Source of the DNA: Ensifer sp. LC163
GTDB taxonomy: Bacteria > Pseudomonadota > Alphaproteobacteria > Rhizobiales > Rhizobiaceae
Direction of reading: 5' to 3'
Assembly (NCBI RefSeq): GCF_001695855.1
Contig: NZ_MBSS01000002.1
Coordinates: 1-64,000 of the forward strand
Length of the DNA stretch: 64,000 bases
A program made the position numbers and the translations under genes. This document shows, in pieces, positions 1 to 64,000 of this stretch; position 1 is the first letter of the stretch; every line of letters starts with the position of its first letter. The notes under the pieces are model-generated. The model was not told the origin of the DNA, did no database searches, and was given only the letters and a program-made list of their open reading frames with translations.

Positions 1-177
1 GATCTCTACATCGCCTGCGGCATCTCCGGGGCGATCCAGCATCTGGCCGGCATGAAGGATTCGAAGGTCATCGTCGCCATCAACAAGGACGAGGAGGCGC
101 CGATCTTCCAGGTCGCCGACTACGGCCTCGTCGCCGACCTGTTCGAGGCCCTGCCGGAAATGGAACGGGCTTCCTGA
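1..177 (+). CDS. etfA: Electron transfer flavoprotein alpha subunit, C-terminal end (partial)
   Basis: The window opens inside a reading frame of 58 codons ending in TGA at 175-177. The peptide contains [12 protein letters not shown] and a KDEEAPIF stretch followed by [11 protein letters not shown], the conserved C-terminal FAD-binding end of EtfA/FixB. ETF alpha pairs with ETF beta to carry electrons from acyl-CoA and other dehydrogenases to ETF-quinone oxidoreductase. Only the tail is present, so the start and the partner etfB lie outside the window. A 9-bp inverted repeat (190-198 with 214-222) just downstream may be a weak terminator shared with the convergent MFS gene; it has no T-run. 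The family call is firm; telling etfA from fixB is not possible from the tail. Confidence 0.85.
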
Positions 178-211
178 GCAAGCGTAAGGTCGACGGCTGA
201 GCGGATAGAAT

Positions 212-1522
212 TTAGCCGTCGATCCTGATGGTCCGCGCACCGACATGCAGCGCCCGGCCGGCGCCAAAGCCCATGATCGCCGCGCCGAGGCCAAGGGCGA
301 CGAACAGGAAGGCTGCGGCATCAAAACTTCCCGTCCAGTCGCGGATCAGGCCGACGAGCAGCGGGCCGATGGCTGCAAGCACATAGCCGACCCCCTGCGC
401 CATGCCCGAGAGATGGGCTGCGACGTGGGAATCCGGCGAGCGCAACACGATGAGCGTCATCGCCACGGCAATCAGGCCGCCCTGGCCGAACCCCTGCAAA
501 ATAGCCCAGAAGATCACCGTCGATGGCGGCCCGAAGAGAATGCCGAGAAGCGCGATCACCGCGGCGGATATCAGCGCGACGTTGATACCGCGCTGGTCCT
601 TGCGGCGAACGGCAAAGGAGGGGACCAGCAGGCAGGTGACGACCTGGGTCATGATCGAGACCGAAACGATCAACCCTGCAGTCGCTGCGTCGAACCCGCG
701 CTCCCGAAGAATGGGCGCGAGCCAGCCGAAGATGCAGTAGGCCAGCGCCGACTGCAGGCCCATGAACAGTGTGACTTGCCATGCCAGCCGGTCACGCCAG
801 AGGCCGACGACACGAAAGCCGCTGTGCCTGACCTGCACCTTGCTGCCAAGCGCCTGCGGCGCCCAGATCAACAGCACGAAGAAGGCAGGAAGCGCCCAGA
901 TGGCGAGCGCGCCGGACCAGGAGCCGGTCACGCCGTGTTCGAGCGGCAGGGTCAAGCCAGCGGCTCCGGCGGCCCCGGCGCACAACGCCATGGTATAGAG
1001 CCCGGTCATGATCGCCGCCTTGTCGGCAAAGTCGCGCTTGACGAGGCCGGGAAGCAGCACGTTGCCGATGGCGATCGCCGCCCCGGCGGCGAATGTCGAC
1101 AGAAAGAGCAGCGGCACCGGCCCGAAACCGCGGAGCGCTGTGCCGAGCGCCAGCAGAAGCAGTGCGCCCAGAAGAGTGCGTTCGGCGCCGAAGCGCTGTG
1201 CCAGCTTCGGCGCGAGCGGGGCAAACAGGCCAAGGCAGAGCACGGGCAGTGTCGTCAGCAGGCTGGCGCCGGCAGTCGTTAGGCCGGTATCGCGCATCAC
1301 TTCCGGCAGCAGCACCGAGAGGCTGGAAAACAGCGGGCGCAGGTTGAAGGCGATCAGCACGAGGCTGGCGCCGAGGACGAAACGGGTTGCAGCGCTTGGA
1401 AGCACTGGCGGCTGAGGTTCGGGAACACTGTCGGCTTCGGCGTCGATCAGTTGGTCTTCGAGGCCGTTGATGGCTGCGACCTGATGGGCCGAGGAAGGGG
1501 GATCGCGGAAAGTTTGGTTCAT
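212..1522 (-). CDS. MFS transporter, CynX/NimT type
   Basis: This 436-residue protein has a hydrophilic N-terminal extension of about 45 residues followed by about 12 predicted membrane segments. The first, with [17 protein letters not shown], is the hallmark of the CynX/NimT (cyanate and 2-nitroimidazole transporter) branch of the major facilitator superfamily. The substrate cannot be read from sequence; members are usually small-molecule exporters. Its start overlaps the stop of the upstream GntR regulator by 4 nt (ATGA, 1519-1522), so the two are translationally coupled. They probably respond to the same ligand, a metabolite sensed by the FCD domain of the regulator. Confidence 0.8.
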
Positions 1523-2196
1523 TGCGAAAGAAGCCTATCGAGTTCACGGAGCACGGGCGCCATGAAGGCGCGGACGGCGGAAGCCGCGCGATCCGGGTCG
1601 CCGGTGGCGATCGCCGCGACGATCGCCATATGAGCCTGTTCGTCGGGTTCCGGCACATCGCCCTTGAGCGTCGAATGAATGGTTTCGAGGATCGATGAGG
1701 TGAAGAAATCGTAGAGTTCGACGATTGCCCGGTTGCCCGATGCTTCGACGATCGATTTGTGAAAGGCGATGTCGCGATGGCCGAACGCCTCGTAACCGCC
1801 ATCGGCAACGGTGCCGCGCGCCTTGAGCAACCGGGTCATGCGCTCGAGGTCGGCGGGCGTATGGCGGATCGCCGCAAGTCTGGCGGCTTCGACATCAAGG
1901 ACGGTGCGCGCTTCCCATTGGTCGCGCAGTCCGGCGCGTTTGACGCGGTCTAGCGCGCCGGCTGGATCGACCGTCGAGCGCACATAGGTGCCCGAGCCCT
2001 GGCGGGTATCGAGCAGACCTTGCGAGACCAGCACGCGCACGGCCTCGCGCACCGTTCCTCGGCTGACGGACAAAAGCTCGGTCAGTGCGGTTTCGTTCGG
2101 GATACGGTCGCCGACGCTCCAGCGGCCGCTGCGGATTTCGGCGCGCAGGCTTTCGGCCGCACTGTCGGCTAGATTGGTTCGATTGACCGGCTGCAT
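1519..2196 (-). CDS. GntR/FadR-family transcriptional regulator (FCD domain)
   Basis: The 225-residue protein has an N-terminal winged helix, with ETALTELLSVSRGTVREA as the recognition region at about residues 35-52, and an all-helical C-terminal FCD ligand domain. That domain holds typical metal/carboxylate-binding His residues (HRDIAFHKSIVEAS). FadR-subfamily proteins usually repress a neighbouring transporter or catabolic gene and release DNA on binding an organic acid. The next gene, an MFS transporter, overlaps its stop by 4 nt, so it is the obvious target besides autoregulation. A perfect 8-bp inverted repeat lies 13 nt upstream of the ATG. The ligand is unknown. Confidence 0.85.
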   Translation of the reverse strand: MQPVNRTNLADSAAESLRAEIRSGRWSVGDRIPNETALTELLSVSRGTVREAVRVLVSQGLLDTRQGSGTYVRSTVDPAGALDRVKRAGLRDQWEARTVLDVEAARLAAIRHTPADLERMTRLLKARGTVADGGYEAFGHRDIAFHKSIVEASGNRAIVELYDFFTSSILETIHSTLKGDVPEPDEQAHMAIVAAIATGDPDRAASAVRAFMAPVLRELDRLLSQ

Positions 2197-2208
2197 GATA
2201 GACTCATC

Positions 2209-2225
2209 AAGTCATCAGATGACTT
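2209..2225. promoter_or_regulatory. Probable operator of the GntR regulator
   Basis: AAGTCATC-A-GATGACTT is a perfect 8-bp inverted repeat around one central base, ending 13 nt before the regulator's ATG. Palindromes of this size with a short centre are typical FadR/GntR sites. The position, over the likely promoter or leader, suggests autorepression of the regulator-MFS operon. Confidence 0.6.
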
Positions 2226-2288
2226 AGTGAATAAGTTGCCGTACTCGCGATGTCAACCGACCCATCCGCGACCAGGTTTCAAACAGAG

Positions 2289-2315
2289 CTCGACCGCCCG
2301 GTCCGGGCGGTCGAG
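2289..2315 (-). terminator. Hairpin terminator after adenine deaminase
   Basis: Perfect 12-bp stem (CTCGACCGCCCG / CGGGCGGTCGAG) with a 3-nt loop, 19 nt beyond the stop of the adenine deaminase gene on the minus strand. Only a short T-rich stretch follows, so it is a strong hairpin with a weak U-tail. It lies between the purine operon's end and the GntR promoter. Confidence 0.6.
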
Positions 2316-2333
2316 GGAACGTGGCAGCGCTGG

Positions 2334-4124
2334 CTATGAGAGAACGACGTCGACCTTCTGGAAGGTCCGGACATCGATCAGGCCCTTGTCGGAGATGCGC
2401 AGTTCAGGGATGACGACAAGCGCCAGCAGCGAATGCTGCATGTAGGCGTTGTTCAAGCTGCAGCCGCAGATACGCATTGCCTCAATGATCGCCGCGGCCT
2501 TGTCGGCCACGATCTCGGCGCGCTGGTCCGACATCAGCCCCGCCACCGGCAGTTCCACCAGTGCGAGCTCCTTGCCGTCCTTGATCACGACGATGCCGCC
2601 GCCGACTTCGTGCAGCCGGTTGGCGGCCTGCGCCATATCGCCCTTGTTGGTACCGACGACGATCATGTGATGGCTGTCATGGGCGACGGTACTCGCAACC
2701 GCGCAATCGCTGTCGTAGCCGAAGCCGGAAACAAAGGCGTTGACGACGTCGCCGGTGCCGCGATGGCGCTCCACCAACGCGATCTGACAGACGTCCAGTG
2801 CGCGATCCATCTCGATGATGCCGCCGCTCGCTGAAAGTTCGGCCTCAAGCGCACGCGTCGGCGCCTGGTTCTCGACAACGCCGATCACCCGGACGCGCGC
2901 GCGGGTCGCGGTGGTGTTGAGGCCGATGTCGAAATCTCCGGCCTTGAGCGTCTTGCCGAGGTGTACGGTGTCGCGGGCACTTTCCGGATAGACGAAGGGC
3001 GGGATATCGCGCACCAGTGCGCCGGACTCTGCCAGCAGTTCGCCGCGGGCAAACACCATCTCGATCGGCAGGGCGGCGAGGTCCGAGGTGATGATCAGGT
3101 CGGCGCGCCGGCCGGGTGCGATCGAGCCGAGTTCCCGCTCGACGCCGAAATGCTGGGCGGTGTTGAGTGTGGCCATCTGGATGGCGGTGATCGGCTTCAG
3201 CCCTTGCGCGATGGCGTGGCGCACCACCCGGTTCATATGGCCATCGTGGACCAGCGTGCCGGAGTGGCTGTCATCGGTGCAGAGCAGGAAGTTGCGCGGA
3301 TCGACCCCGGCCTCGGTGATCGCCTTGACCTGAGCGGCAACGTCGAACCAGGCGGAGCCGAGCCGGAGCATGGCGCGCATGCCCTGTCTGACGCGGGCAA
3401 TCGCGTCCTCGACGGTCGTTCCTTCATGGTCGTCGGCCGGGCCGCCGGCGGCATAGGCGTGAAATTCACGGCCGAGATGCGGCGAGGCATAGTGCCCGCC
3501 GACGGTCAGCCGCGCATCCTGGGTCGCCGCGATCTCGGCGACCATCTTGGGGTCATTGAAGGCGACGCCCGGAAAATTCATCATCTCGCCGAGGCCGATG
3601 ATATTGGGCCAGCTCAAGGCTTCGGCGACGTCCTTGGCCGAGAGTTCGGCGCCGGCGGTTTCAAGCCCGGGCGCGCTCGGCACGCAGCTCGGCACCTGGA
3701 CATAGACGTTGATCGGCAGGCTCTGTGCTTCATCGTTCATCAGCCGCACGCCGGCAAGGCCGAGCACGTTGGCGATCTCATGCGGGTCGATGAACATCGT
3801 CGTCGTGCCGTGCGGGATGACGGCGCGGGCAAACTCGGTGACGGTGACGAGGCCGCTTTCGACATGCATATGCGCGTCGCAGAGCCCCGGCACGAGATAG
3901 CGGCCGCTAGCGTCGACGACCTTGGTGCCTTCGCCGATCGTATGGCTGGCGTCGGCCCCGACATAGGCAAAGCGGCCGGCTTTGACGGCGATGTCGGTGT
4001 GCGGAATGATCTCGCCGGAATAGACGTTGACCCACTTTCCGTTGCGGACCACGAGGTCCGCCGGCGTCCGGCCCATGGCGACGTCGACGAGCTCGGGTGC
4101 GGTCCTCGACCAGGATTGAAGCAT
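2334..4124 (-). CDS. ade: Adenine deaminase
   Basis: The 596-residue protein has the length and motifs of Ade/AdeC: a metal-ligand HxH (DAHMHVES, H85 and H87, with E89), GLGEMMNFPGV, a DHEG motif, and LCTDDSHSGTLVHDGH in the amidohydrolase barrel. The C-terminal adenine-deaminase domain follows. The enzyme hydrolyses adenine to hypoxanthine and ammonia in purine salvage and nitrogen scavenging. It is the last gene of a three-gene minus-strand operon behind an NCS2 purine permease and a second deaminase-like gene. A 13-bp-stem hairpin separates it from the permease and a hairpin terminator follows it. Confidence 0.9.
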   Translation of the reverse strand: MLQSWSRTAPELVDVAMGRTPADLVVRNGKWVNVYSGEIIPHTDIAVKAGRFAYVGADASHTIGEGTKVVDASGRYLVPGLCDAHMHVESGLVTVTEFARAVIPHGTTTMFIDPHEIANVLGLAGVRLMNDEAQSLPINVYVQVPSCVPSAPGLETAGAELSAKDVAEALSWPNIIGLGEMMNFPGVAFNDPKMVAEIAATQDARLTVGGHYASPHLGREFHAYAAGGPADDHEGTTVEDAIARVRQGMRAMLRLGSAWFDVAAQVKAITEAGVDPRNFLLCTDDSHSGTLVHDGHMNRVVRHAIAQGLKPITAIQMATLNTAQHFGVERELGSIAPGRRADLIITSDLAALPIEMVFARGELLAESGALVRDIPPFVYPESARDTVHLGKTLKAGDFDIGLNTTATRARVRVIGVVENQAPTRALEAELSASGGIIEMDRALDVCQIALVERHRGTGDVVNAFVSGFGYDSDCAVASTVAHDSHHMIVVGTNKGDMAQAANRLHEVGGGIVVIKDGKELALVELPVAGLMSDQRAEIVADKAAAIIEAMRICGCSLNNAYMQHSLLALVVIPELRISDKGLIDVRTFQKVDVVLS

Positions 4125-4150
4125 GACAGGTTCCTTCGAATGGAGACGGT

Positions 4151-4188
4151 CCGGCGCCCTTTTTCACTTCTCAACAAAAGGGCGCCGG
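4151..4188. repeat. Intercistronic hairpin between permease and adenine deaminase
   Basis: A perfect 13-bp stem (CCGGCGCCCTTTT / AAAAGGGCGCCGG) with a 12-nt loop occupies most of the 70-nt gap. The A/T run sits on the loop side of the stem, not after it, so this is unlikely to be a classical intrinsic terminator. An mRNA-stabilising or attenuating element that sets the ratio of permease to deaminase message is more plausible. Confidence 0.6.
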
Positions 4189-4194
4189 CAGGCT

Positions 4195-5598
4195 TTACTG
4201 GGTCTGTGCGACGAGCGCTGCGGCCAGCAGGGCGACGAACCACATGACCGGCTTTACATCGCGGGGGCGGCCGCAGACCAGCTTGATCAGCACATAGGCG
4301 ATGATCGCCAGCGACAGACCGAGCGTGATCGAGAATGTCAGCGGGATCAGCACGATGGCGAGGAAGGCGGGAATTGCCTCGTCGATGTCGGTCCAGCGGA
4401 TCTTGCTCATCGGCTCGGACATGAACAGACCAGTGAGGATCAGCACTGGTGCGGTTGCCACCGCCGGAACGAGCGACAGCAGCGGCGACAGGAACAGGAA
4501 CGGCACGAACAGCAGGCCGGCGACAAGGGCGACAAGGCCGGTTCGGCCGCCTTGGGCAATGCCGGCGCCCGATTCCAGGTAGACGGTGGCGGGGCTGGTG
4601 CCGAGCGGCGCGGAGATCAGTGCGGCGACGGCGTCGACATGCATGGATTGCTTGATGTTGCGCGGCAATCCCTGCTCGTCCTTGAGATCAGCCGCTTCGG
4701 CAAGGCCGAGGAAGGTCGAGAGCGCCTCGATGAAGTTGGTGAACAGGAAGACGAAGATGAACGGCACGTAGATCAGGCTCAAGGCGCCGACGAGATCGAT
4801 CTGGCCGACGAAGCTGAAATCAGGCGCTGCGGAAAAGCCGCTCCAGTTGACCAGCGTGTGCACATCAGGCGTATCCGGCCAGAAGGCGCTGCCATCGCCC
4901 CACCAGCGGCCGATCGGGATGGAGAGGATGGTGGTGAGGATCATGCCGGCCATCATGGCGCCGGGAACCCGGCGGACCACCAGTGCCACCGTCAGGATAA
5001 AACCGGCGATGAAGGTAAGCGTGACCGGGTTGAAGGTCGTCAAGCCGACGATCGTGTCCGGATTGGCGACGATGAACTTGGCGTTTTCAAAGCCGATCAG
5101 CGCGATGAACAGGCCGATGCCGCAGGCGATGCCGTAGCGAAGGTCGACCGGGATCGCCTCGATGATCGCCTGTCTGAGATTGAAGAAGGCCATGATGGTA
5201 AAGAGCACGCCGGCCCAGAAGACGCAGCCGAGCGCGATTTCGAGCGGCACCTTGGCGCCGACGACCATCGTATAGGCAAACAGCGCGTTGATGCCCATGC
5301 CCGGCGCCACCAGGATGGGGCTTCGCGCATAGAGCCCCATGGCGCAACTGCCGATGAAGCTGACGAGCACGGTCGCCGTGACGCCGGCCGAGAAAGGAAT
5401 GCCGGCATGGGACAGGATCGAAGGGTTGACGACGATCACATAGGATGCGGCGAGAAAGGTCGTCAGCCCGGCGAGAATTTCGGTGCGGATGGTCGAGCCG
5501 AATTTGGAGATCAGGAAGTAACGGTCGAGCAGGTTGGCGAGCCAGGAGGCTTGCGCCTTGCCCGCCGCCGACTCCACGGCCTTGGGTTGGTAGTTCAT
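4195..5598 (-). CDS. NCS2-family purine (adenine/hypoxanthine/guanine) permease, AzgA type
   Basis: A 467-residue integral membrane protein with about 12-14 membrane segments. The N-terminal FGSTIRTEILAGLTTFLAAS followed by YVIVVNPSIL and VAPGMGINALFAYTMV are signatures of the AzgA/YicO/PbuG branch of nucleobase:proton symporters, as distinct from the UraA/XanQ branch. The start is set at the ATG preceded by AAGGGGAACAAA, a good ribosome site; a longer in-frame extension upstream is arginine-rich and unlikely. It lies between two adenine-deaminase-type genes, which points to adenine or another purine base as substrate. Confidence 0.88.
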   Translation of the reverse strand: MNYQPKAVESAAGKAQASWLANLLDRYFLISKFGSTIRTEILAGLTTFLAASYVIVVNPSILSHAGIPFSAGVTATVLVSFIGSCAMGLYARSPILVAPGMGINALFAYTMVVGAKVPLEIALGCVFWAGVLFTIMAFFNLRQAIIEAIPVDLRYGIACGIGLFIALIGFENAKFIVANPDTIVGLTTFNPVTLTFIAGFILTVALVVRRVPGAMMAGMILTTILSIPIGRWWGDGSAFWPDTPDVHTLVNWSGFSAAPDFSFVGQIDLVGALSLIYVPFIFVFLFTNFIEALSTFLGLAEAADLKDEQGLPRNIKQSMHVDAVAALISAPLGTSPATVYLESGAGIAQGGRTGLVALVAGLLFVPFLFLSPLLSLVPAVATAPVLILTGLFMSEPMSKIRWTDIDEAIPAFLAIVLIPLTFSITLGLSLAIIAYVLIKLVCGRPRDVKPVMWFVALLAAALVAQTQ

Positions 5599-5626
5599 TT
5601 TGTTCCCCTTTTTTTGAAATGAGGAA

Positions 5627-5647
5627 GGGGCCGGCGATGCCGACCCC
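5627..5647. repeat. Intercistronic hairpin between second deaminase and permease
   Basis: Nine-bp arms GGGGCCGGC and GCCGACCCC (one G-U pair) around a 3-nt loop, inside the 59-nt gap between the two genes of the purine operon. With the hairpin at 4151-4188, both internal junctions of this operon carry strong stem-loops, consistent with differential message processing. No U-tail. Confidence 0.45.
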
Positions 5648-5657
5648 CTCCAAGGCT

Positions 5658-7460
5658 TTATTCCGCTGCGGCGGCGTGCTCTTCCTCGCCGCCGTTCCCA
5701 GCGAGCGGCGAGATCACCTTGAGCTGAACGCAATCGACGACGCCGAGATCGGTAATGGCATATTCCGGGATCGCCGTGATCTGCAGCACGAACATATACA
5801 TGAACGGCCATGGCAGCGTGCAGCCGAGCGCCCGTGCCGCATCGTCCAGTTCCTCCTCCAGCGCCGCCATTTCGGAGGGCTCGATGTCGGACACGATGCC
5901 GCCGATCGGAAGATGCAGGAAGGCGACGACCTGACCGTCCCTGACCACCACCTGGCCGCCATGGTTGGCGATCAGGTGGTTGATGGCGACCCGCATGTCC
6001 TCCGGGTTGGCGCCGATGCAGATGATGTTGTTGTCGTCGGGCGCGGTGGAACTGGCGATTGCGCCTTCCTGTAGTCCGAAGCCGGAGGTGAAGGCGACGG
6101 GGCGGTTTTTCGTCTTGCCGTAGCGCTCGACCACGGTGACATATTGGATGTCCTGGGCCAGGTCGGCGAGCACGCAGCCGTCCTTCACCGGCAGGATCAC
6201 GTCGCGGCGCGTGCGCACGAAGATCTTCTCCGGCGTGACGGCGATCGCCATGGCCGCGGCGCTGTCGCCGGCGCCGTCGTAGCGCAGCTTCAGATCGTCG
6301 AGCTCAAGCGGCGCGACCTTCATCGACGTCAGCAACACGGCGCTGCGCGGCGGCGGCGCGAGCTCGATCGTCAAACGGCCGTCGCGCGCGACTTCCTCGC
6401 CCTTGGCGATGACGGCTTCAATCCTGAATTCGCGCAGGTCGTTGACGAGCAGGATGTCGGCGGCGCGGCCCGGCGAGATCGAGCCGACCTTGTCGTCGAT
6501 GCGAAGCGCATCGGCACCATTGATTGTTGCCATCTGGATTGCGGCCATCGGCGAGATGCCCATGGCGATCGCCATGCGAACCATGTTGTCGAGATGCCCG
6601 CGCTTGAGAATGTCGCTGGCAACGACGTCGTCGGTGCAGAAGCTGATGCGGCGCAGGGCCTTGACGCCCATCTCGGTGACGATGCGCAGATTGTCGGAAA
6701 GGAAGTGCGAGATCGAGGATTCACGCACGACCACATGCATGCCGGCTCTGAGTTTCTCGAGCATTTCCTCCGGCGAATAGCTTTCGTGGTCGGCGCGCAC
6801 GCCCGATTGCTGGTAGCCGTTGAGACGCGCGCCGCGGGTCATCGGGCAGCAGCCGAGCACCGGAAGCCGGCTCTTTTCAGCGAGCTCGAGCGCCGCCAGA
6901 ACGTCGCTGTCTTCCTCCTGGATGAATTCGCGCACCGTTTCCCAGATGCCGACGCATTCCGGCCAGTGATGGGTGGCCTGGTGATCGGCCGGGCTGAAAT
7001 AGTGGCCGACGGTCGAGCGCGGCATGGTGTAGGGGGTCTTGCACGGCGCGCCCCAGAACACCTTGAGCGGCGTCTCTCTGGCCTCGTCGAGGAATTCGCG
7101 CGCCGCCGCCGGCCCGCCGACAACGATGATCTGGTCGAGCCCGGTGACGATCGACGTCGTGCCGAGCGGCACGACCGCCTTGGCAAAGCTCGTCAGCGAC
7201 ATCTTCGAGCATTCGACATGCAGATGGCCGTCGATCATGCCGGGCGCCAGGTACTTGTCGGTGGCGTCGACGATTTTCGTCTCCGGCCCGACATAGTCGG
7301 AGATGTCGCCGACAGCGATGATCCGTTCGCCATAGATCGCGACATCGGCCTGGTAGATTTCTTCCGACACGACGTTGACAAGCCGGCCGCCGCGGATCGC
7401 CAATGTGGCCTTGTTGCCGGTGCCGGAGGCTGCCCGGATGAATTCTCTGATATTGCTCAC
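5658..7460 (-). CDS. Adenine deaminase paralogue
   Basis: A 600-residue amidohydrolase of the adenine deaminase family, with HLHVE (H79, H81, E83), a RADHES motif, FCTDDVVASDILKRGHLDN and a C-terminal adenine-deaminase domain. It is clearly divergent from the canonical copy at 2334-4124 (for example CPMTRGARLNGYQQSG before the DHE motif), so its substrate may be adenine or a related base. The start chosen is GTG at 7460, preceded by GGGAGAGG six nt away. The longer ATG-initiated frame would run into the divergent LysR gene. It is the first gene of the purine operon, probably under control of that LysR regulator. Confidence 0.82.
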   Translation of the reverse strand: MSNIREFIRAASGTGNKATLAIRGGRLVNVVSEEIYQADVAIYGERIIAVGDISDYVGPETKIVDATDKYLAPGMIDGHLHVECSKMSLTSFAKAVVPLGTTSIVTGLDQIIVVGGPAAAREFLDEARETPLKVFWGAPCKTPYTMPRSTVGHYFSPADHQATHHWPECVGIWETVREFIQEEDSDVLAALELAEKSRLPVLGCCPMTRGARLNGYQQSGVRADHESYSPEEMLEKLRAGMHVVVRESSISHFLSDNLRIVTEMGVKALRRISFCTDDVVASDILKRGHLDNMVRMAIAMGISPMAAIQMATINGADALRIDDKVGSISPGRAADILLVNDLREFRIEAVIAKGEEVARDGRLTIELAPPPRSAVLLTSMKVAPLELDDLKLRYDGAGDSAAAMAIAVTPEKIFVRTRRDVILPVKDGCVLADLAQDIQYVTVVERYGKTKNRPVAFTSGFGLQEGAIASSTAPDDNNIICIGANPEDMRVAINHLIANHGGQVVVRDGQVVAFLHLPIGGIVSDIEPSEMAALEEELDDAARALGCTLPWPFMYMFVLQITAIPEYAITDLGVVDCVQLKVISPLAGNGGEEEHAAAAE

Positions 7461-7531
7461 TGAAACCTCTCCCTTAGCGTCGGCGAATATTCCCAGTTTG
7501 GTTTCGTTTGTACAATGGGCCGAAATGGCGT

Positions 7532-7546
7532 ATTTGTCGGACATAT
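7532..7546. promoter_or_regulatory. Candidate LysR-type binding site
   Basis: ATTTGTCGGACATAT is a 7+1+7 imperfect inverted repeat (one mismatch) containing the T-N11-A core of LysR-type boxes. It lies in the divergent gap between the LysR gene and the purine operon, about 22 nt before the LysR start and 72 nt upstream of the operon start, which is where an activating site would be expected. Confidence 0.4.
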
Positions 7547-7568
7547 CATCCAAGATTTTGGACGAAAA

Positions 7569-8531
7569 ATGGACCTCTCGCTTCTCGACTGCTTCGTGAA
7601 AGTTGCCGATTCCCGTTCGATTTCAGCGGCTTCGCGCCTGCATCGACTGCCGAAATCGACCCTCAGCCACAAGATCCGGCAATTGGAGGACGAGTTCGGC
7701 ATCGAGCTCTTCGTGCGCGAGGGGCATCAGCTCCATGTGACCGACGCCGGAGCCGAACTCCTGCGCTACGCCAGGCTCATTCAGGCGAATTGCGAGGATG
7801 CGGCAACGGCGATGGCGGAGATGCGCCAGGAAGTAGCCGGCACGCTGCGCGTCGGCTCGACCGGCGAATTCGGCACGACGATCACCTCCGAACTGCTCTA
7901 TGCATTTCGGCAGCAATATCCGCAGGTCAATCTCGACGTTGTGTTTCTGAGCTCCAGGCAGCCGTTCTCCGATGTCACCGAGCAGGCGCTCGACGGCATC
8001 TTTCACTGGGGCGAGCCGTCAGATGTCGACTACATCAGCCGGCGGCTCTCCGTCTCGTCCTACGGCCTCTTCGCCAGCCCCGAATACGTCGCCCGCCATG
8101 GTTCGCCGACAAAGCCGGATGAACTGTCCGGGCACCGCGGTCTTGTCTTTCGCCAGCCGACGCGCCTGCAATCCTGGTATCTCACGCGGCCCGGTCAAGC
8201 GGAGATGGATCTGCTGCCGGCTGCGACCTGCACGACCAACGACTACTGGACGATCAAGTATTTCGCGGTTGCGGGCGAGGGGATCGCCTACCTGCCGGAA
8301 TTCTTCGTCGAGACGGAGCGACAGGCCGGCCTGCTTCAACCCGTTCTTGCCGAATGGCGTTCGCCGAAAACGGCGATCAACCTCATCTATTCGCGCCGGC
8401 GGCACGTGTCGAAGCGCTTCAGGGCCTTTGTCGAATTCTGCATCGACTTTTATCGCGATCGCGAGCGCACCAGCATTCCGCGCTACTACGTCGAGAAAGT
8501 CAGCCTGCCGTCGGATGGCGCGATCCGCTGA
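7569..8531 (+). CDS. LysR-family transcriptional regulator
   Basis: A 320-residue LysR protein starting MDLSLLDCFVKVADSRS. The N-terminal winged helix ends about residue 65 and includes SISAASRLHRLPKSTLSHKI. The remainder is a periplasmic-binding-like co-inducer domain that ends with a 25-residue basic tail. The start at 7569 matches the family's usual N-terminus; the in-frame ATG at 7515 adds 18 atypical residues. It is divergent from the adenine deaminase-permease operon, the classical arrangement for a LysR activator and its target. A purine or a purine breakdown product is a reasonable co-inducer, but that is inference. Confidence 0.85.
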   Translation: MDLSLLDCFVKVADSRSISAASRLHRLPKSTLSHKIRQLEDEFGIELFVREGHQLHVTDAGAELLRYARLIQANCEDAATAMAEMRQEVAGTLRVGSTGEFGTTITSELLYAFRQQYPQVNLDVVFLSSRQPFSDVTEQALDGIFHWGEPSDVDYISRRLSVSSYGLFASPEYVARHGSPTKPDELSGHRGLVFRQPTRLQSWYLTRPGQAEMDLLPAATCTTNDYWTIKYFAVAGEGIAYLPEFFVETERQAGLLQPVLAEWRSPKTAINLIYSRRRHVSKRFRAFVEFCIDFYRDRERTSIPRYYVEKVSLPSDGAIR

Positions 8532-8549
8532 CGCGGCGTCTCATCTTGA

Positions 8550-8903
8550 TCAGCCGGCGGCTCCCAGAGCCAAGTCGACATAGGCGGCCACATGCTTTGC
8601 CGCGATGTCGGACAGGGACTGCATCTTGATATGGCGGCGCCCTTTGCCTTGGCCCATCAGCACCCCATGCGCGTCCGGCAATGCCGCGCCCTCGCTGAAC
8701 TCCAGCGTGACATGAGCGGAATAGGGAAATATGCCGCAGAACGGCTGCGCCGCCGAAAACAGCAAGCCGCCATATTTGATTTCTTCCGAGATGCCCGCTC
8801 CGGAACCCAACACAATCTCGCGCAGCCGCGAAACGATCGCGAACTGGATCTCGCCACGGTCGCGGATATCGGCGAGGAAGGTTTCAATACGCTTGTCCAT
8901 CAT
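8550..8903 (-). CDS. DUF1801 domain protein
   Basis: The 117-residue protein carries the DUF1801 pattern (REIVLGSGAGISEEIKYGGLLF, here read in two parts, and LMGQGKGRRHIKM near the C-terminus). The fold belongs to the YdhG/CyaY-like group of small cytosolic proteins of unknown biochemical role. It converges on the LysR gene with only 18 nt between the stops. The sensor kinase that follows on the same strand is 64 nt away in the upstream direction, so it may be read through from that operon. No function can be assigned. Confidence 0.75.
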   Translation of the reverse strand: MMDKRIETFLADIRDRGEIQFAIVSRLREIVLGSGAGISEEIKYGGLLFSAAQPFCGIFPYSAHVTLEFSEGAALPDAHGVLMGQGKGRRHIKMQSLSDIAAKHVAAYVDLALGAAG

Positions 8904-8967
8904 CGTTGGCTCACGACTCGCTGCAGAAATTGGTTTTGCCGATATGGCAGATTCGGGCCAACCATGC

Positions 8968-10323
8968 TCACGCGATCAGGTGTTTGGGCAGGACGATCCT
9001 GGCGGACAATCCACCCCCGATCCTGTTTCGCAATTCCAACGCAGCGCCGGCGTGATCGAGCGCGAGTTCGGCAATGCTGAGGCCGAGGCCGCTGCCGATC
9101 GCGGCCTTGAAGCGACCGCGGAAGAAACGCTCGGTGACGTGGGCCATCTCCTCCGGCGGGATCCCCGGGCCATCGTCATTAATCGCGATTGTCGTGGTGC
9201 CGTCATCGTTTTCGAGCGAGCAGTGGATGGTGCCGCTCGCTGGTGAGTGGTGGAGTGCATTTTCCATCAGATTGCGCGCCGCAAGCCGTAGCAGGTCCGG
9301 ATTGATTTTGACCCGCAATTCGAGGAGGTCGGGATCGACGACAACCATGGCGGCACTGCCGGCATGGCCAAGCAGTTCATTCCTGAGCGAAACCAGCATC
9401 TCGCCCGCGCTGACCTCCACCGCGGCGCACACCGTTTCGGATGCTTCGACCGAGGCGATGTCGAGCAATTGCTTCACGAGCCGTCCGGTACGGTCGACGC
9501 CGGCAACGATCTGGCCAAGGGCCTTTTCCCGGATCTCGGCATCGTTGCTCGCCAGCGCCACCTGGGCCTGGGTTTTCAATCCGGCCAGCGGCGTTCTCAG
9601 TTCATGGGCGGCAAAGGCGATAAAGTTCTGCTCGCGCTGACGCGCGCCGGCGACGCGGCCGAAAAGGCCGTTGAGCGCCCGAAGCACGGGGCTGATCTCG
9701 CTCGGCGTCGCGGTCTCCTCGATCGGGTGCAGGTCCGAGGCGTCGCGCGCGGCGAGATCGCCGGCCAGTTTTCTGAGCGGTGCCAGTCCGCGCCCGACGC
9801 TGAGCCAGATCAGGGTTGCCAGCAGCGGTATGATCAAGAGGGCCGGAAAGAGCAGGCCCTTGACGACGTCGTTGACCAGCCTGTCGCGGATGCGCAGGTT
9901 GTCGCCGACCAGCACGCGCACGCCGAGCTCGGCGTTCTCGACCGCATAGACCCGCCAGGTTTCGCCGTTGATCACCGTTTCGGAAAGGCCGGTCGCATGC
10001 GCCGACAGCATCGTTTCCGGCGCGCTTTCCGACTTGCCGATCAGGGTGCCGTCCAGTGACCAGATCTGGCAGGAAAGCTGCCGGTCGTAGTGGGGGTGGT
10101 CGAGAACCGGGATCTTTGCCTTCGTCTGTGCCGGCCTGTCCGGGTCGATCTCCTGGTTGACCACCAGCGAGCTGACCATCTTCGCCGCCTCCATCAGCCG
10201 GGCGTCGAGCACCTGCTCGACCTCGGCGCGGGTGCTGAAGAAGATCCATAGGGTGGCCGACAGCCACATGAGCCCGGTGGTGACGAGCAGGATGAAGAAG
10301 AGCCGTGCGCGGATCGAGCGCAT
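8968..10323 (-). CDS. Sensor histidine kinase, QseC/PmrB-like
   Basis: A 451-residue membrane kinase: TM1 at residues 8-29, a periplasmic region of about 120 residues containing VLDHPHYDRQLSCQIWSLDG (a QseC-like sensor motif), and TM2 at about 156-175. A HAMP-like linker follows, then the phospho-acceptor His in FAAHELRTPL (H240). The ATP-binding boxes are NLMENALHHSP (N), DDGPGIPPEE (G1) and GSGLGLSI (G2). The start is the ATG that overlaps the response-regulator stop by one nucleotide; upstream in-frame sequence is a shadow of the regulator gene. Together with the regulator it forms a two-component operon preceded by a PmrA-type box. Confidence 0.88.
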   Translation of the reverse strand: MRSIRARLFFILLVTTGLMWLSATLWIFFSTRAEVEQVLDARLMEAAKMVSSLVVNQEIDPDRPAQTKAKIPVLDHPHYDRQLSCQIWSLDGTLIGKSESAPETMLSAHATGLSETVINGETWRVYAVENAELGVRVLVGDNLRIRDRLVNDVVKGLLFPALLIIPLLATLIWLSVGRGLAPLRKLAGDLAARDASDLHPIEETATPSEISPVLRALNGLFGRVAGARQREQNFIAFAAHELRTPLAGLKTQAQVALASNDAEIREKALGQIVAGVDRTGRLVKQLLDIASVEASETVCAAVEVSAGEMLVSLRNELLGHAGSAAMVVVDPDLLELRVKINPDLLRLAARNLMENALHHSPASGTIHCSLENDDGTTTIAINDDGPGIPPEEMAHVTERFFRGRFKAAIGSGLGLSIAELALDHAGAALELRNRIGGGLSARIVLPKHLIA

Positions 10324-10985
10324 CAGATGTCGCTGCCGAGCCGGTAGCCGATGCCCCTGACGGTTTCGATCAGGCCGGCTCCGAGTTTGTTGCGCAGGTG
10401 ATGGATATGCACCTCGACGGCGTTGCTTTCGACCTCTTCCTGCCAGCCGTAAAGCTTGTCCTCCAGCGTTGCCTTCGAAAAGATGGCGCCGGGCTGCGAC
10501 ATGAGCGCATGCAGGATGGAGTATTCCCGGCGCGAGAGCCGGACCGGGATGCCGGCCTTTTCCACCGATTGCCGGGCCGGATCCAGCCGGATCGTCGCCC
10601 ATTCGATGAGGGCGGTCGACCGGCCGGCAGAGCGACGCGCGAGCGCGCGCAGTCGCGCTGCGACCTCATCGAGATCGAAGGGTTTACCGAGGTAATCGTC
10701 AGCGCCCATGTCGAGCCCGCTGACGCGATCGGCCACCGTGTCACGGGCCGTCAGCAGCAGCACCGGCGTATCGTTGCGGGCGTCGCGCAGTTTCTTCAGC
10801 ACGTCCGTGCCGGAGCCGTCCGGAAGCATGAGATCGAGCACGACGGCGTCGAAGCTGCCGGCGGCCAGCGCCGCCTCGGCGCTCTCTCGGGTGGCGACGG
10901 CATCGGTCGTAAAACCGGCGAGCGCCAGCCCGACCTTCAGCCCGTCCCGCAAGATGTCATCGTCTTCGACAATCAGTACCCGCAC
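10323..10985 (-). CDS. OmpR-family response regulator, QseB/PmrA-like
   Basis: A 220-residue regulator with an intact receiver: acidic EDDD at 7-10, phospho-acceptor D51 in VVLDLMLPDGSG, T79 and K101. A C-terminal winged helix contains RLSRREYSILHALM and VEVHIHHLRNKLG, the latter being the recognition helix. The start is GTG at 10985, the only start fitting the conserved first beta strand (MRVLIVEDD). It is co-transcribed with the kinase downstream (one-nucleotide TGATG overlap). An exact CTTAAG-N5-CTTAAG box about 45 nt upstream fits the known binding site of this subfamily and suggests positive autoregulation. Confidence 0.9.
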   Translation of the reverse strand: MRVLIVEDDDILRDGLKVGLALAGFTTDAVATRESAEAALAAGSFDAVVLDLMLPDGSGTDVLKKLRDARNDTPVLLLTARDTVADRVSGLDMGADDYLGKPFDLDEVAARLRALARRSAGRSTALIEWATIRLDPARQSVEKAGIPVRLSRREYSILHALMSQPGAIFSKATLEDKLYGWQEEVESNAVEVHIHHLRNKLGAGLIETVRGIGYRLGSDI

Positions 10986-11029
10986 TTAGATCTCCACGAC
11001 ATAATCGGCGGTCGTTGTTTAGCACCTCC

Positions 11030-11046
11030 CTTAAGGCAGCCTTAAG
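11030..11046. promoter_or_regulatory. PmrA/QseB-type binding box
   Basis: CTTAAG-GCAGC-CTTAAG is a perfect match to the direct-repeat PmrA/BasR box (CTTAAG, 5-nt spacer, CTTAAG); repeat starts are 11 nt apart, one helical turn. Each half is itself palindromic, so the site reads the same on both strands. It lies between the response regulator (start 10985) and the divergent L,D-transpeptidase gene (start 11094), so it could control both. Confidence 0.7.
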
Positions 11047-11093
11047 GTAGCGCATTCCTTTGGGCGTCATCGTAACAAGCCCTGAGTCGATGA

Positions 11094-11855
11094 ATGTCCG
11101 ATAGAGTTGAACCGAACCAGTTGTCATCAGCCAAACCCGATATGTGGTCAGGCGGCGCGCTGACGCGCCGCAGCCTTTTCGTTGGTGCGACTGCCATGCT
11201 GCTTTCAGGCTGTGCAGCAACCGCGCGTCCGACACCGAAACCGGCGGTGGTCGAGATGACGCCGCCGTCCAAGGGCGGCGTTCCGCCGATGTACTACGCG
11301 ATGCCGAACGAGCCGTTTCCCATTCCCGCGGTCGATGTGTCCCAGGTCGATCCGAAATTCTGGCGCCAGGAAGTCGACTATCTCAGTGAGGAGCGTCCGG
11401 GCACGATCATCGTCGATACGCCGGCGAAGTATCTCTATCATGTGCTGCCCGGCCAGCGGGCCATGCGCTATGGTATCGGCGTCGGCCGCGAGGGCTTTGC
11501 CTGGTCCGGGCGGGCGGTCGTGGCCTATAAGCGGAAATGGCCGCGCTGGACGCCGCCTGACGAAATGGTGGCGCGGCAGCCGAAGCTCGAGCCCTTCAGC
11601 ATCAAGAACGGCGGCATGGGGCCGGGCCTGAAGAACCCGCTCGGCGCGCGCGCGCTCTATATCCACAAGGACGGCAAGGACACGCTCTACCGTATCCACG
11701 GCAGTCCCGAGGCACGTTCGATCGGCAAGGCCGTCTCGTCCGGGTGTATCCGCATGCTCCATCAGGACGTGGTCTATCTCCACGATCAGGTCCGTGACGG
11801 CAGCCCGATCGTCGTTATTCCCGACCCGTCGAAGGCGCACCTCGCAACCAGTTGA
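11094..11855 (+). CDS. L,D-transpeptidase (YkuD/ErfK) lipoprotein
   Basis: A 253-residue exported protein. The N-terminus has a twin-arginine-like TRRSLFVG and a lipobox LLSGC, with C40 as the lipidation site. The catalytic YkuD motif is complete: H202 in IHGSPEARSIG and C218 in SSGCIRM. Such enzymes make 3-3 cross-links in peptidoglycan or attach proteins to it, and rhizobial genomes carry many copies. It is divergent from a two-component system, with a PmrA-type box in the shared 108-nt gap, so envelope-stress control is plausible. A hairpin at 11897-11919 may terminate this gene and the convergent DUF808 gene. Confidence 0.88.
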   Translation: MSDRVEPNQLSSAKPDMWSGGALTRRSLFVGATAMLLSGCAATARPTPKPAVVEMTPPSKGGVPPMYYAMPNEPFPIPAVDVSQVDPKFWRQEVDYLSEERPGTIIVDTPAKYLYHVLPGQRAMRYGIGVGREGFAWSGRAVVAYKRKWPRWTPPDEMVARQPKLEPFSIKNGGMGPGLKNPLGARALYIHKDGKDTLYRIHGSPEARSIGKAVSSGCIRMLHQDVVYLHDQVRDGSPIVVIPDPSKAHLATS

Positions 11856-11945
11856 TCGCGGCGGGTCGGCAGGTGTTGCCCAATGAACGTACATATCTCT
11901 GGCCCCGATAGGGCCGGAGCTTGGTGGCGCCGGTACGCGGCGAGG

Positions 11946-12914
11946 TCAGTGGGTTGCGGGTCTCAGCCGTCCCCAGATCGGGGCGACAATGTTGCCCATG
12001 ATTGCGATCGTCGCCGCACCGACGGCGATTGCGAGCAGGGCTTGCTGCGCCGACGTGGCGATCCAGCCGACAAGACCCGGGGCAACAGACAGGGCGTGGA
12101 CCACGGCTTCGGTGATGTCATGGATGATATGTTCAGGTCCGGCATATCCCATCTGCGCGAGGCCATGGACGAGAATGCTGCCCCCGACCCAGAGCATCGC
12201 GGCGGTGCCGATGGCGGCGAGAATTTTCAGAAAGATCGGCATGCCGACGACCAGGCCGCGGCCGATGGCGCGCAGGGCCAATATGGAGGTTCTGGCCAAT
12301 GCGACGCCCGCATCATCGGCCTTGACGATCAGTCCGACGACGCCATAGACGGCGAGCGTGATGGCGATGCCAACCGCGGCAAGCACTGCGGCCTGGGCGT
12401 AGATGCTGGCGTCGGCAACGGTTGAGAGCGTCAGCGCCATGATCTCGGCCGACAGGATGAAGTCGGTGCGCACTGCGCCGGCAACCTTCTCGTTTTCCAG
12501 CGCGACGGGGTCGGTCTTTTGACCGAGCACGGCGTTTTCGTGCTGGTGGGCCGCGTGCGGAAAGAAGACGCCATAGAGCTTCTCGGCACCCTCGTAGCAG
12601 AGGTAGATGCCGCCCAGCATCAGCAGGGGAGTTATCGCCCAGGGGGCGAAATAGCTGAGCAACAATGCGCCTGGCAGCAGGAACAAGAGCTTGTTCTTGA
12701 GCGAGCCGAGCGCAATGCGGCCGATGATCGGTAGCTCGCGTTCCGGTGTCAGCCCGACGACGTAGCGCGGTGTCACGGCTGCGTCGTCGATGACCACGCC
12801 TGCCGCCTTCGTGCCGGCCTTTGCGGTCTGCGCGGCGATGTCGTCAAGCGAAGCGGCTGCCATCTTGGCGATGGCCGCAACGTCGTCGAGCAGGGCGATG
12901 AGACCAGTAGCCAT
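11946..12914 (-). CDS. DUF808 (YedI-like) integral membrane protein
   Basis: The 322-residue protein begins with GLIALLDDVAAIAKMAAASLDDIAAQ, read in two parts, and continues with KAAGVVIDDAAVTPRYV. This opening is diagnostic of the DUF808/YedI family. About seven hydrophobic segments follow. E. coli YedI is an inner-membrane protein of unknown role, so no function can be assigned. It is a single gene, convergent with the L,D-transpeptidase, and shares the 221-nt upstream gap with the divergent TetR regulator. Confidence 0.82.
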   Translation of the reverse strand: MATGLIALLDDVAAIAKMAAASLDDIAAQTAKAGTKAAGVVIDDAAVTPRYVVGLTPERELPIIGRIALGSLKNKLLFLLPGALLLSYFAPWAITPLLMLGGIYLCYEGAEKLYGVFFPHAAHQHENAVLGQKTDPVALENEKVAGAVRTDFILSAEIMALTLSTVADASIYAQAAVLAAVGIAITLAVYGVVGLIVKADDAGVALARTSILALRAIGRGLVVGMPIFLKILAAIGTAAMLWVGGSILVHGLAQMGYAGPEHIIHDITEAVVHALSVAPGLVGWIATSAQQALLAIAVGAATIAIMGNIVAPIWGRLRPATH

Positions 12915-13076
12915 TGAACGCTAACCCTTTGCGCTGAAATTCCGTGGAGCGGTTACTCCAGAGGATTCGGCAGTAACCACCGCAGCGTGTCGAGTCAACG
13001 ACATGCAAAACGGCTGGTGGGCGGACACCATATTGTGAGGCGAAAAACGGCTCGTTTGGATTGACGCAAAGTCACT

Positions 13077-13124
13077 TTCGATTTACGAATGACGAAATAC
13101 GAAAATCGTCAGTCGTAAGTCGAA
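13077..13124. promoter_or_regulatory. Long inverted-repeat operator upstream of the TetR gene
   Basis: Nineteen-bp arms (TTCGATTTACGAATGACGA and TCGTCAGTCGTAAGTCGAA) match as inverted repeats at 17 of 19 positions around a 10-nt centre, and end 11 nt before the TetR ATG. The length suggests binding of two TetR dimers, as seen for QacR-type operators. The site covers the likely promoter and abuts the ribosome site, so it probably represses the TetR-RND operon. Confidence 0.65.
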
Positions 13125-13135
13125 GGCAAGTTTAA

Positions 13136-13744
13136 ATGGACGACAGCATCGAAAGCCAGCTGGACACCACGCGTCAAGAAAACGTCTCGCGGATTCTGGA
13201 TTCGGCCGAGCAGCTCTTCCGGCATTTCGGCTACTCGAAGACCAATGTCGCCGACATCGCTCGCGATCTCGGCATGTCGCCGGCCAACATCTACCGCTTC
13301 TTCGCCTCGAAGGCCGAGATTCACCAGGCGATCTGCGGTCGCATGCTGGCGGCCAGCTACCAGCAGGCCCAGGAGATCTGTCGGTTGCAGCTGAGCGCGA
13401 CCGAGCGCTTGCGGCAATATATCCGCGCACAGCATCAGATGACCGTGGAGGTCATGCTCGACGACCAGAAGGTGCACGAGATGGTCGTCATCGCGATGGA
13501 GCGCGACTGGCATGTGATCGACAAGCATATCGATCGCCTGCACGCCCTTGTCGCCGAGGTGATCCGCGAAGGCATTCTTGCGGGCGAATTCCCCGAACAG
13601 GACGCCGATGCTGCCTCCAGATGCTTTGGGGCTGCAACCGTGATCCTCTGCCACCCGCAGATGGTGGCGCAATGTCTCTCGAAGGAAAACCGGGCGACGC
13701 CCGATGAGCTGATCGAATTTGCGATCAAGGCACTGAAAAACTGA
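13136..13744 (+). CDS. TetR-family regulator of the RND efflux operon
   Basis: A 202-residue protein with an N-terminal TetR helix-turn-helix (FRHFGYSKTNVADIARDLG followed by MSPANIYRFFASK, about residues 30-62) and an all-helical ligand domain with a TetR_C-type end. It is first of three same-strand genes, 60 nt before a membrane-fusion protein and the RND pump. A 48-nt inverted repeat precedes the ATG. By analogy with AcrR it should repress the pump until an inducer binds; the inducer is unknown. Confidence 0.86.
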   Translation: MDDSIESQLDTTRQENVSRILDSAEQLFRHFGYSKTNVADIARDLGMSPANIYRFFASKAEIHQAICGRMLAASYQQAQEICRLQLSATERLRQYIRAQHQMTVEVMLDDQKVHEMVVIAMERDWHVIDKHIDRLHALVAEVIREGILAGEFPEQDADAASRCFGAATVILCHPQMVAQCLSKENRATPDELIEFAIKALKN

Positions 13745-13804
13745 CCTGGCCGCCTGCTGCCCCGATGTGAACCGTTTGGCTGATGCCACCCCAGGAGTGC
13801 GGAA

Positions 13805-14962
13805 ATGCCCTTGCCCGTTCAAACCCGTAGCCGTTTCGCGTTCCGCGGAAGGATGGCTCTTCTTGCTGCGATCTCCGTTGTTCTCGCGGCCTGCTCCGAG
13901 GAGGCCGAGGAGGCCAAGCCGGTCGTGCGGCCGGTCAAGGTGGTTGAAATTGGCGATGCCGGCGAAGCGCGGACGATGAACTATTCCGGTGTCGTGCGCG
14001 CCCGAACGGAGATGAACCTCGGCTTCCGCGTCAATGGCAAGATCACCGAACGTCTGGTGAACGTGGGTGACCGGGTGAAGTCCGGCGACCGGCTCGCCCG
14101 CATCGACGCGACGGACTATGACCTTTCGGTCAAGAGCGCGGCCGCGAACCTTGAGGCCGCGGAGCGTCAGGTCGAAACCACGGCGCTGGTCCGCACGCGG
14201 GCCGAACAGCTCTTCGCCAAGAAGGTCGCCTCCAAGGCGCAACTGGATCAGGCGACACTCAGCCATAACCAGGCCGCGGCAACGCGCGACGCCGCGAGCT
14301 CGGCGCTGTCTCAGGCGAAGAACCAGGTGACCTATACCGAACTGGTTGCCGACCGCAGCGGCATCGTCACCGCGATCGCGGCCGATGTCGGTCAGGTGGT
14401 CGGCTCAGGTACCCCGGTCGCCGCGGTTGCCGTCGACGGCGAGAAGGAAGTGCTCATCGCCGTTCCGGAGGTCGACGTTGCCAATTTCAAGCCTGGCATG
14501 GCGGTCAAGACCGCCTTCTGGTCGGACCAGGGCCTGATGCTCGATGGCAAGGTCCGCGAGGTGGCCGGCAGTGCCGAACAGCCGTCGCGAACCTTTGCTG
14601 TGCGCGTCAGCCTGCCCAACGATCCACGCGTTCTGCTCGGCATGACCGCGACGATCCTGGCGTCGGCAGGTGATGCCGAGCGTCACATGTCCGTGCCCCT
14701 AAGTGCTCTGGCTCAGAAGGACGGTGGGACAACGGTGTGGGTCGTCGACCCTGAAAGCCAAACCGTGAAAAGCCGGTCGATCGCCATTGCCGATTTTACC
14801 GGTGAGGGCGTGCGCGTGATGGACGGGCTGAAGCGCGGCGATCTCGTCGTTGCGGCCGGCACGCAGTTCATGACCGAAGACCTGAAGGTAGCGATATCGG
14901 GCGATGTCGTCCGCCAGTCTGCTGCGGCCGACAAGACCGCTGCCGCCGAAATCGTGCGCTGA
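13805..14962 (+). CDS. RND efflux periplasmic adaptor (HlyD/AcrA-type lipoprotein)
   Basis: A 385-residue adaptor with a lipoprotein signal (VVLAAC, C30), a biotinyl-lipoyl-like half motif (FRVNGKITERLVNVGDRVK), a helical hairpin at about residues 105-165, and the second lipoyl half (SGIVTAIAADVGQVVGSGTP). Beta-barrel and membrane-proximal domains follow. These proteins bridge an inner-membrane RND pump and an outer-membrane TolC channel. The RND gene begins 17 nt after its stop. No outer-membrane factor gene is in the window, so a TolC encoded elsewhere is presumably used. Confidence 0.9.
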   Translation: MPLPVQTRSRFAFRGRMALLAAISVVLAACSEEAEEAKPVVRPVKVVEIGDAGEARTMNYSGVVRARTEMNLGFRVNGKITERLVNVGDRVKSGDRLARIDATDYDLSVKSAAANLEAAERQVETTALVRTRAEQLFAKKVASKAQLDQATLSHNQAAATRDAASSALSQAKNQVTYTELVADRSGIVTAIAADVGQVVGSGTPVAAVAVDGEKEVLIAVPEVDVANFKPGMAVKTAFWSDQGLMLDGKVREVAGSAEQPSRTFAVRVSLPNDPRVLLGMTATILASAGDAERHMSVPLSALAQKDGGTTVWVVDPESQTVKSRSIAIADFTGEGVRVMDGLKRGDLVVAAGTQFMTEDLKVAISGDVVRQSAAADKTAAAEIVR

Positions 14963-14979
14963 AACAACCCAACCGCGGA

Positions 14980-17900
14980 ATGATGCCGATGTCCATGCCC
15001 ACCGAAGAAAAGCGGCCTTTCAATCTTTCGCGCTGGGCGATCGCCCATCCCAGCATCGCGCGTTTCCTGTTCGGCCTGATCATCATCACCGGTGCCCTCG
15101 GTCTGATGCGCATGGGTCAGAAGGAAGATCCCGATTTCACCTTCCGCGTCATGGTCGTGCAGGCTTTCTGGCCGGGCGCCTCGATCCAGGAGATGGAGGA
15201 CCAGGTCGTCAACAAGATCGAGCGCAAGCTGCAGGAGACCCCGCATCTCGATTTCGTGCGCTCCTACACGCGCGCCGGAAGCGCGATCATCACCCTGCAG
15301 GTCGAGGGCGACACCAATGCTGAGCAGGTGGCTGACGCGTTCTACCAAGTCCGCAAGAAGGTCGGCGATATCGCCAATGAGCTGCCTGAAGGGCTGCTCG
15401 GGCCGTATTTCAACGACGAGTTCGGCGACACCTTCATCACCCTGCATTCATTGAGCGGCGACGGATACAGCTATCCCGAGCTGAAGAAGTTTGCGATCGA
15501 GGCGCGTGACATGCTTTTGACGACGCCGGGCGTCGAGAAAGCGGTGATCCTCGGCGACCAGCCCGAGAAGATCTATATCGACGTTTCCTCCAAGGTGTTG
15601 GCTGCGCGCGGTCTGACGCTCAACGATCTTAGAAATACCATCGCCGGACAGAACAATGTCGATCCGGCGGGCTCGGTCGATACCGGTACGCGCTCCGTGC
15701 GCATTTCCGTCGAGGGCGGCCTCGACAAGGTCGAGGATCTGCGCAACCTCAGCCTGCGCGCCGGTGATCAGGTCACCCGCCTTGGCGATATCGCCACCGT
15801 CACGTCTGGTCTTGAGGATCCCTATTCGCGCAAGTTCCGCTTCAACGGCCAGGACAGCGTCCAGATCGGCGTGGTGATGGCCAAGGGTTTCAAGGTCACC
15901 GATGTCGGCACTGCCGTCGAAGAGACCTATCAGCGTTTCGAGGCGGCCTTGCCTTACGGCGTCGTCGTCGACCAGATCTCCAACCAGCCGGAAGTGGTCA
16001 CGGAAGCCGTCGGCGAATTCATGAAGGCGCTCGGCGAAGCGCTGGTGATCGTCCTTGTCGTCTCGTTCCTGTCGATTGGCTGGCGCTCCGGCCTGGTCAT
16101 CGCCATCACCATCCCGCTGGTGCTCGCGGCGACCTTTGCCATCATGTACGAGCTTGGCATCGATCTGCAGCGCATCTCGCTTGGGGCGCTTATCATTGCC
16201 CTCGGGCTTTTGGTCGACGACGCGATGATCGTCGTTGAAATGATGGAGCGCAAGCTGGAGGAGGGGCTAGTCAAGGTCGAGGCCGCCAGTTTCGCCTACT
16301 CCTCGACGGCCTTCCCCATGCTGACCGGCACGCTCATCACCACCGCCGGCTTCATTCCGGTCGGCTTTGCCGCCTCGACGGCGGGCGAATATGTCCGCTC
16401 GCTGTTTTATGTGGTAGGCATCGCCCTGGTGGTCTCCTGGTTCGTTGCCGTCTATTTCACGCCGTGGCTCGGCAATATGATCCTGAAGCAGCGCCACCAT
16501 GCCGGCGGCCACCACGATGTCTTCGACACGCGCTTCTATCGGCGCCTGCGCTCGACGGTGTCCTGGGCGGTTCACCATCGCATCATCGTGCTGTCGATGA
16601 CGCTTGTCGCCTTCGTCGTCAGCCTGTGGGCGTTCCAGTTCATTCCGAAGAACTTCTTCCCGCAATCCTCCCGACCGGAAATCCTCGTCGATCTGTGGCT
16701 GCCGGAAGGCACCAGCATCAAGGAAGTCGAGACCCAGGCCAAGGCGCTCGAAGCGCGGATGATGGACGATGCGGACAAGCGCTTCATTGCGACCTATATC
16801 GGCGAAGGCGCGCCGCGCTTCTTCCTGCCGCTCGACCAGCAACTGCGCAATCCGAACTTCGCCCAGCTCCTCGTCATGGCCAATGACGAGCCGGCGCGCG
16901 AACGGCTGATCGTCAAGCTGCGCAAGATCCTTGCCGAGGATTTCCCGTCGATCCGCTCCAAGGTCGATCGCCTCTTCCTCGGCCCGCCGACCGGCTGGCC
17001 GGTGCAGATGCGCGTGATGGGGCCGGATCGCCAGGAGGTTCGCCGCATCGCCGATCAGGTCAAGGCGAAGTTCGCCGAAAACCCGCAGCTCGGTGCCGTG
17101 CATGACGACTGGCTGGAGCCGGTGACGGCGATGAAGCTGGTGATCGACCAGGATCGCGCCCGTGCCCTCGGCGTCACCTCGCAGCGTGTCCGGCAGATGC
17201 TGCAGGCCACCATGTCCGGCGTGCCGCTCGACAACTTCCGCGATGGCGAGGAGACGGTCTCGATCGTCGCCCGTGAACCGGACGCCACACGCGCGCTGCT
17301 GTCGTCGGTGGAGTCCATCTATATCCCGACCGATTTCGGCAGTTTCGTTCCGCTTTCGCAGGTGGCCAAGGTCGTGCCCGTGCTCGAACAAGGTATCGAA
17401 TGGCGGAGGGATCGGCTGCCGACCATTACCGTTCGCGGCACCTTGCCCGACGGTGTGCAGCCGAACGATGTGGCGTTGAAGATGTATGGCGACATGCAGA
17501 CGCTACGCGATGGTCTTGCTCCCGGATACAGCATCAGCATCCAGGGTGGTGCCGAAGACGCGGCCGAAAGCCAGGGTTCGATCGCCGCCAAGGCGCCGAT
17601 CATGCTGGCCGTCATCGTCGTGCTGCTGATGGTCCAGCTCCAGCATTTCGGCAAGGCGATGCTGGTTCTGGCAACCGGTCCGCTCGGCATTATCGGAGCG
17701 GCGGCAGCACTGCTGATCAGCGGCGCGCCCTTCGGTTTCGTTGCGATCCTCGGGGTTATCGCGCTGCTCGGCATCATCATGCGCAACTCGATCATCCTGG
17801 TGGACCAGATCGATCAGGATATCGCTGCGGGCATGGATCGCTCCGAAGCCATCATCGGCTCGGCGGTGCGCAGGTTCCGTCCGATCATGCTGACGGCACT

Positions 17901-18141
17901 GACAGCGGTTCTGGCGCTGATCCCGATCTCGCGCGGCGTGTTCTGGGGGCCTTTGGCCTATGCGATGATGGGCGGCATCCTTGTCGCCACCGTTCTGACA
18001 ATTCTGGTGCTGCCGGCTGGCTACGCGCTGTTCTTCGGCCGGGAGCCGAAGAAGCAGACGCCTGAGCCGGAAACCGCTCAAAAGGGTGAAGCCGAGCCTG
18101 CCATACCGATGATCTATCCGCCGGCGGTCGCCGCCGAATAG
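14980..18141 (+). CDS. RND multidrug efflux permease (AcrB/HAE family)
   Basis: The 1053-residue length is typical of AcrB-type pumps. Visible features are the first membrane segment after NLSRWAIAHPSIARFL, two large periplasmic loops, and the proton-relay region LGALIIALGLLVDDAMIVVE in TM4 with both Asp residues. A second half repeats the fold and includes GVIALLGIIMRNSIILVDQI. The annotated start has GCGGA before it; an in-frame ATG 12 nt later is also possible. The substrate cannot be read from sequence. The gene is the last of the TetR-adaptor-pump operon and a GAAA-loop hairpin terminator lies at 18258-18304. Confidence 0.92.
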   Translation: MMPMSMPTEEKRPFNLSRWAIAHPSIARFLFGLIIITGALGLMRMGQKEDPDFTFRVMVVQAFWPGASIQEMEDQVVNKIERKLQETPHLDFVRSYTRAGSAIITLQVEGDTNAEQVADAFYQVRKKVGDIANELPEGLLGPYFNDEFGDTFITLHSLSGDGYSYPELKKFAIEARDMLLTTPGVEKAVILGDQPEKIYIDVSSKVLAARGLTLNDLRNTIAGQNNVDPAGSVDTGTRSVRISVEGGLDKVEDLRNLSLRAGDQVTRLGDIATVTSGLEDPYSRKFRFNGQDSVQIGVVMAKGFKVTDVGTAVEETYQRFEAALPYGVVVDQISNQPEVVTEAVGEFMKALGEALVIVLVVSFLSIGWRSGLVIAITIPLVLAATFAIMYELGIDLQRISLGALIIALGLLVDDAMIVVEMMERKLEEGLVKVEAASFAYSSTAFPMLTGTLITTAGFIPVGFAASTAGEYVRSLFYVVGIALVVSWFVAVYFTPWLGNMILKQRHHAGGHHDVFDTRFYRRLRSTVSWAVHHRIIVLSMTLVAFVVSLWAFQFIPKNFFPQSSRPEILVDLWLPEGTSIKEVETQAKALEARMMDDADKRFIATYIGEGAPRFFLPLDQQLRNPNFAQLLVMANDEPARERLIVKLRKILAEDFPSIRSKVDRLFLGPPTGWPVQMRVMGPDRQEVRRIADQVKAKFAENPQLGAVHDDWLEPVTAMKLVIDQDRARALGVTSQRVRQMLQATMSGVPLDNFRDGEETVSIVAREPDATRALLSSVESIYIPTDFGSFVPLSQVAKVVPVLEQGIEWRRDRLPTITVRGTLPDGVQPNDVALKMYGDMQTLRDGLAPGYSISIQGGAEDAAESQGSIAAKAPIMLAVIVVLLMVQLQHFGKAMLVLATGPLGIIGAAAALLISGAPFGFVAILGVIALLGIIMRNSIILVDQIDQDIAAGMDRSEAIIGSAVRRFRPIMLTALTAVLALIPISRGVFWGPLAYAMMGGILVATVLTILVLPAGYALFFGREPKKQTPEPETAQKGEAEPAIPMIYPPAVAAE

Positions 18142-18257
18142 CACTGCCGACGGGGGTGGCATCCAATGCCGTCGGTGGGCGGCGGCCGGTAGGATCAAAT
18201 GACAGCGCAGCCGCCAAAGCTGTTGCAAGCTCGGCGGCGCCGGGAAAGTCGGTTGAA

Positions 18258-18304
18258 TGAAGGCGGGCGCGCGAACGTGAAAACGTGCGGCCGCCTTTCT
18301 GCTT
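18258..18304 (+). terminator. Intrinsic terminator of the RND operon
   Basis: A hairpin with outer arms AAGGCGG / CCGCCTT and an inner ACGT-GAAA-ACGT tetraloop stem is followed by TTTCTGCTT. It lies about 120 nt after the RND stop and before the GTG of the next gene. A weaker hairpin (18147-18175) precedes it. Confidence 0.6.
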
Positions 18305-18373
18305 AAATCGATGCCGATCTCAGGAATTATGCAGTAGTGTCACGCGCGTTCAGGGGCCTTCCAGGGGATTCGG

Positions 18374-18982
18374 GTGAAGCTAGGCGTTCTCTTTTGCAGC
18401 ATTATGATCTGCGCATTTTCGTGGCCGCACATGGCGCATGCGGAATGGCAGGCGGTCGAAAAGGTCAGCACCTATGCGATCTCCGGCCAGACGGGGGCTG
18501 AGCTCTATGCGTCGATCGGCGAGCGGGGACCAAAGGTCGGCGGATTGGTTCGCGCCATTGCTCACACCGATTTCAAACTGACCTGGACCAGGAAATATGA
18601 GCCGCAGGGCAATGCCTGCACGCTTGTTTCGGCCAAGCCGAAGCTCATCATCACCTATACACTGCCGAAGCCGTCGAGACCGCTGCAGGGAGCCATGGCG
18701 CAGAATTGGGAAGCCTTTATCTCAGGCGTTCGCAGGCACGAGCTGGTCCATGGCGACTTCATCAAGGATCTGGTCAAGGCGATAGAAAGCACGTCGGTCG
18801 GGCTCTTCGTTGACGCTGACCCCAACTGCCGCAAGATCAGGACCGAGCTGACAAGGCGTCTGGGCGAGCTGTCCGTTGCTCAACGCCAGAGGAGCCGGGA
18901 CTTCGATCGGGTCGAACTCAGCGACGGCGGCAATATCCACCAGCTGATCCTCAAACTCGTCAATGGTGCCGCAAGTCGTTGA
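18374..18982 (+). CDS. Secreted DUF922 putative zinc metallopeptidase
   Basis: A 202-residue protein with a signal peptide (residues 1-23, cleavage after AHA) and the DUF922 pattern: WQAVEKVSTYAISGQTGAEL near the N-terminus, TRKYEPQGNACTL in the middle, and RRHELVHGDF with a zinc-type HExxH (H122, E123, H126). Rhizobial members are predicted periplasmic or secreted; their substrate is not known. The start is GTG at 18374, preceded by AGGGGAT. It stands alone between the RND operon and a 289-nt gap in which I see no supportable gene. Confidence 0.75.
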   Translation: MKLGVLFCSIMICAFSWPHMAHAEWQAVEKVSTYAISGQTGAELYASIGERGPKVGGLVRAIAHTDFKLTWTRKYEPQGNACTLVSAKPKLIITYTLPKPSRPLQGAMAQNWEAFISGVRRHELVHGDFIKDLVKAIESTSVGLFVDADPNCRKIRTELTRRLGELSVAQRQRSRDFDRVELSDGGNIHQLILKLVNGAASR

Positions 18983-19271
18983 CGCAGCCGCATACGGATC
19001 TCCACCCGCACCTCGGAACGCAGGTCATCAGCACAGACCGCCTTGAAGGCCGATCGGCGCGCTGAAACAAGACGTCCACGTCGAGCTCTTGCCAAGCCTG
19101 GCGAAGGCGGGTGATTTCATCGCCACACATGTCTCCCCATGCCGGCCGCATTGCCGGACATAGGAGGGACGTGTTCGCCGGTCAGAGCCGCCGTCCGCAG
19201 ACGGTGATCAAAACACGCCTGTCGGTGCCTTCATTGTTCGTGAGGCCTGCCGGGTCGTTTGCGCAGCCGGC

Positions 19272-20039
19272 CTACTTCATGAACTCCCTGATCTTGTAGG
19301 CGACCTCGGTGCGGTTGGTCGCGTTCAGCTTTTTCATGATGTTTCTGATGTGAACCTTCACGGTGCTTTCACACAGATCCATCTCATAGGCGATGATCTT
19401 GTTTGCCTTTCCACGGCGCAAGGCTTCGGCCACTTCGATTTCCCGCGGCGTGAACAGGCTGTCGGAGCAACGGGCGCCATTGACGACGGAGTTGATTGCC
19501 TCTCTCATCGTCAGGATGCTGCTTGCCGGAACGAAGACGCCACCAGCGCGCGCAAGCGCAATCGCTTCGGCAGCGACATTGATGCCGACATTGCTTGGAA
19601 TGTAGCCACGGGCACCGCATTCCAATGCTTTGAGAATCTGGCCGAGTTCATCCGTTTCGGCGACCACGATCACCGGGCTGTACTTGAACTTCTCAACCAG
19701 CGTCTCGATCTTTTCGCAGACTGCGAGGTCGCCCACTTTGCTGCCGCCGACGATAAGAAGAATCGCGGAAGGGTCGGTCTGCAGCTTGCGGCTGCGCCAT
19801 TCGTCAAACGATCCGACGGTGACGATGGTCAGCCCGGGGTCGTAGCCCGTCAGGCTTTTCGACAGACACTCCCGGTCGAGAGCACGAGGGTCGATGAGCA
19901 GGATGTAGTCGAGGTCCTCCTCCTGATCGGTCATATCCGAACCGGCCAGGCTTTGCGGCGGACGCTGCTCCAGTACGCTTGGGAAGGATGTCGGCCGCGT
20001 CGTGGTGTTTCTTGCAATTGTTGCTGTACGAATATCCAT
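19272..20039 (-). CDS. LuxR-type regulator with degenerate receiver domain
   Basis: A 255-residue protein with a C-terminal LuxR/NarL helix-turn-helix (FTPREIEVAEALRRGKANKI, then YEMDLCESTVKVHIRNIMKK) and an N-terminal domain with receiver-like fold spacing (DYILLIDPRALDREC). The phospho-acceptor region reads AILLIVGGSKVGDL, with no Asp at the expected position, and the conserved Lys region reads GYIPSN. It is therefore probably not phosphorylated in the ordinary way. The start is supported by AAGGAG nine nt upstream. It follows a Crp/Fnr-type gene on the same strand across a 167-nt AT-rich gap, next to the exopolysaccharide genes, which it may control. Confidence 0.82.
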   Translation of the reverse strand: MDIRTATIARNTTTRPTSFPSVLEQRPPQSLAGSDMTDQEEDLDYILLIDPRALDRECLSKSLTGYDPGLTIVTVGSFDEWRSRKLQTDPSAILLIVGGSKVGDLAVCEKIETLVEKFKYSPVIVVAETDELGQILKALECGARGYIPSNVGINVAAEAIALARAGGVFVPASSILTMREAINSVVNGARCSDSLFTPREIEVAEALRRGKANKIIAYEMDLCESTVKVHIRNIMKKLNATNRTEVAYKIREFMK

Positions 20040-20093
20040 TGAATTTGCTCCTTCTTATTCTTATTTTCATGGGTGTAAATATTCTACATACAA

Positions 20094-20111
20094 GTATTGG
20101 TATTAGTATTC
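20094..20111. repeat. Three tandem GTATTN hexamers upstream of the LuxR gene
   Basis: GTATTG, GTATTA and GTATTC are directly adjacent in the AT-rich gap between the Crp/Fnr and LuxR genes, 55-72 nt upstream of the LuxR start. The local base composition is far more AT-rich than its surroundings, as expected for a regulated promoter. Function unknown. Confidence 0.4.
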
Positions 20112-20206
20112 CTTCGGGTTCCTCTCATATTTTGTTGTTATAGCTTGGCAATCAGACCACATATATTGGTGGTGCGCATTAACACAGGTTAAAGGACAGC
20201 CAGGAA

Positions 20207-20923
20207 TCAACCGGGATTCGTGCTGAGATAGCCCGGATCGAAGTCGACCAGTTCGGCCAGCCGTCTGCGGTCGAGAAATTCGACGATGCCATTCCTGAAG
20301 GATAACAATCCCTTCAACCTCATCTCCTTCAGAACGCGATTGATGTGCACGGTCGACAGTCCGACGGCGTCGCCGATGTCGGACTGCGTCAGCGGGCATT
20401 CGAAGCCGTCAAATCCCGGCCTGTCGGGTTTACCCGCCCGGACTGCGAGCTCGAGCAGAAGGTGCCCCGTACGCTCCAACGCGTCGCGACGTGCGATGTT
20501 TGCCAACCGCTCTGTCAGTCTGGCCTGGCGCTTCAGCATCTCGTGCACGAAGTTCTGCTGGATTCTGGGTGACAAATCGGGTCCCCTGGTGCCGGGAGGC
20601 ACCGCGAACTCGTAGGCGGTAACGTCGGAAAGTGCCTGGATCGTTTCCTGCGTCATGTCCGAAGACAAGGTCCAAACCATGTCGCCGCGCAGCATGAATT
20701 CGATGACAATGCGGGTACCGTTCGCCAGAATCTTGCGGCTGACGCTCCAGCCGGAGATGAAGAACAGAACGCATGATCTGCCTTCGGGCTCGAAAAGAAT
20801 CGAGCCCGCCGGGAACACCCGCTTTCGCGCGATGGAGAGTTCCGACTTCTGCTGGTCTGTGTCGAAACTCGACGGTTCGCGATACACGGGCGAGCCTATC
20901 GATGCACCAAGTTGCCCCACCAT
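20207..20923 (-). CDS. Crp/Fnr-family transcriptional regulator
   Basis: A 238-residue protein with an N-terminal cyclic-nucleotide-binding-like beta roll (KRVFPAGSILFEPEGRSCVL, MLRGDMVW) and a C-terminal winged helix (PLTQSDIGDAVGLSTVHINR, then VLKEMRLKGLL). The cAMP-contacting Arg-Ser of CRP and the N-terminal Cys cluster of FNR are not seen, so the effector is unknown. The helix-turn-helix matches the rhizobial Crp/Fnr group often linked to surface polysaccharide or stress control. It is followed on the same strand by the LuxR-type regulator. A repeated TGGTTAG element lies about 60-90 nt upstream of its start. Confidence 0.82.
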   Translation of the reverse strand: MVGQLGASIGSPVYREPSSFDTDQQKSELSIARKRVFPAGSILFEPEGRSCVLFFISGWSVSRKILANGTRIVIEFMLRGDMVWTLSSDMTQETIQALSDVTAYEFAVPPGTRGPDLSPRIQQNFVHEMLKRQARLTERLANIARRDALERTGHLLLELAVRAGKPDRPGFDGFECPLTQSDIGDAVGLSTVHINRVLKEMRLKGLLSFRNGIVEFLDRRRLAELVDFDPGYLSTNPG

Positions 20924-20982
20924 AAAGGCGCACTCTCTCTTCGATCTTTTCGATTGTACTTAAGTATATAGCAAACAACCGG

Positions 20983-21011
20983 TGGTTAGGAATATTACCC
21001 AAGATGGTTAG
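20983..21011. promoter_or_regulatory. Direct repeat TGGTTAG upstream of the Crp/Fnr gene
   Basis: TGGTTAG occurs at 20983-20989 and again at 21005-21011, exactly 22 nt (two helical turns) apart, in the gap between the Crp/Fnr gene and the pyruvyltransferase gene. Related GATTAG/GGTTAG elements occur upstream of the NRPS and export operons, hinting at a shared regulator. Confidence 0.35.
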
Positions 21012-21144
21012 TAATGGCGGGAAAACACATCGATATGAGCTTAATCCGGCTGGGTGGGGCCGGTGGTAAGAGGCTGAAGCGCTTGTGCTTTAGGCGTCGG
21101 CCGTGCCGAAGACCGCGCGCCGCAGTGGGCGTGACCCGTGATGG

Positions 21145-22428
21145 CTAGAGACCGTTTGACCAGGCGTAGTCGGCCATGCCTCTGTCGCTCGTCGCAACCG
21201 CTGGCTGGGTCTTCCGGCTCACGCCGCGGTTTTGATGTGCTACCAGGCAATCTCGCAGCTGGCTGATACCTTCGCGGGCCTGATGGAGGACCGAGCCGTG
21301 GACCGCGGGGTCGATGCCCTTGCGGGCCGCCTCCTCAAGCAGTGAGGCCACATGCTGTGCGGAGATATCGGCTTCTCCGGCAAAATATTCCGACCGGCCG
21401 ACGAACTGGAAGAAGCCGTCGACTTTTGGATCCCAGCCAAGACCGACCTGTGGCACGCCGAGCGAATAGGCGGCGATGCAGGCGTGCAGGCGATGCGCCA
21501 GTATGACCTGAGTCGATGCGAGGATGTGGATCAGTTCCTCGGGCGTTTTGGGGCGGGGGGCGAGACAGAGATTACCGCTGTCGATATGGGCAGCGAGACC
21601 CCCGCCGTTAAGAACGCGCCGCGCAAAGGCCTGGTCTTCCTGCGCTCCATTGGTGAAGAGGCAGACCCGATATCCGGCATCGAGCATCAGGTCGAGCAAT
21701 TGGTGATAGTCATCGGCGTGTCGGAACGGAATTCCTTGCGAACCGTGGCTGGAATGACGCCGCAGGATGAGCGGATCGGTGACGCAGATACCAATTGCCC
21801 GGTCATCGACTTTCAGCGGCTCGAGTGCGTGGCTTGCGACGATCTCGCGAACGAGCAACCCGGGGTCGGGCAGTATCCGGGCGTGCGGCCCGGCTGGAAA
21901 ATGGCCGAGCCAGTTGCGGCCGGCAATGGTATCGCGAACCGAGACGTGGACGAGTTGGCTTTCCTCGAGCACGCCGAAGAGTTGCCTTGCCTGCGACGAC
22001 CAGTCCCGGCTGGTGCCGACGGCATAGACAGCCAAAGGTTTGCCGCTGCGTTTGACGCAATCGAGCGCCGCGCCGACCTTGAGCGGGAAGTTCAGATCAT
22101 CGTCCTGAAACAGGTTTCCCCCGCCAATGACAACAGCATCGGCATCGTCGATCTCCTTCTGCCATTCCACTTGTAATCGGCGGAGTGTCGGACCAAGTGC
22201 CTGCCTTACGACCAGCCGACGCGCGAATGACGGCAGTGCTTGCAGCACCTTCAACAACCGCCGGCGCCGCCCGCCACCGCCGGTACCGAAAGCCGTCCTG
22301 CCGGCCAGATCGATCGTCTTGACCTCCAGTCCCCTGGCGCCGCGCGCCAGCGCCGTCTCCAGGCACTGGGCAAGGATGCCGTCGCCGAGGTTTTCGCTGT
22401 ATTTGACGTTGAAGATGACGATCTTCAT
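21145..22428 (-). CDS. Polysaccharide pyruvyl transferase family protein
   Basis: A 427-residue protein with the PS_pyruv_trans pattern: KYSENLGDGILAQCLETAL at the N-terminus, DADAVVIGGGNLFQDDD, and a C-terminal AHRLHACIAAYSLGVPQVGL. Family members transfer pyruvate from phosphoenolpyruvate to sugar hydroxyls as ketals, or in some cases act as glycosyl- or glycan-modifying enzymes. Its start overlaps the stop of the polymerase gene by one nucleotide (TGATG at 22426-22430), so the two are coupled. It would add a negatively charged pyruvyl group to the repeat unit of the exopolysaccharide made here. Confidence 0.85.
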   Translation of the reverse strand: MKIVIFNVKYSENLGDGILAQCLETALARGARGLEVKTIDLAGRTAFGTGGGGRRRRLLKVLQALPSFARRLVVRQALGPTLRRLQVEWQKEIDDADAVVIGGGNLFQDDDLNFPLKVGAALDCVKRSGKPLAVYAVGTSRDWSSQARQLFGVLEESQLVHVSVRDTIAGRNWLGHFPAGPHARILPDPGLLVREIVASHALEPLKVDDRAIGICVTDPLILRRHSSHGSQGIPFRHADDYHQLLDLMLDAGYRVCLFTNGAQEDQAFARRVLNGGGLAAHIDSGNLCLAPRPKTPEELIHILASTQVILAHRLHACIAAYSLGVPQVGLGWDPKVDGFFQFVGRSEYFAGEADISAQHVASLLEEAARKGIDPAVHGSVLHQAREGISQLRDCLVAHQNRGVSRKTQPAVATSDRGMADYAWSNGL

Positions 22429-23873
22429 CAGGAGCCTCCCATGCGGCGCGGACTGGTCGCATCAACCAACCGCGGTCTTGCCGTTCTTGCCTCGGCGATT
22501 TGCCGGCATGTCAGCGCCGACACGCTACCGGCGAGGATGTAGAACATAAGGCCCAGGTCATAGACGGTGCCCGATACGAGAGCCGTGCTGAGTGCGGCGA
22601 TAACGCCGGCTTTCGCCGCCCTCAGCGCGGCAACGCTCTCTGCTCGCCGCTGGGCGCCTGGCGCCACGCGAGCGCACAGGATGGTCGTGACAAAGACGCA
22701 GAAAATGACGAGCCCCAGGACGCCGACATTCGAAAGGAGAACCATCAGATAGCTCGAGGCGCGTGCACTCCCCAGGCCCGCCCCCATGCCGAAGGTGTTG
22801 ACGAAGGCCTCGTAGGCGGCAGCGTTCCACATCGCCCGCTCGCGGCCGGACTGGCTGTCGACCTTTGACAGGAGCATCTCATCGAGAAAGTCGTAAACAG
22901 TCGACACGGTTTCCGGAAACACGTTGACGACGGTGAGTATGACGAGCGGCACGACCAGGAAGAGAGCGGCCAGAAAGACTGGACGTGCCGGCTTTTTTCG
23001 CTCGAAGACCGTCACCAGCGCGCGTATCCAGAGAAATGGGAAGACCACCGCAAGCCCGAGCAGTGCGGTCGCCGAGGTGGAGAACACCAGCCCTGCGAGC
23101 GAGGCGGTCGCGAGGAAGGCTGTCGCCGGCGAACGCACCCGGTCGAGCCACAGGCTGGCGGTCGCGCCAAACAGGACCAGGGTGTAATCGGCAAAGGCTG
23201 ATGCTTCGGGGAACGATCCGGAAATCCGCTTCAGACCACCTTTTTCCGCCGCGGTCAGAAGGGCGTAGTTGGCCGTCCGCACCACGCTCAGCAGATATTC
23301 GGTGCCGGAGAAATAGGTGACAATGTCGGCCGCCGCGAAGGCGAGGTTGACCGCTGCAGCAATGAGGATGGCGTTGACGAGGTGTGACGGTGCAGCCGTC
23401 CGGCGCAGATAGGCATGACAGAATCCGAAACAGGCAAGGCCGCCGAGCGCATAGACGGCCTGCGTTATGTTGTTGGACGAAAATCGCAGCGGCGACAGCG
23501 ATATGAAACTTCTCGCGCCGACTGATCGCTCGACTGTCATCACGTCGACGGCGCCCTGGAAGAGGCGAGGCGACAGGACCGCCGTCAGCACGCCGAAAAA
23601 AGTGAGCACCATCAGCCAGAAGCCGGCACCGGCGGGCGCGAAGGCAGCAAGCACGGGCCCCTCGCCATAGGCCATCAGGATGCGAAGGCCGAAGAACAAC
23701 AGGAGAACATTGGGAACGAGGATGGATGCACCACCGAGCGCGGGAAGGTTGATGGCGGCCGCAGAGCCGAGAGCCGTTGAAACGACCATGAACGTCAATG
23801 CCCAGTGGATCGGCGCCATCAGGACGCCCACTCCAACGAGTACGGTAGCGAAGCCGATCAGTTCGAAGCTCAT
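22428..23873 (-). CDS. Exopolysaccharide polymerase / O-antigen ligase-like membrane protein (Wzy)
   Basis: A 481-residue protein with about 11-12 membrane segments, a large loop at about residues 130-210, and an O-antigen-ligase/polymerase-like motif (SGSFPEASAFADYTLVLFGA). The region SGRERAMWNAAAYEAFVNTF followed by GMGAGLG is typical of Wzy proteins in rhizobial EPS loci. It would polymerise lipid-linked repeat units in the periplasm. It is coupled to the pyruvyltransferase gene and divergent from a secreted GH16 glycanase across a 139-nt gap. Sequence alone cannot separate polymerase from ligase; the presence of Wzx, Wzc and Wza homologues favours polymerase. Confidence 0.78.
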   Translation of the reverse strand: MSFELIGFATVLVGVGVLMAPIHWALTFMVVSTALGSAAAINLPALGGASILVPNVLLLFFGLRILMAYGEGPVLAAFAPAGAGFWLMVLTFFGVLTAVLSPRLFQGAVDVMTVERSVGARSFISLSPLRFSSNNITQAVYALGGLACFGFCHAYLRRTAAPSHLVNAILIAAAVNLAFAAADIVTYFSGTEYLLSVVRTANYALLTAAEKGGLKRISGSFPEASAFADYTLVLFGATASLWLDRVRSPATAFLATASLAGLVFSTSATALLGLAVVFPFLWIRALVTVFERKKPARPVFLAALFLVVPLVILTVVNVFPETVSTVYDFLDEMLLSKVDSQSGRERAMWNAAAYEAFVNTFGMGAGLGSARASSYLMVLLSNVGVLGLVIFCVFVTTILCARVAPGAQRRAESVAALRAAKAGVIAALSTALVSGTVYDLGLMFYILAGSVSALTCRQIAEARTARPRLVDATSPRRMGGS

Positions 23874-24012
23874 GCCACTAGTTCCAGTTACCGGAACAAT
23901 CCTATCAAAGGCGGCATGTCGCGTATTTACGCCTGCGGCTAAGCCTTTCGCATAAAGCGGCGGCCTGAATCGGTAATGGACCCTTGATGGGGGGCCGCGT
24001 TAGTTTTGCATC

Positions 24013-24870
24013 ATGACCCCATCTGTTCGCGAAGCTTGCCCTTGCCCGGCCCGCCGCCTGCCAGTTCGGTTTTTCATCCGGCCTGTCGTCGGCTGCCTGT
24101 GCTTGATGATGCATATGTCGGTGACCTATGCCGACGGATACACGGCCGGCGATACGGGCGATGAGCTTCCGATCGACGACATGCCGCTGACCTTCGACGA
24201 GAATTTCGACGATCTGAGCGTATCTGCCTGGGGGCCCGGCACCCGGTGGATCGCACATACGCCCTGGTCGGGGGATTTCGGTGGAGCTCGCTTTGCCAAT
24301 CCCGGTCAACGCACTCCGTTCAAGACTGAGAATGGCATACTGAGGATCGAAGCCAAGCGTGACCCGGAAGGCGACTGGCAGTCCGGCCTGCTGGCCTCGG
24401 TGGACGCCAAGGGCAATGGCTTTGCCCAGCAATACGGCTATTTCGAAATGCGCGCGCGTTTGCCGGTCGGCCCGGGCGTGTGGCCCGCCTTCTGGCTGAT
24501 CGGCAAGGACCGCTCGAAGTCGACGGCCGAGATCGACGTGATGGAATTCTACGGCGACAAGCCGGAAGGCTATTCCTCGGTCATCCATGTCTGGCATCGC
24601 GGTGACAAGGACGATTCCCAATTCAGCCGGATCGAGGTATTTCGCGATGCCGACCCCGGAGAATTTCATAGCTATGGGGTGAAGATCGATTCCCAGTTCA
24701 TCCGGATGTATTTCGATCGGAAACTCGTGTGGAAGGCCGAAACGCGGCCTGAACACCGGCAGCCGATGTACGTGCTGCTCAACCTCGCGCTCGTCGAAAA
24801 AACCGCCGACCAGGCGCCGGATCCATCTCACATGTTCATCGACTATGTCAGGGCCTACGACCTTCAATAG
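24013..24870 (+). CDS. Secreted GH16 beta-glycanase (ExoK/ExsH-like)
   Basis: A 285-residue protein with a signal-like segment at residues 18-41 and a single GH16 domain. The catalytic motif EIDVMEFYG gives nucleophile E173, D175 and acid/base E178, and it is preceded by VGPGVWPAFWLIG. In S. meliloti, GH16 enzymes ExoK and ExsH cut nascent succinoglycan and set chain length, so a similar role on this locus's polymer is likely. It stands alone, divergent from the polymerase gene and upstream of the NRPS operon. A 346-nt gap follows, so read-through into the NRPS genes is possible but unproven. Confidence 0.87.
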   Translation: MTPSVREACPCPARRLPVRFFIRPVVGCLCLMMHMSVTYADGYTAGDTGDELPIDDMPLTFDENFDDLSVSAWGPGTRWIAHTPWSGDFGGARFANPGQRTPFKTENGILRIEAKRDPEGDWQSGLLASVDAKGNGFAQQYGYFEMRARLPVGPGVWPAFWLIGKDRSKSTAEIDVMEFYGDKPEGYSSVIHVWHRGDKDDSQFSRIEVFRDADPGEFHSYGVKIDSQFIRMYFDRKLVWKAETRPEHRQPMYVLLNLALVEKTADQAPDPSHMFIDYVRAYDLQ

Positions 24871-25216
24871 GCGGCGCCGGCCAAGTCGTTTCGCCTTCCT
24901 CGCTCCACTCGGGCGCGTTCTGCCTGCGATCGGGAAAAATCCAGAAAAACAAATCGATGACGAGCGGGTTTGACCGCCAGGCCTGCGTGTCGTTCGTGCA
25001 TCTCCGTGGCTTGCATCCCCCTAAGGACTAAGCGGGCCTAACCCTTTTGATGGCCGGGTGGCGATGCGGCTATCCCAATGATCATCTGTTCATTTTCCGC
25101 CACCATGGAATTCTGGCTGACGACGGCATTGCAGCAAATTTCGCCGGCCGTCCGCTGCAAGGAGACGTCTTCGTCTTCCGCGGGGGTAGCGAAGCGAGAG
25201 GGACAGGAGGCGAAAG
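24871..25216 (+). promoter_or_regulatory. Upstream region of the NRPS-PKS operon
   Basis: This 346-nt gap holds no recognised gene. At 25021-25041 three CTAA tetramers are spaced 7 and 10 nt apart (CTAAGGACTAAGCGGGCCTAA), followed by CCCTTTT; the reverse strand gives GGTTAG and CTTAG elements resembling those before the Crp/Fnr gene and the export operon. A 48-codon frame (25078-25224) overlaps the NRPS start but has no family resemblance. A strong ribosome site, GGACAGGAGG, precedes the NRPS ATG. Confidence 0.4.
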
Positions 25217-27166
25217 ATGGCTGAGTTCCGATTTCCCGAGCCCGACGGTTCGGCGGCGATGTCCGGCGGTGCGGCGGGCCGCTCGCGGGAAACGCTGCAC
25301 TATGACCCTGACCGCTCCGTTCATGCCGTTGTTCACCAGCAGGCCCAGGCTGCCCCGCTTGCAACGGCGATCGTTTTCGACGACCACTCGATCACCTATG
25401 GCGAACTTGATCTGTTGTCCGATCTGCTCGCCGCCTATCTGATGGGGCAGGGCGTAAAGAAGGGCGATATTGTCTGCCTCTTCGTTCCGCGCTCCCTTGA
25501 AACGATCGTCGCCATGCTGGCCACCCTCAAGGCCGGCGCTGCCTATCTTCCCCTCGACACGACCTTTCCCGTCGATCATCTCGACTATGTCATCGGCGAC
25601 TGTGAGCCCAAGGTGATCTTTGTCGATACCTGTACGCTCGCCACCATGCGTCTGGTGCCGAGCGTCAAGGGGATGATCGCCGATCTGGATGCCGTTGTCG
25701 CCGATCTCGCGCAGCAAGCCGAGAAAAAGCCGTTCGATCCAGTGCCTGTCGGCGGCGGCGATATGGCCTACGTTATGTACACTTCGGGTTCGACCGGCCG
25801 GCCAAAGGGCGTTTCCATTCCGCATCGTGGCATTACCCGCCTCGGCCTCGATCAAAATTACGTGCAGATCGGCAGTGCCGACGTGATGCTGCACGCCGCT
25901 ACAATCGCTTTCGATGCCTCCACGTTCGAGATTTGGGCCACATTGACAAACGGTGGGACCATCGCCGGGTTGCCAGACGGAAATTTCTCGATTGGCCGGC
26001 TTAGGGACGTCATTCGCGACAACGGCGTCACCGTTTCCTTGCTCACCACCGGCCTGTTCAACCTGCTCGCTGATTTCTCCTGCGGCGAGCTGCCGGCGTT
26101 GCGGCACATGTTGTTCGGCGGCGAAGTCGCCTCGGCCGAACACGTCAAACGCTTTCAGAAGGCACACCCGGGTTGCCGCCTGACCAACGGTTACGGACCG
26201 ACGGAAATCACCGTCATCGCCACTGCTTTCGACATTCCCGCGGGTTTCGACGGCAAGGACGTGCCGATTGGCGGGGCTGTCAGCCACACCGGAATATTGA
26301 TCGTCGATGAGGACCATCGCCCGGTCGGGTGCGGCATAGAGGGTGAGCTCGTCCTCACCGGCGAGGGCGTTGCCATCGGCTATTTCCGGCGTCCCGAGCT
26401 GACGGCTGAACGGTTCGTCACCATCCGCACCGAACAGGGCGATGTGCGCGGTTACCTGACGGGCGACCTCTCCGTACTCGGCGACGACGGCATCCTGCTT
26501 TTCCGAGGGCGGCGGGACCGGCAGATCAAGCTGAACGGAAAACGCATTGAGCTTGACGAGATCGAAGCCGCCTTGCGGCGTGACCCGCGGCTCGCCGACG
26601 GTGTCGTCATCTGCCAGCATCTGGATCAGTCGCACAAGCGCATCGTCGGTTACCTGTGCCCGCGTGAGGGCACCCGTGCAGATGACGCCGAGCTGATCCG
26701 CGGCGTGATGGAGAGACTGCGCAACAGTCTGCCCGCCTACATGATCCCGAGCAGCGTCATCGTGCTCGACCAACTGCCGCTGCATCAGTCGGGCAAGGTC
26801 GACCGTGCCAGCCTGCCGCTACCGGTGGACGCTTTGCCGGCCGAAAACGCGCCGGTCGCCAGTCGGACCGAGGCACTCTTGCAAGACCTCTGGCGCAACG
26901 TGCTCAGCCTGCAGGCCGTGGAGCTCGATCGCAATTTCTTCGATTTGGGGGGTACGTCGCTGCAACTGATGCGGGTGCATGCGGGGCTGGAGGCAAATCT
27001 CGCCCGTCCGATCGACGTGGTTGCCCTGTTCAAGCACCCGACCATTCGCGAGTTGGCTGGCTTCCTCGACGGAAAATCGTCGGCCAGTGCCCGGGCGATG
27101 ACAGCGGCCGAACGTGCCGCGTTGCAAAAGAAGAACATGTCCCACTTCCGCAGGAGCGCTTCATGA
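25217..27166 (+). CDS. NRPS loading module: adenylation-PCP
   Basis: A 649-residue protein with one adenylation domain (about residues 30-545) and a carrier domain (550-620). Core motifs are intact: A3 YTSGSTGRPKG (188-198), FDASTFE (D233), NGYGPTE and A10 SGKVDR (K527). The carrier Ser is S581 in FDLGGTSLQ. By hand alignment to GrsA the specificity residues read D-A-F-L-L-G-G-V-I-K, suggesting a hydrophobic amino acid, with low certainty. There is no condensation domain, so it is a starter module handing its amino acid to the KS of the next protein. It overlaps that gene by 4 nt (ATGA). The neighbouring phosphopantetheinyl transferase probably activates S581. Confidence 0.9.
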   Translation: MAEFRFPEPDGSAAMSGGAAGRSRETLHYDPDRSVHAVVHQQAQAAPLATAIVFDDHSITYGELDLLSDLLAAYLMGQGVKKGDIVCLFVPRSLETIVAMLATLKAGAAYLPLDTTFPVDHLDYVIGDCEPKVIFVDTCTLATMRLVPSVKGMIADLDAVVADLAQQAEKKPFDPVPVGGGDMAYVMYTSGSTGRPKGVSIPHRGITRLGLDQNYVQIGSADVMLHAATIAFDASTFEIWATLTNGGTIAGLPDGNFSIGRLRDVIRDNGVTVSLLTTGLFNLLADFSCGELPALRHMLFGGEVASAEHVKRFQKAHPGCRLTNGYGPTEITVIATAFDIPAGFDGKDVPIGGAVSHTGILIVDEDHRPVGCGIEGELVLTGEGVAIGYFRRPELTAERFVTIRTEQGDVRGYLTGDLSVLGDDGILLFRGRRDRQIKLNGKRIELDEIEAALRRDPRLADGVVICQHLDQSHKRIVGYLCPREGTRADDAELIRGVMERLRNSLPAYMIPSSVIVLDQLPLHQSGKVDRASLPLPVDALPAENAPVASRTEALLQDLWRNVLSLQAVELDRNFFDLGGTSLQLMRVHAGLEANLARPIDVVALFKHPTIRELAGFLDGKSSASARAMTAAERAALQKKNMSHFRRSAS

Positions 27167-30100
27167 CCGTTTTCAACGATGCGGGTGACGCCCGCGGTTC
27201 GGATCGCAATGACCAGGAGGTGACGGGTATTGCGATCATCGGCATGTCTGGCCGCTTTCCGGATGCCCCGTCGGTCGAGGCGCTTTGGGATCTCGTGTGC
27301 GAGGGGCGGCACGCATTTTCGAAATTGAGACCGGAAGAAATCGAGGATGCGTTCACCGACGAGGAACGTGCGGCGGCGAACTATGTGCCGGCCCGGCCGC
27401 AGCTCCCTTACATCGACATGTTCGACGCCGAGTTCTTCGGCATGTTCCCGCGGGAGGCGGCGGTCACAGATCCCCAGCACCGCGTCTTTCTCGAGGTCTG
27501 CTGGGAGGCGCTGGAGCGGGCCGGGTACGATCCCCACCGCTATCCCGGCTTGATCGGTGTCTTCGCCGGGGCTTCGATGCCCACCTATCTCATCAACAAT
27601 GTCCTGGGCGAGAGGGCGAAGACCGAGGAGTTCACCTCCAACTATCAGATCGGTTGTTTCCAGCAGATCGTCGGCTCGGTGACGGACGTTCTGGCGACCC
27701 GTATCGCCTACAAGTTCAACCTGCGCGGACCGGCAATCGCCATCCAGTCGGCCTGCTCCACGTCTCTGTTGGCCGTGTCCCAGGCCTGCCAGAATCTGCT
27801 GACCTACAGCTGCGACATGGCGCTTGCGGGTGGGGTATCGATCACGATCCCGCAACGGCGCGGCTATATCTACCAGGAGGGCGGCATGGTTTCGCCCGAC
27901 GGCGTCTGCCGACCGTTCGATGAACAGGCGGCCGGAACGGTTTTCGGCAGTGGCGCGGGCATCGTTTTGTTGAAGCGGCTTGAAGACGCGCTTCGGGATG
28001 GCGACCGGATCTTCGCGGTCATTCGCGGCTATGGCATCAACAACGACGGTTCGGACAAGATCGGGTTTACGGCGCCAAGCGTCGACGGGCAGGCGGATGC
28101 GATTTCGTCGGCTCTGGCAAACGCGGGCGTCGATCCCCAGACGATCGGCTATGTCGAATGCCACGGCACCGCGACCCCGCTCGGCGATCCGATCGAGTTC
28201 GGCGGATTGTGCGCCGCCTTTGCCGAGGCGGGCGACAAGCGGCAGCTTTGTGCCCTGGGCTCGGTCAAGGGCAATGTCGGTCACCTCGATGCGGCCGCGG
28301 GCGTCTGCGGACTGATCAAGACCACGCTGGCGCTCTATCACGCCAAGATACCGGGAATGGCGAATTATCAACGGCCGAACCCGCGCATCAATCTCGACGA
28401 CAGCCCCTTCTACATTCCCGCCAGCACCACCGACTGGCCGGCCACCGAAGGTCCGCGCCGTGCCGGCATCAGCTCGTTCGGCGTCGGCGGCACCAATGTC
28501 CATCTCGTGCTTGAGCAGGCGCCGGTGTCGCAAGGCGACGTCGCCGACATGGCGCGGGGGCCGTATATCCTGCCGCTGTCTGCCCGCAACGAAGCCGCGC
28601 TTGCGGCCATGCGGCTGAACCTGCGTGATCATCTGCAGGCGCATCCGGCGTTGCCGCTGTCGCAGGTCGCGCACACGCTGCAAACTGGACGGCGCGCCTT
28701 CAGCCATCGCACTGCCATTGCCGTCAACGATATCGACCAGGCGATCGAGCGCCTCGGCGGCGAGCGAACGCCGAGCGCGGTCGCGACGGACAGGCCGTCG
28801 CTCGCCTTCATGTTCCCCGGCCAGGGATCGCAATATGTCGGCATGGGAGCGGCGCTCTATAACCGCGAGCCGGAATTCACCCGCTGGATCGACAGGGGCA
28901 CGGAGTTGCTCCGGGCACCGCTGAAGACGGACCTGCGCGATTTCATCTGCCACGCTGGCACGGTGAGCCAGGCCATGGCCGACGAACAGCGCGAGACCCG
29001 CATAGCGCAGCCCTGTCTCTATCTCGTCGAATATGCTCTGGCACGGCTATGGATGAGCCGTGGCTTGAAGCCCGACGCCATGATCGGCCATAGCGTCGGC
29101 GAATTCGTCGCCGCGACGCTCGCCAATGTCATCTCTTTCGAGGACGGAGTGCGGCTCGTCGCTGCGCGCGGACGCTTGATGCAGTCGCAGCCGCAAGGCG
29201 CGATGGTTTCCGTGCGTGCGGATGTCGAGACAGTCTCCGCCCATCTCGGCGACGAGGTCGAAATCGCCGCAGTCAATGCCCCGAAACTCTGCGTGATCTC
29301 CGGCACCTTCGCCGCCGTCGATGCGGCGTGCGCTGCGATGGAGCGCGCCGGTATCGCCTTCAGCCGGCTTCACACGTCCCATGCGTTTCATTCGGCGATG
29401 ATGGACGGCGTCACTGATGCCCTGCGCGAAGAGACGGCAAAGGTCACCTACGGTACTGCCATAACGCCCTATATCTCCTGCGTCACCGGCGGTTGGCAGA
29501 CGATCGAACAGGGCATGTCACCCGACTACTGGGCGAAGCATTGCCGCGCCGCCGTCCGGTTTTCCGACGGGCTGTCGGCCCTTTGCGAGGGGCGGAAGCC
29601 TGTCTTGCTGGAGGTCGGCCCTGGTCGCACTCTGTCGGTCTTTGCCGCACAGACGCTCGCCCGCGATGCCGTCACCGCAGTCGTCCAGTCGCTGCCGGAA
29701 CATGACCGCGCGCATGCCGCCGGCGAAACCCTCGCCGAGGCGCACGGCAAGCTCTGGATGTCGGGCTGCGACATCAACTGGCCGACGTCGTCTTCTGCCG
29801 GCAGGGCACCGCTGGTGCTGCCTACCTATCCGTTCCAGCGACAGCGCCACTGGATCGACGCTCCAGCCTCGGCGCGGCGCGGCGTAAGCCGGCCGGCGTC
29901 GTCGGCCGTGCAGCCACCTGCCACCGAACCGGCTTCCATCGACACTCAAGCGCAACCGATTGACGGGATGAAAATCATGGATGTTGCCACACCAGTTGCT
30001 GCCGCAAGCCGTATCCCTGCATTGCAAACTTCCCTCATCACTTTGCTCAGCGACATGTCGGGGGAGGCGCTCGGACCGGGCGAAACGGGCGCGACATTCC

Positions 30101-33100
30101 TGGAGCTCGGCTTTGACTCGCTCTTCATCGGCCAGTTCGCCCAGAGGATCGAGAAGGACTACAAGATCAAGCTCTCGTTCCGGGAGCTCCTGAGCAATAT
30201 TCCCACCATCCAGGATCTGGCCGCGCATCTCGATCGGCAGCTGCCGCCCGAGCCGCAGCAGGCGCCGGCAGCCGCACCGGTGGCCACGCCGCCGCTCGCA
30301 GCGGCCGTGGCTCCGGCCGTAGCAGCACAGGCGCCGCTGCCGGTTTTGCCCGTCACGACGGCAGCGACTGTTGCCGGCATCGAGTCCGTCCTCCAGTCGC
30401 AACTGCAGCTGCTGCAGACGATCGTTTCACAGCAGTTGCAGGTGCTCCAGGCGACGGGTTCCGTCGCCACCCCGCCTGCAATCTCGATTGCTGCTTCGGC
30501 GGCGATCCCCAGCCCGATTGCGTCGAATGAGCCGCAGCCGGCGCCGAAGGAGCAGGTCGATCGCCCGGCCGATGGCGAGATCGGAGCGGAGCGCATCAAG
30601 CTCTACCGCCCGGGCGCCAAGAGCCTCGCGGCGGAGATGACCCCACAGAAACAGGCGTTCGTTTCGGAATTGATCGCGGCCTATGAGGAGCGAAACGGAA
30701 AGTCGAAGAGCTTCACCGACCAGAACCGGAAATGGCTGGCCGATCCGCGCACCGCTGCCGGATTCCGCCAGGACTGGAAGGAGATCGTCTTCCCCGTCGT
30801 TTCCGACCGGTCGAAGGGATCGCGCATCTGGGACGTCGACGGCAACGAATATATCGATCTGGTCAACGGCATGGGGCAGACGGCCTTCGGCCATGCGCCG
30901 GATTTCGTCGTGGAAGCGGTGAAGGCGCAGGCCGACGCCGGATTTGCCATCGGCCCGCAGACGCCGCTTGCCGGCGAAGTCGCCGAGATGATCACCGATA
31001 TGACCGGACACGAGCGCGTGACCTTCTGCAACACCGGCTCGGAAGCCGTCATGGCGGCCATGCGGGTGGCGCGCACGGTGACCGGCCGGGACCGGATCGT
31101 GGTTTTCGGCAATGATTATCACGGGCAGTTCGACGAGGTGCTGGTCAAGGGCAAGAACCGAACGGGCGCGCCCGTCGCGATACCGGTTGCCGCCGGGATC
31201 CCGTCTGCCTCCGTCGCCAACATGACGGTGCTTCGCTACGGCGATCCGGAAAGCCTTGAGTGGATCAGAGCCAACGCCGGCGATATCGCCGCGGTGATCA
31301 TCGAGCCGGTTCAAAGCCGTCATCCGGAATTGCGGCCGGTCGAGTTCGTGCGCGAGCTGCGCGATATCGCGACGAAATCCGAATTCGCACTGGTCTTCGA
31401 CGAGGTCGTCACCGGCTTCCGCGTCGACCCCGGCGGCATTCAGGCGGTCTGGGGCATCAAGGGCGACATGGCGACCTATGGCAAGGTCATCGGCGGCGGC
31501 ATGCCGATCGGCGTGCTGGTCGGCGACAGCCGCTTCATGGATGCGCTTGACGGCGGATGCTGGAACTACGGCGATGAAAGCGTTCCGATGACCGCGCCGA
31601 CCTTCTTTGCCGGGACGTTCGTGCGCCATCCTCTCGTGCTTGCGGCGGCCAGGGCCGTTCTCCAGCACATCAAGGGCGAAGGGGCCGCACTCTATGGCGC
31701 CGTCGCCGATCGTACACAGGCTCTGGTCGCGGAGATCAACGCCGATCTCACCCGGCGCGGGATCGCCAAGACCGTCAACGGCTACAAGAGCTGGTTCTTC
31801 ACCGACTTCGGCAGCAACGACCCGCTCGGCTCGCTCATCTATGCCAAAATGCGCATGCAAGGCGTCCATATCCAGGACGGCTATCCCTGCTTCCTGACGA
31901 CCGCCCACAGTGAGGCGGATTTCCAAGCGATTGCCGCCGCCTTCCGCACGAGCCTTGACGCATTTCAATCGGTCGGCATCCTGGGCACGCAACGCCAGGC
32001 AGAGGATATTGCGCCAGCGCCCGCAGCCGTGATCGCTGCCCGACCGTCAACGGCGCCGCTGACGGAAGCGCAAAAGGAGATCTGGCTGGCTGCCCAGGTC
32101 GGCGACGAAGCCTCGTGCTCCTTCAACGAGTCCTTCACGATGGTTTTGGACGGGCCGCTTGACCGCGAGCGCCTTGGTCGGGCGCTCGACGCGGTGGTCG
32201 CAAGACACGACGCACTGCAGATCCGCTTCGGCCGGGCAGGCGATCATTTCGAATTCATTCCCGATTTCGAGCTCGATGTGGCCGATATCGACCTTGCCGG
32301 TGAGAGCGATGGCGAGGCGTTGTTCCGACAGCTGATCGATGAGGATGCGCACACCCCCTTCGATCTTGCCAACGGGCCGCTGGTCAGGGCTTCCATCGTC
32401 CGGGTGGCGCCCGATAGCCACCGCCTGGTCCTCACGGCGCATCACATCGTCTGTGATGGCTGGTCGGTGAATGTCCTGATCCAAGAGCTTGCCACAACCT
32501 ATTCGGCCTATGTGCGCAACGCCGAGGCCGGGCTGGCGCCGCCGCTGTCCTTTGCCACCTATGCGACCGATCTGGCTCCCAATGCGGAGATATCAAACGC
32601 GACCGAACAGTTCTGGCTCGACCAATACAAGGATGTCCCCGACCTGCCGGAAATGCCGCTGGATCGGCCGCGGTCGGATCGCCGCAGCTTTGCCGGCGGC
32701 ACCGTCACCGGCAACATAGAGGCGGAAACCTACAAAGCCCTGAAGAAGGCGGGTGCAAAGTCCGGCGCCACGCTGTTTTCGACCTTGCTGGCGGCGCTGC
32801 AGATCATGATCTCCCGCCTCTCCGGGCAGGACGACATCGTCGTCGCCGTGCCTTCGGCCGGGCAGAGCCTGCTCGATGGCCAGACGCTCGTCGGCCATTG
32901 CGTCAATCTCCTGCCGCTTCGCCAGACGGTCTCGTCCGATAAACGCTTCGACGAGCACCTCAAGGCGACGCAGCAGCTCGTGCTCGGCGCGTTCGAGCAC
33001 CAGGACTACACCTACGGTACGCTGGTCCGAAAGCTCGGCGTCAAGCGCGATACGCATCGCCTGCCGCTGACCGAGATCCAGTTCAATCTGGAGCGGATTC

Positions 33101-35238
33101 CGGACAATCTGGAGTTCGGCGGGCTGCAGACCAGGATCGCGTCGAACGCCAAGGCGTTCTCCAATTTCGACATGTTCTTCAATCTGACCGAAAGCCCCAA
33201 GGGCGTTCGCATCGATGTCGACTACAATGCCGAAGTGTTCGAGCGCAGCACGATCGAGCGCTGGATCGGCCATTTCGCGACACTGGTTACGGCGCTGGCT
33301 GCCGACATGACCCGGCCGATCCACGATCTGCCGCTGCTGTCTGCGGCCGAACAGGCCTGGCTTGCCGAGGGCCTGAACGATACGTCCGCCGACTACGATC
33401 GCGACGCATTCGTCTTCTCGCTGTTTGCCCGCAGGGCTGCCGAGCAGCCGACCGCGGTCGCCGTCGAACTCGACGGCGAGACGATGACCTATGGCGATCT
33501 CGAAACGCGATCCAACCAGCTGGCCTGCCGGATCCAGAAGGCAATCCCGGAACCGGGGCAGCGCGTGGCACTTCTGGTCGAACGGTCGCTTGAAATGGTG
33601 ATCGCCCTGCTGGCGATCATGAAATCGGGACATGCCTACGTGCCGCTCGACCCGGCGCATCCGGAAACGCGCCTGTCGCAGACACTGGAGGTTGCGCGGG
33701 TCGCGGGCATGATCTGCGATAGCGACCGGGCGGAGGGGCTGGCGGGCAAGGATGTCGCCATCCTCCGCATCGACGGCGCCGCCGGGGCTGCAAACTTGGC
33801 AACGGAGCTGCCGAAAATCCCGACGGACGCAGCGACAGCCGCCTATATCATCTTTACCTCGGGATCGACCGGAGCCCCGAAGGGGGTCGAAGTTTCCCAT
33901 CGTGCCCTGGTCAACTTTCTGACGTCGATGGCGCGGGAACCGGGGCTTAACGATCGCGACACGATCGTCGCGGTGACGACGATCTCCTTCGACATTGCCG
34001 GCCTCGAACTCTACCTGCCGCTGATCACCGGCGCCAAGGTCGTGCTTGCCGGCCGGCACACGGTGCAGGACGGTTTTGCTCTCGTGCGGCTCGTCGAAAG
34101 CAGCCGTGCGACCGTGCTTCAGGCGACGCCGACGCTCTGGCAGATGCTGGTCGAGGCCGGCCTCAGCCGCCCGGGCCTCAAGATGCTGTGCGGCGGCGAA
34201 CCGCTTCCCAAGGCGCTGGCATCCTCATTGCTCGGTCGCGGGGCCGAGCTGTGGAACATGTATGGCCCGACCGAGACGACGGTCTGGTCGTCGGTGCAGC
34301 GGATCGAAGATGGCGAAAAGCCGGTCACCATCGGCCATCCCATTGCCAACACGCAGCTCCTCATCCTCGACAAGGCCAACCGGGTTGCCGCCATCGGCGT
34401 CACTGGTGAACTGCATATCGGTGGCGAGGGCCTCGCCAACGGTTACTTGGCCCGCCCGGATCTGACAGAGAAGGCCTTTGTCGATATCGACATCGGCACC
34501 GGAACTGTCCAGCGTCTCTACAAGACCGGCGACGTCGGCCGGCGGCTCGCGGATGGTTCGCTGCAATTGCTTGGCCGGCGCGACCAGCAGATCAAGCTGC
34601 GCGGTTTCCGCATCGAGCTCGGCGACATAGAGGCTGCGATAGCCAGTGCTCCCGGTGTTCGCCAATGCGCTGTTGTCGCCGCCCAGAACAGCAACGGCGA
34701 CAAGCAGCTGGTCTGCTATGTCATTCCGGAAAACCAGGACAGCAAGCCGTCGACATCCATGCTTGCCGCGCATGCGGAGGCCAATCTGCCTGCACATATG
34801 GTGCCCGGTTTCTGGGTGCTGGAGGAGGCGCTTCCCCAGACGGCGAACGGAAAGCTCGACCGCAAGACGCTCGAACAGCGCGGCCTGCCGCAACGCGAGG
34901 TCGCCGCCATCAGGGTACCGCCGCGCACCGCCATGGAGACACGGCTCTGCGAGATCTGGTGCGACGTCCTGAACTCGCAGGAGATCGGCGTCGAGGACAA
35001 CCTCTACGCGCTCGGGGCGGATTCACTGATCATCTTCCGCATCGCCGCCCGCATGCTGGACAGTGGCCTGCGCCTGGAGGCGAAACATCTGATGATGCAT
35101 CCCTCCATCGCAGAACTGGCCACCTTTGCCGAGACACGCGACGACATCGATCTGAACGGCACCCAGCCGCAGGTCCCTTCGCTGAGAGATTTCCGCAATG
35201 GCGCCCGGCGCCGGTTTGAGCAGGTATCACGAGCATGA
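27163..35238 (+). CDS. Hybrid PKS-NRPS: KS-AT-ACP-AMT-C-A-PCP
   Basis: A 2691-residue megasynthase. KS, residues 20-455, with triad C198, H334, H374. AT, 547-835, with S644 in GHSVGE and a malonyl-type HAFH at 740-743. ACP S986. An Ala/Pro-rich linker with a Gln/Leu helix (1072-1098) leads to a class-III PLP aminotransferase of the glutamate-semialdehyde type, about 1155-1600, with D1413 and PLP Lys K1441. C domain 1630-2065 with intact HHIVCDG (1760-1766). A domain, TSGSTGAPKG at 2232-2241 and K2564; hand-derived code D-I-L-Q-L-G-M-V-W-K, which resembles glycine codes. PCP S2621. The KS-AT-ACP-AMT-C-A-PCP order is that of mycosubtilin MycA and microcystin McyE, where the AMT converts a beta-keto to a beta-amino group. 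No KR, DH or ER is present. Coupled by ATGA overlaps to both neighbours. Confidence 0.93.
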   Translation: MTVFNDAGDARGSDRNDQEVTGIAIIGMSGRFPDAPSVEALWDLVCEGRHAFSKLRPEEIEDAFTDEERAAANYVPARPQLPYIDMFDAEFFGMFPREAAVTDPQHRVFLEVCWEALERAGYDPHRYPGLIGVFAGASMPTYLINNVLGERAKTEEFTSNYQIGCFQQIVGSVTDVLATRIAYKFNLRGPAIAIQSACSTSLLAVSQACQNLLTYSCDMALAGGVSITIPQRRGYIYQEGGMVSPDGVCRPFDEQAAGTVFGSGAGIVLLKRLEDALRDGDRIFAVIRGYGINNDGSDKIGFTAPSVDGQADAISSALANAGVDPQTIGYVECHGTATPLGDPIEFGGLCAAFAEAGDKRQLCALGSVKGNVGHLDAAAGVCGLIKTTLALYHAKIPGMANYQRPNPRINLDDSPFYIPASTTDWPATEGPRRAGISSFGVGGTNVHLVLEQAPVSQGDVADMARGPYILPLSARNEAALAAMRLNLRDHLQAHPALPLSQVAHTLQTGRRAFSHRTAIAVNDIDQAIERLGGERTPSAVATDRPSLAFMFPGQGSQYVGMGAALYNREPEFTRWIDRGTELLRAPLKTDLRDFICHAGTVSQAMADEQRETRIAQPCLYLVEYALARLWMSRGLKPDAMIGHSVGEFVAATLANVISFEDGVRLVAARGRLMQSQPQGAMVSVRADVETVSAHLGDEVEIAAVNAPKLCVISGTFAAVDAACAAMERAGIAFSRLHTSHAFHSAMMDGVTDALREETAKVTYGTAITPYISCVTGGWQTIEQGMSPDYWAKHCRAAVRFSDGLSALCEGRKPVLLEVGPGRTLSVFAAQTLARDAVTAVVQSLPEHDRAHAAGETLAEAHGKLWMSGCDINWPTSSSAGRAPLVLPTYPFQRQRHWIDAPASARRGVSRPASSAVQPPATEPASIDTQAQPIDGMKIMDVATPVAAASRIPALQTSLITLLSDMSGEALGPGETGATFLELGFDSLFIGQFAQRIEKDYKIKLSFRELLSNIPTIQDLAAHLDRQLPPEPQQAPAAAPVATPPLAAAVAPAVAAQAPLPVLPVTTAATVAGIESVLQSQLQLLQTIVSQQLQVLQATGSVATPPAISIAASAAIPSPIASNEPQPAPKEQVDRPADGEIGAERIKLYRPGAKSLAAEMTPQKQAFVSELIAAYEERNGKSKSFTDQNRKWLADPRTAAGFRQDWKEIVFPVVSDRSKGSRIWDVDGNEYIDLVNGMGQTAFGHAPDFVVEAVKAQADAGFAIGPQTPLAGEVAEMITDMTGHERVTFCNTGSEAVMAAMRVARTVTGRDRIVVFGNDYHGQFDEVLVKGKNRTGAPVAIPVAAGIPSASVANMTVLRYGDPESLEWIRANAGDIAAVIIEPVQSRHPELRPVEFVRELRDIATKSEFALVFDEVVTGFRVDPGGIQAVWGIKGDMATYGKVIGGGMPIGVLVGDSRFMDALDGGCWNYGDESVPMTAPTFFAGTFVRHPLVLAAARAVLQHIKGEGAALYGAVADRTQALVAEINADLTRRGIAKTVNGYKSWFFTDFGSNDPLGSLIYAKMRMQGVHIQDGYPCFLTTAHSEADFQAIAAAFRTSLDAFQSVGILGTQRQAEDIAPAPAAVIAARPSTAPLTEAQKEIWLAAQVGDEASCSFNESFTMVLDGPLDRERLGRALDAVVARHDALQIRFGRAGDHFEFIPDFELDVADIDLAGESDGEALFRQLIDEDAHTPFDLANGPLVRASIVRVAPDSHRLVLTAHHIVCDGWSVNVLIQELATTYSAYVRNAEAGLAPPLSFATYATDLAPNAEISNATEQFWLDQYKDVPDLPEMPLDRPRSDRRSFAGGTVTGNIEAETYKALKKAGAKSGATLFSTLLAALQIMISRLSGQDDIVVAVPSAGQSLLDGQTLVGHCVNLLPLRQTVSSDKRFDEHLKATQQLVLGAFEHQDYTYGTLVRKLGVKRDTHRLPLTEIQFNLERIPDNLEFGGLQTRIASNAKAFSNFDMFFNLTESPKGVRIDVDYNAEVFERSTIERWIGHFATLVTALAADMTRPIHDLPLLSAAEQAWLAEGLNDTSADYDRDAFVFSLFARRAAEQPTAVAVELDGETMTYGDLETRSNQLACRIQKAIPEPGQRVALLVERSLEMVIALLAIMKSGHAYVPLDPAHPETRLSQTLEVARVAGMICDSDRAEGLAGKDVAILRIDGAAGAANLATELPKIPTDAATAAYIIFTSGSTGAPKGVEVSHRALVNFLTSMAREPGLNDRDTIVAVTTISFDIAGLELYLPLITGAKVVLAGRHTVQDGFALVRLVESSRATVLQATPTLWQMLVEAGLSRPGLKMLCGGEPLPKALASSLLGRGAELWNMYGPTETTVWSSVQRIEDGEKPVTIGHPIANTQLLILDKANRVAAIGVTGELHIGGEGLANGYLARPDLTEKAFVDIDIGTGTVQRLYKTGDVGRRLADGSLQLLGRRDQQIKLRGFRIELGDIEAAIASAPGVRQCAVVAAQNSNGDKQLVCYVIPENQDSKPSTSMLAAHAEANLPAHMVPGFWVLEEALPQTANGKLDRKTLEQRGLPQREVAAIRVPPRTAMETRLCEIWCDVLNSQEIGVEDNLYALGADSLIIFRIAARMLDSGLRLEAKHLMMHPSIAELATFAETRDDIDLNGTQPQVPSLRDFRNGARRRFEQVSRA

Positions 35239-38042
35239 AAGAGACCAACAACATTGCACCTGTGGCCGAACCCACCGTGATTGCGGAGTTCCCTTGCTCC
35301 CAGACACAGTTGCGCTGCTGGATCCTCGATCAGTTGAGGCCGGGCAACCCGGCGCTCAACGTTGCCGTGCGCTGGGAGATCCGTGGCGCGTTCCGCTCCT
35401 CGACGTTGGAGGCGGCCTTCCGAACGGTGATCCAGCGCCACGAGATCCTTCGCACTCGCTTCGTAGAGGTCGGCGGCAGGCCCTGCCAGCAGGTGGTCGA
35501 TCAGGTCGACTTCAAGATGTCCGTCATCGACCTGCGAAACGTGCCGGCAGAACAGCGCGATCAGCGCATCCTGTCGATCGGCGAGGAAACCGCCCGCGCG
35601 CCGTTCGATCTCACCATCCCGTATCTCTTCCGCGTATCTCTGCTGATGGTGGAGAACGAGCGGGGCTTCTTGCTGATCACCGCCCACCAGAGTTGCTTTG
35701 ACGGTTGGTCGATCCGCGTCCTCGGTCGCGAGGTCGGCGAGATCGCAGCGGCGCTTGATGTCGGCCGGCAGCCGTCTGTTCCGGATCTGCCGCTGCAATA
35801 CGGCGATTTCTCGCTGTGGCAGCAGGAGTATCTGAACAGTTACGGCTTTGAGACGGAGAAATCGTTCTGGCGCGAGCAACTGACCGGCGCGCCGTATTTC
35901 GAGGTTGTTCCCGATACGCCGCGCGGGCCGGTAAAGACCAGCCGTGGCAACATCCTCTCCGTCAACAATACGGGTGATTTCAGCGAGCGGATCGACGCTG
36001 CTGCACGCGCACACCGGGTGTCGCTCTACAGTTTCGGGGCTGCCGTCGTCAGCGCTTTGCTCCATCGCTACACCGGACAAAACACCGTCATGTTCGGGTC
36101 CCAGGTTGCCGGGCGCGACGAGACGGACCTGGAGAACCTCATCGGGGTCTTCATCAACAATGTCGTTCTGCGCTTCGACATGGCCGGCGACATTTCCTTC
36201 GCCGAGCATGTGCGTTCGGCGAGTGAAAAGGTGACGGCTGCGCTCAACCATCACAGGATGCCGTTCAACAAACTGGTCGAGCTGGTCAACCCGGTCCGCG
36301 ACCCTTCGCGCAACCCGCTGATCTCAGTCAACTTCAACCTGCAGAAGGCCTTCCTGGAAGATCAGCAATATGGCGGTTTCGAGCTGATCAGCGCGCCGTC
36401 GCAATCTCCGGGCGTTATCTACGATCTGAGCTTCATCATGGTCGGCAGGCCGAGCGGATGGCGCATGTCCATCGAGTATAATGCCGATCTGTTCGAAAAG
36501 AGCACGATCGAATCCCTGCTGCGGCTTTGGCAGGAGGCCTATGAAGCGGCACTGGAGCATCCCTCGGCTCCGCTTTCGGCGCTGGTCATCCCCACGCGGG
36601 AGATCAAGACCCAACGGGTAGAGACCGGTCGGGCAACGGCGATCGAACAGATGCTTGCCGCCCATCCATCCGTCGGCTCGGCCGTGGTGCTGGTCGAGGA
36701 CGATGGAAAGCGCGTGCATGCCTTTGTCACCCCGGCATCGACGATCACCGAGCCGCTCGACCGCCTGCCGGAGCATCTGATGGAGTATCTCGGGCGGCAA
36801 CTGTCCCAAACGGCCATGCCGGGCGGCATCAGCGTGTTCCTCAACTTTCCGCGCGATGCAAGCGGCGCCGTCGATCGCGCCGCGTTGCGCATCCCGGCAG
36901 CGCCGACCGCCCTCGCCAAGACCGTGACCGGTCGCGTCGAACCGGCCGGTGTTCCGGTGGCGCTACCGACAGCGCGAGCTGATCAGACCAAGACGCTTGC
37001 GGCGATCTGGGCAGAGGTGCTCGGTGTCCCGACGATAGCGCCCGATGACAACTTCTTTGCGCTCGGCGGCCACTCGCTCCTGGCATTGCGCATGCTCTCG
37101 GGCGCCCGATCGAAGCTCGGAGCCAAGGCTGACCTGGAGCTGCTCTTCAAGCAGCCGACATTCGCCGGCTTCGCCAATGCGCTGTTCGGCGGCGCGGAGC
37201 GGAGCGAGAATGCGTTGGAACCGGCAAGTCCCAGTCCCTGGAGCGTGAGCGCCTGCGGACGCACCGATGCGCCCTATACGCTTTACACGCTCAATCACCC
37301 GTTTCTGTACTACCGCCTTGCCACCGATCTCGGCGATGCCGTGTCGGTCTACAACGCCAACATGTTCCATGCGGATCTCACCGGTCACCTCGCCTCAATG
37401 TCGCTCGAGGAGATCGCCGGGCATGCCGTCGACAGCATGGGCGCGGACATTCTCAAAGGGCCGGTCGGCGTGATGGGGCTTTGCGTCAACGGCGTGCTGG
37501 CTGTCGAAATCGCCCGTCAGATGCGCGACCGCGGCGCCGATCTTCGTTTCACCGCCGTGATCGATGCCTGGGCCCCGGGTTATGTCCGGTCGCAGCCCCG
37601 GCTCCGACGCCTTCACTGGAACAGCGAGCGCCGCGTGAAGCGCATCTGCTACTTCACCCGAAAGCTCTTTTCCGGACGCGTCAGTTTCATCGACTATCTC
37701 AGGGAGTTCAACTTCACGCTTGCCTTGCTCAAGCGTCTGGGATTGCGGGCGGGGACCTATTCCCAGGAAGAAGCCGCCAACGCCGATGTTACCGACCTGT
37801 TGGTCAATGCGGCCCGTCGCTACCGGCCGCCACCGACGAATGAAAAGTCGGTGCTGCTGTTTCGCAGCGAAGCAACGCATCGCCGCGCACGCAAGCTGCT
37901 CTTCGGCTGGGGTGGTGCGATTGCCGGGGACAGCGAAGTCTTCGATCTTGAAGGCTGGCATGAGGATAGTCTCAACAGCAACAGCATTCAGGCCCTGGCG
38001 ACCATCGTCATCAACAGATTCCGCTCTCATGGCGAGAGCTGA
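35235..38042 (+). CDS. NRPS termination protein: C-(remnant A)-PCP-TE
   Basis: A 935-residue protein. The condensation domain (about 12-440) has HQSCFDG at 151-157 instead of HHxxxDG; the second, catalytic His is Gln (Q152). Residues 455-552 match only the C-terminal subdomain of an adenylation domain (IEQMLAAHPSVGSAVVLVED near 469, then SGAVDRAAL), with Ala545 in place of the catalytic A10 lysine. The whole N-terminal A core is missing. The carrier domain looks intact (LGGHSLLAL, S614). The thioesterase (about 655-935) has nucleophile motif GLCVNG with Cys750, acid D777 and H909. It ends the three-gene NRPS set and presumably releases the product. Loading of S614 would need an amino acid supplied in trans, or the module is skipped. 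Confidence 0.88.
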   Translation: MKETNNIAPVAEPTVIAEFPCSQTQLRCWILDQLRPGNPALNVAVRWEIRGAFRSSTLEAAFRTVIQRHEILRTRFVEVGGRPCQQVVDQVDFKMSVIDLRNVPAEQRDQRILSIGEETARAPFDLTIPYLFRVSLLMVENERGFLLITAHQSCFDGWSIRVLGREVGEIAAALDVGRQPSVPDLPLQYGDFSLWQQEYLNSYGFETEKSFWREQLTGAPYFEVVPDTPRGPVKTSRGNILSVNNTGDFSERIDAAARAHRVSLYSFGAAVVSALLHRYTGQNTVMFGSQVAGRDETDLENLIGVFINNVVLRFDMAGDISFAEHVRSASEKVTAALNHHRMPFNKLVELVNPVRDPSRNPLISVNFNLQKAFLEDQQYGGFELISAPSQSPGVIYDLSFIMVGRPSGWRMSIEYNADLFEKSTIESLLRLWQEAYEAALEHPSAPLSALVIPTREIKTQRVETGRATAIEQMLAAHPSVGSAVVLVEDDGKRVHAFVTPASTITEPLDRLPEHLMEYLGRQLSQTAMPGGISVFLNFPRDASGAVDRAALRIPAAPTALAKTVTGRVEPAGVPVALPTARADQTKTLAAIWAEVLGVPTIAPDDNFFALGGHSLLALRMLSGARSKLGAKADLELLFKQPTFAGFANALFGGAERSENALEPASPSPWSVSACGRTDAPYTLYTLNHPFLYYRLATDLGDAVSVYNANMFHADLTGHLASMSLEEIAGHAVDSMGADILKGPVGVMGLCVNGVLAVEIARQMRDRGADLRFTAVIDAWAPGYVRSQPRLRRLHWNSERRVKRICYFTRKLFSGRVSFIDYLREFNFTLALLKRLGLRAGTYSQEEAANADVTDLLVNAARRYRPPPTNEKSVLLFRSEATHRRARKLLFGWGGAIAGDSEVFDLEGWHEDSLNSNSIQALATIVINRFRSHGES

Positions 38043-38066
38043 ACACGACGTGCGAAGGCAACATCC

Positions 38067-39653
38067 ATGCGTGTCACAAGCCTCCCATTGCGCATCGGCA
38101 TCCTGGTCGAACAGAACGAGCATTTCGAGAATTGGCAACTGATGGTCTTTGATCGGATCGTTGCCGATCCGCGATATTCCTTGACCGCCTTGCTTGCTCA
38201 CCCGGCGCCATATGGGGCGGGCAGGAGTTCCGTTCTCTTCAAGCTTGCGCATCGGCTCGAGCAGGCGGTGTTCGGTCGCCAGGCGGTATACAATCCCTGC
38301 AACTTCGATGGGCGCAAGCAGCGCATCGTGCCATTGGCATCATCGCAGCCTGGCGCCGTCCAGGCGCAGGTGGCAGAGCTTGGACTTGATCTGGTGATCC
38401 GCATGACGCCGAGCGGCCTGCCCGACGATGCCGTGCGCGAATTGCCCTATGGCGAATGGGCGCTCTCTTTCTCCGACCAGAAATCGGGAGCAGGCGAGTG
38501 GTTCAGCTATCTGGAGGTGGTCAGTGGCGCGCCGGCCGTGGACCTGGCGCTCTATGTTCGCCTCGGGGCGTCGGCGTCGTCCGTTGCCATCGCTTCATCC
38601 TCCTTCAACATCAAGTTCAGCGCGGTCAGAAACATCAATTTTGTCAAGGAACGTGCCGCTACTCTGCTGCTACGCGAACTGGCGCGGCTGGCCGATACCG
38701 GTGAGCTGATCACGACACCGCTGCCGACGCGCCAGCCAGCCTCGCCGCCGTCGATTGATGAGTTGGCCAGGTACCTCGGCATCCTCAGCAGCCACCTCGC
38801 CGGGCGAGTGAAGAAGGCAGTGCAACACAAGGCCGGGACCGGGTCGGCCGTCTGGACGCTCTTTACCGGGAGCGGCCGTATCGACGATTTCGAGCCGGGC
38901 GTTTCCGTCGAGATCCCGCCGACGTTGACGGATATCAAGGCCGATCCGTTCCTGCTCCAGCATGAAGGCGAGTGCTACCTGTTCTACGAGGCCTATGCCA
39001 ATGGCGACCGCAAGGCGCATATTGCTGTGGGCCGCTTCGACGGCGACCGCCTCGAGCCGGTGGGTATCGCGCTGAACTGCGACTATCATCTGTCCTATCC
39101 GTTCGTCTTCCGCGACGGCGACGACATCTTCATGATGCCGGAGACGCATCAGTCCAAGCGCATCGAAATCTGGCGCTGTGTCGAGTTCCCGTTGAAGTGG
39201 GAGCTGCACGCAACGGCGCTCAACGGCCTGTCCGCCGCCGACAGCGTGCTCACCCGCCATGACGGGCGGTGGTGGCTGTTTACGAACCTCTCCGAGTTCC
39301 ACGCCTATGAGGACCATTGCAGCGAGCTTCATATCTTTGAAGTCGACGGGCCGGGGCTGGCGCGCATTACGCCGCACAAGCGCAATCCGGTGGTGCTCGG
39401 CAGCACCTTTGCGCGCAATGCCGGCCGGATCTTCGCGCGCGAGGGCCGCGTCTTCCGCCCGTCCCAGCACAATGCCCACGGCATTTACGGCTATGGGTTG
39501 AACATCATGGAGATCGAGCAGCTGGACCTGGAGAACTATCGGGAACGGTGCATCAGGACGATCAAACCCGATTTCAAACCCGGATTGCTCGGTTGCCACC
39601 ATTTTGACGCTGCCGGGGATCGCTATGTGCTGGATGCGCGACTGACGCTTTGA
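38067..39653 (+). CDS. Formyltransferase-like / GINT1-like beta-propeller glycosyltransferase-associated protein
   Basis: A 528-residue protein, 24 nt after the NRPS termination gene and in its operon. The N-terminal 230 residues have a formyltransferase-like Rossmann pattern (RIGILVEQNEHFENWQLMVF, LGLDLVIRM). Residues about 290-520 form a five-bladed-propeller-like region (IKADPFLLQHEGECYLFYEA, HLSYPFVFRDGDDIFMMPET, GRWWLFTNL) that resembles the N-terminal domain of plant glucosamine inositolphosphorylceramide transferase. Bacterial relatives occur in polysaccharide and secondary-metabolite clusters without known chemistry. It may join the NRPS-PKS product to a sugar, or formylate an amino group; both are inference. 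Its last 80 nt overlap the 3 prime end of the convergent phosphopantetheinyl transferase gene. Confidence 0.6.
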   Translation: MRVTSLPLRIGILVEQNEHFENWQLMVFDRIVADPRYSLTALLAHPAPYGAGRSSVLFKLAHRLEQAVFGRQAVYNPCNFDGRKQRIVPLASSQPGAVQAQVAELGLDLVIRMTPSGLPDDAVRELPYGEWALSFSDQKSGAGEWFSYLEVVSGAPAVDLALYVRLGASASSVAIASSSFNIKFSAVRNINFVKERAATLLLRELARLADTGELITTPLPTRQPASPPSIDELARYLGILSSHLAGRVKKAVQHKAGTGSAVWTLFTGSGRIDDFEPGVSVEIPPTLTDIKADPFLLQHEGECYLFYEAYANGDRKAHIAVGRFDGDRLEPVGIALNCDYHLSYPFVFRDGDDIFMMPETHQSKRIEIWRCVEFPLKWELHATALNGLSAADSVLTRHDGRWWLFTNLSEFHAYEDHCSELHIFEVDGPGLARITPHKRNPVVLGSTFARNAGRIFAREGRVFRPSQHNAHGIYGYGLNIMEIEQLDLENYRERCIRTIKPDFKPGLLGCHHFDAAGDRYVLDARLTL

Positions 39654-40374
39654 GCGCGAGCACATCATCATTCCAGTAACGAAGATGGACGGCGTTGCCG
39701 AGGGTCAGCGCCGCCAGGGTGCCGGCGAACCCAGGCGGGGTCGCGACATCAAATAGGCTCCAGTTCAGCGGCGCGTCCCTATCTCCATCCAGGGATTCGA
39801 GCTTAGGGCGGGAGGCCGCGTCGACGGTGACGTCGAAGGAGTCGAGTGGTAGCGACAGTCCGGCGCCGTGGGCCTTCACGAAAGCTTCCTTCCGCGTCCA
39901 GCAGCGATAGAACGCGTTGAGATAGTCGTCGCCGTCGAACGCGGCTAGAGCATTGCACTCGCGTTTCGAAAAGAAATGCCCGGCAATATCCTCTTCCAGA
40001 GGTTTGATCGCTTCGATGTCGATGCCCACCGGGTAATGGTCGGAAACCGCCAGCATCGCCACGTCGGCGCTGTGGCTGAGATTGAAATGCAGCAACTCTG
40101 ATGCGCCGGCGATGCGCGGCTTGCCGAAGACGTTGTAGGTCAGACCGATGCGGTGTGGCGGAACATGGAGGTAGTGGCCAAGCACGAGGCGCAGGCCGGC
40201 ACGTCCGGCGATGAAACGTTGACGGTGTTCCGGATACACGAAACGTGAGGCTCGTGCCTTTTCCTCGCCGCTCAGCATAGGGAATAACGGATCGATTTCG
40301 CCCTGGGCCGGGTCGAGGTTCCAGCGCCAGATGTCGATGAAGTTGGGACCGATCCGGTCCAGGCTAGGTCGCAT
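39574..40374 (-). CDS. 4'-phosphopantetheinyl transferase (Sfp type)
   Basis: A 266-residue enzyme with the Sfp-type signature VGIDIEAI (Mg-binding D119 and E121) and WTRKEAFVKAHGAGL (E163, K167), plus an upstream FNLSHSADVAMLAV. It transfers phosphopantetheine from CoA to carrier Ser residues, here most likely S581, S986, S2621 and S614 of the three assembly-line proteins. It is read from the opposite strand, follows a DegT aminotransferase with an 11-nt overlap, and its end overlaps the 3 prime end of the GINT1-like gene by 80 nt. Confidence 0.92.
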   Translation of the reverse strand: MRPSLDRIGPNFIDIWRWNLDPAQGEIDPLFPMLSGEEKARASRFVYPEHRQRFIAGRAGLRLVLGHYLHVPPHRIGLTYNVFGKPRIAGASELLHFNLSHSADVAMLAVSDHYPVGIDIEAIKPLEEDIAGHFFSKRECNALAAFDGDDYLNAFYRCWTRKEAFVKAHGAGLSLPLDSFDVTVDAASRPKLESLDGDRDAPLNWSLFDVATPPGFAGTLAALTLGNAVHLRYWNDDVLALKASVAHPAHSDPRQRQNGGNRAIRV

Positions 40375-41545
40375 AGACGAGGCTCCCCTTCGAGGCGGGC
40401 CGTTGGCGCAGCATGCGTCGGGCGAAATAGGTCATGAGCGGCAAGGGATAGTTCTCGCCGAGCCCGATGCGGCACGTCCTCTTCAGGATATCCAGCGACC
40501 GGGGGCACATATCCGGCGCGTACTCGATCTTGCGGGACGCCCAGGCATAGGGGTTCATCTTCGGATTTGCCGTGCGCTGTTCCAGCACCGGTAACCAGTT
40601 GCTGTAGACGTGCCGGCTGGAATCGTAGGGGCGGTAGACCCCGCGTTTGTTTTCGGCGGCAAAGGCCCGGGCCTCTTCGGCCGTGTCGAAGATCACGTGA
40701 AGGCCGGCGGCATTTGGCCGATCGTTGTGCGGGCCGACGCGCATCGCATTGCTGGCGGACAGGATCTCGGCAATCGCATCGTAGCGACGGCGCATACGGC
40801 GGATCATCGGGTCCAGTTTCTTCAACTGCACGTTCAGCATGGCGCCCTGGATCTGGCTGGCCTTGAGATTGACGCCGAGCATGGGCGGCTCGTTGGCATT
40901 GTCGAGGTGGCCGCGAAACAGCGCGCCGATGTCGTGATACATGCGGGCCCTTGCAAAGAGCTGGTCGTCGTTGGTCACGACTGCCCCGCCTTCGCCGACA
41001 TTGATGTTCTTGAACTGGTTAAAGCTGAAGGCGCCGGCATCGCCGATCGTGCCGACGCGCACGCCCTTGTAGGTCAACCCGACGGCCTGGCAGGCATCCT
41101 CGATGACGACGAGCCCGTGCTGGCGGGCGATCTGCATGATGCCGTCCATGTCGCACACCATGTTGGCCATGTGCACGGGAACGATGGCGCGCGTATAGGG
41201 CGTGATCTTTCGCAGAACATCTGCCGGATCCATCGTCAAGGTCTCGTCTATCTCGACGATGATGGGGACAGCTCCGACGGCCAGTGCGGCGCCGGCAGTG
41301 GCGATCCAGGTATAGGCGGGCACAAGCACTTCGTCGCCCGGCCCGATGCCCGCTGCCGCCAGAGCAGCGATCAAGGCGCCCGTGCCACTACTGACGGTCA
41401 GCACATGGCCTGTGCCGAACTTGGCCGAAAAATCCGCCTCGAAGCGCGTGAGCGGCCCGTTGCCGTCACCGCCGAAGCGGGCGAGGTTTCCTGACGCAAA
41501 GACCGGTGCGAGAGCCAGCCATTCCCTTATGCCTACACGCGCCAT
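40364..41545 (-). CDS. DegT/DnrJ/EryC1/StrS PLP-dependent sugar aminotransferase
   Basis: A 393-residue aminotransferase of the sugar-aminotransferase group: SSGTGALIAALAAAGIGPGD, VIEDACQAVG (D150) and the PLP-lysine region AFSFNQFKNINVGEGG (K179). Family members aminate nucleotide-linked keto-sugars, or keto-cyclitols in antibiotic pathways. The start at 41545 has GGAG upstream; a TTG 33 codons earlier is much weaker. It overlaps the phosphopantetheinyl transferase gene by 11 nt, tying an amino-sugar step to the NRPS-PKS module. The amino sugar could be part of the polysaccharide repeat or the acceptor for the peptide; this is inference. Confidence 0.87.
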   Translation of the reverse strand: MARVGIREWLALAPVFASGNLARFGGDGNGPLTRFEADFSAKFGTGHVLTVSSGTGALIAALAAAGIGPGDEVLVPAYTWIATAGAALAVGAVPIIVEIDETLTMDPADVLRKITPYTRAIVPVHMANMVCDMDGIMQIARQHGLVVIEDACQAVGLTYKGVRVGTIGDAGAFSFNQFKNINVGEGGAVVTNDDQLFARARMYHDIGALFRGHLDNANEPPMLGVNLKASQIQGAMLNVQLKKLDPMIRRMRRRYDAIAEILSASNAMRVGPHNDRPNAAGLHVIFDTAEEARAFAAENKRGVYRPYDSSRHVYSNWLPVLEQRTANPKMNPYAWASRKIEYAPDMCPRSLDILKRTCRIGLGENYPLPLMTYFARRMLRQRPASKGSLVYAT

Positions 41546-41719
41546 CCTGTGCTCTCCGATCCTCGCCGGCTCTCCGCGCGCGCCGACCATCGGCGTCCAG
41601 GGATGAAGACAAATCGCCTGCTGGGTACCGGCCCCAATGAACAAGCCTAGTCGTGTCGCGACATCGTTTCAAAATGGCCTTCCGGCCAGCGCCTGAACAA
41701 AGTGTGCAGGCTCCAGCTA

Positions 41720-41770
41720 GCCGAAATCAGTAGTTGCCCTACTCCCCTATGCATATTGGGAGATTTCGGC
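41720..41770. repeat. Inverted repeat between DegT and GMC oxidoreductase genes
   Basis: Perfect 9-bp arms GCCGAAATC and GATTTCGGC enclose 33 nt that themselves contain CTCCC...GGGAG around ATGCAT. The element sits 50 nt upstream of the GMC oxidoreductase ATG in the gap between divergent genes. It could be an operator or a leader hairpin; there is no T-run. Confidence 0.45.
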
Positions 41771-41820
41771 GCGATAGCGCTGGTGCTACGACCGATATGT
41801 AGCACGCGGGAGTTCCTTTC

Positions 41821-43545
41821 ATGCCGATCCGTGACCTCCGATCAGCGCCCAAAGGCACCGAGTTTCGTCCGGATGTGGCGATCGTCGGCGGCGGCCCCGT
41901 CGGCCTGACGATAGCCCGGGAACTCGCCAACAGCCGCTGCCGCGTGCTCGTCATCGAAAGCGGCGGCGCCGACTTCGAGGCCGCGCAGCAGGCGTTGAAT
42001 GCCGTCGTGAATGTCGGCGAGCCTATTGCCCGAGACGGGGTCGAAAAACCCGGTCGCGGTTATAACGGCAGCCTTGCGTGGCTGAATGACATCCCCCCTT
42101 TCGAGTTGCGCAACCGAGTGCTCGGCGGCAGCACGCATACCTGGATCGGCAAATGCGCGAGCTTCGACGAAATCGATCTCGAGCAAAGGCCGTGGCTGCC
42201 GGTGTCCGGTTGGCCGATGACACGCGAAAGTCTGGCGCCGGCGCTTGATCGCGCGGCGCGCCTGCTCAATCTTGGACCCAATCTCTATGACGAGAGGCTC
42301 TTTGGCCGGCTGCATTCGCCGCCGGACGAACGCGGCTTCGACCGCGATCTGCTTCGTCCCTTCTTCTGGCAGTTCAGCCATGAACGCGATCGGCACGGCG
42401 AACCCATGCGGTTTGCCAATGTGGTTGCCGATTTGCTGGCGCCGAACATCGACATCCTCACCCATGCCACGGTCACGGCGATCCATCTCGACGAGGGCGG
42501 ACGGCGTGTCGCGTCTCTCGATCTGCGCAGCCTTGACGGAACCGCCGCAAGTGTGCGGTCCGAGACTGTCGTTCTGTGTGCGGGCGGCATCGAGAACGCC
42601 CGCCTGCTGCTGGCTTCGAGATCGGTCATGCCAGGCGGCGTCGGTAATGGCAGAGGTGTCGTTGGGCGCTACCTCGCCGATCACCCGCGCTCGACGCTTC
42701 TCCGGTTTGACCGGCGGGATATCGACGCGGTGGCACGGCACTTCAACTTCTACGGCCTGTCCGAGGAAGGGGCGACCCGATTCTATCTCCATGGTCTGCG
42801 CCTGAGCCCGAGCGTGCAAAGACGCGAGGCGCTCGTCAACTGTGCTGCCTATCCCGTGCAGATCCATTCGGCTGGTGATCCCTGGGCGGCACTGAAGCGA
42901 CTGATGCGGGGCGATCGTACGCGGTTTGCGAGCGATCTTGCCGTCGTCGCTCGATCGCCTGCCTTCCTGGCGAAGGGCACCTTCCGACGGATGGTACAAA
43001 AGCGGGGATTGATGCACAGATCCGATGAGCTGCGCTTCGATGTCATGGTCGAGCAGAAGCTCGACGCGGAGAGCCGCGTCACCCTCTCGGATCAGCGGGA
43101 CCCACTTGGCGTGCCGCTGCCGCGCGTCGCCTGGAAAATCGGCCCCACAGAGGTGCAGAGCGTCAAACGGCTTGCCCGGGCACTGGCCTCCGAATTCGTA
43201 CGCAATGGCCTTCCACAGCCGCATCTGGTCGACTGGATAGCCTGGGATGACGATGGGAAGGCTGCGTTCACCGACATGGCGCATCCGTCCTGCACGACAC
43301 GCATGGGAAGCGACCTCGCCACCAGCGTCGTCGATCCGAATGCCATGGTGCACGGGGTGGAAGGCCTTTTTGTCGCCGGCGGCTCGATCTTTCCGACGCC
43401 CGGCCACGCCAATCCGACATTGATGACGCTTGGCCTGGCGATGCGTCTCGCCGACCATCTGAAGATGCGGCTGGAAAAACATTCGGCAGCGACGTCGACG
43501 CCTCGCGCGGTCACTGAAGACGCAGTTGCCGCACCCGGGCTTTGA
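41821..43545 (+). CDS. GMC-family FAD oxidoreductase
   Basis: A 574-residue flavoprotein: an FAD-binding dinucleotide motif VAIVGGGPVGLTIA near residue 20, LCAGGIENARLLLASRSV in the middle, and the C-terminal GMC signature with AHPSCTTRMGSD (H488) and FPTPGHANPTLM (H529, N531). GMC enzymes oxidise alcohols, including sugars and polyols. The C-terminal pattern resembles the glucose-methanol-choline and pyranose/gluconate dehydrogenase-like group. It is a single gene, divergent from the DegT aminotransferase. Oxidising a sugar hydroxyl to the ketone that DegT then aminates would fit, but is inference. Confidence 0.85.
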   Translation: MPIRDLRSAPKGTEFRPDVAIVGGGPVGLTIARELANSRCRVLVIESGGADFEAAQQALNAVVNVGEPIARDGVEKPGRGYNGSLAWLNDIPPFELRNRVLGGSTHTWIGKCASFDEIDLEQRPWLPVSGWPMTRESLAPALDRAARLLNLGPNLYDERLFGRLHSPPDERGFDRDLLRPFFWQFSHERDRHGEPMRFANVVADLLAPNIDILTHATVTAIHLDEGGRRVASLDLRSLDGTAASVRSETVVLCAGGIENARLLLASRSVMPGGVGNGRGVVGRYLADHPRSTLLRFDRRDIDAVARHFNFYGLSEEGATRFYLHGLRLSPSVQRREALVNCAAYPVQIHSAGDPWAALKRLMRGDRTRFASDLAVVARSPAFLAKGTFRRMVQKRGLMHRSDELRFDVMVEQKLDAESRVTLSDQRDPLGVPLPRVAWKIGPTEVQSVKRLARALASEFVRNGLPQPHLVDWIAWDDDGKAAFTDMAHPSCTTRMGSDLATSVVDPNAMVHGVEGLFVAGGSIFPTPGHANPTLMTLGLAMRLADHLKMRLEKHSAATSTPRAVTEDAVAAPGL

Positions 43546-43578
43546 TGTCGGTCCCCTTCCCCTATTGGCGTCTGGTCG

Positions 43579-43731
43579 TCATTGCAGTTTGAAATAGAAA
43601 CCGGCGCTTTCGCTCGACATGTATCGCAGCCGTCCGCCGGCTGCCTTCAGCGGGGTCAGGGAGCGGTTGAGGCTACGCATCGCGCGACGCAGAAGCGGGT
43701 AGGCAGTGTTCTTGATGTCGCTGGTCAGCAC
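43579..43731 (-). CDS. Small basic protein, unrecognised (50 aa)
   Basis: A 50-codon frame begins with GTG at 43731, preceded by AGGGGAGACGCATC (a strong ribosome site), and ends with TGA at 43579. The product starts MLTSDIKNTAYPLLRRAMRS, is basic, and ends in an aromatic GFYFKLQ. Codon use looks like that of the neighbouring genes, with GC-rich third positions. It lies 46 nt downstream of the Wzx stop on the same strand, so it is probably the last gene of that operon. I know no family for it. Confidence 0.5.
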   Translation of the reverse strand: MLTSDIKNTAYPLLRRAMRSLNRSLTPLKAAGGRLRYMSSESAGFYFKLQ

Positions 43732-43777
43732 GATGCGTCTCCCCTGATTTTTGCGCCTGCGTTATTCCGTGCGTTCC

Positions 43778-45301
43778 TCATCCGTGGCGACCGAACGCGA
43801 AGATCGGCCGCAGGGCGTCGCTCCATCGCTGCAGAATGGCGAGTGCTGCGACATAGATCGCCGCACCGGCAACGACCTGCAAGGCGATCGTCGACATCTG
43901 CCTCAGCGACGACGCTTCGGCTATCCGGCCGAACAGAAAGACGGCGGCCGCCATGGCGCAGACGGCGATCGCAACCAGGCCGCAGTCGCGAAGGACGCGG
44001 TTCCAGGCAAGCTCGCCCTCGCGCGATTGCAGCCGCATCGATATGTTGAACGAGAACACTGCGGCGACGCATTGTCCGAGCGCCGTGGCAACGGCGCCGA
44101 ACGGGGTCAGGAGAATGATCAGGCCGACGGAAACCGCGCCGTTCAACAGCACCGCCCTCGGCATCCTGTGAATGTTGCCGCTCAGGGAAAGTAGCGGCTC
44201 GGTCACATAGCCCGGAATCAGAAGCGTCTGTTTCGCGGCGAGGATTGCAACAAGGATCGCCGCCGGTGCCCATTTCTCACCCAGCACGACGTCGATCAGT
44301 TCTGCGGAGATCAGTGCGAGACCGAGATAGATCGGTGTCGAGATGGCCATCAGAACGGTCATGAACGTGGTGGCAGTCGTCCCGATCGCGACCCGGTCGA
44401 CATCACCCTTGTCCTTGCCCGCGGCGCGGCCAAAGAGGATCCAGGCAAACATCCGGGCCGGTTCGCCCAAGAGCTCGGAGAAGGCGGCGACGATCCGTTC
44501 CGCCGCGCGGTAGTAGCCCGCTTCAGCCAGACCGAGGAAACTGCCGACCACCAGCGTGCCCGCGTATGAGCGAAAGAACACGACGAGCCGGCTGGCGACG
44601 ATATGGCGCGAGAACTCCAGCACCTGCTTGGCGTATGAGCGGTGTAGGCGCAGACGCGGCAACCACCGCAGCAGGATCATCGAGGCAATCAGGATCGTCA
44701 GCTGTTGCGCCAACCGCCCGCAGATGAGCGCAACGATGTTCCACCCCTGTGAAAGCCCGCCGATGGCCACCAGCAGCCCGATGATCTCGGCCGCGATCCT
44801 GATGATGGATTGGCCTCGCAATCGACCATGCGAAATGAGAATGCCGTCGTAAACCGTCGACAGCGACGCCGGCAGATACCAGGAACTGAAGAGGGCGATC
44901 AGCAACGCGTTCCAGCCATGCCCCAGCATGAGCATGGTTGCAGCCGTACACAGCCCCAGGAGCGTGGCGATAAGGCCGGACAATATCGACAGGGTCGCAA
45001 GCTGATCGAGGTCGGTTTTGTCAGTGCCGCCTTTCATCACGAACTCACCCCAGCCGCCCTCGGCGACGACAAGAACGAAAATGGCGAAGGAGGAGGCGAA
45101 GGCAAAGAAGCCGAATTCGGCTGCCGCGAGTACATGCGCCGCAACGATGAAGATCGACAACTGAGCGGCCTGTGAGATGACTTTGGCGCACAGGGCAGCG
45201 AAGCCGTCGCCGATCAGATGCGGTAGGCGCAATGCGCGGGGGAAGCCCGGTAATAGCCTTCGCAGCTGCGGAAGTGCCATCTCGAACCAGCGGGACATCA
45301 T
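43778..45301 (-). CDS. Polysaccharide flippase (Wzx / oligosaccharide exporter family)
   Basis: A 507-residue protein with about 12-14 membrane segments and the MOP-superfamily polysaccharide-exporter pattern: HVLAAAEFGFFAFASSFAIF, then GSFLGLAEAGYYRAAERIVA and ILFGRAAGKDK. It would flip undecaprenyl-linked repeat units to the periplasm for the polymerase. The start may be either of two adjacent ATGs; no clear ribosome site is seen. It is transcribed away from a 438-nt gap that holds a convergent-strand small membrane ORF. If the peptide is attached before polymerisation, this flippase would have to accept the decorated unit. Confidence 0.85.
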   Translation of the reverse strand: MMSRWFEMALPQLRRLLPGFPRALRLPHLIGDGFAALCAKVISQAAQLSIFIVAAHVLAAAEFGFFAFASSFAIFVLVVAEGGWGEFVMKGGTDKTDLDQLATLSILSGLIATLLGLCTAATMLMLGHGWNALLIALFSSWYLPASLSTVYDGILISHGRLRGQSIIRIAAEIIGLLVAIGGLSQGWNIVALICGRLAQQLTILIASMILLRWLPRLRLHRSYAKQVLEFSRHIVASRLVVFFRSYAGTLVVGSFLGLAEAGYYRAAERIVAAFSELLGEPARMFAWILFGRAAGKDKGDVDRVAIGTTATTFMTVLMAISTPIYLGLALISAELIDVVLGEKWAPAAILVAILAAKQTLLIPGYVTEPLLSLSGNIHRMPRAVLLNGAVSVGLIILLTPFGAVATALGQCVAAVFSFNISMRLQSREGELAWNRVLRDCGLVAIAVCAMAAAVFLFGRIAEASSLRQMSTIALQVVAGAAIYVAALAILQRWSDALRPIFAFGRHG

Positions 45302-45628
45302 TGCACCACGGCGGGGAGTAAGCGGCGTTGCCGGGAACGTGAGAAGGCACCGGGCTCAAGTGGGCGTGGCAGGTCCTGCATGCCGGCTTTTGCGAAATTG
45401 CCCCGTTTTGCTGAAAATTCGCAACTCCTAAGGTATGGTGTGCGTTGACGCCGTGATTCGGGTATAGGCCGTTTTGTGCGGCGGAATGCGCTATGGCATG
45501 AACGTTGGCGCCCGCAGTTCGCCTGAATTCCATGGCCGGTTGCGGCCAGGGAAAAACTGAAGATGTCCGCGGGAGAGGGGAGCTCGCAATAGATGTTGAG
45601 ACGGATCTCGTTGGATAAAGAGGGCGCC

Positions 45629-45730
45629 ATGACCAATCGGCCTTCATGGAACACGAAGCTGGCCATTCGCTGGTCCGTGGTCGTGCTGTGCCTTGTTTTC
45701 TGGGCGGCCGTAATCTTTTTCATCTGGTAA
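45629..45730 (+). CDS. Single-pass small membrane protein (33 aa)
   Basis: The frame runs from ATG at 45629 (preceded by AAGAGGGCGCC) to TAA at 45730. It encodes an N-terminal MTNRPSWNTKLAIRW and then a hydrophobic segment with SVVVLCLVFWAAVIFFIW, a clear membrane helix ending in Trp. An upstream in-frame ATG at 45593 would add 12 residues. It lies in the gap between the flippase and the phosphoglycosyltransferase, on the opposite strand to both. Small single-pass proteins are easily missed, and this one may interact with the polysaccharide machinery. No family is known to me. Confidence 0.5.
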   Translation: MTNRPSWNTKLAIRWSVVVLCLVFWAAVIFFIW

Positions 45731-45739
45731 ACGCCCCCG

Positions 45740-46417
45740 TCAGATCTCGTTTGTTGCAAAGAGGACGACGCCTACCGTTTTTACGATAATCACGATGTCG
45801 AGGTAGATCGACCGAGACTGGTAGTAGTCAATGTCGAGCTGAACCCGCTCGTCATAGGTGGTTTCCGGCCGTCTTTTGACTTGCCACATACCGGTGATGC
45901 CCGGCTTCAGTGCTGTGTAGTAGTGCAGGTTCGGGCCGTATCTCTCCGTTTCCTCCAGCGAGATCGGGCGAGGCCCGACAAGACTCATATCGCCGCGCAG
46001 CACGTTGTAGAACTGCGGCAATTCATCGAGGCAGGTCATCCGCAGGATCTTGCCGAGCCAATGGACACGCGGGTCGCCGACAAGCTTGCGTTTTTCCATC
46101 CACTCCCTGTTTCGCTCTGGGTCCGTCGCCAGAAGTTCGGCAAGTCGTTCCGCCGCATCGCGGCGCATGGTCCGGAACTTGAGGCACTCGAACATTTTCC
46201 CCTGTGCACCCACGCGGGCTTGCCGGAAGATGATGGGTCGGCCGTCGACGATGACAAGCGCGATTGCGATCAGCGCGAGGGCGGGCGCAAGGAAGATGAG
46301 CGCCAGGATGGATACCGTCACGTCGATCAGGCGTTTAGACCTGCTGCCGCGTCGTGCTGCGATGGTTCCGCGCGCGGCGTGTCCTTGATGTGCAGCGCCA
46401 TCAGAAACAGACAGCAT
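45740..46417 (-). CDS. Initiating undecaprenyl-phosphate glycosyl-1-phosphate transferase (ExoY-like)
   Basis: A 225-residue bacterial sugar transferase with one N-terminal membrane hairpin (IDVTVSILALIFLAPALALI) and the catalytic core FRQARVGAQGKMFECLKFRT, then LDELPQFYNVLRGDMSLVGP and MWQVKRRPETTYDERVQLD. This small, ExoY-sized form starts polysaccharide synthesis by putting sugar-1-phosphate on undecaprenyl phosphate. The start is set at ATG 46417 with GGGGGGTGAGAG before it, not at an upstream TTG. The gene lies 201 nt downstream of a glycosyltransferase gene, so it may have its own promoter. Confidence 0.9.
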   Translation of the reverse strand: MLSVSDGAAHQGHAARGTIAARRGSRSKRLIDVTVSILALIFLAPALALIAIALVIVDGRPIIFRQARVGAQGKMFECLKFRTMRRDAAERLAELLATDPERNREWMEKRKLVGDPRVHWLGKILRMTCLDELPQFYNVLRGDMSLVGPRPISLEETERYGPNLHYYTALKPGITGMWQVKRRPETTYDERVQLDIDYYQSRSIYLDIVIIVKTVGVVLFATNEI

Positions 46418-46618
46418 ATCTCTCACCCCCCCAACACCGTTCGCCAATAACAGGCTGCCAGCGGGCGCCTTGATTTACAATCGATCCTGATGGGCAAGGC
46501 CTAGTCCAATGGAGGTACGCACCGGGCAGGATTGCCGTGCCGCCGGTTAAACGTCCTAATCGGCGGGAGACGGAGGCCCTTCGCTGGCAGCTTGTTCCAA
46601 GCACTGATCGAAGCCGTT

Positions 46619-47926
46619 TCATCGGGGCTCACCACTGCGCAGATCACTTAGAGCCGCGGCGGCGACCAGTTGGTGCCGTCGGATGTCGACCGTGCTCCGG
46701 TTGGCGCGTTGCAACACGCGACCGTAGAGGTCGATCAACGCGTCCACCCAGGATTCCGGCGTATGCGCGAGCGTGGCCGCCGCCCTGAAGCCGTTTCCGC
46801 TCATTTGCCGTACCAGTGCGTCGTTGGCAGCAAGGGAGCGCATCGCGGCGGCAAGATCCTCGACATCGGCGATGCGGAATTTGACGCCGCAGCCCAGGGC
46901 CGCAATCTCGTCCGCGAGCAAGGCGGCGTCGGTCAGGATGACCGGTATGCCGGTGGAGATGGCTTCAAGGGCCGCCAGGCCGAACGGTTCCGGTACACGC
47001 GACGAGACCACGACGGCGCGTGCGCTGCGAATGATATCCCGCATCTCGTCCTTGGATTTCCAGCCGTGAACGGTTGCCTGGGGAAACTCCTTTTCGATAA
47101 GCGCGCGGCCGGCGCCATCGCCGATGAAATGAAGCGGCACCTTGGCAAGGTTTGCCGCCTTGGCTGCATCCTCGAACCCCTTTTCAGGCTCCAATCGGCC
47201 GACGAACACGAAGTTGCGGTTGGTCCAGGGCTGGAGCCCGGCGCTGAGGAAGGGAAGGACAGGATTTCGGATCGTTTCGATCTGAGCCCCGTTCGTGCCG
47301 GCGCGCTCGAAGTAGCCCCGCATCCTCTCGTGCACGACGATGATGTTTGCGGCCACCCGCTTGGTCGGGAAAAGGTGTTCGCGCAGCATATGCCGCGCCG
47401 AGCGCCAAGCCTTCTCGTGCAGGCCGCGTTTGTCGCATTGCGTTGTGAGGCAACGGCTGGACATCGGCTTCAGTTGACAGACGCGGTGGGTCTGGAAATT
47501 GACGAAGCCGCCATTGGGGCAGGCGAGGAAATAGTCGTGAGCGTGGAGGACCACGCGGTCGCGCACGGGCGCGAGCGCCCGGAAGATTGCCGGCGACAGG
47601 ATCTTCGACCAACCATGAACGTGGTAGATCGTCGACGGGGTATCGCGGCTTGTGATCAGCCGGTTGAGCGCCTCGTAGACGGGCGGATCGTAAAGGCCGA
47701 GACGCATTGCGTCGCTCCGCCGTCGCTCCAGCAAGGGAACAGCGTTGAGATTGATCGTATCGGCGGCCGGCTTGTCGTCCGGCGCACGGTCGCCGGCAAA
47801 GAACGTGACCGAGATTCCGCGCTGCTGGAGCAGCTCGGCGGAAAGTATGGCGAGGTTCGTGGCGCCGCCGACCCTGGTGGAACGATCGTTGATGACGACG
47901 ACGCGGTCGGGCGGCTGAACCATCAT
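46619..47926 (-). CDS. Glycosyltransferase family 4
   Basis: A 435-residue GT-B enzyme. The N-terminal donor/acceptor domain includes NDRSTRVGGATNLAILSAEL and a YHVHGWSKILSP segment. The C-terminal GT4 motif reads FVFVGRLEPEKGFEDAAKAA, and the catalytic EPFGLAALEAISTGIPVILT carries the E-x7-E glutamates. It adds one sugar to the growing lipid-linked repeat unit, retaining configuration. The start at 47926 (two adjacent ATGs) lies 4 nt after the stop of the upstream GT2 gene, so the two are coupled. Confidence 0.87.
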   Translation of the reverse strand: MMVQPPDRVVVINDRSTRVGGATNLAILSAELLQQRGISVTFFAGDRAPDDKPAADTINLNAVPLLERRRSDAMRLGLYDPPVYEALNRLITSRDTPSTIYHVHGWSKILSPAIFRALAPVRDRVVLHAHDYFLACPNGGFVNFQTHRVCQLKPMSSRCLTTQCDKRGLHEKAWRSARHMLREHLFPTKRVAANIIVVHERMRGYFERAGTNGAQIETIRNPVLPFLSAGLQPWTNRNFVFVGRLEPEKGFEDAAKAANLAKVPLHFIGDGAGRALIEKEFPQATVHGWKSKDEMRDIIRSARAVVVSSRVPEPFGLAALEAISTGIPVILTDAALLADEIAALGCGVKFRIADVEDLAAAMRSLAANDALVRQMSGNGFRAAATLAHTPESWVDALIDLYGRVLQRANRSTVDIRRHQLVAAAALSDLRSGEPR

Positions 47927-47930
47927 GGCA

Positions 47931-48851
47931 CTACTCGAGCCTTTCGACGTTCCGCGGCGCCAGCCGACCGGTGAGCAGATCCAGGAATGCGCGTGCATTG
48001 CCGCGCAGGCGGCCTTTTCGATCGACCCAGGGCTCAGGCTTCCAGACCTTGACCAAATTCGCCGCCAGATTGCGCACGATCTGCACGCTGGCGTGCCGAA
48101 CGCTCATCGTGTCCTTGCGGATCAGGTAGATCGGGTTGGCGATCTGCGAGTAGCCGAACTTGATGCCCGGCGTCCTCGCCAGCTTGGTTCCGAGATGGAC
48201 GCCGACGAGATTGCTGGATTGCACCACCCGACCGAGCGCTGCGGCCATCCGGCTGAAGTCGACGTCCTCCAGCCAGCCGTAAAGGGGCAGGTTCTCGTCG
48301 AAAGCCAGCTGGGCGTCGCGGACGGGGCCGGTCCTGACCGCCATGTTGCAACCATAGGCGTTGTAGATCGGCCTGAATGCCTGCGTCGATCTGGGGAGGC
48401 GATCGTCCGCTGCGATCAGCTCCAGGCCGCCGTCGACCGAAATGCCGGGCCCGATGATGCCATCGGCGACCAGCGTGCCCGTGGCGATGACCACGTCTTC
48501 GTTTTCGGCGAATAGCCGCCCGACTTCCTCGATATAGGATTGCGCCATCAGGAAATCGTCGTCCAGAAAGAGAATGACATCCGACGTGGCGGCGGCGAGG
48601 ATGCGGTTTCGCTGTCGACAGCTGCCGCGCTCCGAGATGATGACGATGACGCGGACCGCAAGCCCCTCCACGCAGCTCGGGTCCATATCCTCCGGCGACG
48701 AGAGGCAGACGTAAATTTCGTCCGGCTGCCGGGTCTGCCTGGCGATGAGGGGCAGGACGGCGGAGAGAATGTCTCTTCGCCCACAGCTCGGTATGCCGAT
48801 GGCAACCGTTACCGGGCGAACGTCGGGATGGTCATCCGTTGCTGACATCAT
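47931..48851 (-). CDS. Glycosyltransferase family 2
   Basis: A 306-residue GT-A enzyme: VAIGIPSCGRRDILSAVLPL at the N-terminus, FLDDDF as the metal-binding DxD region, GWLEDVDFS as the catalytic ED region, and a C-terminal amphipathic tail. It transfers a sugar with inversion to the repeat-unit intermediate. The start chosen, ATG at 48851, overlaps the stop of the preceding copolymerase gene (ATGATG over TGA). An ATG at 48869 would add six residues but has no ribosome site. Confidence 0.85.
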   Translation of the reverse strand: MMSATDDHPDVRPVTVAIGIPSCGRRDILSAVLPLIARQTRQPDEIYVCLSSPEDMDPSCVEGLAVRVIVIISERGSCRQRNRILAAATSDVILFLDDDFLMAQSYIEEVGRLFAENEDVVIATGTLVADGIIGPGISVDGGLELIAADDRLPRSTQAFRPIYNAYGCNMAVRTGPVRDAQLAFDENLPLYGWLEDVDFSRMAAALGRVVQSSNLVGVHLGTKLARTPGIKFGYSQIANPIYLIRKDTMSVRHASVQIVRNLAANLVKVWKPEPWVDRKGRLRGNARAFLDLLTGRLAPRNVERLE

Positions 48852-51121
48852 TTTCTCAACTTGCGCCATTGTTTTCGGTCCCAGCGGATGTTGGTACGGC
48901 GCGGGCCGTCGCTTCTGTTCGAAATGACGCCGAGCAGCGCGACGCGTGATTTGCCGAATGTCGCCAGGGCCTCGCCGAGCCGTTCGACGGTCATCTTGTC
49001 GGATTGCCCGAGAACCACGACGATGCCGTCGAGATAGGTGCAGATGACGCGCGTATCGGCGGAATCTTCGAACCCGGACATGTCGACGATGATCACCTTG
49101 TAGCGCTGTCTCAGCAGCTCGAGTTCTGATTTCAGCGCCGGCAGGTGGCCGTAGCGTTGATGCGCGACGGCGGCCTTGCGCGTCTGGTCGACCGTCAGAA
49201 CCGGCACGCAGCGCACGGCCTTGCCGTCAAATTCCTCGACGTGCTGCAGCGCCTCGCTCGATCTGCGCCGGGAATATTGGCCGGGAATGCCCAGGATCCG
49301 CAGGCTCTCCATGCCGAAGCCCGCGCCGTCTTCGGTGGCTACGCGGCTGAGGCGGGAGCCGACGAAATCCGCATCCACGAGCAGGACCGAGGCCCCTTCG
49401 TTCATGTAGAGCTGGGCGAGGTTGGCAGCGATCGTGGTCTTGCCTTCGCCGGGACCGACCGAGGTCACGCCGATGACCGCGGACGCATTGGCCGGGAAGG
49501 CGGAATCGACGGAGTTCTTCACCCCGCGCAAGGCCTCGGAGAACCGCGAATAGGGCATGTCCAAAACCGATCGCAGCGGCAGCATTGTGGAGGCGATCGG
49601 AGGCTGATGGGGGCGCGGGCTGCTTCTGAACATCGGCACATGGCCGAGCGATGTAATGCCGAGCTCGGCGCGGAGGCGCTCGCTGGAGCTGACGCGTCGG
49701 TCGAGGCCATCGCGCAGCACAGACAGGATAAGCCCGGTCGCCAATCCGAACATCAGGGAAAACGGCATGATCGTCGAAGGCTTGGGCCAGGTCTTGCCCA
49801 ACGGTGCAGTCGCCGCCGTCACGATACGAGCCTTGCCGAGGGGAAAGGATTGTTTTTGCATCGCGCCGATGAGCTGCTGAAGAATACCCTCGTACATATT
49901 GCGATAGGTCGTGGCGCGGCTTTCCATCTCGGAGAGTTCGACGCGGGCGACGTTCTTGCCGGCACCCGTCGCGGTCAGATTGGCAAGCTCGCTTTCCAGC
50001 AGCTCTTCCCGGGTCTTGGCGATCTCGACATTCGACTTGTAGAACTGTTCGATGCGCAGGAATTCGTTACGAAGTGCGGCGTCCAGCCGAGCGATATCCG
50101 CCTCGGCGGCGACAATGGCGGGGTTTCCGCTGTCGTATCGGGTCTTGAGATTATCGAGCTTGGCGGTTGCCAGGCGCATTTCTTCGTTGAGCTTCTGGAT
50201 CTGTGGGTTGTCGAGGCTGTCGTTGACGCTGGCGACCATCGTGTCTCTCGACATGAGTTGTTGCAGCGTCATCAGTTTGGCGGACTCAGCCGCAGTCGCG
50301 GCGCGCGCAGCCAGCATCTGGCTGCTGAGTTCGGAAAGCTGCTGCTGATCGAGTGTCGACGTGGTGCCGACCGTGGTGATGTCGTTCTTGGCCCGGAACT
50401 CTTCCACGGTCATTGCCGCTGCACGCGCCTGCGCGCCGACTTCGATCAGGCGGCTCTCCAGCCACCTGGCGCCGCTCCTTGCAGCGTCGGATCGCTCGTT
50501 CATGCCTGTCCGGATATAGGCGCCGGCAATGGCATTGGCTGTTTTGGCCGCCTTTTGCGGATCGGTGGAGGAATAACCAATCTCGAGGACGTAGGACTGA
50601 CCGACGCGCCGAACGGTGACGCGCGAGAGGAAGGTGGCCATGGTGCGCCGCATCAGGTATTCGTCATCAGCCGCATTGTCTTCGGCACTTTTGGCACCCG
50701 ACGAGAAAAGCGAGCCGATCATGCCTCGGATCGAAACGCCATCGCCGACGATTTCCGGATCGTTGGTCAAGTCGAGCTGTTCGATGACGGCGCGGGCGAT
50801 CGCCTCGGATTTGACGATTTCGACTTCGCTGGCGATCTCGGCTGCTTCGATGATGATCGTTCCGGTCGAGGCATCCTGGGAGGCGATGCGGCCCTGCTCG
50901 GGGTCGATCACCAGACGGACGGTCGCCGTAAAGGTCGGTGCCGTATTGAAGATGTAGAAGGCGCCGAGCGCCAGTCCGATCATGCCACAGATCGCGATGC
51001 GAACGAGGTGTCGCCGCAGGAAGTCGGAAACATCGCGGAAGGATATGTTCTCCTGACCGGCCGAACGCTTGGCCTCGAAGTTCTCATCCAGCACGATTTT
51101 TGAGATGTCATGCACGACCAT
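48848..51121 (-). CDS. Polysaccharide co-polymerase / Wzc-ExoP-like ATPase
   Basis: A 757-residue inner-membrane protein with a Wzz domain: TM1 near residues 40-60, TVRLVIDPEQG, a long coiled-coil periplasmic region, PLGKTWPKP before TM2 near 450, then a cytoplasmic CpsD/BY-kinase domain. That domain has Walker A GVTSVGPGEGKTTIA, Walker A' SVLLVDADF and VIIVDMSG. In ExoP and Wzc this domain phosphorylates a C-terminal tyrosine cluster to set chain length. Here the tail (RRTNIRWDRKQWRKLRK) has no tyrosines, so autophosphorylation must occur elsewhere or be absent. The gene is between the Wza-like and GT2 genes in one operon. Confidence 0.9.
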   Translation of the reverse strand: MVVHDISKIVLDENFEAKRSAGQENISFRDVSDFLRRHLVRIAICGMIGLALGAFYIFNTAPTFTATVRLVIDPEQGRIASQDASTGTIIIEAAEIASEVEIVKSEAIARAVIEQLDLTNDPEIVGDGVSIRGMIGSLFSSGAKSAEDNAADDEYLMRRTMATFLSRVTVRRVGQSYVLEIGYSSTDPQKAAKTANAIAGAYIRTGMNERSDAARSGARWLESRLIEVGAQARAAAMTVEEFRAKNDITTVGTTSTLDQQQLSELSSQMLAARAATAAESAKLMTLQQLMSRDTMVASVNDSLDNPQIQKLNEEMRLATAKLDNLKTRYDSGNPAIVAAEADIARLDAALRNEFLRIEQFYKSNVEIAKTREELLESELANLTATGAGKNVARVELSEMESRATTYRNMYEGILQQLIGAMQKQSFPLGKARIVTAATAPLGKTWPKPSTIMPFSLMFGLATGLILSVLRDGLDRRVSSSERLRAELGITSLGHVPMFRSSPRPHQPPIASTMLPLRSVLDMPYSRFSEALRGVKNSVDSAFPANASAVIGVTSVGPGEGKTTIAANLAQLYMNEGASVLLVDADFVGSRLSRVATEDGAGFGMESLRILGIPGQYSRRRSSEALQHVEEFDGKAVRCVPVLTVDQTRKAAVAHQRYGHLPALKSELELLRQRYKVIIVDMSGFEDSADTRVICTYLDGIVVVLGQSDKMTVERLGEALATFGKSRVALLGVISNRSDGPRRTNIRWDRKQWRKLRK

Positions 51122-51167
51122 TGGTGTTCCCCACGAAATACACTACGCCTCAGTCGATCTGCCGCTG

Positions 51168-52493
51168 CTATTGGGACTGTTCGATGCCCACCGATGTCAG
51201 GAGCTTGTTGTCCAGCGCAGCCGTCAGCGCCGAGCGAACGTCGAGCAGGTCGCCCGGATCCAGCAATGTGGTGTCCAAGACTTTGATGGCCGTGCCGTTC
51301 CCACCGCCGTGGGTTATCCAGTACTCCAGCGGCTCCAGGTCCATCGCTTTCCTATCGGCGAAACGGGAGAGGGAAGCACCGTTGATCTGCAGCAGTTGCA
51401 GCGTCGTACTGCGCTTGAGCTTCAGATCCTCGATCGCGGCTTCCGTCATCTGCAGATCGCGGCCGGCTTCGGTTCGGCGCTGACCCTGCAAGGTCACTGC
51501 GTCGCGCTCCGTCTCGCTGAGTTTCTGTTTGGCGCGCATGGCGGCCACCTGAAGGTCGAGCTTGTCGCTTTGCAGCTCGGCGACGATCCGCTCAAGCGAA
51601 GTCTGGCGCGACTTCGTCACTGTCTGGTCGTTCACCAACTTGGATATGCCTTTGAGCTCATCCTGCGCGATCTCGATCTGACGCTGCTGGACGGCAGTCT
51701 TTTCATCAAGCACGTCGATTTCGTTTTTCAGCAGGGTGCCAAGCTCGGCAAGGGAATCGAGCTGACGGCGAATGGCCTCGACCCGGGCGTCGAAGAGCGT
51801 ACTCTCGTCGCGCACGATCTGCTGGATGGCGGCGCCATCGGCGACCTTGAGCGCTTGGGGAAACTCGATCTTGGTACTGTCCGTGAACTCTGCCCTCAGC
51901 CGGGCCCGACGGGCGGCGAGCTGCATCATCTCGAGTTCCATCCGGTTCAATTCGCCGGTGTAGCGGATCTGCTCCATGTCGGAGTAGCCGCCGGCAGGGT
52001 TTGTACGGCGTTCGCGTCCGCCCGCCATTGCCACCGCCTGCATCACGGTCATGCCCGGCCGGAATTCCAGCTCGCTCGGCCGGTCGACCAGACCGGTGAC
52101 GTAGATCATGGGGTAGCGGACAACTTCGACGGATGTCTCCGGCGCCTTGCTGAGGCCGGTGCGCTCCTTCAGGAGGTCGGCGATCGTGGCTGCCAGTTCC
52201 GCGGGTGTTCTATCCCCGGCCTTGACTTCACCAACCAGCGGAACCGAGATCGTACCGGCAGGGGAGACGACATACTCGCCGTTGAGCGCGGTCCATTCCT
52301 TGTACTCGCCCGTCGAGGCGACCCATTCGACGATTGCCACCTTGATCCTCGTCTGCGGCTGCAGACGGAACACCGGCTCGGCCTGAGCCTGATGGAGGGG
52401 AGCAAGAGTGCTCAGGCTGATTGCCAGGCACAGGGTCGAGACACGGCCAAGGGACGACAGGCGATGTAAGATACGGTGATCGGCATGGGGCAT
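51168..52493 (-). CDS. Polysaccharide export protein (ExoF/Wza family, periplasmic)
   Basis: A 441-residue exported protein with a signal peptide ending near residue 38 (AQAEPVF), a Poly_export domain (EYVVSPAGTISVPLVGEVKA), and a SLBB region (MIYVTGLVDRPSELEFRPG). A helical coiled-coil insertion spans about residues 190-340. This long, non-lipidated form is like S. meliloti ExoF, in contrast to the shorter lipoprotein Wza. It is the first gene of a minus-strand operon (export, copolymerase, GT2, GT4). The 331-nt gap upstream holds candidate regulatory repeats. Confidence 0.88.
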   Translation of the reverse strand: MPHADHRILHRLSSLGRVSTLCLAISLSTLAPLHQAQAEPVFRLQPQTRIKVAIVEWVASTGEYKEWTALNGEYVVSPAGTISVPLVGEVKAGDRTPAELAATIADLLKERTGLSKAPETSVEVVRYPMIYVTGLVDRPSELEFRPGMTVMQAVAMAGGRERRTNPAGGYSDMEQIRYTGELNRMELEMMQLAARRARLRAEFTDSTKIEFPQALKVADGAAIQQIVRDESTLFDARVEAIRRQLDSLAELGTLLKNEIDVLDEKTAVQQRQIEIAQDELKGISKLVNDQTVTKSRQTSLERIVAELQSDKLDLQVAAMRAKQKLSETERDAVTLQGQRRTEAGRDLQMTEAAIEDLKLKRSTTLQLLQINGASLSRFADRKAMDLEPLEYWITHGGGNGTAIKVLDTTLLDPGDLLDVRSALTAALDNKLLTSVGIEQSQ

Positions 52494-52824
52494 GGGGCCT
52501 CGCAGATGTTCCTGGGCGCAACGGTGCCGGACAGATCAGCTTGGCGTGGCGCGTCGGACTGATTGTCGGCCCAAAACGTTCGAGGTAAATTCCCTGCGGT
52601 CTAATCGCGGCTAATCCCTTTAGGGGAGCAGCTCTAAACCGGCGGCACCATCGGATAGGATAGCCTCTGCCGATGTCTAAACCCCGCACGGCCACTGCTG
52701 GTCGCTAAACCTTTCGAGTAGGGCGATCGTTCCTTCGGATGCACCGTCGGACCGATCTTGGCGCTGTGCACGCGAGCCCCGTCTGCCCCATGCTGCGACA
52801 GGATCGTTGCAATGGGGGAGCGCC
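52494..52824. promoter_or_regulatory. Divergent promoter region of the export operon and GT4 gene
   Basis: This 331-nt gap contains no supportable gene. At 52601-52616 CTAATC is repeated with a 10-nt period (CTAATCGCGGCTAATC), followed by CCCTTTAGGGG (52616-52626), a near-palindrome. Read on the minus strand these are GATTAG repeats upstream of the export operon, similar to elements before the NRPS and Crp/Fnr genes. Confidence 0.4.
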
Positions 52825-54003
52825 ATGCGCGTCGCAATCGTTCATTATTGGCTGGTATCGATGCGGGGCGGGGAGAAGGTGATCGAGTCGCTTTGCGATC
52901 TTTATCCCGAGGCCGACATCTTCACGCTGGTCTATGATCAGGGGCGCGTGTCCGACACGATCAAGAAACACAAGGTGACCTCATCGTTCCTGCAACGCAT
53001 TCCCGGCGCCATCGGACACTATCAGTCATTGCTGCCCCTGATGCCCTTCGCGCTGGAGAGCCTCGATCTCAGCGGCTACGACCTGATCATTTCAAGCGAA
53101 TCCGGGCCGGCGAAGGGGATCATCCCGCCGCCGCATGCGGCCCATATCTGCTATTGCCATTCGCCCATGCGTTACCTCTGGGATCACTACCATGCCTATC
53201 GGTCGAGTGCGGGCCTGTTGTCGCGGGTGATGATGCCGGTGCTGGCACCGATGTTGCGGACCTGGGACGTCAACACCAGCATGCGGGTGGACCGCTTTGT
53301 CGCCAATTCCCACCACGTGGCGGCGCGCATCAGCAAATACTACCGCCGTCCGGCCACGGTGATTTACCCGCCTGTCAGCACCGAGGACTTCGCGCCCTCG
53401 ATACAGATCGAGGACTTTTATCTCTGCGCAGGCCAGATCGTCCCCTACAAGCGGATCGACCTGGCCGTCGAGGCTTTCACGAAGATGGGCAGGAACCTCG
53501 TCGTGATCGGCGACGGCAAGGAGCAGGATATAGCCAGGTTGAAGCGCATGGCCGGTCCCACCGTGACCTTCCTGGGGCGAGCGCCCTTTGCGGTGCTGAA
53601 GGAAAAGCTAGCACGCTGCCGCGCCCTGGTTTTTCCCGGAGAGGAGGATTTCGGCATCGTGCCGGTCGAGGCCATGGCGAGCGGCCGCCCGGTCATTGCC
53701 TTTGGCGCCGGGGGTGCGCTTGAGACTGTCGTGCCCAATCTGACGGGGCTGCTTTTCGAACAGCAGAGCGTCGATGCGCTGATCAAGGCGATCTACGCCT
53801 TCGAGGCCCGGGAAGATGCCTTCCGGCCTGATGTCATCAGGGCGCACACGGGACAGTTCAGCGTCCGGAAGTTCAAGGCCGGCATGCAGGCGGTCATCGA
53901 TGACGAGCTTCGCCAGCGCCGGGCGTTGCCGTTCGGTGACGGAAAGCTGGCGATCGGCGGATACCAGATGCGCGAGGCCGAAGGCGCGACGCCGTTGCAT
54001 TGA
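52825..54003 (+). CDS. Glycosyltransferase family 4 (WbaZ-like)
   Basis: A 392-residue GT-B enzyme: MRVAIVHYWLVSMRGGEKVI at the N-terminus and ICYCHSPMRYLWDHYH in the first domain, typical of WbaZ-type mannosyl or related transferases. The GT4 core follows with VPYKRIDLAVEAF and PGEEDFGIVPVEAMASGRPV. The start at 52825 has GGGGGAG immediately upstream; a TTG 18 nt earlier is unlikely. It is divergent from the export operon and followed by a small membrane protein gene on the same strand. It probably adds a sugar to the repeat unit. Confidence 0.88.
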   Translation: MRVAIVHYWLVSMRGGEKVIESLCDLYPEADIFTLVYDQGRVSDTIKKHKVTSSFLQRIPGAIGHYQSLLPLMPFALESLDLSGYDLIISSESGPAKGIIPPPHAAHICYCHSPMRYLWDHYHAYRSSAGLLSRVMMPVLAPMLRTWDVNTSMRVDRFVANSHHVAARISKYYRRPATVIYPPVSTEDFAPSIQIEDFYLCAGQIVPYKRIDLAVEAFTKMGRNLVVIGDGKEQDIARLKRMAGPTVTFLGRAPFAVLKEKLARCRALVFPGEEDFGIVPVEAMASGRPVIAFGAGGALETVVPNLTGLLFEQQSVDALIKAIYAFEAREDAFRPDVIRAHTGQFSVRKFKAGMQAVIDDELRQRRALPFGDGKLAIGGYQMREAEGATPLH

Positions 54004-54114
54004 GCGCGCGGCGCCACGGACTGGTCGCGAGCCTGCGAAAGCGGCGGGTTGTGGTCTTAGAAAAGGATTTGCCGGTGCGCTGCTTTGGCTTGCTGCCGGC
54101 CGGAAGAGGTAGGC

Positions 54115-54327
54115 ATGCGTTTCCTTGTTCGTCGGCTGGGGGCTTTCAATCGGGATGAGTTGCCCGCGTGGCGCGGCGCTCAGCCGACGTCGTTGAAGGT
54201 TCTCCTGTTCGTGCCGCGTCTCGTCGAATTCCTGGTGATGTATGCTGTCGGTTTATGCGCGCTCGCGGCAATCCTGTTGCTGATGGCGATTGGGTGGTTG
54301 ACGGGACTCGACCGCAAGGCAAGCTGA
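54115..54327 (+). CDS. Small single-pass membrane protein (70 aa), unrecognised
   Basis: A 70-residue protein starting MRFLVRRLGAFNRDELPAWR, preceded by GGAAGAGGTAGGC. One long hydrophobic segment (FVPRLVEFLVMYAVGLCALA and the following ILLLMAIGW) forms one or two membrane helices before a short basic tail. It lies 111 nt downstream of the GT4 gene on the same strand and may share its transcript. No family is recognised. The 343 nt that follow contain nothing else I can support. Confidence 0.55.
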   Translation: MRFLVRRLGAFNRDELPAWRGAQPTSLKVLLFVPRLVEFLVMYAVGLCALAAILLLMAIGWLTGLDRKAS

Positions 54328-54670
54328 CGCGCAGGCGGACGAAGCGGAGAGGCTTTGCGGCCGTGCCTTCTCCGGGCCTTTCCCCCATATGAGGCCTTCG
54401 CGCCACACTGGTCCTATGCTCTGGCGATCCTATGTCTACGTTGGCGCAGCTGCGGTTCGGCAGGTGTCCGCCGGCGATTGGTATTCTCCATGATTAGGTG
54501 TTCTCTGGGAGCAACAGTCCGCCGCAAAGTTGCATGCGGGGGGCGTCGCGTCCGACGCGGTGCCTTCGAAATGTCCGATCCGCGTTCAACGGTGGCGTCT
54601 CTGTTGCTCGATTCGTTTCCCAGAAGACCGAGTGCTGTTGATCAATAACGACCCGAAAAGGAGCGAACCT

Positions 54671-55198
54671 ATGAAAAAGAGTCTTGCGCTGACACTTGCC
54701 GCCGCCTCCCTGGCGTTTGCCGGTGCGTGGGCTGTCAATGCTGCCGACCTGCCGACCTACAAGGAAACCTACCGGGAGCCGGACGCGCGCAATGGCGTGA
54801 AGATCGGTTACCTCGATTGCAACATTGCCGGCGGTGCCGGCTATGTCCTGGGTTCGGCCAAGGAAGTCGAGTGCGTCTTCCGTTCGACTGTCGGTGCCGA
54901 GGCTTCCGACCACTATGCCGGCGCGATCCGCAAGCTCGGCGTGGACGTCGGCTTCACCACCCGCAGCCGGTTGATCTGGGCAGTGTTCGCGCCGACTGCC
55001 GGCTACCACAAGGGGTCGCTCAGCGGCATCTACCAGGGTGCGACGGCCGAAGCCACGCTCGGTGCTGGCGTCGGGGCCAACATTCTTGTCGGCGGTACGG
55101 CCGGCGCCATCCATCTGCAGACGGTCAGCGTGACGGGCCAGCTCGGTCTCAATGTCGCCGCCACCGGCACATCGATGACGCTCACCTCGGTGAACTGA
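54671..55198 (+). CDS. DUF992 family secreted protein
   Basis: A 175-residue protein with a cleavable signal peptide (MKKSLALTLAAASLAFAGAW to about residue 25) and the DUF992 pattern: GVKIGYLDCNIAGGAGYVLG, CVFRS, and a glycine-rich C-terminal half (TLGAGVGANILVGGTAGAI). DUF992 proteins are common in Rhizobiales and are of unknown function, probably periplasmic. The start has AAGGAG upstream. It stands alone; a hairpin followed by a T/C-rich stretch lies just after the stop. Confidence 0.85.
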   Translation: MKKSLALTLAAASLAFAGAWAVNAADLPTYKETYREPDARNGVKIGYLDCNIAGGAGYVLGSAKEVECVFRSTVGAEASDHYAGAIRKLGVDVGFTTRSRLIWAVFAPTAGYHKGSLSGIYQGATAEATLGAGVGANILVGGTAGAIHLQTVSVTGQLGLNVAATGTSMTLTSVN

Positions 55199-55206
55199 TT
55201 TTCTAT

Positions 55207-55231
55207 CGGCGCGCGGCTCAGCTGCGCGTCG
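55207..55231 (+). terminator. Probable terminator of the DUF992 gene
   Basis: Arms CGGCGCGC and GCGCGTCG (one G-U pair) around GGCTCAGCT, nine nt after the stop, followed within a few bases by the pyrimidine-rich TGCTTCTCCTGTCTTCTTTG. The U-tail is interrupted, so efficiency is uncertain. Confidence 0.45.
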
Positions 55232-55477
55232 ATGCTTCTCCTGTCTTCTTTGACGTCTTAACTTTCCGGATCGCCGCGCTGCCGCAGTCGAAGCTGAGGG
55301 CTGGGCGATCCTGCCGCGCGACCACGCTTGAGCGTCATTCCCGCAAGGCTGAATTCAGCCCATCTCCTGCACGTTCCGTCCAGCGCCTGTCTGCCAGCGC
55401 GTGTAGCGGGCCCTGCCTTCAACCGAATTTCAGGGGCCGAACTCCGGGCGGGTTTTCTCTCAACCCGCCACGAAATA

Positions 55478-55500
55478 GAAATGCATTTCTTATAATGCAT
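55478..55500 (+). promoter_or_regulatory. Palindrome and -10-like element upstream of the monooxygenase operon
   Basis: A perfect 12-bp palindrome GAAATGCATTTC (55478-55489) is followed by TATAAT (55491-55496) and a second ATGCAT (55495-55500). No good -35 lies 17 nt upstream, which suggests an activator-dependent promoter. The stretch is strikingly AT-rich for this genome and lies about 70 nt before the first monooxygenase ATG. A preceding hairpin (GGCGGGTT / AACCCGCC, 55447-55469) has no T-run. Confidence 0.4.
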
Positions 55501-55567
55501 ATTGTCTATGTGTTTTATAGATTAACGGCGGCCGACAGTGGCGCTAAGACAATCTGGAACACGTGGC

Positions 55568-56563
55568 ATGTCCTATCTTCTCAGCCTTCTCGACAAGAGC
55601 CCGATCGATCCCGGGAGTACCGCGACTGAAGCGCTGCAGGCGACCGCCAGGCTGGCGGCGAAAGCGGAGGAGTGGGGCTATCACCGCTTCTGGTTGGCCG
55701 AGCATCACAACATGACCGGCCTGGCAGGCTCGGCGCCGGAAACGCTGATTGCCTATCTCCTGGCGCGCACGTCCAAGATCCGCGTCGGCTCCGGCGGCGT
55801 CATGTTGCAGCATTACAGCGCCTACAAGGTCGCCGAAACGTTCAACCTCCTGGCGTCGCTTGCGCCGGGACGGGTCGATCTCGGCGTCGGCAAGGCGCCA
55901 GGTGGCTTTCCGCTCGCGACACGGGCGCTGCAGATCGCAGCCGATCCCGAGCGCAAGCCGGGTTTCGCCGAGCAACTGAGCGATCTCAACCACTATCTCG
56001 CACCCGGCAAGACCGAAGCGAGCGCGCTTCTGGCAACGCCATTGCCGGCGCATGCGCCGGAGCGGTTCCTGCTCGGCGCCAGCGTCGAGAGCGCCGAACT
56101 CGCTGCAGCGAAAGGCTGGCAACTTGTCTTTGCCGCACATCTCAACGGCGACCCGGAAAACCTTGAGCGAACCGTCGCAGCCTACGAGCGTGCAACGGGC
56201 GGCGGACGGCCGATCCTGGCGGTCGCGGCGCTGGCGGCGGAAACGGAAGAACATGCCCGCGCGCGTGTCGCCGGCCTTCGCATCTTCAAGGTTTTCCTCG
56301 GCAACGGCCAGAGCGTCAATGTCGGCAGCGAGGAGCAGGCCGCCGAATTCGCGCGCCAGGCCGGCATCAGCGACTACCGGGTCGAGGAAAAGAGCCCGAG
56401 CGTGCTGCACGGGACGCCGCGTCAGGTCCGCCAGCAACTCGATGCGCTTCATCGGCGCTATGGCGTCAAGGAATTCGTGATCGACACGCCGGCCCTTCCT
56501 GCGGCCGAACGCTTCGCGTCGATCGAACTCATCGCAAGAGAGCGGCTCTCGCTCGTCGCCTGA
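55568..56563 (+). CDS. Luciferase-like flavin-dependent monooxygenase (MsnO8 type)
   Basis: A 331-residue LLM oxidoreductase of the single-component-like MsnO8 group: [20 protein letters not shown] at the start, [20 protein letters not shown], and [19 protein letters not shown]. It uses reduced FMN and oxygen, but the substrate cannot be read. The start at 55568 places the conserved SLLDKSPI near the N-terminus, as in relatives; a GTG ten codons earlier is possible. It heads an operon with a second monooxygenase, a deacetylase, an acetyltransferase and an amino-acid ABC importer. Confidence 0.82.
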
Positions 56564-56586
56564 ACATCCCGAAAAGGATCTCGCCC

Positions 56587-57951
56587 ATGACCAGAACGCC
56601 CACGGCCAGAAAGAACGTCACCTTCGGTATCATGCTGCAGGGCCCCGGCGGCCACATGAATGCCTGGAAGCATCCGAGTGGGCCCGCAGACGCCAGCGTC
56701 AATTTCGACTTCTTCGTCGACACAGCGCGCAAGGCCGAGGCGGCCGGCATCGCCTTCGCCTTCGTTGCCGACGGCCTCTACATCAACGAACAGTCGATCC
56801 CGCATTTTCTCAATCGCTTCGAGCCGCTGACCATTCTCTCCGCGCTTGCCGCGTCCACCTCGAAGATCGGGCTCGTCGGCACCGTTTCGACCTCCTACAG
56901 CGACCCTTTCACCATCGCCCGCCAGTTTGCCTCGCTCGACTTGATCAGCGGCGGGCGCGCCGGCTGGAATGCGGTGACGTCGCCGCTGGAGGGCTCCGGC
57001 CGCAACTATGGGCGCGAGCATCCGGAACATGAGCTGCGCTACGAGATCGCCGACGAATATCTGGATGCGGCCAAGGGCCTCTGGGATTCCTGGGACGACG
57101 ACGCCTTTGTCCGCGACCGCGAGACGGGCGTCTATGCCGACAAGGCCAAGCTGCGCCGGTTGAACCACAAGGGCCGCTTCTTCCGCATCGAAGGGCCGCT
57201 CAACATCAGCCGGTCGCGCCAGGGGCAGCCGGTGGTTTTCCAGGCGGGGGCTTCCGATTCAGGCATCCGTCTCGCCGGCAAACATGCCGATGCCGTCTTC
57301 ACCAATGGCGGCCCGATCGAAGATGCTCAGGGCTTCTACAAGCTGATCAAGCAGAGCGCGATCGCGCAGGGGCGAAGGGCGACCGATGTCGGTCTCTTCC
57401 CGGGTATCGCCCCGATCGTCGGCTCGACCGTCGAGGAGGCGGAAGCCAAGTACCAGGCGATCCGGGCGCTGGTCACTGTCGAGGAAGCGCTGCTTTACCT
57501 CGGCCGGTTCTTCGATCACCACGATTTCAGCGCCTATCCGCTGGATGAAGCTTTCCCCGATATCGGCGATATCGGCAAGAACAGCTTTCGCGCGACGACA
57601 GACCGCATCAAGAAGACGGCACGCGAGACGGGCCAGACCTTGCGCGAGATCGCGCTTGATGTCGCCACGCCGCGAACCGCCTTCATCGGCACTGCGGAGC
57701 ACATCGCCGACGAGATCATCCGATGGGTCGATACCGATGCCGCAGACGGCTTCATCCTCGGCTTCCCGGTCATTGCCGAAGGCCTGCAGGACTTTGCCGC
57801 CCACGTGCTGCCGATCCTCGAACAGCGCGGCTATTTCCACCCGGATCTGAAGGGCGAGACGCTGCGCGACCATCTCGGGCTGCCTTACCGCCAGTCTCGC
57901 TACGCAGTGCCGACGGAAGAAATCGAGCAGGGAAGGGCCGTCGGCGCTTGA
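56587..57951 (+). CDS. NtaA/SnaA/DszA-family FMN-dependent monooxygenase
   Basis: A 454-residue monooxygenase with the family's [18 protein letters not shown] near the N-terminus, [34 protein letters not shown] and FGPD-like C-terminal strand variants ([20 protein letters not shown]). Members oxidise nitrilotriacetate, dibenzothiophene sulfone or thioethers. Related enzymes in the Bacillus yxe and ytm operons (YxeK, for example) cleave the C-S bond of N-acetylated S-substituted cysteines. The acetyltransferase, M20 deacetylase and amino-acid importer that follow make the same role likely here. It starts 23 nt after the first monooxygenase, with AAAGGA upstream. Confidence 0.87.
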
Positions 57952-57970
57952 GGCGCCGACGGGGCCGCCC

Positions 57971-59158
57971 ATGAACATGATCGTCAAGGATACTCAGGCG
58001 GCGGATCCGGTCGAGCGAGGCATCGGCGCCTATCTCGATGAGATCATCGCCCTGCGCCGTGACTTCCACCGACATCCGGAGCTTGCGTTTCACGAACACC
58101 GGACCAGCGAAATCGTCGCCAGTCGGCTCTCTTCGTGGGGCTATGAGGTGACGACCGGAATTGCCGGGACGGGCGTCGTCGCCACCTTGAGCCGGGGCAA
58201 AGGCGCACGCAGCATCGGCATTCGCGCCGACATGGATGCCTTGCCGATCGAGGAGGCAACCGGGCTTGCCCATGCCAGCCTCAATCGCGGCGTCATGCAT
58301 GCCTGCGGGCACGATGGCCATACGGCAATCCTGCTTGCCGCCGCCCGTTACCTCGCTGAGGCGGGCCGCTTCGAGGGAACCGTGCGGTTGATCTTCCAGC
58401 CTGCCGAGGAGATCGGTGCCGGCGCGCGCAAGATGCTTTCGGAAGGGCTGTTTAAGCGCTTTCCCGTCGATGCCGTGTTCGGCCTGCACAATTGGCCGGG
58501 CGTGCCGGCCGGGCAATTCGGCTTCGTCACTGGAGCGGCCATGGCTTCGGTCGATCAGTGCAATATCAGGATTGTCGGCAAGGGTGGCCATGGGGCGGAA
58601 CCGCAACTGACCGTCGATCCGGTGCTGGCAACCGCGTCGCTGATCACGGCCCTGCAAAGCGTGGTCTCGCGCAACGTCGATCCACAGGAAATGGCAGTGG
58701 TCACTGTCGGCTCGATCCATGGCGGTTCGGCTTCCAACGTCATTCCCGAAAGCGTGGCGCTGAAGCTGACCATGCGGGCCTTCAACGAGACCACGCGCGG
58801 GCTTTTGGGTGAGCGCGTTCCGGCGCTGGCGCGCGCGCAGGCGGACAGCTTCGGCGCGGTTGCGGAGGTGGATTACCGCCGTGGGTTCCCGGCGCTGATC
58901 AATCACCGCGCCGAGACGGAGCTTGCCCGCAGCGTTGCGCTTGAAGCCTTCGGCCCCGGCCAGGTCGTAAGCGACTTCAAGCCGCGCACGGCAAGCGAGG
59001 ACTTCGCCTTCATGCTGGAGGAGAAGGCCGGCAGCTATCTCTTCGTCGGCAATGGCGACAGCGCGCCGCTCCACAGCGCCAACTACGACTTCAACGACGC
59101 AATCATCGCGCCTGCCGCCCGCTATTGGGTGCGGTTGGCCGAAACCTTCCTCGCATGA
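57971..59158 (+). CDS. M20-family amidohydrolase / N-acyl-amino-acid deacetylase
   Basis: A 395-residue M20D peptidase (hippurate hydrolase / N-acetylamino acid deacetylase type). Metal ligands are visible in RADMDALPI, HACGHDGHTA, PAEE and GLHNWPG. The catalytic domain is interrupted by the dimerisation insert near residues 185-295 (GGHGAEPQLTVDPVLATASL). In S-substituted cysteine salvage such an enzyme (YxeP-like) removes the N-acetyl group to free cysteine. It follows the second monooxygenase by 19 nt and precedes the acetyltransferase gene by 25 nt. Confidence 0.87.
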   Translation: MNMIVKDTQAADPVERGIGAYLDEIIALRRDFHRHPELAFHEHRTSEIVASRLSSWGYEVTTGIAGTGVVATLSRGKGARSIGIRADMDALPIEEATGLAHASLNRGVMHACGHDGHTAILLAAARYLAEAGRFEGTVRLIFQPAEEIGAGARKMLSEGLFKRFPVDAVFGLHNWPGVPAGQFGFVTGAAMASVDQCNIRIVGKGGHGAEPQLTVDPVLATASLITALQSVVSRNVDPQEMAVVTVGSIHGGSASNVIPESVALKLTMRAFNETTRGLLGERVPALARAQADSFGAVAEVDYRRGFPALINHRAETELARSVALEAFGPGQVVSDFKPRTASEDFAFMLEEKAGSYLFVGNGDSAPLHSANYDFNDAIIAPAARYWVRLAETFLA

Positions 59159-59183
59159 TGACGACAACGGGATTGGCGAAACC

Positions 59184-59735
59184 ATGAGCGATACGTTCTT
59201 CTACACCAGCCCTCTCGATCCGCGCGCCAAGCCGCTGATCGACGAACTGATCGTCGAATATGACAGCCGTTACGGCACCTACTTCAGCGACGAGGGCGCT
59301 GCGGCGGAACTCAACCGCTATCCGCCGGAGGCTTTCGCGCCGCCGCATGGCAATTTCGTGCTGCTGATCCGCAACGGCGAAACGATCGGTGGCGGCGCCT
59401 TCAAGCACTACGACGACCGCACTGCGGAGTTCAAACGCATCTGGACTCGCTCCGACCTTCGTCGCCAGGGGCTGGCGCGCAAGGTTCTGCTCGAACTTGA
59501 AGCGCAAGCCGCACGCCAAGGCTATTCCCGCATCTATCTCACGACCGGTTTCCGGCAGCCGGAGGCTGTCGGCCTTTATCTCGTCAACGGCTACACCGCA
59601 TTGTTCGATGTCGACGCCGATCCGGAGGTCTACAAGACGCTGCCGTTCGAGAAGGACATCACCCATCTCGTCGCGTCGCTCGCCCTTCTCGGCGAACCGC
59701 GCCCATCGCATCCGCAGGCAGCCAATCACGTGTAG
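59184..59735 (+). CDS. GNAT-family N-acetyltransferase
   Basis: A 183-residue GNAT protein: the acetyl-CoA-binding motif A reads RRQGLARKVLLELEAQA, and the preceding strand reads FKRIWTRSD. The start at 59184 fits the domain; a longer frame upstream shadows the deacetylase gene. An acetyltransferase next to a deacetylase, monooxygenases and an amino-acid importer matches the SnaB/YxeL role, N-acetylating an S-modified cysteine so that the monooxygenase can act on it. This is inferred from context. Confidence 0.83.
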   Translation: MSDTFFYTSPLDPRAKPLIDELIVEYDSRYGTYFSDEGAAAELNRYPPEAFAPPHGNFVLLIRNGETIGGGAFKHYDDRTAEFKRIWTRSDLRRQGLARKVLLELEAQAARQGYSRIYLTTGFRQPEAVGLYLVNGYTALFDVDADPEVYKTLPFEKDITHLVASLALLGEPRPSHPQAANHV

Positions 59736-59782
59736 CGCCGGCATTCGACCGGCACACAAACCACTTCCAGAGAGGATGCATC

Positions 59783-61558
59783 ATGGCCATTCTGACCGAT
59801 TATGCCGGCGTTGCCGATGCGGGGCGAAAGAGCGAACCCAATCCGGGTTATGCGCATTACCGCGTCGTGCCGGCCCGCCATCCCGGCCGCGCGCTCGGCA
59901 CGCTGTTTGCAGCACTCGTCATTGCCGGCGTGCTTTATTCGGTGCTGACCAATCCACGCTGGGGTTGGCCGGTCTTTGCCGAGTGGTTCTTTGCCGAGCC
60001 GGTGCTCGCAGGCCTCGGGCGGACATTGCTGCTGACGGCGCTCGCCACGGTTTCCGGTTCGCTGTTGGGAACGGCGCTGGCGCTCGCCCGGGTTTCGAAG
60101 TCGCCGCTGCTCGGCGGCCTGTCCTTCGGCTACATCTGGCTGCTGCGGTCCATTCCGCTGATCGTGCTGCTGCTTGTGCTGAACAATCTCGGTTATCTCT
60201 ACGAGACGATCTCGGTCGGCATTCCCTTTACCGGCACCACGTTCTTCAACTACCCGACCACCCAGCTGCTGACGCCGTTTGCCGCAGCGTTTCTCGGGCT
60301 CACGCTCAATCAGTCGGCCTTCTTTGCCGAGATCGTGCGTGGCGGCATTCTCTCCGTCGATCACGGGCAACATGAGGCCGCTGCCGCACTTGGCCTTCCC
60401 CGTCACCGCCAGGCGTTCCGGATCGTGCTGCCGCAGGCGATGCGCTCGATCCTGCCGACGGGCTTCAACGAAATCATCGGTCTCGCAAAGAGCACGTCCA
60501 TGGTCTACGTGCTGGCGCTGCCCGAACTCTTCTACACCGTTCAGGTCATCTATCGCCGCAATCTCGAAGTCATTCCGCTCTTGATGGTTGCGACCGTCTG
60601 GTATCTGGTGATCATGACCGGGTTGTCGATCGCCCAGCACTATATCGAGCGCCATTTTTCCAAGGGTGCCGTTCGTAATCCGGTTCCGCTGCCGTTCCAG
60701 GCGTTTTTCTCGCGGTTTCGACGTCCGCTGGCCGAGGTTGCGAGCAGTGGCGTTGCCGCCCGCAAGGCCGGCTTTCAGGACGCCGCTGCGTTCCGCGCCG
60801 GCGGCGCCGTTCGCATCCACGGAATCTCCAAAAGTTTTGGCCCGCTGAAAGTGCTTGATGGCGTCGAGCTGAGCCTTCCCGCCGGCAGCGTTACGGCGAT
60901 CCTCGGGCCGTCCGGTTCCGGTAAATCGACATTGCTGCGCGCCATCAACCATCTGGAGCGGGTCGACGACGGCTTCATCTCGATCGACGGCGATCTCGTC
61001 GGCTACAGCCAGAAGGGCAACACGCTCTATGAACTGAAGGAGAAGGATGTTTTGAAGCGCCGCGCCGATATCGGCATGGTGTTCCAGAATTTCAATCTCT
61101 TCCCGCATCTGACGGTGCTGGAAAACCTTGTCGAAGCGCCGATACAGGTGCGCGGCCTGAAGCGCGACGACGCGGTCCGGCTGGCGCAGGAGCTGCTGGC
61201 GCGGGTCGGCCTCAGCGACAAGATCAACGCCTATCCCCGACAACTCTCCGGCGGCCAGCAGCAGCGCGTGGCGATCGCCCGGGCTCTCGCCCTCAGGCCG
61301 AAGGTCCTGCTCTTCGACGAACCGACCTCGGCCCTCGATCCGGAACTGGTCGGCGAAGTGCTTGATGTCATCAAGGAACTGGCGCGCACCGGCACGACGC
61401 TCTTGATCGTCACTCACGAGATCGGTTTTGCCCGCGAGGTTGCCGACACCGTGGTCTTTATGGAGGCCGGGCGGATTCTCGAGGCCGGGCCGCCCTCCCG
61501 CATCTTCTCCGCCGCGGAACATCCGCGCACCCGCGAATTCCTCGCCAAGGTTCTCTGA
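59783..61558 (+). CDS. Amino-acid ABC transporter, permease fused to ATPase
   Basis: A 591-residue fusion. The N-terminal half is a polar-amino-acid permease of the HisM/GlnP family (about five membrane segments; EAAAALGLPRHRQAFRIVLP as the coupling EAA loop). From residue 340 it is an ABC ATPase: Walker A GPSGSGKST, Q-loop MVFQNFNLFPH, signature LSGGQQQRVAIARAL, and Walker B LLFDEPTSALDPE. Permease and ATPase are usually separate proteins in this family. Its binding protein gene is 77 nt downstream. With a complete permease and ATPase in one chain, a homodimer would form a whole transporter. Confidence 0.92.
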   Translation: MAILTDYAGVADAGRKSEPNPGYAHYRVVPARHPGRALGTLFAALVIAGVLYSVLTNPRWGWPVFAEWFFAEPVLAGLGRTLLLTALATVSGSLLGTALALARVSKSPLLGGLSFGYIWLLRSIPLIVLLLVLNNLGYLYETISVGIPFTGTTFFNYPTTQLLTPFAAAFLGLTLNQSAFFAEIVRGGILSVDHGQHEAAAALGLPRHRQAFRIVLPQAMRSILPTGFNEIIGLAKSTSMVYVLALPELFYTVQVIYRRNLEVIPLLMVATVWYLVIMTGLSIAQHYIERHFSKGAVRNPVPLPFQAFFSRFRRPLAEVASSGVAARKAGFQDAAAFRAGGAVRIHGISKSFGPLKVLDGVELSLPAGSVTAILGPSGSGKSTLLRAINHLERVDDGFISIDGDLVGYSQKGNTLYELKEKDVLKRRADIGMVFQNFNLFPHLTVLENLVEAPIQVRGLKRDDAVRLAQELLARVGLSDKINAYPRQLSGGQQQRVAIARALALRPKVLLFDEPTSALDPELVGEVLDVIKELARTGTTLLIVTHEIGFAREVADTVVFMEAGRILEAGPPSRIFSAAEHPRTREFLAKVL

Positions 61559-61635
61559 AAATTCCGGCCACGCACGGGCACGCTGAATCGAACCGACACA
61601 ATCTGCAACCCAAAGATGAAATGGAGTCAAAACAC

Positions 61636-62580
61636 ATGGCATTCTTCGACAGAGCAAAGCTGCTTTTGGCAGGGGCGGTCGCCGTCGCGACGCTCGGCAC
61701 AGCCTCGGTTCGGGCTGAGGAGAAGTTCGACCTCAGCCCGGATACGTCCAACCGTGTGCGCACTGAGCGAAACGAAGCGGCGATCAAGGCGATCGCGCCT
61801 GACTTCAAGTTCGTGAACCCCGGCAAGTTCACCGTTGCCGTCAACCCCTGGGATCCGCCGATCGCGACCTATGCATCGGACTCGAAGACCGTCGTCGGCG
61901 CCGATCCTGACCTCGCCTCGTTGGTGGCCGATTCCCTCGGCCTCGAGCTGGATCTCGTGGCGGTCGCCTGGGCCGACTGGCCGCTCGGCGTCGCGTCGGG
62001 CAAGTATGACGCGGTGATCAGCAACGTGACCGTAACCGAAGAGCGCAAGGAAAAGTTCGATTTCTCCACCTACCGCCGCGACGTGCTCGGCTTCTTCGTC
62101 AAGTCCGACAGCCCGATCACCTCGATCAAGGAGCCGAAGGACGTGGCGGGCCTCAAGGTGATCACCGGCGCCGGCACCAACCAGGAAAAGATCATCCTGG
62201 AATGGGACAGGCAGAATGTCGCCGCCGGGCTGAAGCCGATCGAGGTGCAGTATTACGACGATCGCGCGGCTGGCGACCTGGCGCTGCAATCCGGTCGTGC
62301 CGACGTCGAATTCAATCCCAATGCGACACGCGCCTATGCCGCTTCGATCCGCAACGATACCAAGGTCGTCGGCATCGCCAGCGGCGGCTGGCCGCTCACC
62401 GCCGAGATCGCGGTGACGACCCGCAAGGGCGGCGGGCTTGCCGACGCGATTACCCTTGCCGTCAACGACCTCATCAAGAACGGCAAATACGGCGAAGTGC
62501 TGAAGCGCTGGAGCCTGACCGACGAGGCTGTGGATGCGTCGCAGACCAACCCTCCGGGCCTGCCGAAGAGCGGCTCCTGA
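61636..62580 (+). CDS. Amino-acid ABC transporter substrate-binding protein
   Basis: A 314-residue periplasmic solute-binding protein of family 3, with a signal peptide (cleavage near VRA-EEKF, residue 29), FTVAVNPWDPPIATYA, GKYDAVISNVTVTEERKEKF and GADPDLASLVADSLGLELDL. The start at 61636 has GGAG nine nt upstream; an ATG five codons earlier is less well placed. It supplies the fused permease-ATPase. A second, truncated relative follows 76 nt downstream. The ligand is probably an amino acid or a modified cysteine. Confidence 0.88.
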   Translation: MAFFDRAKLLLAGAVAVATLGTASVRAEEKFDLSPDTSNRVRTERNEAAIKAIAPDFKFVNPGKFTVAVNPWDPPIATYASDSKTVVGADPDLASLVADSLGLELDLVAVAWADWPLGVASGKYDAVISNVTVTEERKEKFDFSTYRRDVLGFFVKSDSPITSIKEPKDVAGLKVITGAGTNQEKIILEWDRQNVAAGLKPIEVQYYDDRAAGDLALQSGRADVEFNPNATRAYAASIRNDTKVVGIASGGWPLTAEIAVTTRKGGGLADAITLAVNDLIKNGKYGEVLKRWSLTDEAVDASQTNPPGLPKSGS

Positions 62581-62656
62581 CCGTAACCCTTTGCGGGCCG
62601 GCATGTGCACGTGCCGCCGGCCCGCTCGTCCAACACCTCTTCCGGAGACGACAGAT

Positions 62657-63178
62657 ATGCTCGGTTTAGCCGCACTACGCCCCTCGTTCATCGCAGCATT
62701 TGCGACGGCACTCGTCCATCTCGGCCCTGCGCTGGCAGCCGATGGCTTCGACTTCAGTCCGGAGCAACCTGGACGCATCCGTGCCGAGCGAAACGAAGCG
62801 GCGATTGCGGTGATACCGCCAAGCTTCAAATTCGTGACCCCGGGTAAATTCACCGTCGCCGTCAGCCCCGGCGGGCCGCCGCTTGCGACCTACGCGACGG
62901 ACGCAAGAACGGTGATCGGTGCGGATCCGGACTACGCCCAGGCGGTCGCCGACAGTCTCGGACTGACGCTGGAACTCGTGCCGATCGCCTGGATCGATTG
63001 GCCGCTCGGCCTGACGTCGGGCAAATACGATGCGGTGATTTCCAACGTCGGCGTGACGGAACAGCGCAAGGAGAAGTTCGACTTTTCGAGCTACCGCCAG
63101 GGATTGCACGGCTTCTTCGTGAGGGCTGACAGCGCGGTCACCTCGATCAAGGAGCCGAAGGAAGGCGTGCAACGATGA
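62657..63178 (+). pseudogene. Truncated paralogue of the substrate-binding protein
   Basis: A 173-codon frame closely related to the preceding binding protein: RAERNEAAIAVIPPSFKFV, GKFTVAVSPGGPPLATYATD and GKYDAVISNVGVTEQRKEKF. It stops at residue 173, right after SIKEPKEGVQR, where the full-length copy continues for about 140 residues. No remnant of the missing lobe follows; the next gene's ATG overlaps the TGA (ATGA, 63175-63178). Half of a bilobed binding protein cannot close on ligand, so it is probably non-functional. An internal deletion in the natural genome or in assembly would explain it. Confidence 0.7.
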
Positions 63179-64000
63179 CGAACCACAAGATCTCGATCGA
63201 TCACATCGGCTTTCTGACGCCGGGAAACTATGCGAGCGACGATCCGTTGGCGGGTCTTGAGCAGACGCTGCGCCTGCTCGAATATGGCGAGACGATCGGT
63301 TTCGCCAGCGCCTGGGTGAGACAGCGCCATCTGGAACCCGGCATCTCGTCGGCGGCCGCCTTTCTGGCGGCGGCGACCCAGAGGACGGACCGCATTCAGC
63401 TCGGCACGGCGGTTATCCCGATCGGCTACGAAAACCCCTACCGTCTGGCAGAGGACCTTTCGACTGTTGACGTCCTGTCGCGTGGCCGCCTGAACGTTGG
63501 CTTGAGTGCGGGGCGCCCGCCGCATGTGGATCTCATCGGACCACTCGCCTTCGATGGGGACTGGTCCGCCTACGATTTCTCGCATCAGCGGGTTCTGCGT
63601 TTTGCCGGTAATCTGCGCGGGGAGTTTCTCGGCGATGAGTACACCGTCATCAAGACGCCGTTCGGCCCACAGCGTCCGCGGCTACAGCCCCATGCCAAGG
63701 GGCTTGCCGACAGGCTCTGGTACGGCGGGGGCTCCTTGCGCTCGGCCCGGTGGGCTGGCGAGAACGGTTTCAACCTGCTGATCGGCAACGTCACGACCGG
63801 CGAGCAGACGGACGACTTCTTTGAGGCACAGGCACGCCAACTCGAAACCTATCGGCAGGCTGGCGGGACAAGCAGGCGCGTTGCGCTTGGCCGCGTGATC
63901 GTCCCATTCGATGGCGCGGACGCCAGCACCCGCCGCCGGTATCTTGACTATGCCGCCGGCCGGCATGAGCGCACGCTGACGCCGCAGGGCGAGCGGCGCA
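63175..64000 (+). CDS. Luciferase-like flavin monooxygenase (partial, runs off the window)
   Basis: The frame begins with ATG overlapping the truncated binding-protein stop and stays open to the last base (275 codons visible). The peptide starts MTNHKISIDHIGFLTPGNYA and has GFASAWVRQRHLEPGISSAA, VLSRGRLNVGLSAGRPPH and LWYGGGSLRSARWAGENGFN, a typical bacterial luciferase-like monooxygenase. It appears to be another oxidative member of the same salvage operon. The C-terminus is outside the window. Confidence 0.85.
   Translation, partial: MTNHKISIDHIGFLTPGNYASDDPLAGLEQTLRLLEYGETIGFASAWVRQRHLEPGISSAAAFLAAATQRTDRIQLGTAVIPIGYENPYRLAEDLSTVDVLSRGRLNVGLSAGRPPHVDLIGPLAFDGDWSAYDFSHQRVLRFAGNLRGEFLGDEYTVIKTPFGPQRPRLQPHAKGLADRLWYGGGSLRSARWAGENGFNLLIGNVTTGEQTDDFFEAQARQLETYRQAGGTSRRVALGRVIVPFDGADASTRRRYLDYAAGRHERTLTPQGERR

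Follow-up and report, generated by a model that had tools for sequence, protein, structure and literature searches.

Known decorations of bacterial polysaccharides are, to our knowledge, mostly simple: acetyl, pyruvyl and succinyl groups and single amino acids. In the Dlt system, which D-alanylates teichoic acids, an adenylation (A) domain and a carrier protein are the source of an aminoacyl group for a surface polymer. Rhizobial K-antigen loci offer a multidomain synthase linked to surface polysaccharide production, RkpA, which is fatty-acid-synthase-like and is not known to have adenylation or aminotransferase (AMT) chemistry. Rhizobial exo-type Wzx/Wzy exopolysaccharide (EPS) loci contain genes for an initiating transferase, glycosyltransferases (GTs), Wzx, Wzc/ExoP, Wza/ExoF, a pyruvyl transferase, and a GH16 glycanase. 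The mycosubtilin and iturin synthases (MycA) have the domain order KS-AT-ACP-AMT-C and aminate the beta-position of an ACP-bound beta-ketone, and in ObiF1-type NRPSs (chain 6n8e) a Cys takes the role of the TE nucleophile.

In Ensifer sp. LC163, three synthase genes and a phosphopantetheinyl transferase (PPTase) gene were found inside a Wzx/Wzy-type EPS locus (19272..54327). The window analyzed is a 64,000-nucleotide stretch, positions 1-64,000 of the forward strand of contig NZ_MBSS01000002.1 (GCF_001695855.1). Open reading frames and Pfam matches agreed with the gene content listed in a first-pass annotation, and the locus shares its initiating transferase, GTs, Wzx, Wzc, Wza, pyruvyl transferase, and GH16 glycanase with exo-type loci, from which the added peptide-polyketide assembly line sets it apart. 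The minus strand encodes regulators of the LuxR/GerE type (19272..20039) and Crp/Fnr type (20207..20923), a polysaccharide pyruvyl transferase (21145..22428; 4.8e-24), a Wzx-type flippase (43778..45301; Polysacc_synt_3, 1.9e-30), the initiating sugar transferase (45740..46447; Bac_transf, 1.4e-60), family 4-like (46619..47998) and family 2-like (47931..48869) GTs, a Wzc/ExoP-like co-polymerase (48848..51121; Wzz, GNVR, CbiA), and a Wza/ExoF-like export protein (51168..52493; Poly_export, SLBB). The GH16 glycanase (24013..24870; 1.1e-14) and a GT4 enzyme, gt4b (52807..54003), lie on the plus strand, and all of these assignments come from Pfam. The polymerase of the first-pass annotation (22428..23873, minus strand) had no Pfam match; however, eight hydrophobic segments in a simple hydropathy scan and 34% identity to an unannotated protein of a Jannaschia EPS locus make Wzy the likely assignment.

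The synthase trio is encoded on the plus strand. It begins with nrpA (25217..27166), a stand-alone A-PCP starter module (AMP-binding, 1.8e-81; PP-binding, 2e-13). The starter is an amino-acid module, where MycA takes a fatty acyl group; the EPS setting and the lack of cyclic lipopeptide modules also set the trio apart from that system. All A-domain codes were read by eye, both positions and meanings following the GrsA scheme, and L042 and L082, both cut, were left out of the code and nrpC residue counts. The nine-residue code of nrpA is DAFLLGGVI in the window and varies among relatives, with 36 different codes among 80 loci (12 fused or cut loci were unreadable, and the alignment may be wrong for some of the divergent Rhodobacterales codes). 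All 80 codes start with Asp, which we take to be the mark of alpha-amino acid substrates.

The second gene, pksB (27163..35238), encodes KS-AT-ACP-AMT-C-A-PCP by Pfam. Its class III AMT matched that of MycA (6kfm) at 2.6e-112, and both the KS-AT-ACP-AMT-C order and the PLP lysine of a MycA-type beta-aminotransferase were found. The AMT motif TYGK/TFGK was present in 86 of 95 sequences and the AT motif SHAFH in 92 of 95, the window included in each case. The pksB A-domain code, DILQLGMVW in the window, is presumably glycine-like, and a glycine-like code recurred in 91 of 92 loci. The predicted chemistry, as read from these domains and codes, is a variable alpha-amino acid starter, malonate extension, mycosubtilin-type beta-amination, and then glycine. 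Malonate extension and glycine addition make this a multi-step NRPS-PKS, in contrast to Dlt; no MBOAT family member was reported by Pfam among the window proteins scanned.

The third gene is nrpC (35235..38042), in which Pfam places a C domain, an AMP-binding_C remnant, a PCP, and a TE. Only the C-terminal part of an A domain is present, so that nrpC departs from a complete C-A-PCP-TE termination module; the adenylation core PF00501 was not found by Pfam in any of 37 nrpC proteins, whereas the outgroup G711 has it. Residues H151, D156, S614 (the PCP serine), and C750 (TE) were kept in 44/44 sequences. The C motif reads HQxCFDG, with Q152 replacing the second His in 35 of the 44, and condensation may therefore be altered or lost. 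A dead last module is nevertheless unlikely, since the C domain of nrpC and the KS are conserved to a similar degree (median identity to the window 76.3% and 77.5%, respectively, across the 61 loci that carry gint and have nrpA as its own gene). The TE carries GxCxG, with Cys rather than the Ser of GxSxG at the nucleophile position in all 44 sequences, and a looser motif scan picked up GxCVxG in 89 of the 95 ORFs. In contrast, H909 of the TE was kept in just 23/44. The Cys recalls ObiF1-type NRPSs, from which nrpC differs in its product, its last-module order, and its missing A core.

Directly downstream lies gint (38067..39653, plus strand), a 'GINT1_N' protein. Its structure model showed a formyltransferase-fold domain (residues 1-258) followed by a five-bladed GH43/GH130-like propeller (272-528), a fusion that distinguishes it from the sugar N-formyltransferases WbkC, QdtF, FdtF, and ArnA (N-domain). 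All 50 of the matches listed for the N-domain were formyltransferases or proteins of the same fold (the 10-FTHF dehydrogenase hydrolase domain, HypX), while no formyltransferase Pfam match was found in 32 gint members and the catalytic Asn-His-Asp was unrecognizable when the sequences were read by eye. The model thus makes gint a candidate glycan-acting or transfer partner of the synthase. None of the mapped Rhodobacterales loci yielded a gint gene, and many of them have a CocE/NonD (S15) hydrolase, so the attaching enzyme would not be universal. The Sfp/HetI-like PPTase (39574..40374, minus strand; ACPS, 5.5e-21) matched NCBIfam HetI at 8e-46, under the family cut-off, and had a match in 83 of 94 trio units. 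A DegT/DnrJ/EryC1 aminotransferase (40364..41644, minus strand; 5e-78), whose listed start is TTG and whose real start may lie downstream, and a GMC oxidoreductase (41821..43545, plus strand; GMC_oxred_C, 7.6e-25) were rejected as essential partners: with matches in 52 and 49 of 95 sequences, respectively (window included, many cut short), they are probably accessory. Short matches at approximately 43583..43740 (minus strand) mark the remnant of a TIGR04325-family methyltransferase gene, which is present in L019 and L011 and was lost in the window by a deletion of ~667 bp at ~43616 relative to L019. This deletion, the missing A core, the Cys-type TE, the pattern of variable starter and constant glycine, and the formyltransferase fold beside the synthase were all absent from the first-pass annotation.

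Genome comparison examined whether the NRPS-PKS block stands alone or beside unrelated genes in relatives, as a stand-alone secondary-metabolite cluster would. Of 494 relatives found in one search, the best 80 were covered. EPS genes accompanied the trio in 90 of 94 units, which are not independent, being related and with several species present twice; the remaining four were cut by contig ends, and G436, G1083, and G1109 were kept out as repeats of L062, L097, and L095. All 15 loci lacking downstream EPS genes carried them upstream on the same contig, with Wza ~17-25 kb away, where the overall density of Wza-like matches (29 across 22 genomes, each ~5 Mb) puts the chance expectation at ~1.3% by simple arithmetic. 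A stand-alone cluster that merely lies near EPS genes was therefore rejected. Of 16 genomes in the genus, the 7 that carry nrpC are also the 7 that carry Wzx. The link between the synthase product and polysaccharide synthesis is thus well supported. The reverse association fails: a close gt4b was present in 26 genomes, 20 of which lack the trio, as would be the case for a decoration. Linkage was weak in G711 (wzx 25%, wbaP 37%), and in G117, where a more remote synthase has an AMT but no nrpC beside it, 39 kb of sequence gave no match to an EPS gene.

In a tree of nrpC (92 rows thinned to 47, with L041, L042, and L065 omitted and the long branches G711, G161, and G406 unsurely placed), three Hyphomicrobiales grouped with Rhodobacterales. 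In two of these, Consotaella L081 and G246, gt4b and a Wzy-like protein were closer to those of Loktanella than to those of the window, while their wzx showed no such preference; nor did the third locus, L088.

Taken on this evidence, we lean towards the view that the Wzx/Wzy-type exopolysaccharide made by this locus carries a short peptide-polyketide acyl group on its repeat unit. This upholds the first-pass proposal as far as the tie to polysaccharide synthesis, while covalent attachment to the polymer is still something we infer. The nrpA module would charge an alpha-amino acid, pksB would add one malonyl unit, and the AMT would convert the beta-ketone to a beta-amine, giving a beta,gamma-diamino acyl group to which pksB would append glycine. 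The chain would pass to PCP3 of nrpC, perhaps after the A domain of pksB has loaded a second glycine in trans, and the Cys-type TE would transfer the chain to a sugar, either in the lipid-linked repeat or in its nucleotide-sugar precursor, probably assisted by gint in Hyphomicrobiales. The decorated unit would then exit via Wzx, Wzy, Wzc, and Wza, which would make a peptide exporter unneeded. Of this scheme, the order of domains, the residue conservation, and the preserved linkage were observed, and the substrates, the release onto a sugar, and the route of export are predictions. In keeping with the first-pass remark that none is dedicated to the peptide, Wzx was the sole exporter seen among the locus proteins scanned.

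A rather unlikely alternative, though the best of those considered, is that the synthase yields a free small molecule (a signal, matrix component, or protectant) which shares its regulation with the EPS and diffuses out of the cell or uses a different pump. The TE domain is consistent with this, and LuxR-type genes lie close to the trio in the window, G161, G190, and G238, one of those in G238 having an autoinducer-binding domain; this would also suit a signal molecule. In Ensifer an RND pump is encoded directly upstream (13805-18141, outside the first-pass coordinates) and another ~11 kb away in Loktanella. As a dedicated exporter the Ensifer pump was rejected: in the related DNA compared, often only 10 kb per side, a high-identity counterpart was confined to E. 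canadensis (97%), and L016, L072, L074, and L076 gave weak RND matches (23-25%). Against a free product, moreover, stand the lack of any conserved dedicated exporter seen, the A-less last module with its Cys TE, and a linkage that reaches beyond regulators to the assembly genes wzx, wbaP, and wzc in two orders.

It is improbable that the peptide-polyketide is instead an acceptor, glycosylated by the GTs of the locus and exported by Wzx as a glycopeptide-like compound, a parallel to mycobacterial glycopeptidolipids. Several GTs do adjoin the trio, and the best-conserved sugar genes form a shared core of gt4b (50-57% identity, the best-conserved EPS gene against the Rhodobacterales loci compared), gt2 (47-49%), and wbaP (48-49%). 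However, the initiating transferase, Wzc, Wza, and probable Wzy indicate a lipid-linked polymer, and the leading Asp of every starter code makes a fatty-acyl start unlikely. That the trio decorates some other surface glycan or lipid, its EPS neighbors belonging to the same surface island but not to the same product, is less credible again: EPS gene sets do vary between trio loci, and G406 has its gt4b-type EPS locus and trio on different contigs, but that trio still adjoins wzc-, wbaP-, wza-, and TIGR04325-like genes (23-48%), and Wzx and nrpC are identically distributed in the genus.

No paper was recognized as describing the NRPS-PKS of an EPS locus among the titles and abstract openings covered, a weak guide as subscription papers mostly fell outside them. 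The chances seem about even that a class of alphaproteobacterial EPS bears a made-to-order peptide-polyketide tag that differs between lineages (an amino acid that varies, a beta-amine, and constant glycine), made by a dedicated NRPS-PKS and exported through Wzx to give glycan-peptide-polyketide hybrid polymers, with the starter residue diversifying much like O-antigen sugars. The prediction of a polymer tag is directly testable in culturable strains. If true, a conserved NRPS-PKS dedicated to the decoration of an exported polymer would connect the assembly lines of natural products with glycan assembly, and it would suggest why no product is known for orphan NRPS-PKS clusters of this family, as their product may stay bound to the slime.

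The window lies on contig 2 of a 6.5 Mb genome (G000:C2:1-64000), in a genus group to which Ensifer canadensis T173 also belongs. The genes named in the first-pass annotation were recovered by ORF listing and Pfam, apart from the polymerase, which was recognised only by its hydrophobic segments and a homologue in another exopolysaccharide (EPS) locus. The synthase genes form a trio on the forward strand, nrpA (25217..27166), pksB (27163..35238) and nrpC (35235..38042). Because start codons overlap the preceding stop codons by 4 bases at both junctions (27163/27166 and 35235/35238), the trio looks translationally coupled; a gap of 24 bases separates nrpC from gint (38067..39653), which encodes a GINT1_N protein. 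A remnant of a TIGR04325-family methyltransferase gene is found at 43583-43740, where ~667 bp are deleted; the gene is present in two related loci (L019 and L011). Just upstream of the locus are RND efflux pump genes (13805-18141) and a DUF922 protein gene (18374-18982), 97% and 89% identical, respectively, to E. canadensis counterparts that also adjoin the locus there, and such identity was not seen in the remaining compared loci. Two luciferase-like monooxygenases, an M20 peptidase, an ABC transporter and a solute-binding protein follow the EPS locus (55538-62580), apparently as an unrelated catabolic island.

Linkage of the trio to EPS genes was examined in 94 units, comprising the best 80 of 494 relatives from a scan of genome contigs, together with 8 regions on plasmids and 6 of the sampled genomes. 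EPS gene classes were scored by tblastn in the DNA available per unit, with a match over at least half of the query. The co-occurrence that the first-pass annotation proposed as a check was found: at least one core class was present in 90 of 94 units and at least two in 89, although the units are related, with several species included twice, and therefore do not represent 90 independent events. The other four (L041, L042, L054 and L065) are all cut by contig ends. All 15 loci lacking EPS genes downstream have Wza upstream on the same contig, ~17-25 kb away, with further EPS genes in between; the lengths of the contigs are consistent with this. Within the genus, nrpC and the flippase Wzx were both found in 7 of 16 genomes, the same ones in each case, and neither in the other 9. 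Between Hyphomicrobiales and Rhodobacterales nrpC identity is only ~35-39% and gene orders differ, but the kinds of genes are alike.

In samples of the window's order, class and phylum, the trio family was detected in 7/397, 2/385 and 3/398 genomes, respectively, the window genome being counted in each sample and all matches belonging to the same class. EPS genes accompany it in all nine sampled carriers besides the window, weakly in the distant genome G711. In Rhizobium sp. SL42, plasmid-borne minCDE genes adjoin the trio locus (L015:28268-30125), and in the divergent locus of G238 a large hybrid histidine kinase and a GGDEF response regulator lie between wzc and the trio (L139:3845-9957).

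In the tree, the nrpC sequences from Consotaella (L081) and from G246, a genome of the same order as the window, fall among those of Loktanella and its relatives (support 99/94). In these two, the glycosyltransferase corresponding to gt4b (52807..54003, forward strand) is also nearer to Loktanella than to the window (58% vs 51% and 57% vs 50% identity), as is the Wzy-like protein (42% vs 31% and 42% vs 29%), as if the unit had been transferred whole. Their wzx showed no Loktanella preference in the same comparison; neither did a third nested locus, from Tianweitania (L088), which has no close gt4b. Dependence is one-sided: besides the window genome, the order sample contains 26 genomes with a gt4b at 50% identity or more, of which only 6 carry the trio. 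Distant or partial trio matches occur in G117 and G211. The G117 synthase is 32-39% identical and lacks an nrpC match, and no EPS gene match was found in 39 kb. In this single control, EPS linkage follows the nrpC-bearing family rather than AMT synthases generally.

The domain order is A-PCP in nrpA and KS-AT-ACP-AMT-C-A-PCP in pksB, while nrpC is C-PCP-TE, with an A domain represented only by its small C-terminal portion. Among 37 nrpC members, C, PCP and TE without an adenylation core were found in all (Pfam, alignment A5), and the C-terminal remnant was detected in 22. G711 has a full C-A-PCP-TE at this position (L143-L144, G711:C93:38500-64391); its intact third A domain reads DILQLGMIW, matching the glycine-like code by eye in the alignment, and its TE is already Cys-type (GxCxG). 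The third A domain was therefore probably lost from nrpC, with the G711 module likely representing the earlier state, and the carrier domain of nrpC, PCP3, may be charged in trans or receive the chain directly. Its serine, S614, is kept in 44/44 nrpC. In the condensation motif HHxxxDG, the first His and DG are likewise kept in 44/44, and Gln replaces the second His in 35; despite this, conservation of the domain is close to that of the KS (median identity to the window 76.3% vs 77.5%, 61 loci). TE Cys750 is present in 44/44 and Asp777 in 43/44, and a looser scan found GxCVxG in 89/95 ORFs.

In pksB, the AMT matches that of mycosubtilin synthase in the PDB (2.6e-112). The AT motif SHAFH, which we take to be malonyl-type, was found in 92/95 sequences, window included, and the adenylation code DILQ(L/M/W)G(M/L)(I/V)W, presumably glycine-type, in 91 of 92 relatives, the code of the remaining one being unreadable. 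Starter codes in nrpA comprise 36 distinct forms among 80 loci, each with Asp first, after 12 fused or cut loci proved unreadable and L042 and L082 were dropped. Median conservation is 55% for the starter A domain against 65-80% for KS, AT, AMT, both C domains and the glycine A domain; the TE is also at 55%. Nucleotide comparison matched the whole trio in E. canadensis, and for 13/13 plasmid records from Sinorhizobium and Rhizobium it gave a match that starts only past nrpA (query base 2010 at the earliest). The picture is of a predicted product with a constant beta-amino acyl-glycine and an interchangeable first residue.

Each part has known kin, namely MycA-type AMT, Cys-type TEs, Wzx/Wzy loci and the sugar formyltransferase fold. 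Decoration of an exopolysaccharide by a characterised NRPS-PKS is not known to us, and literature searches confined to open-licence papers brought no such case to light. The main rival reading, a free metabolite co-regulated with EPS, appears rather unlikely. On balance we lean towards the NRPS-PKS product being a peptide-polyketide that would decorate the EPS repeat unit.
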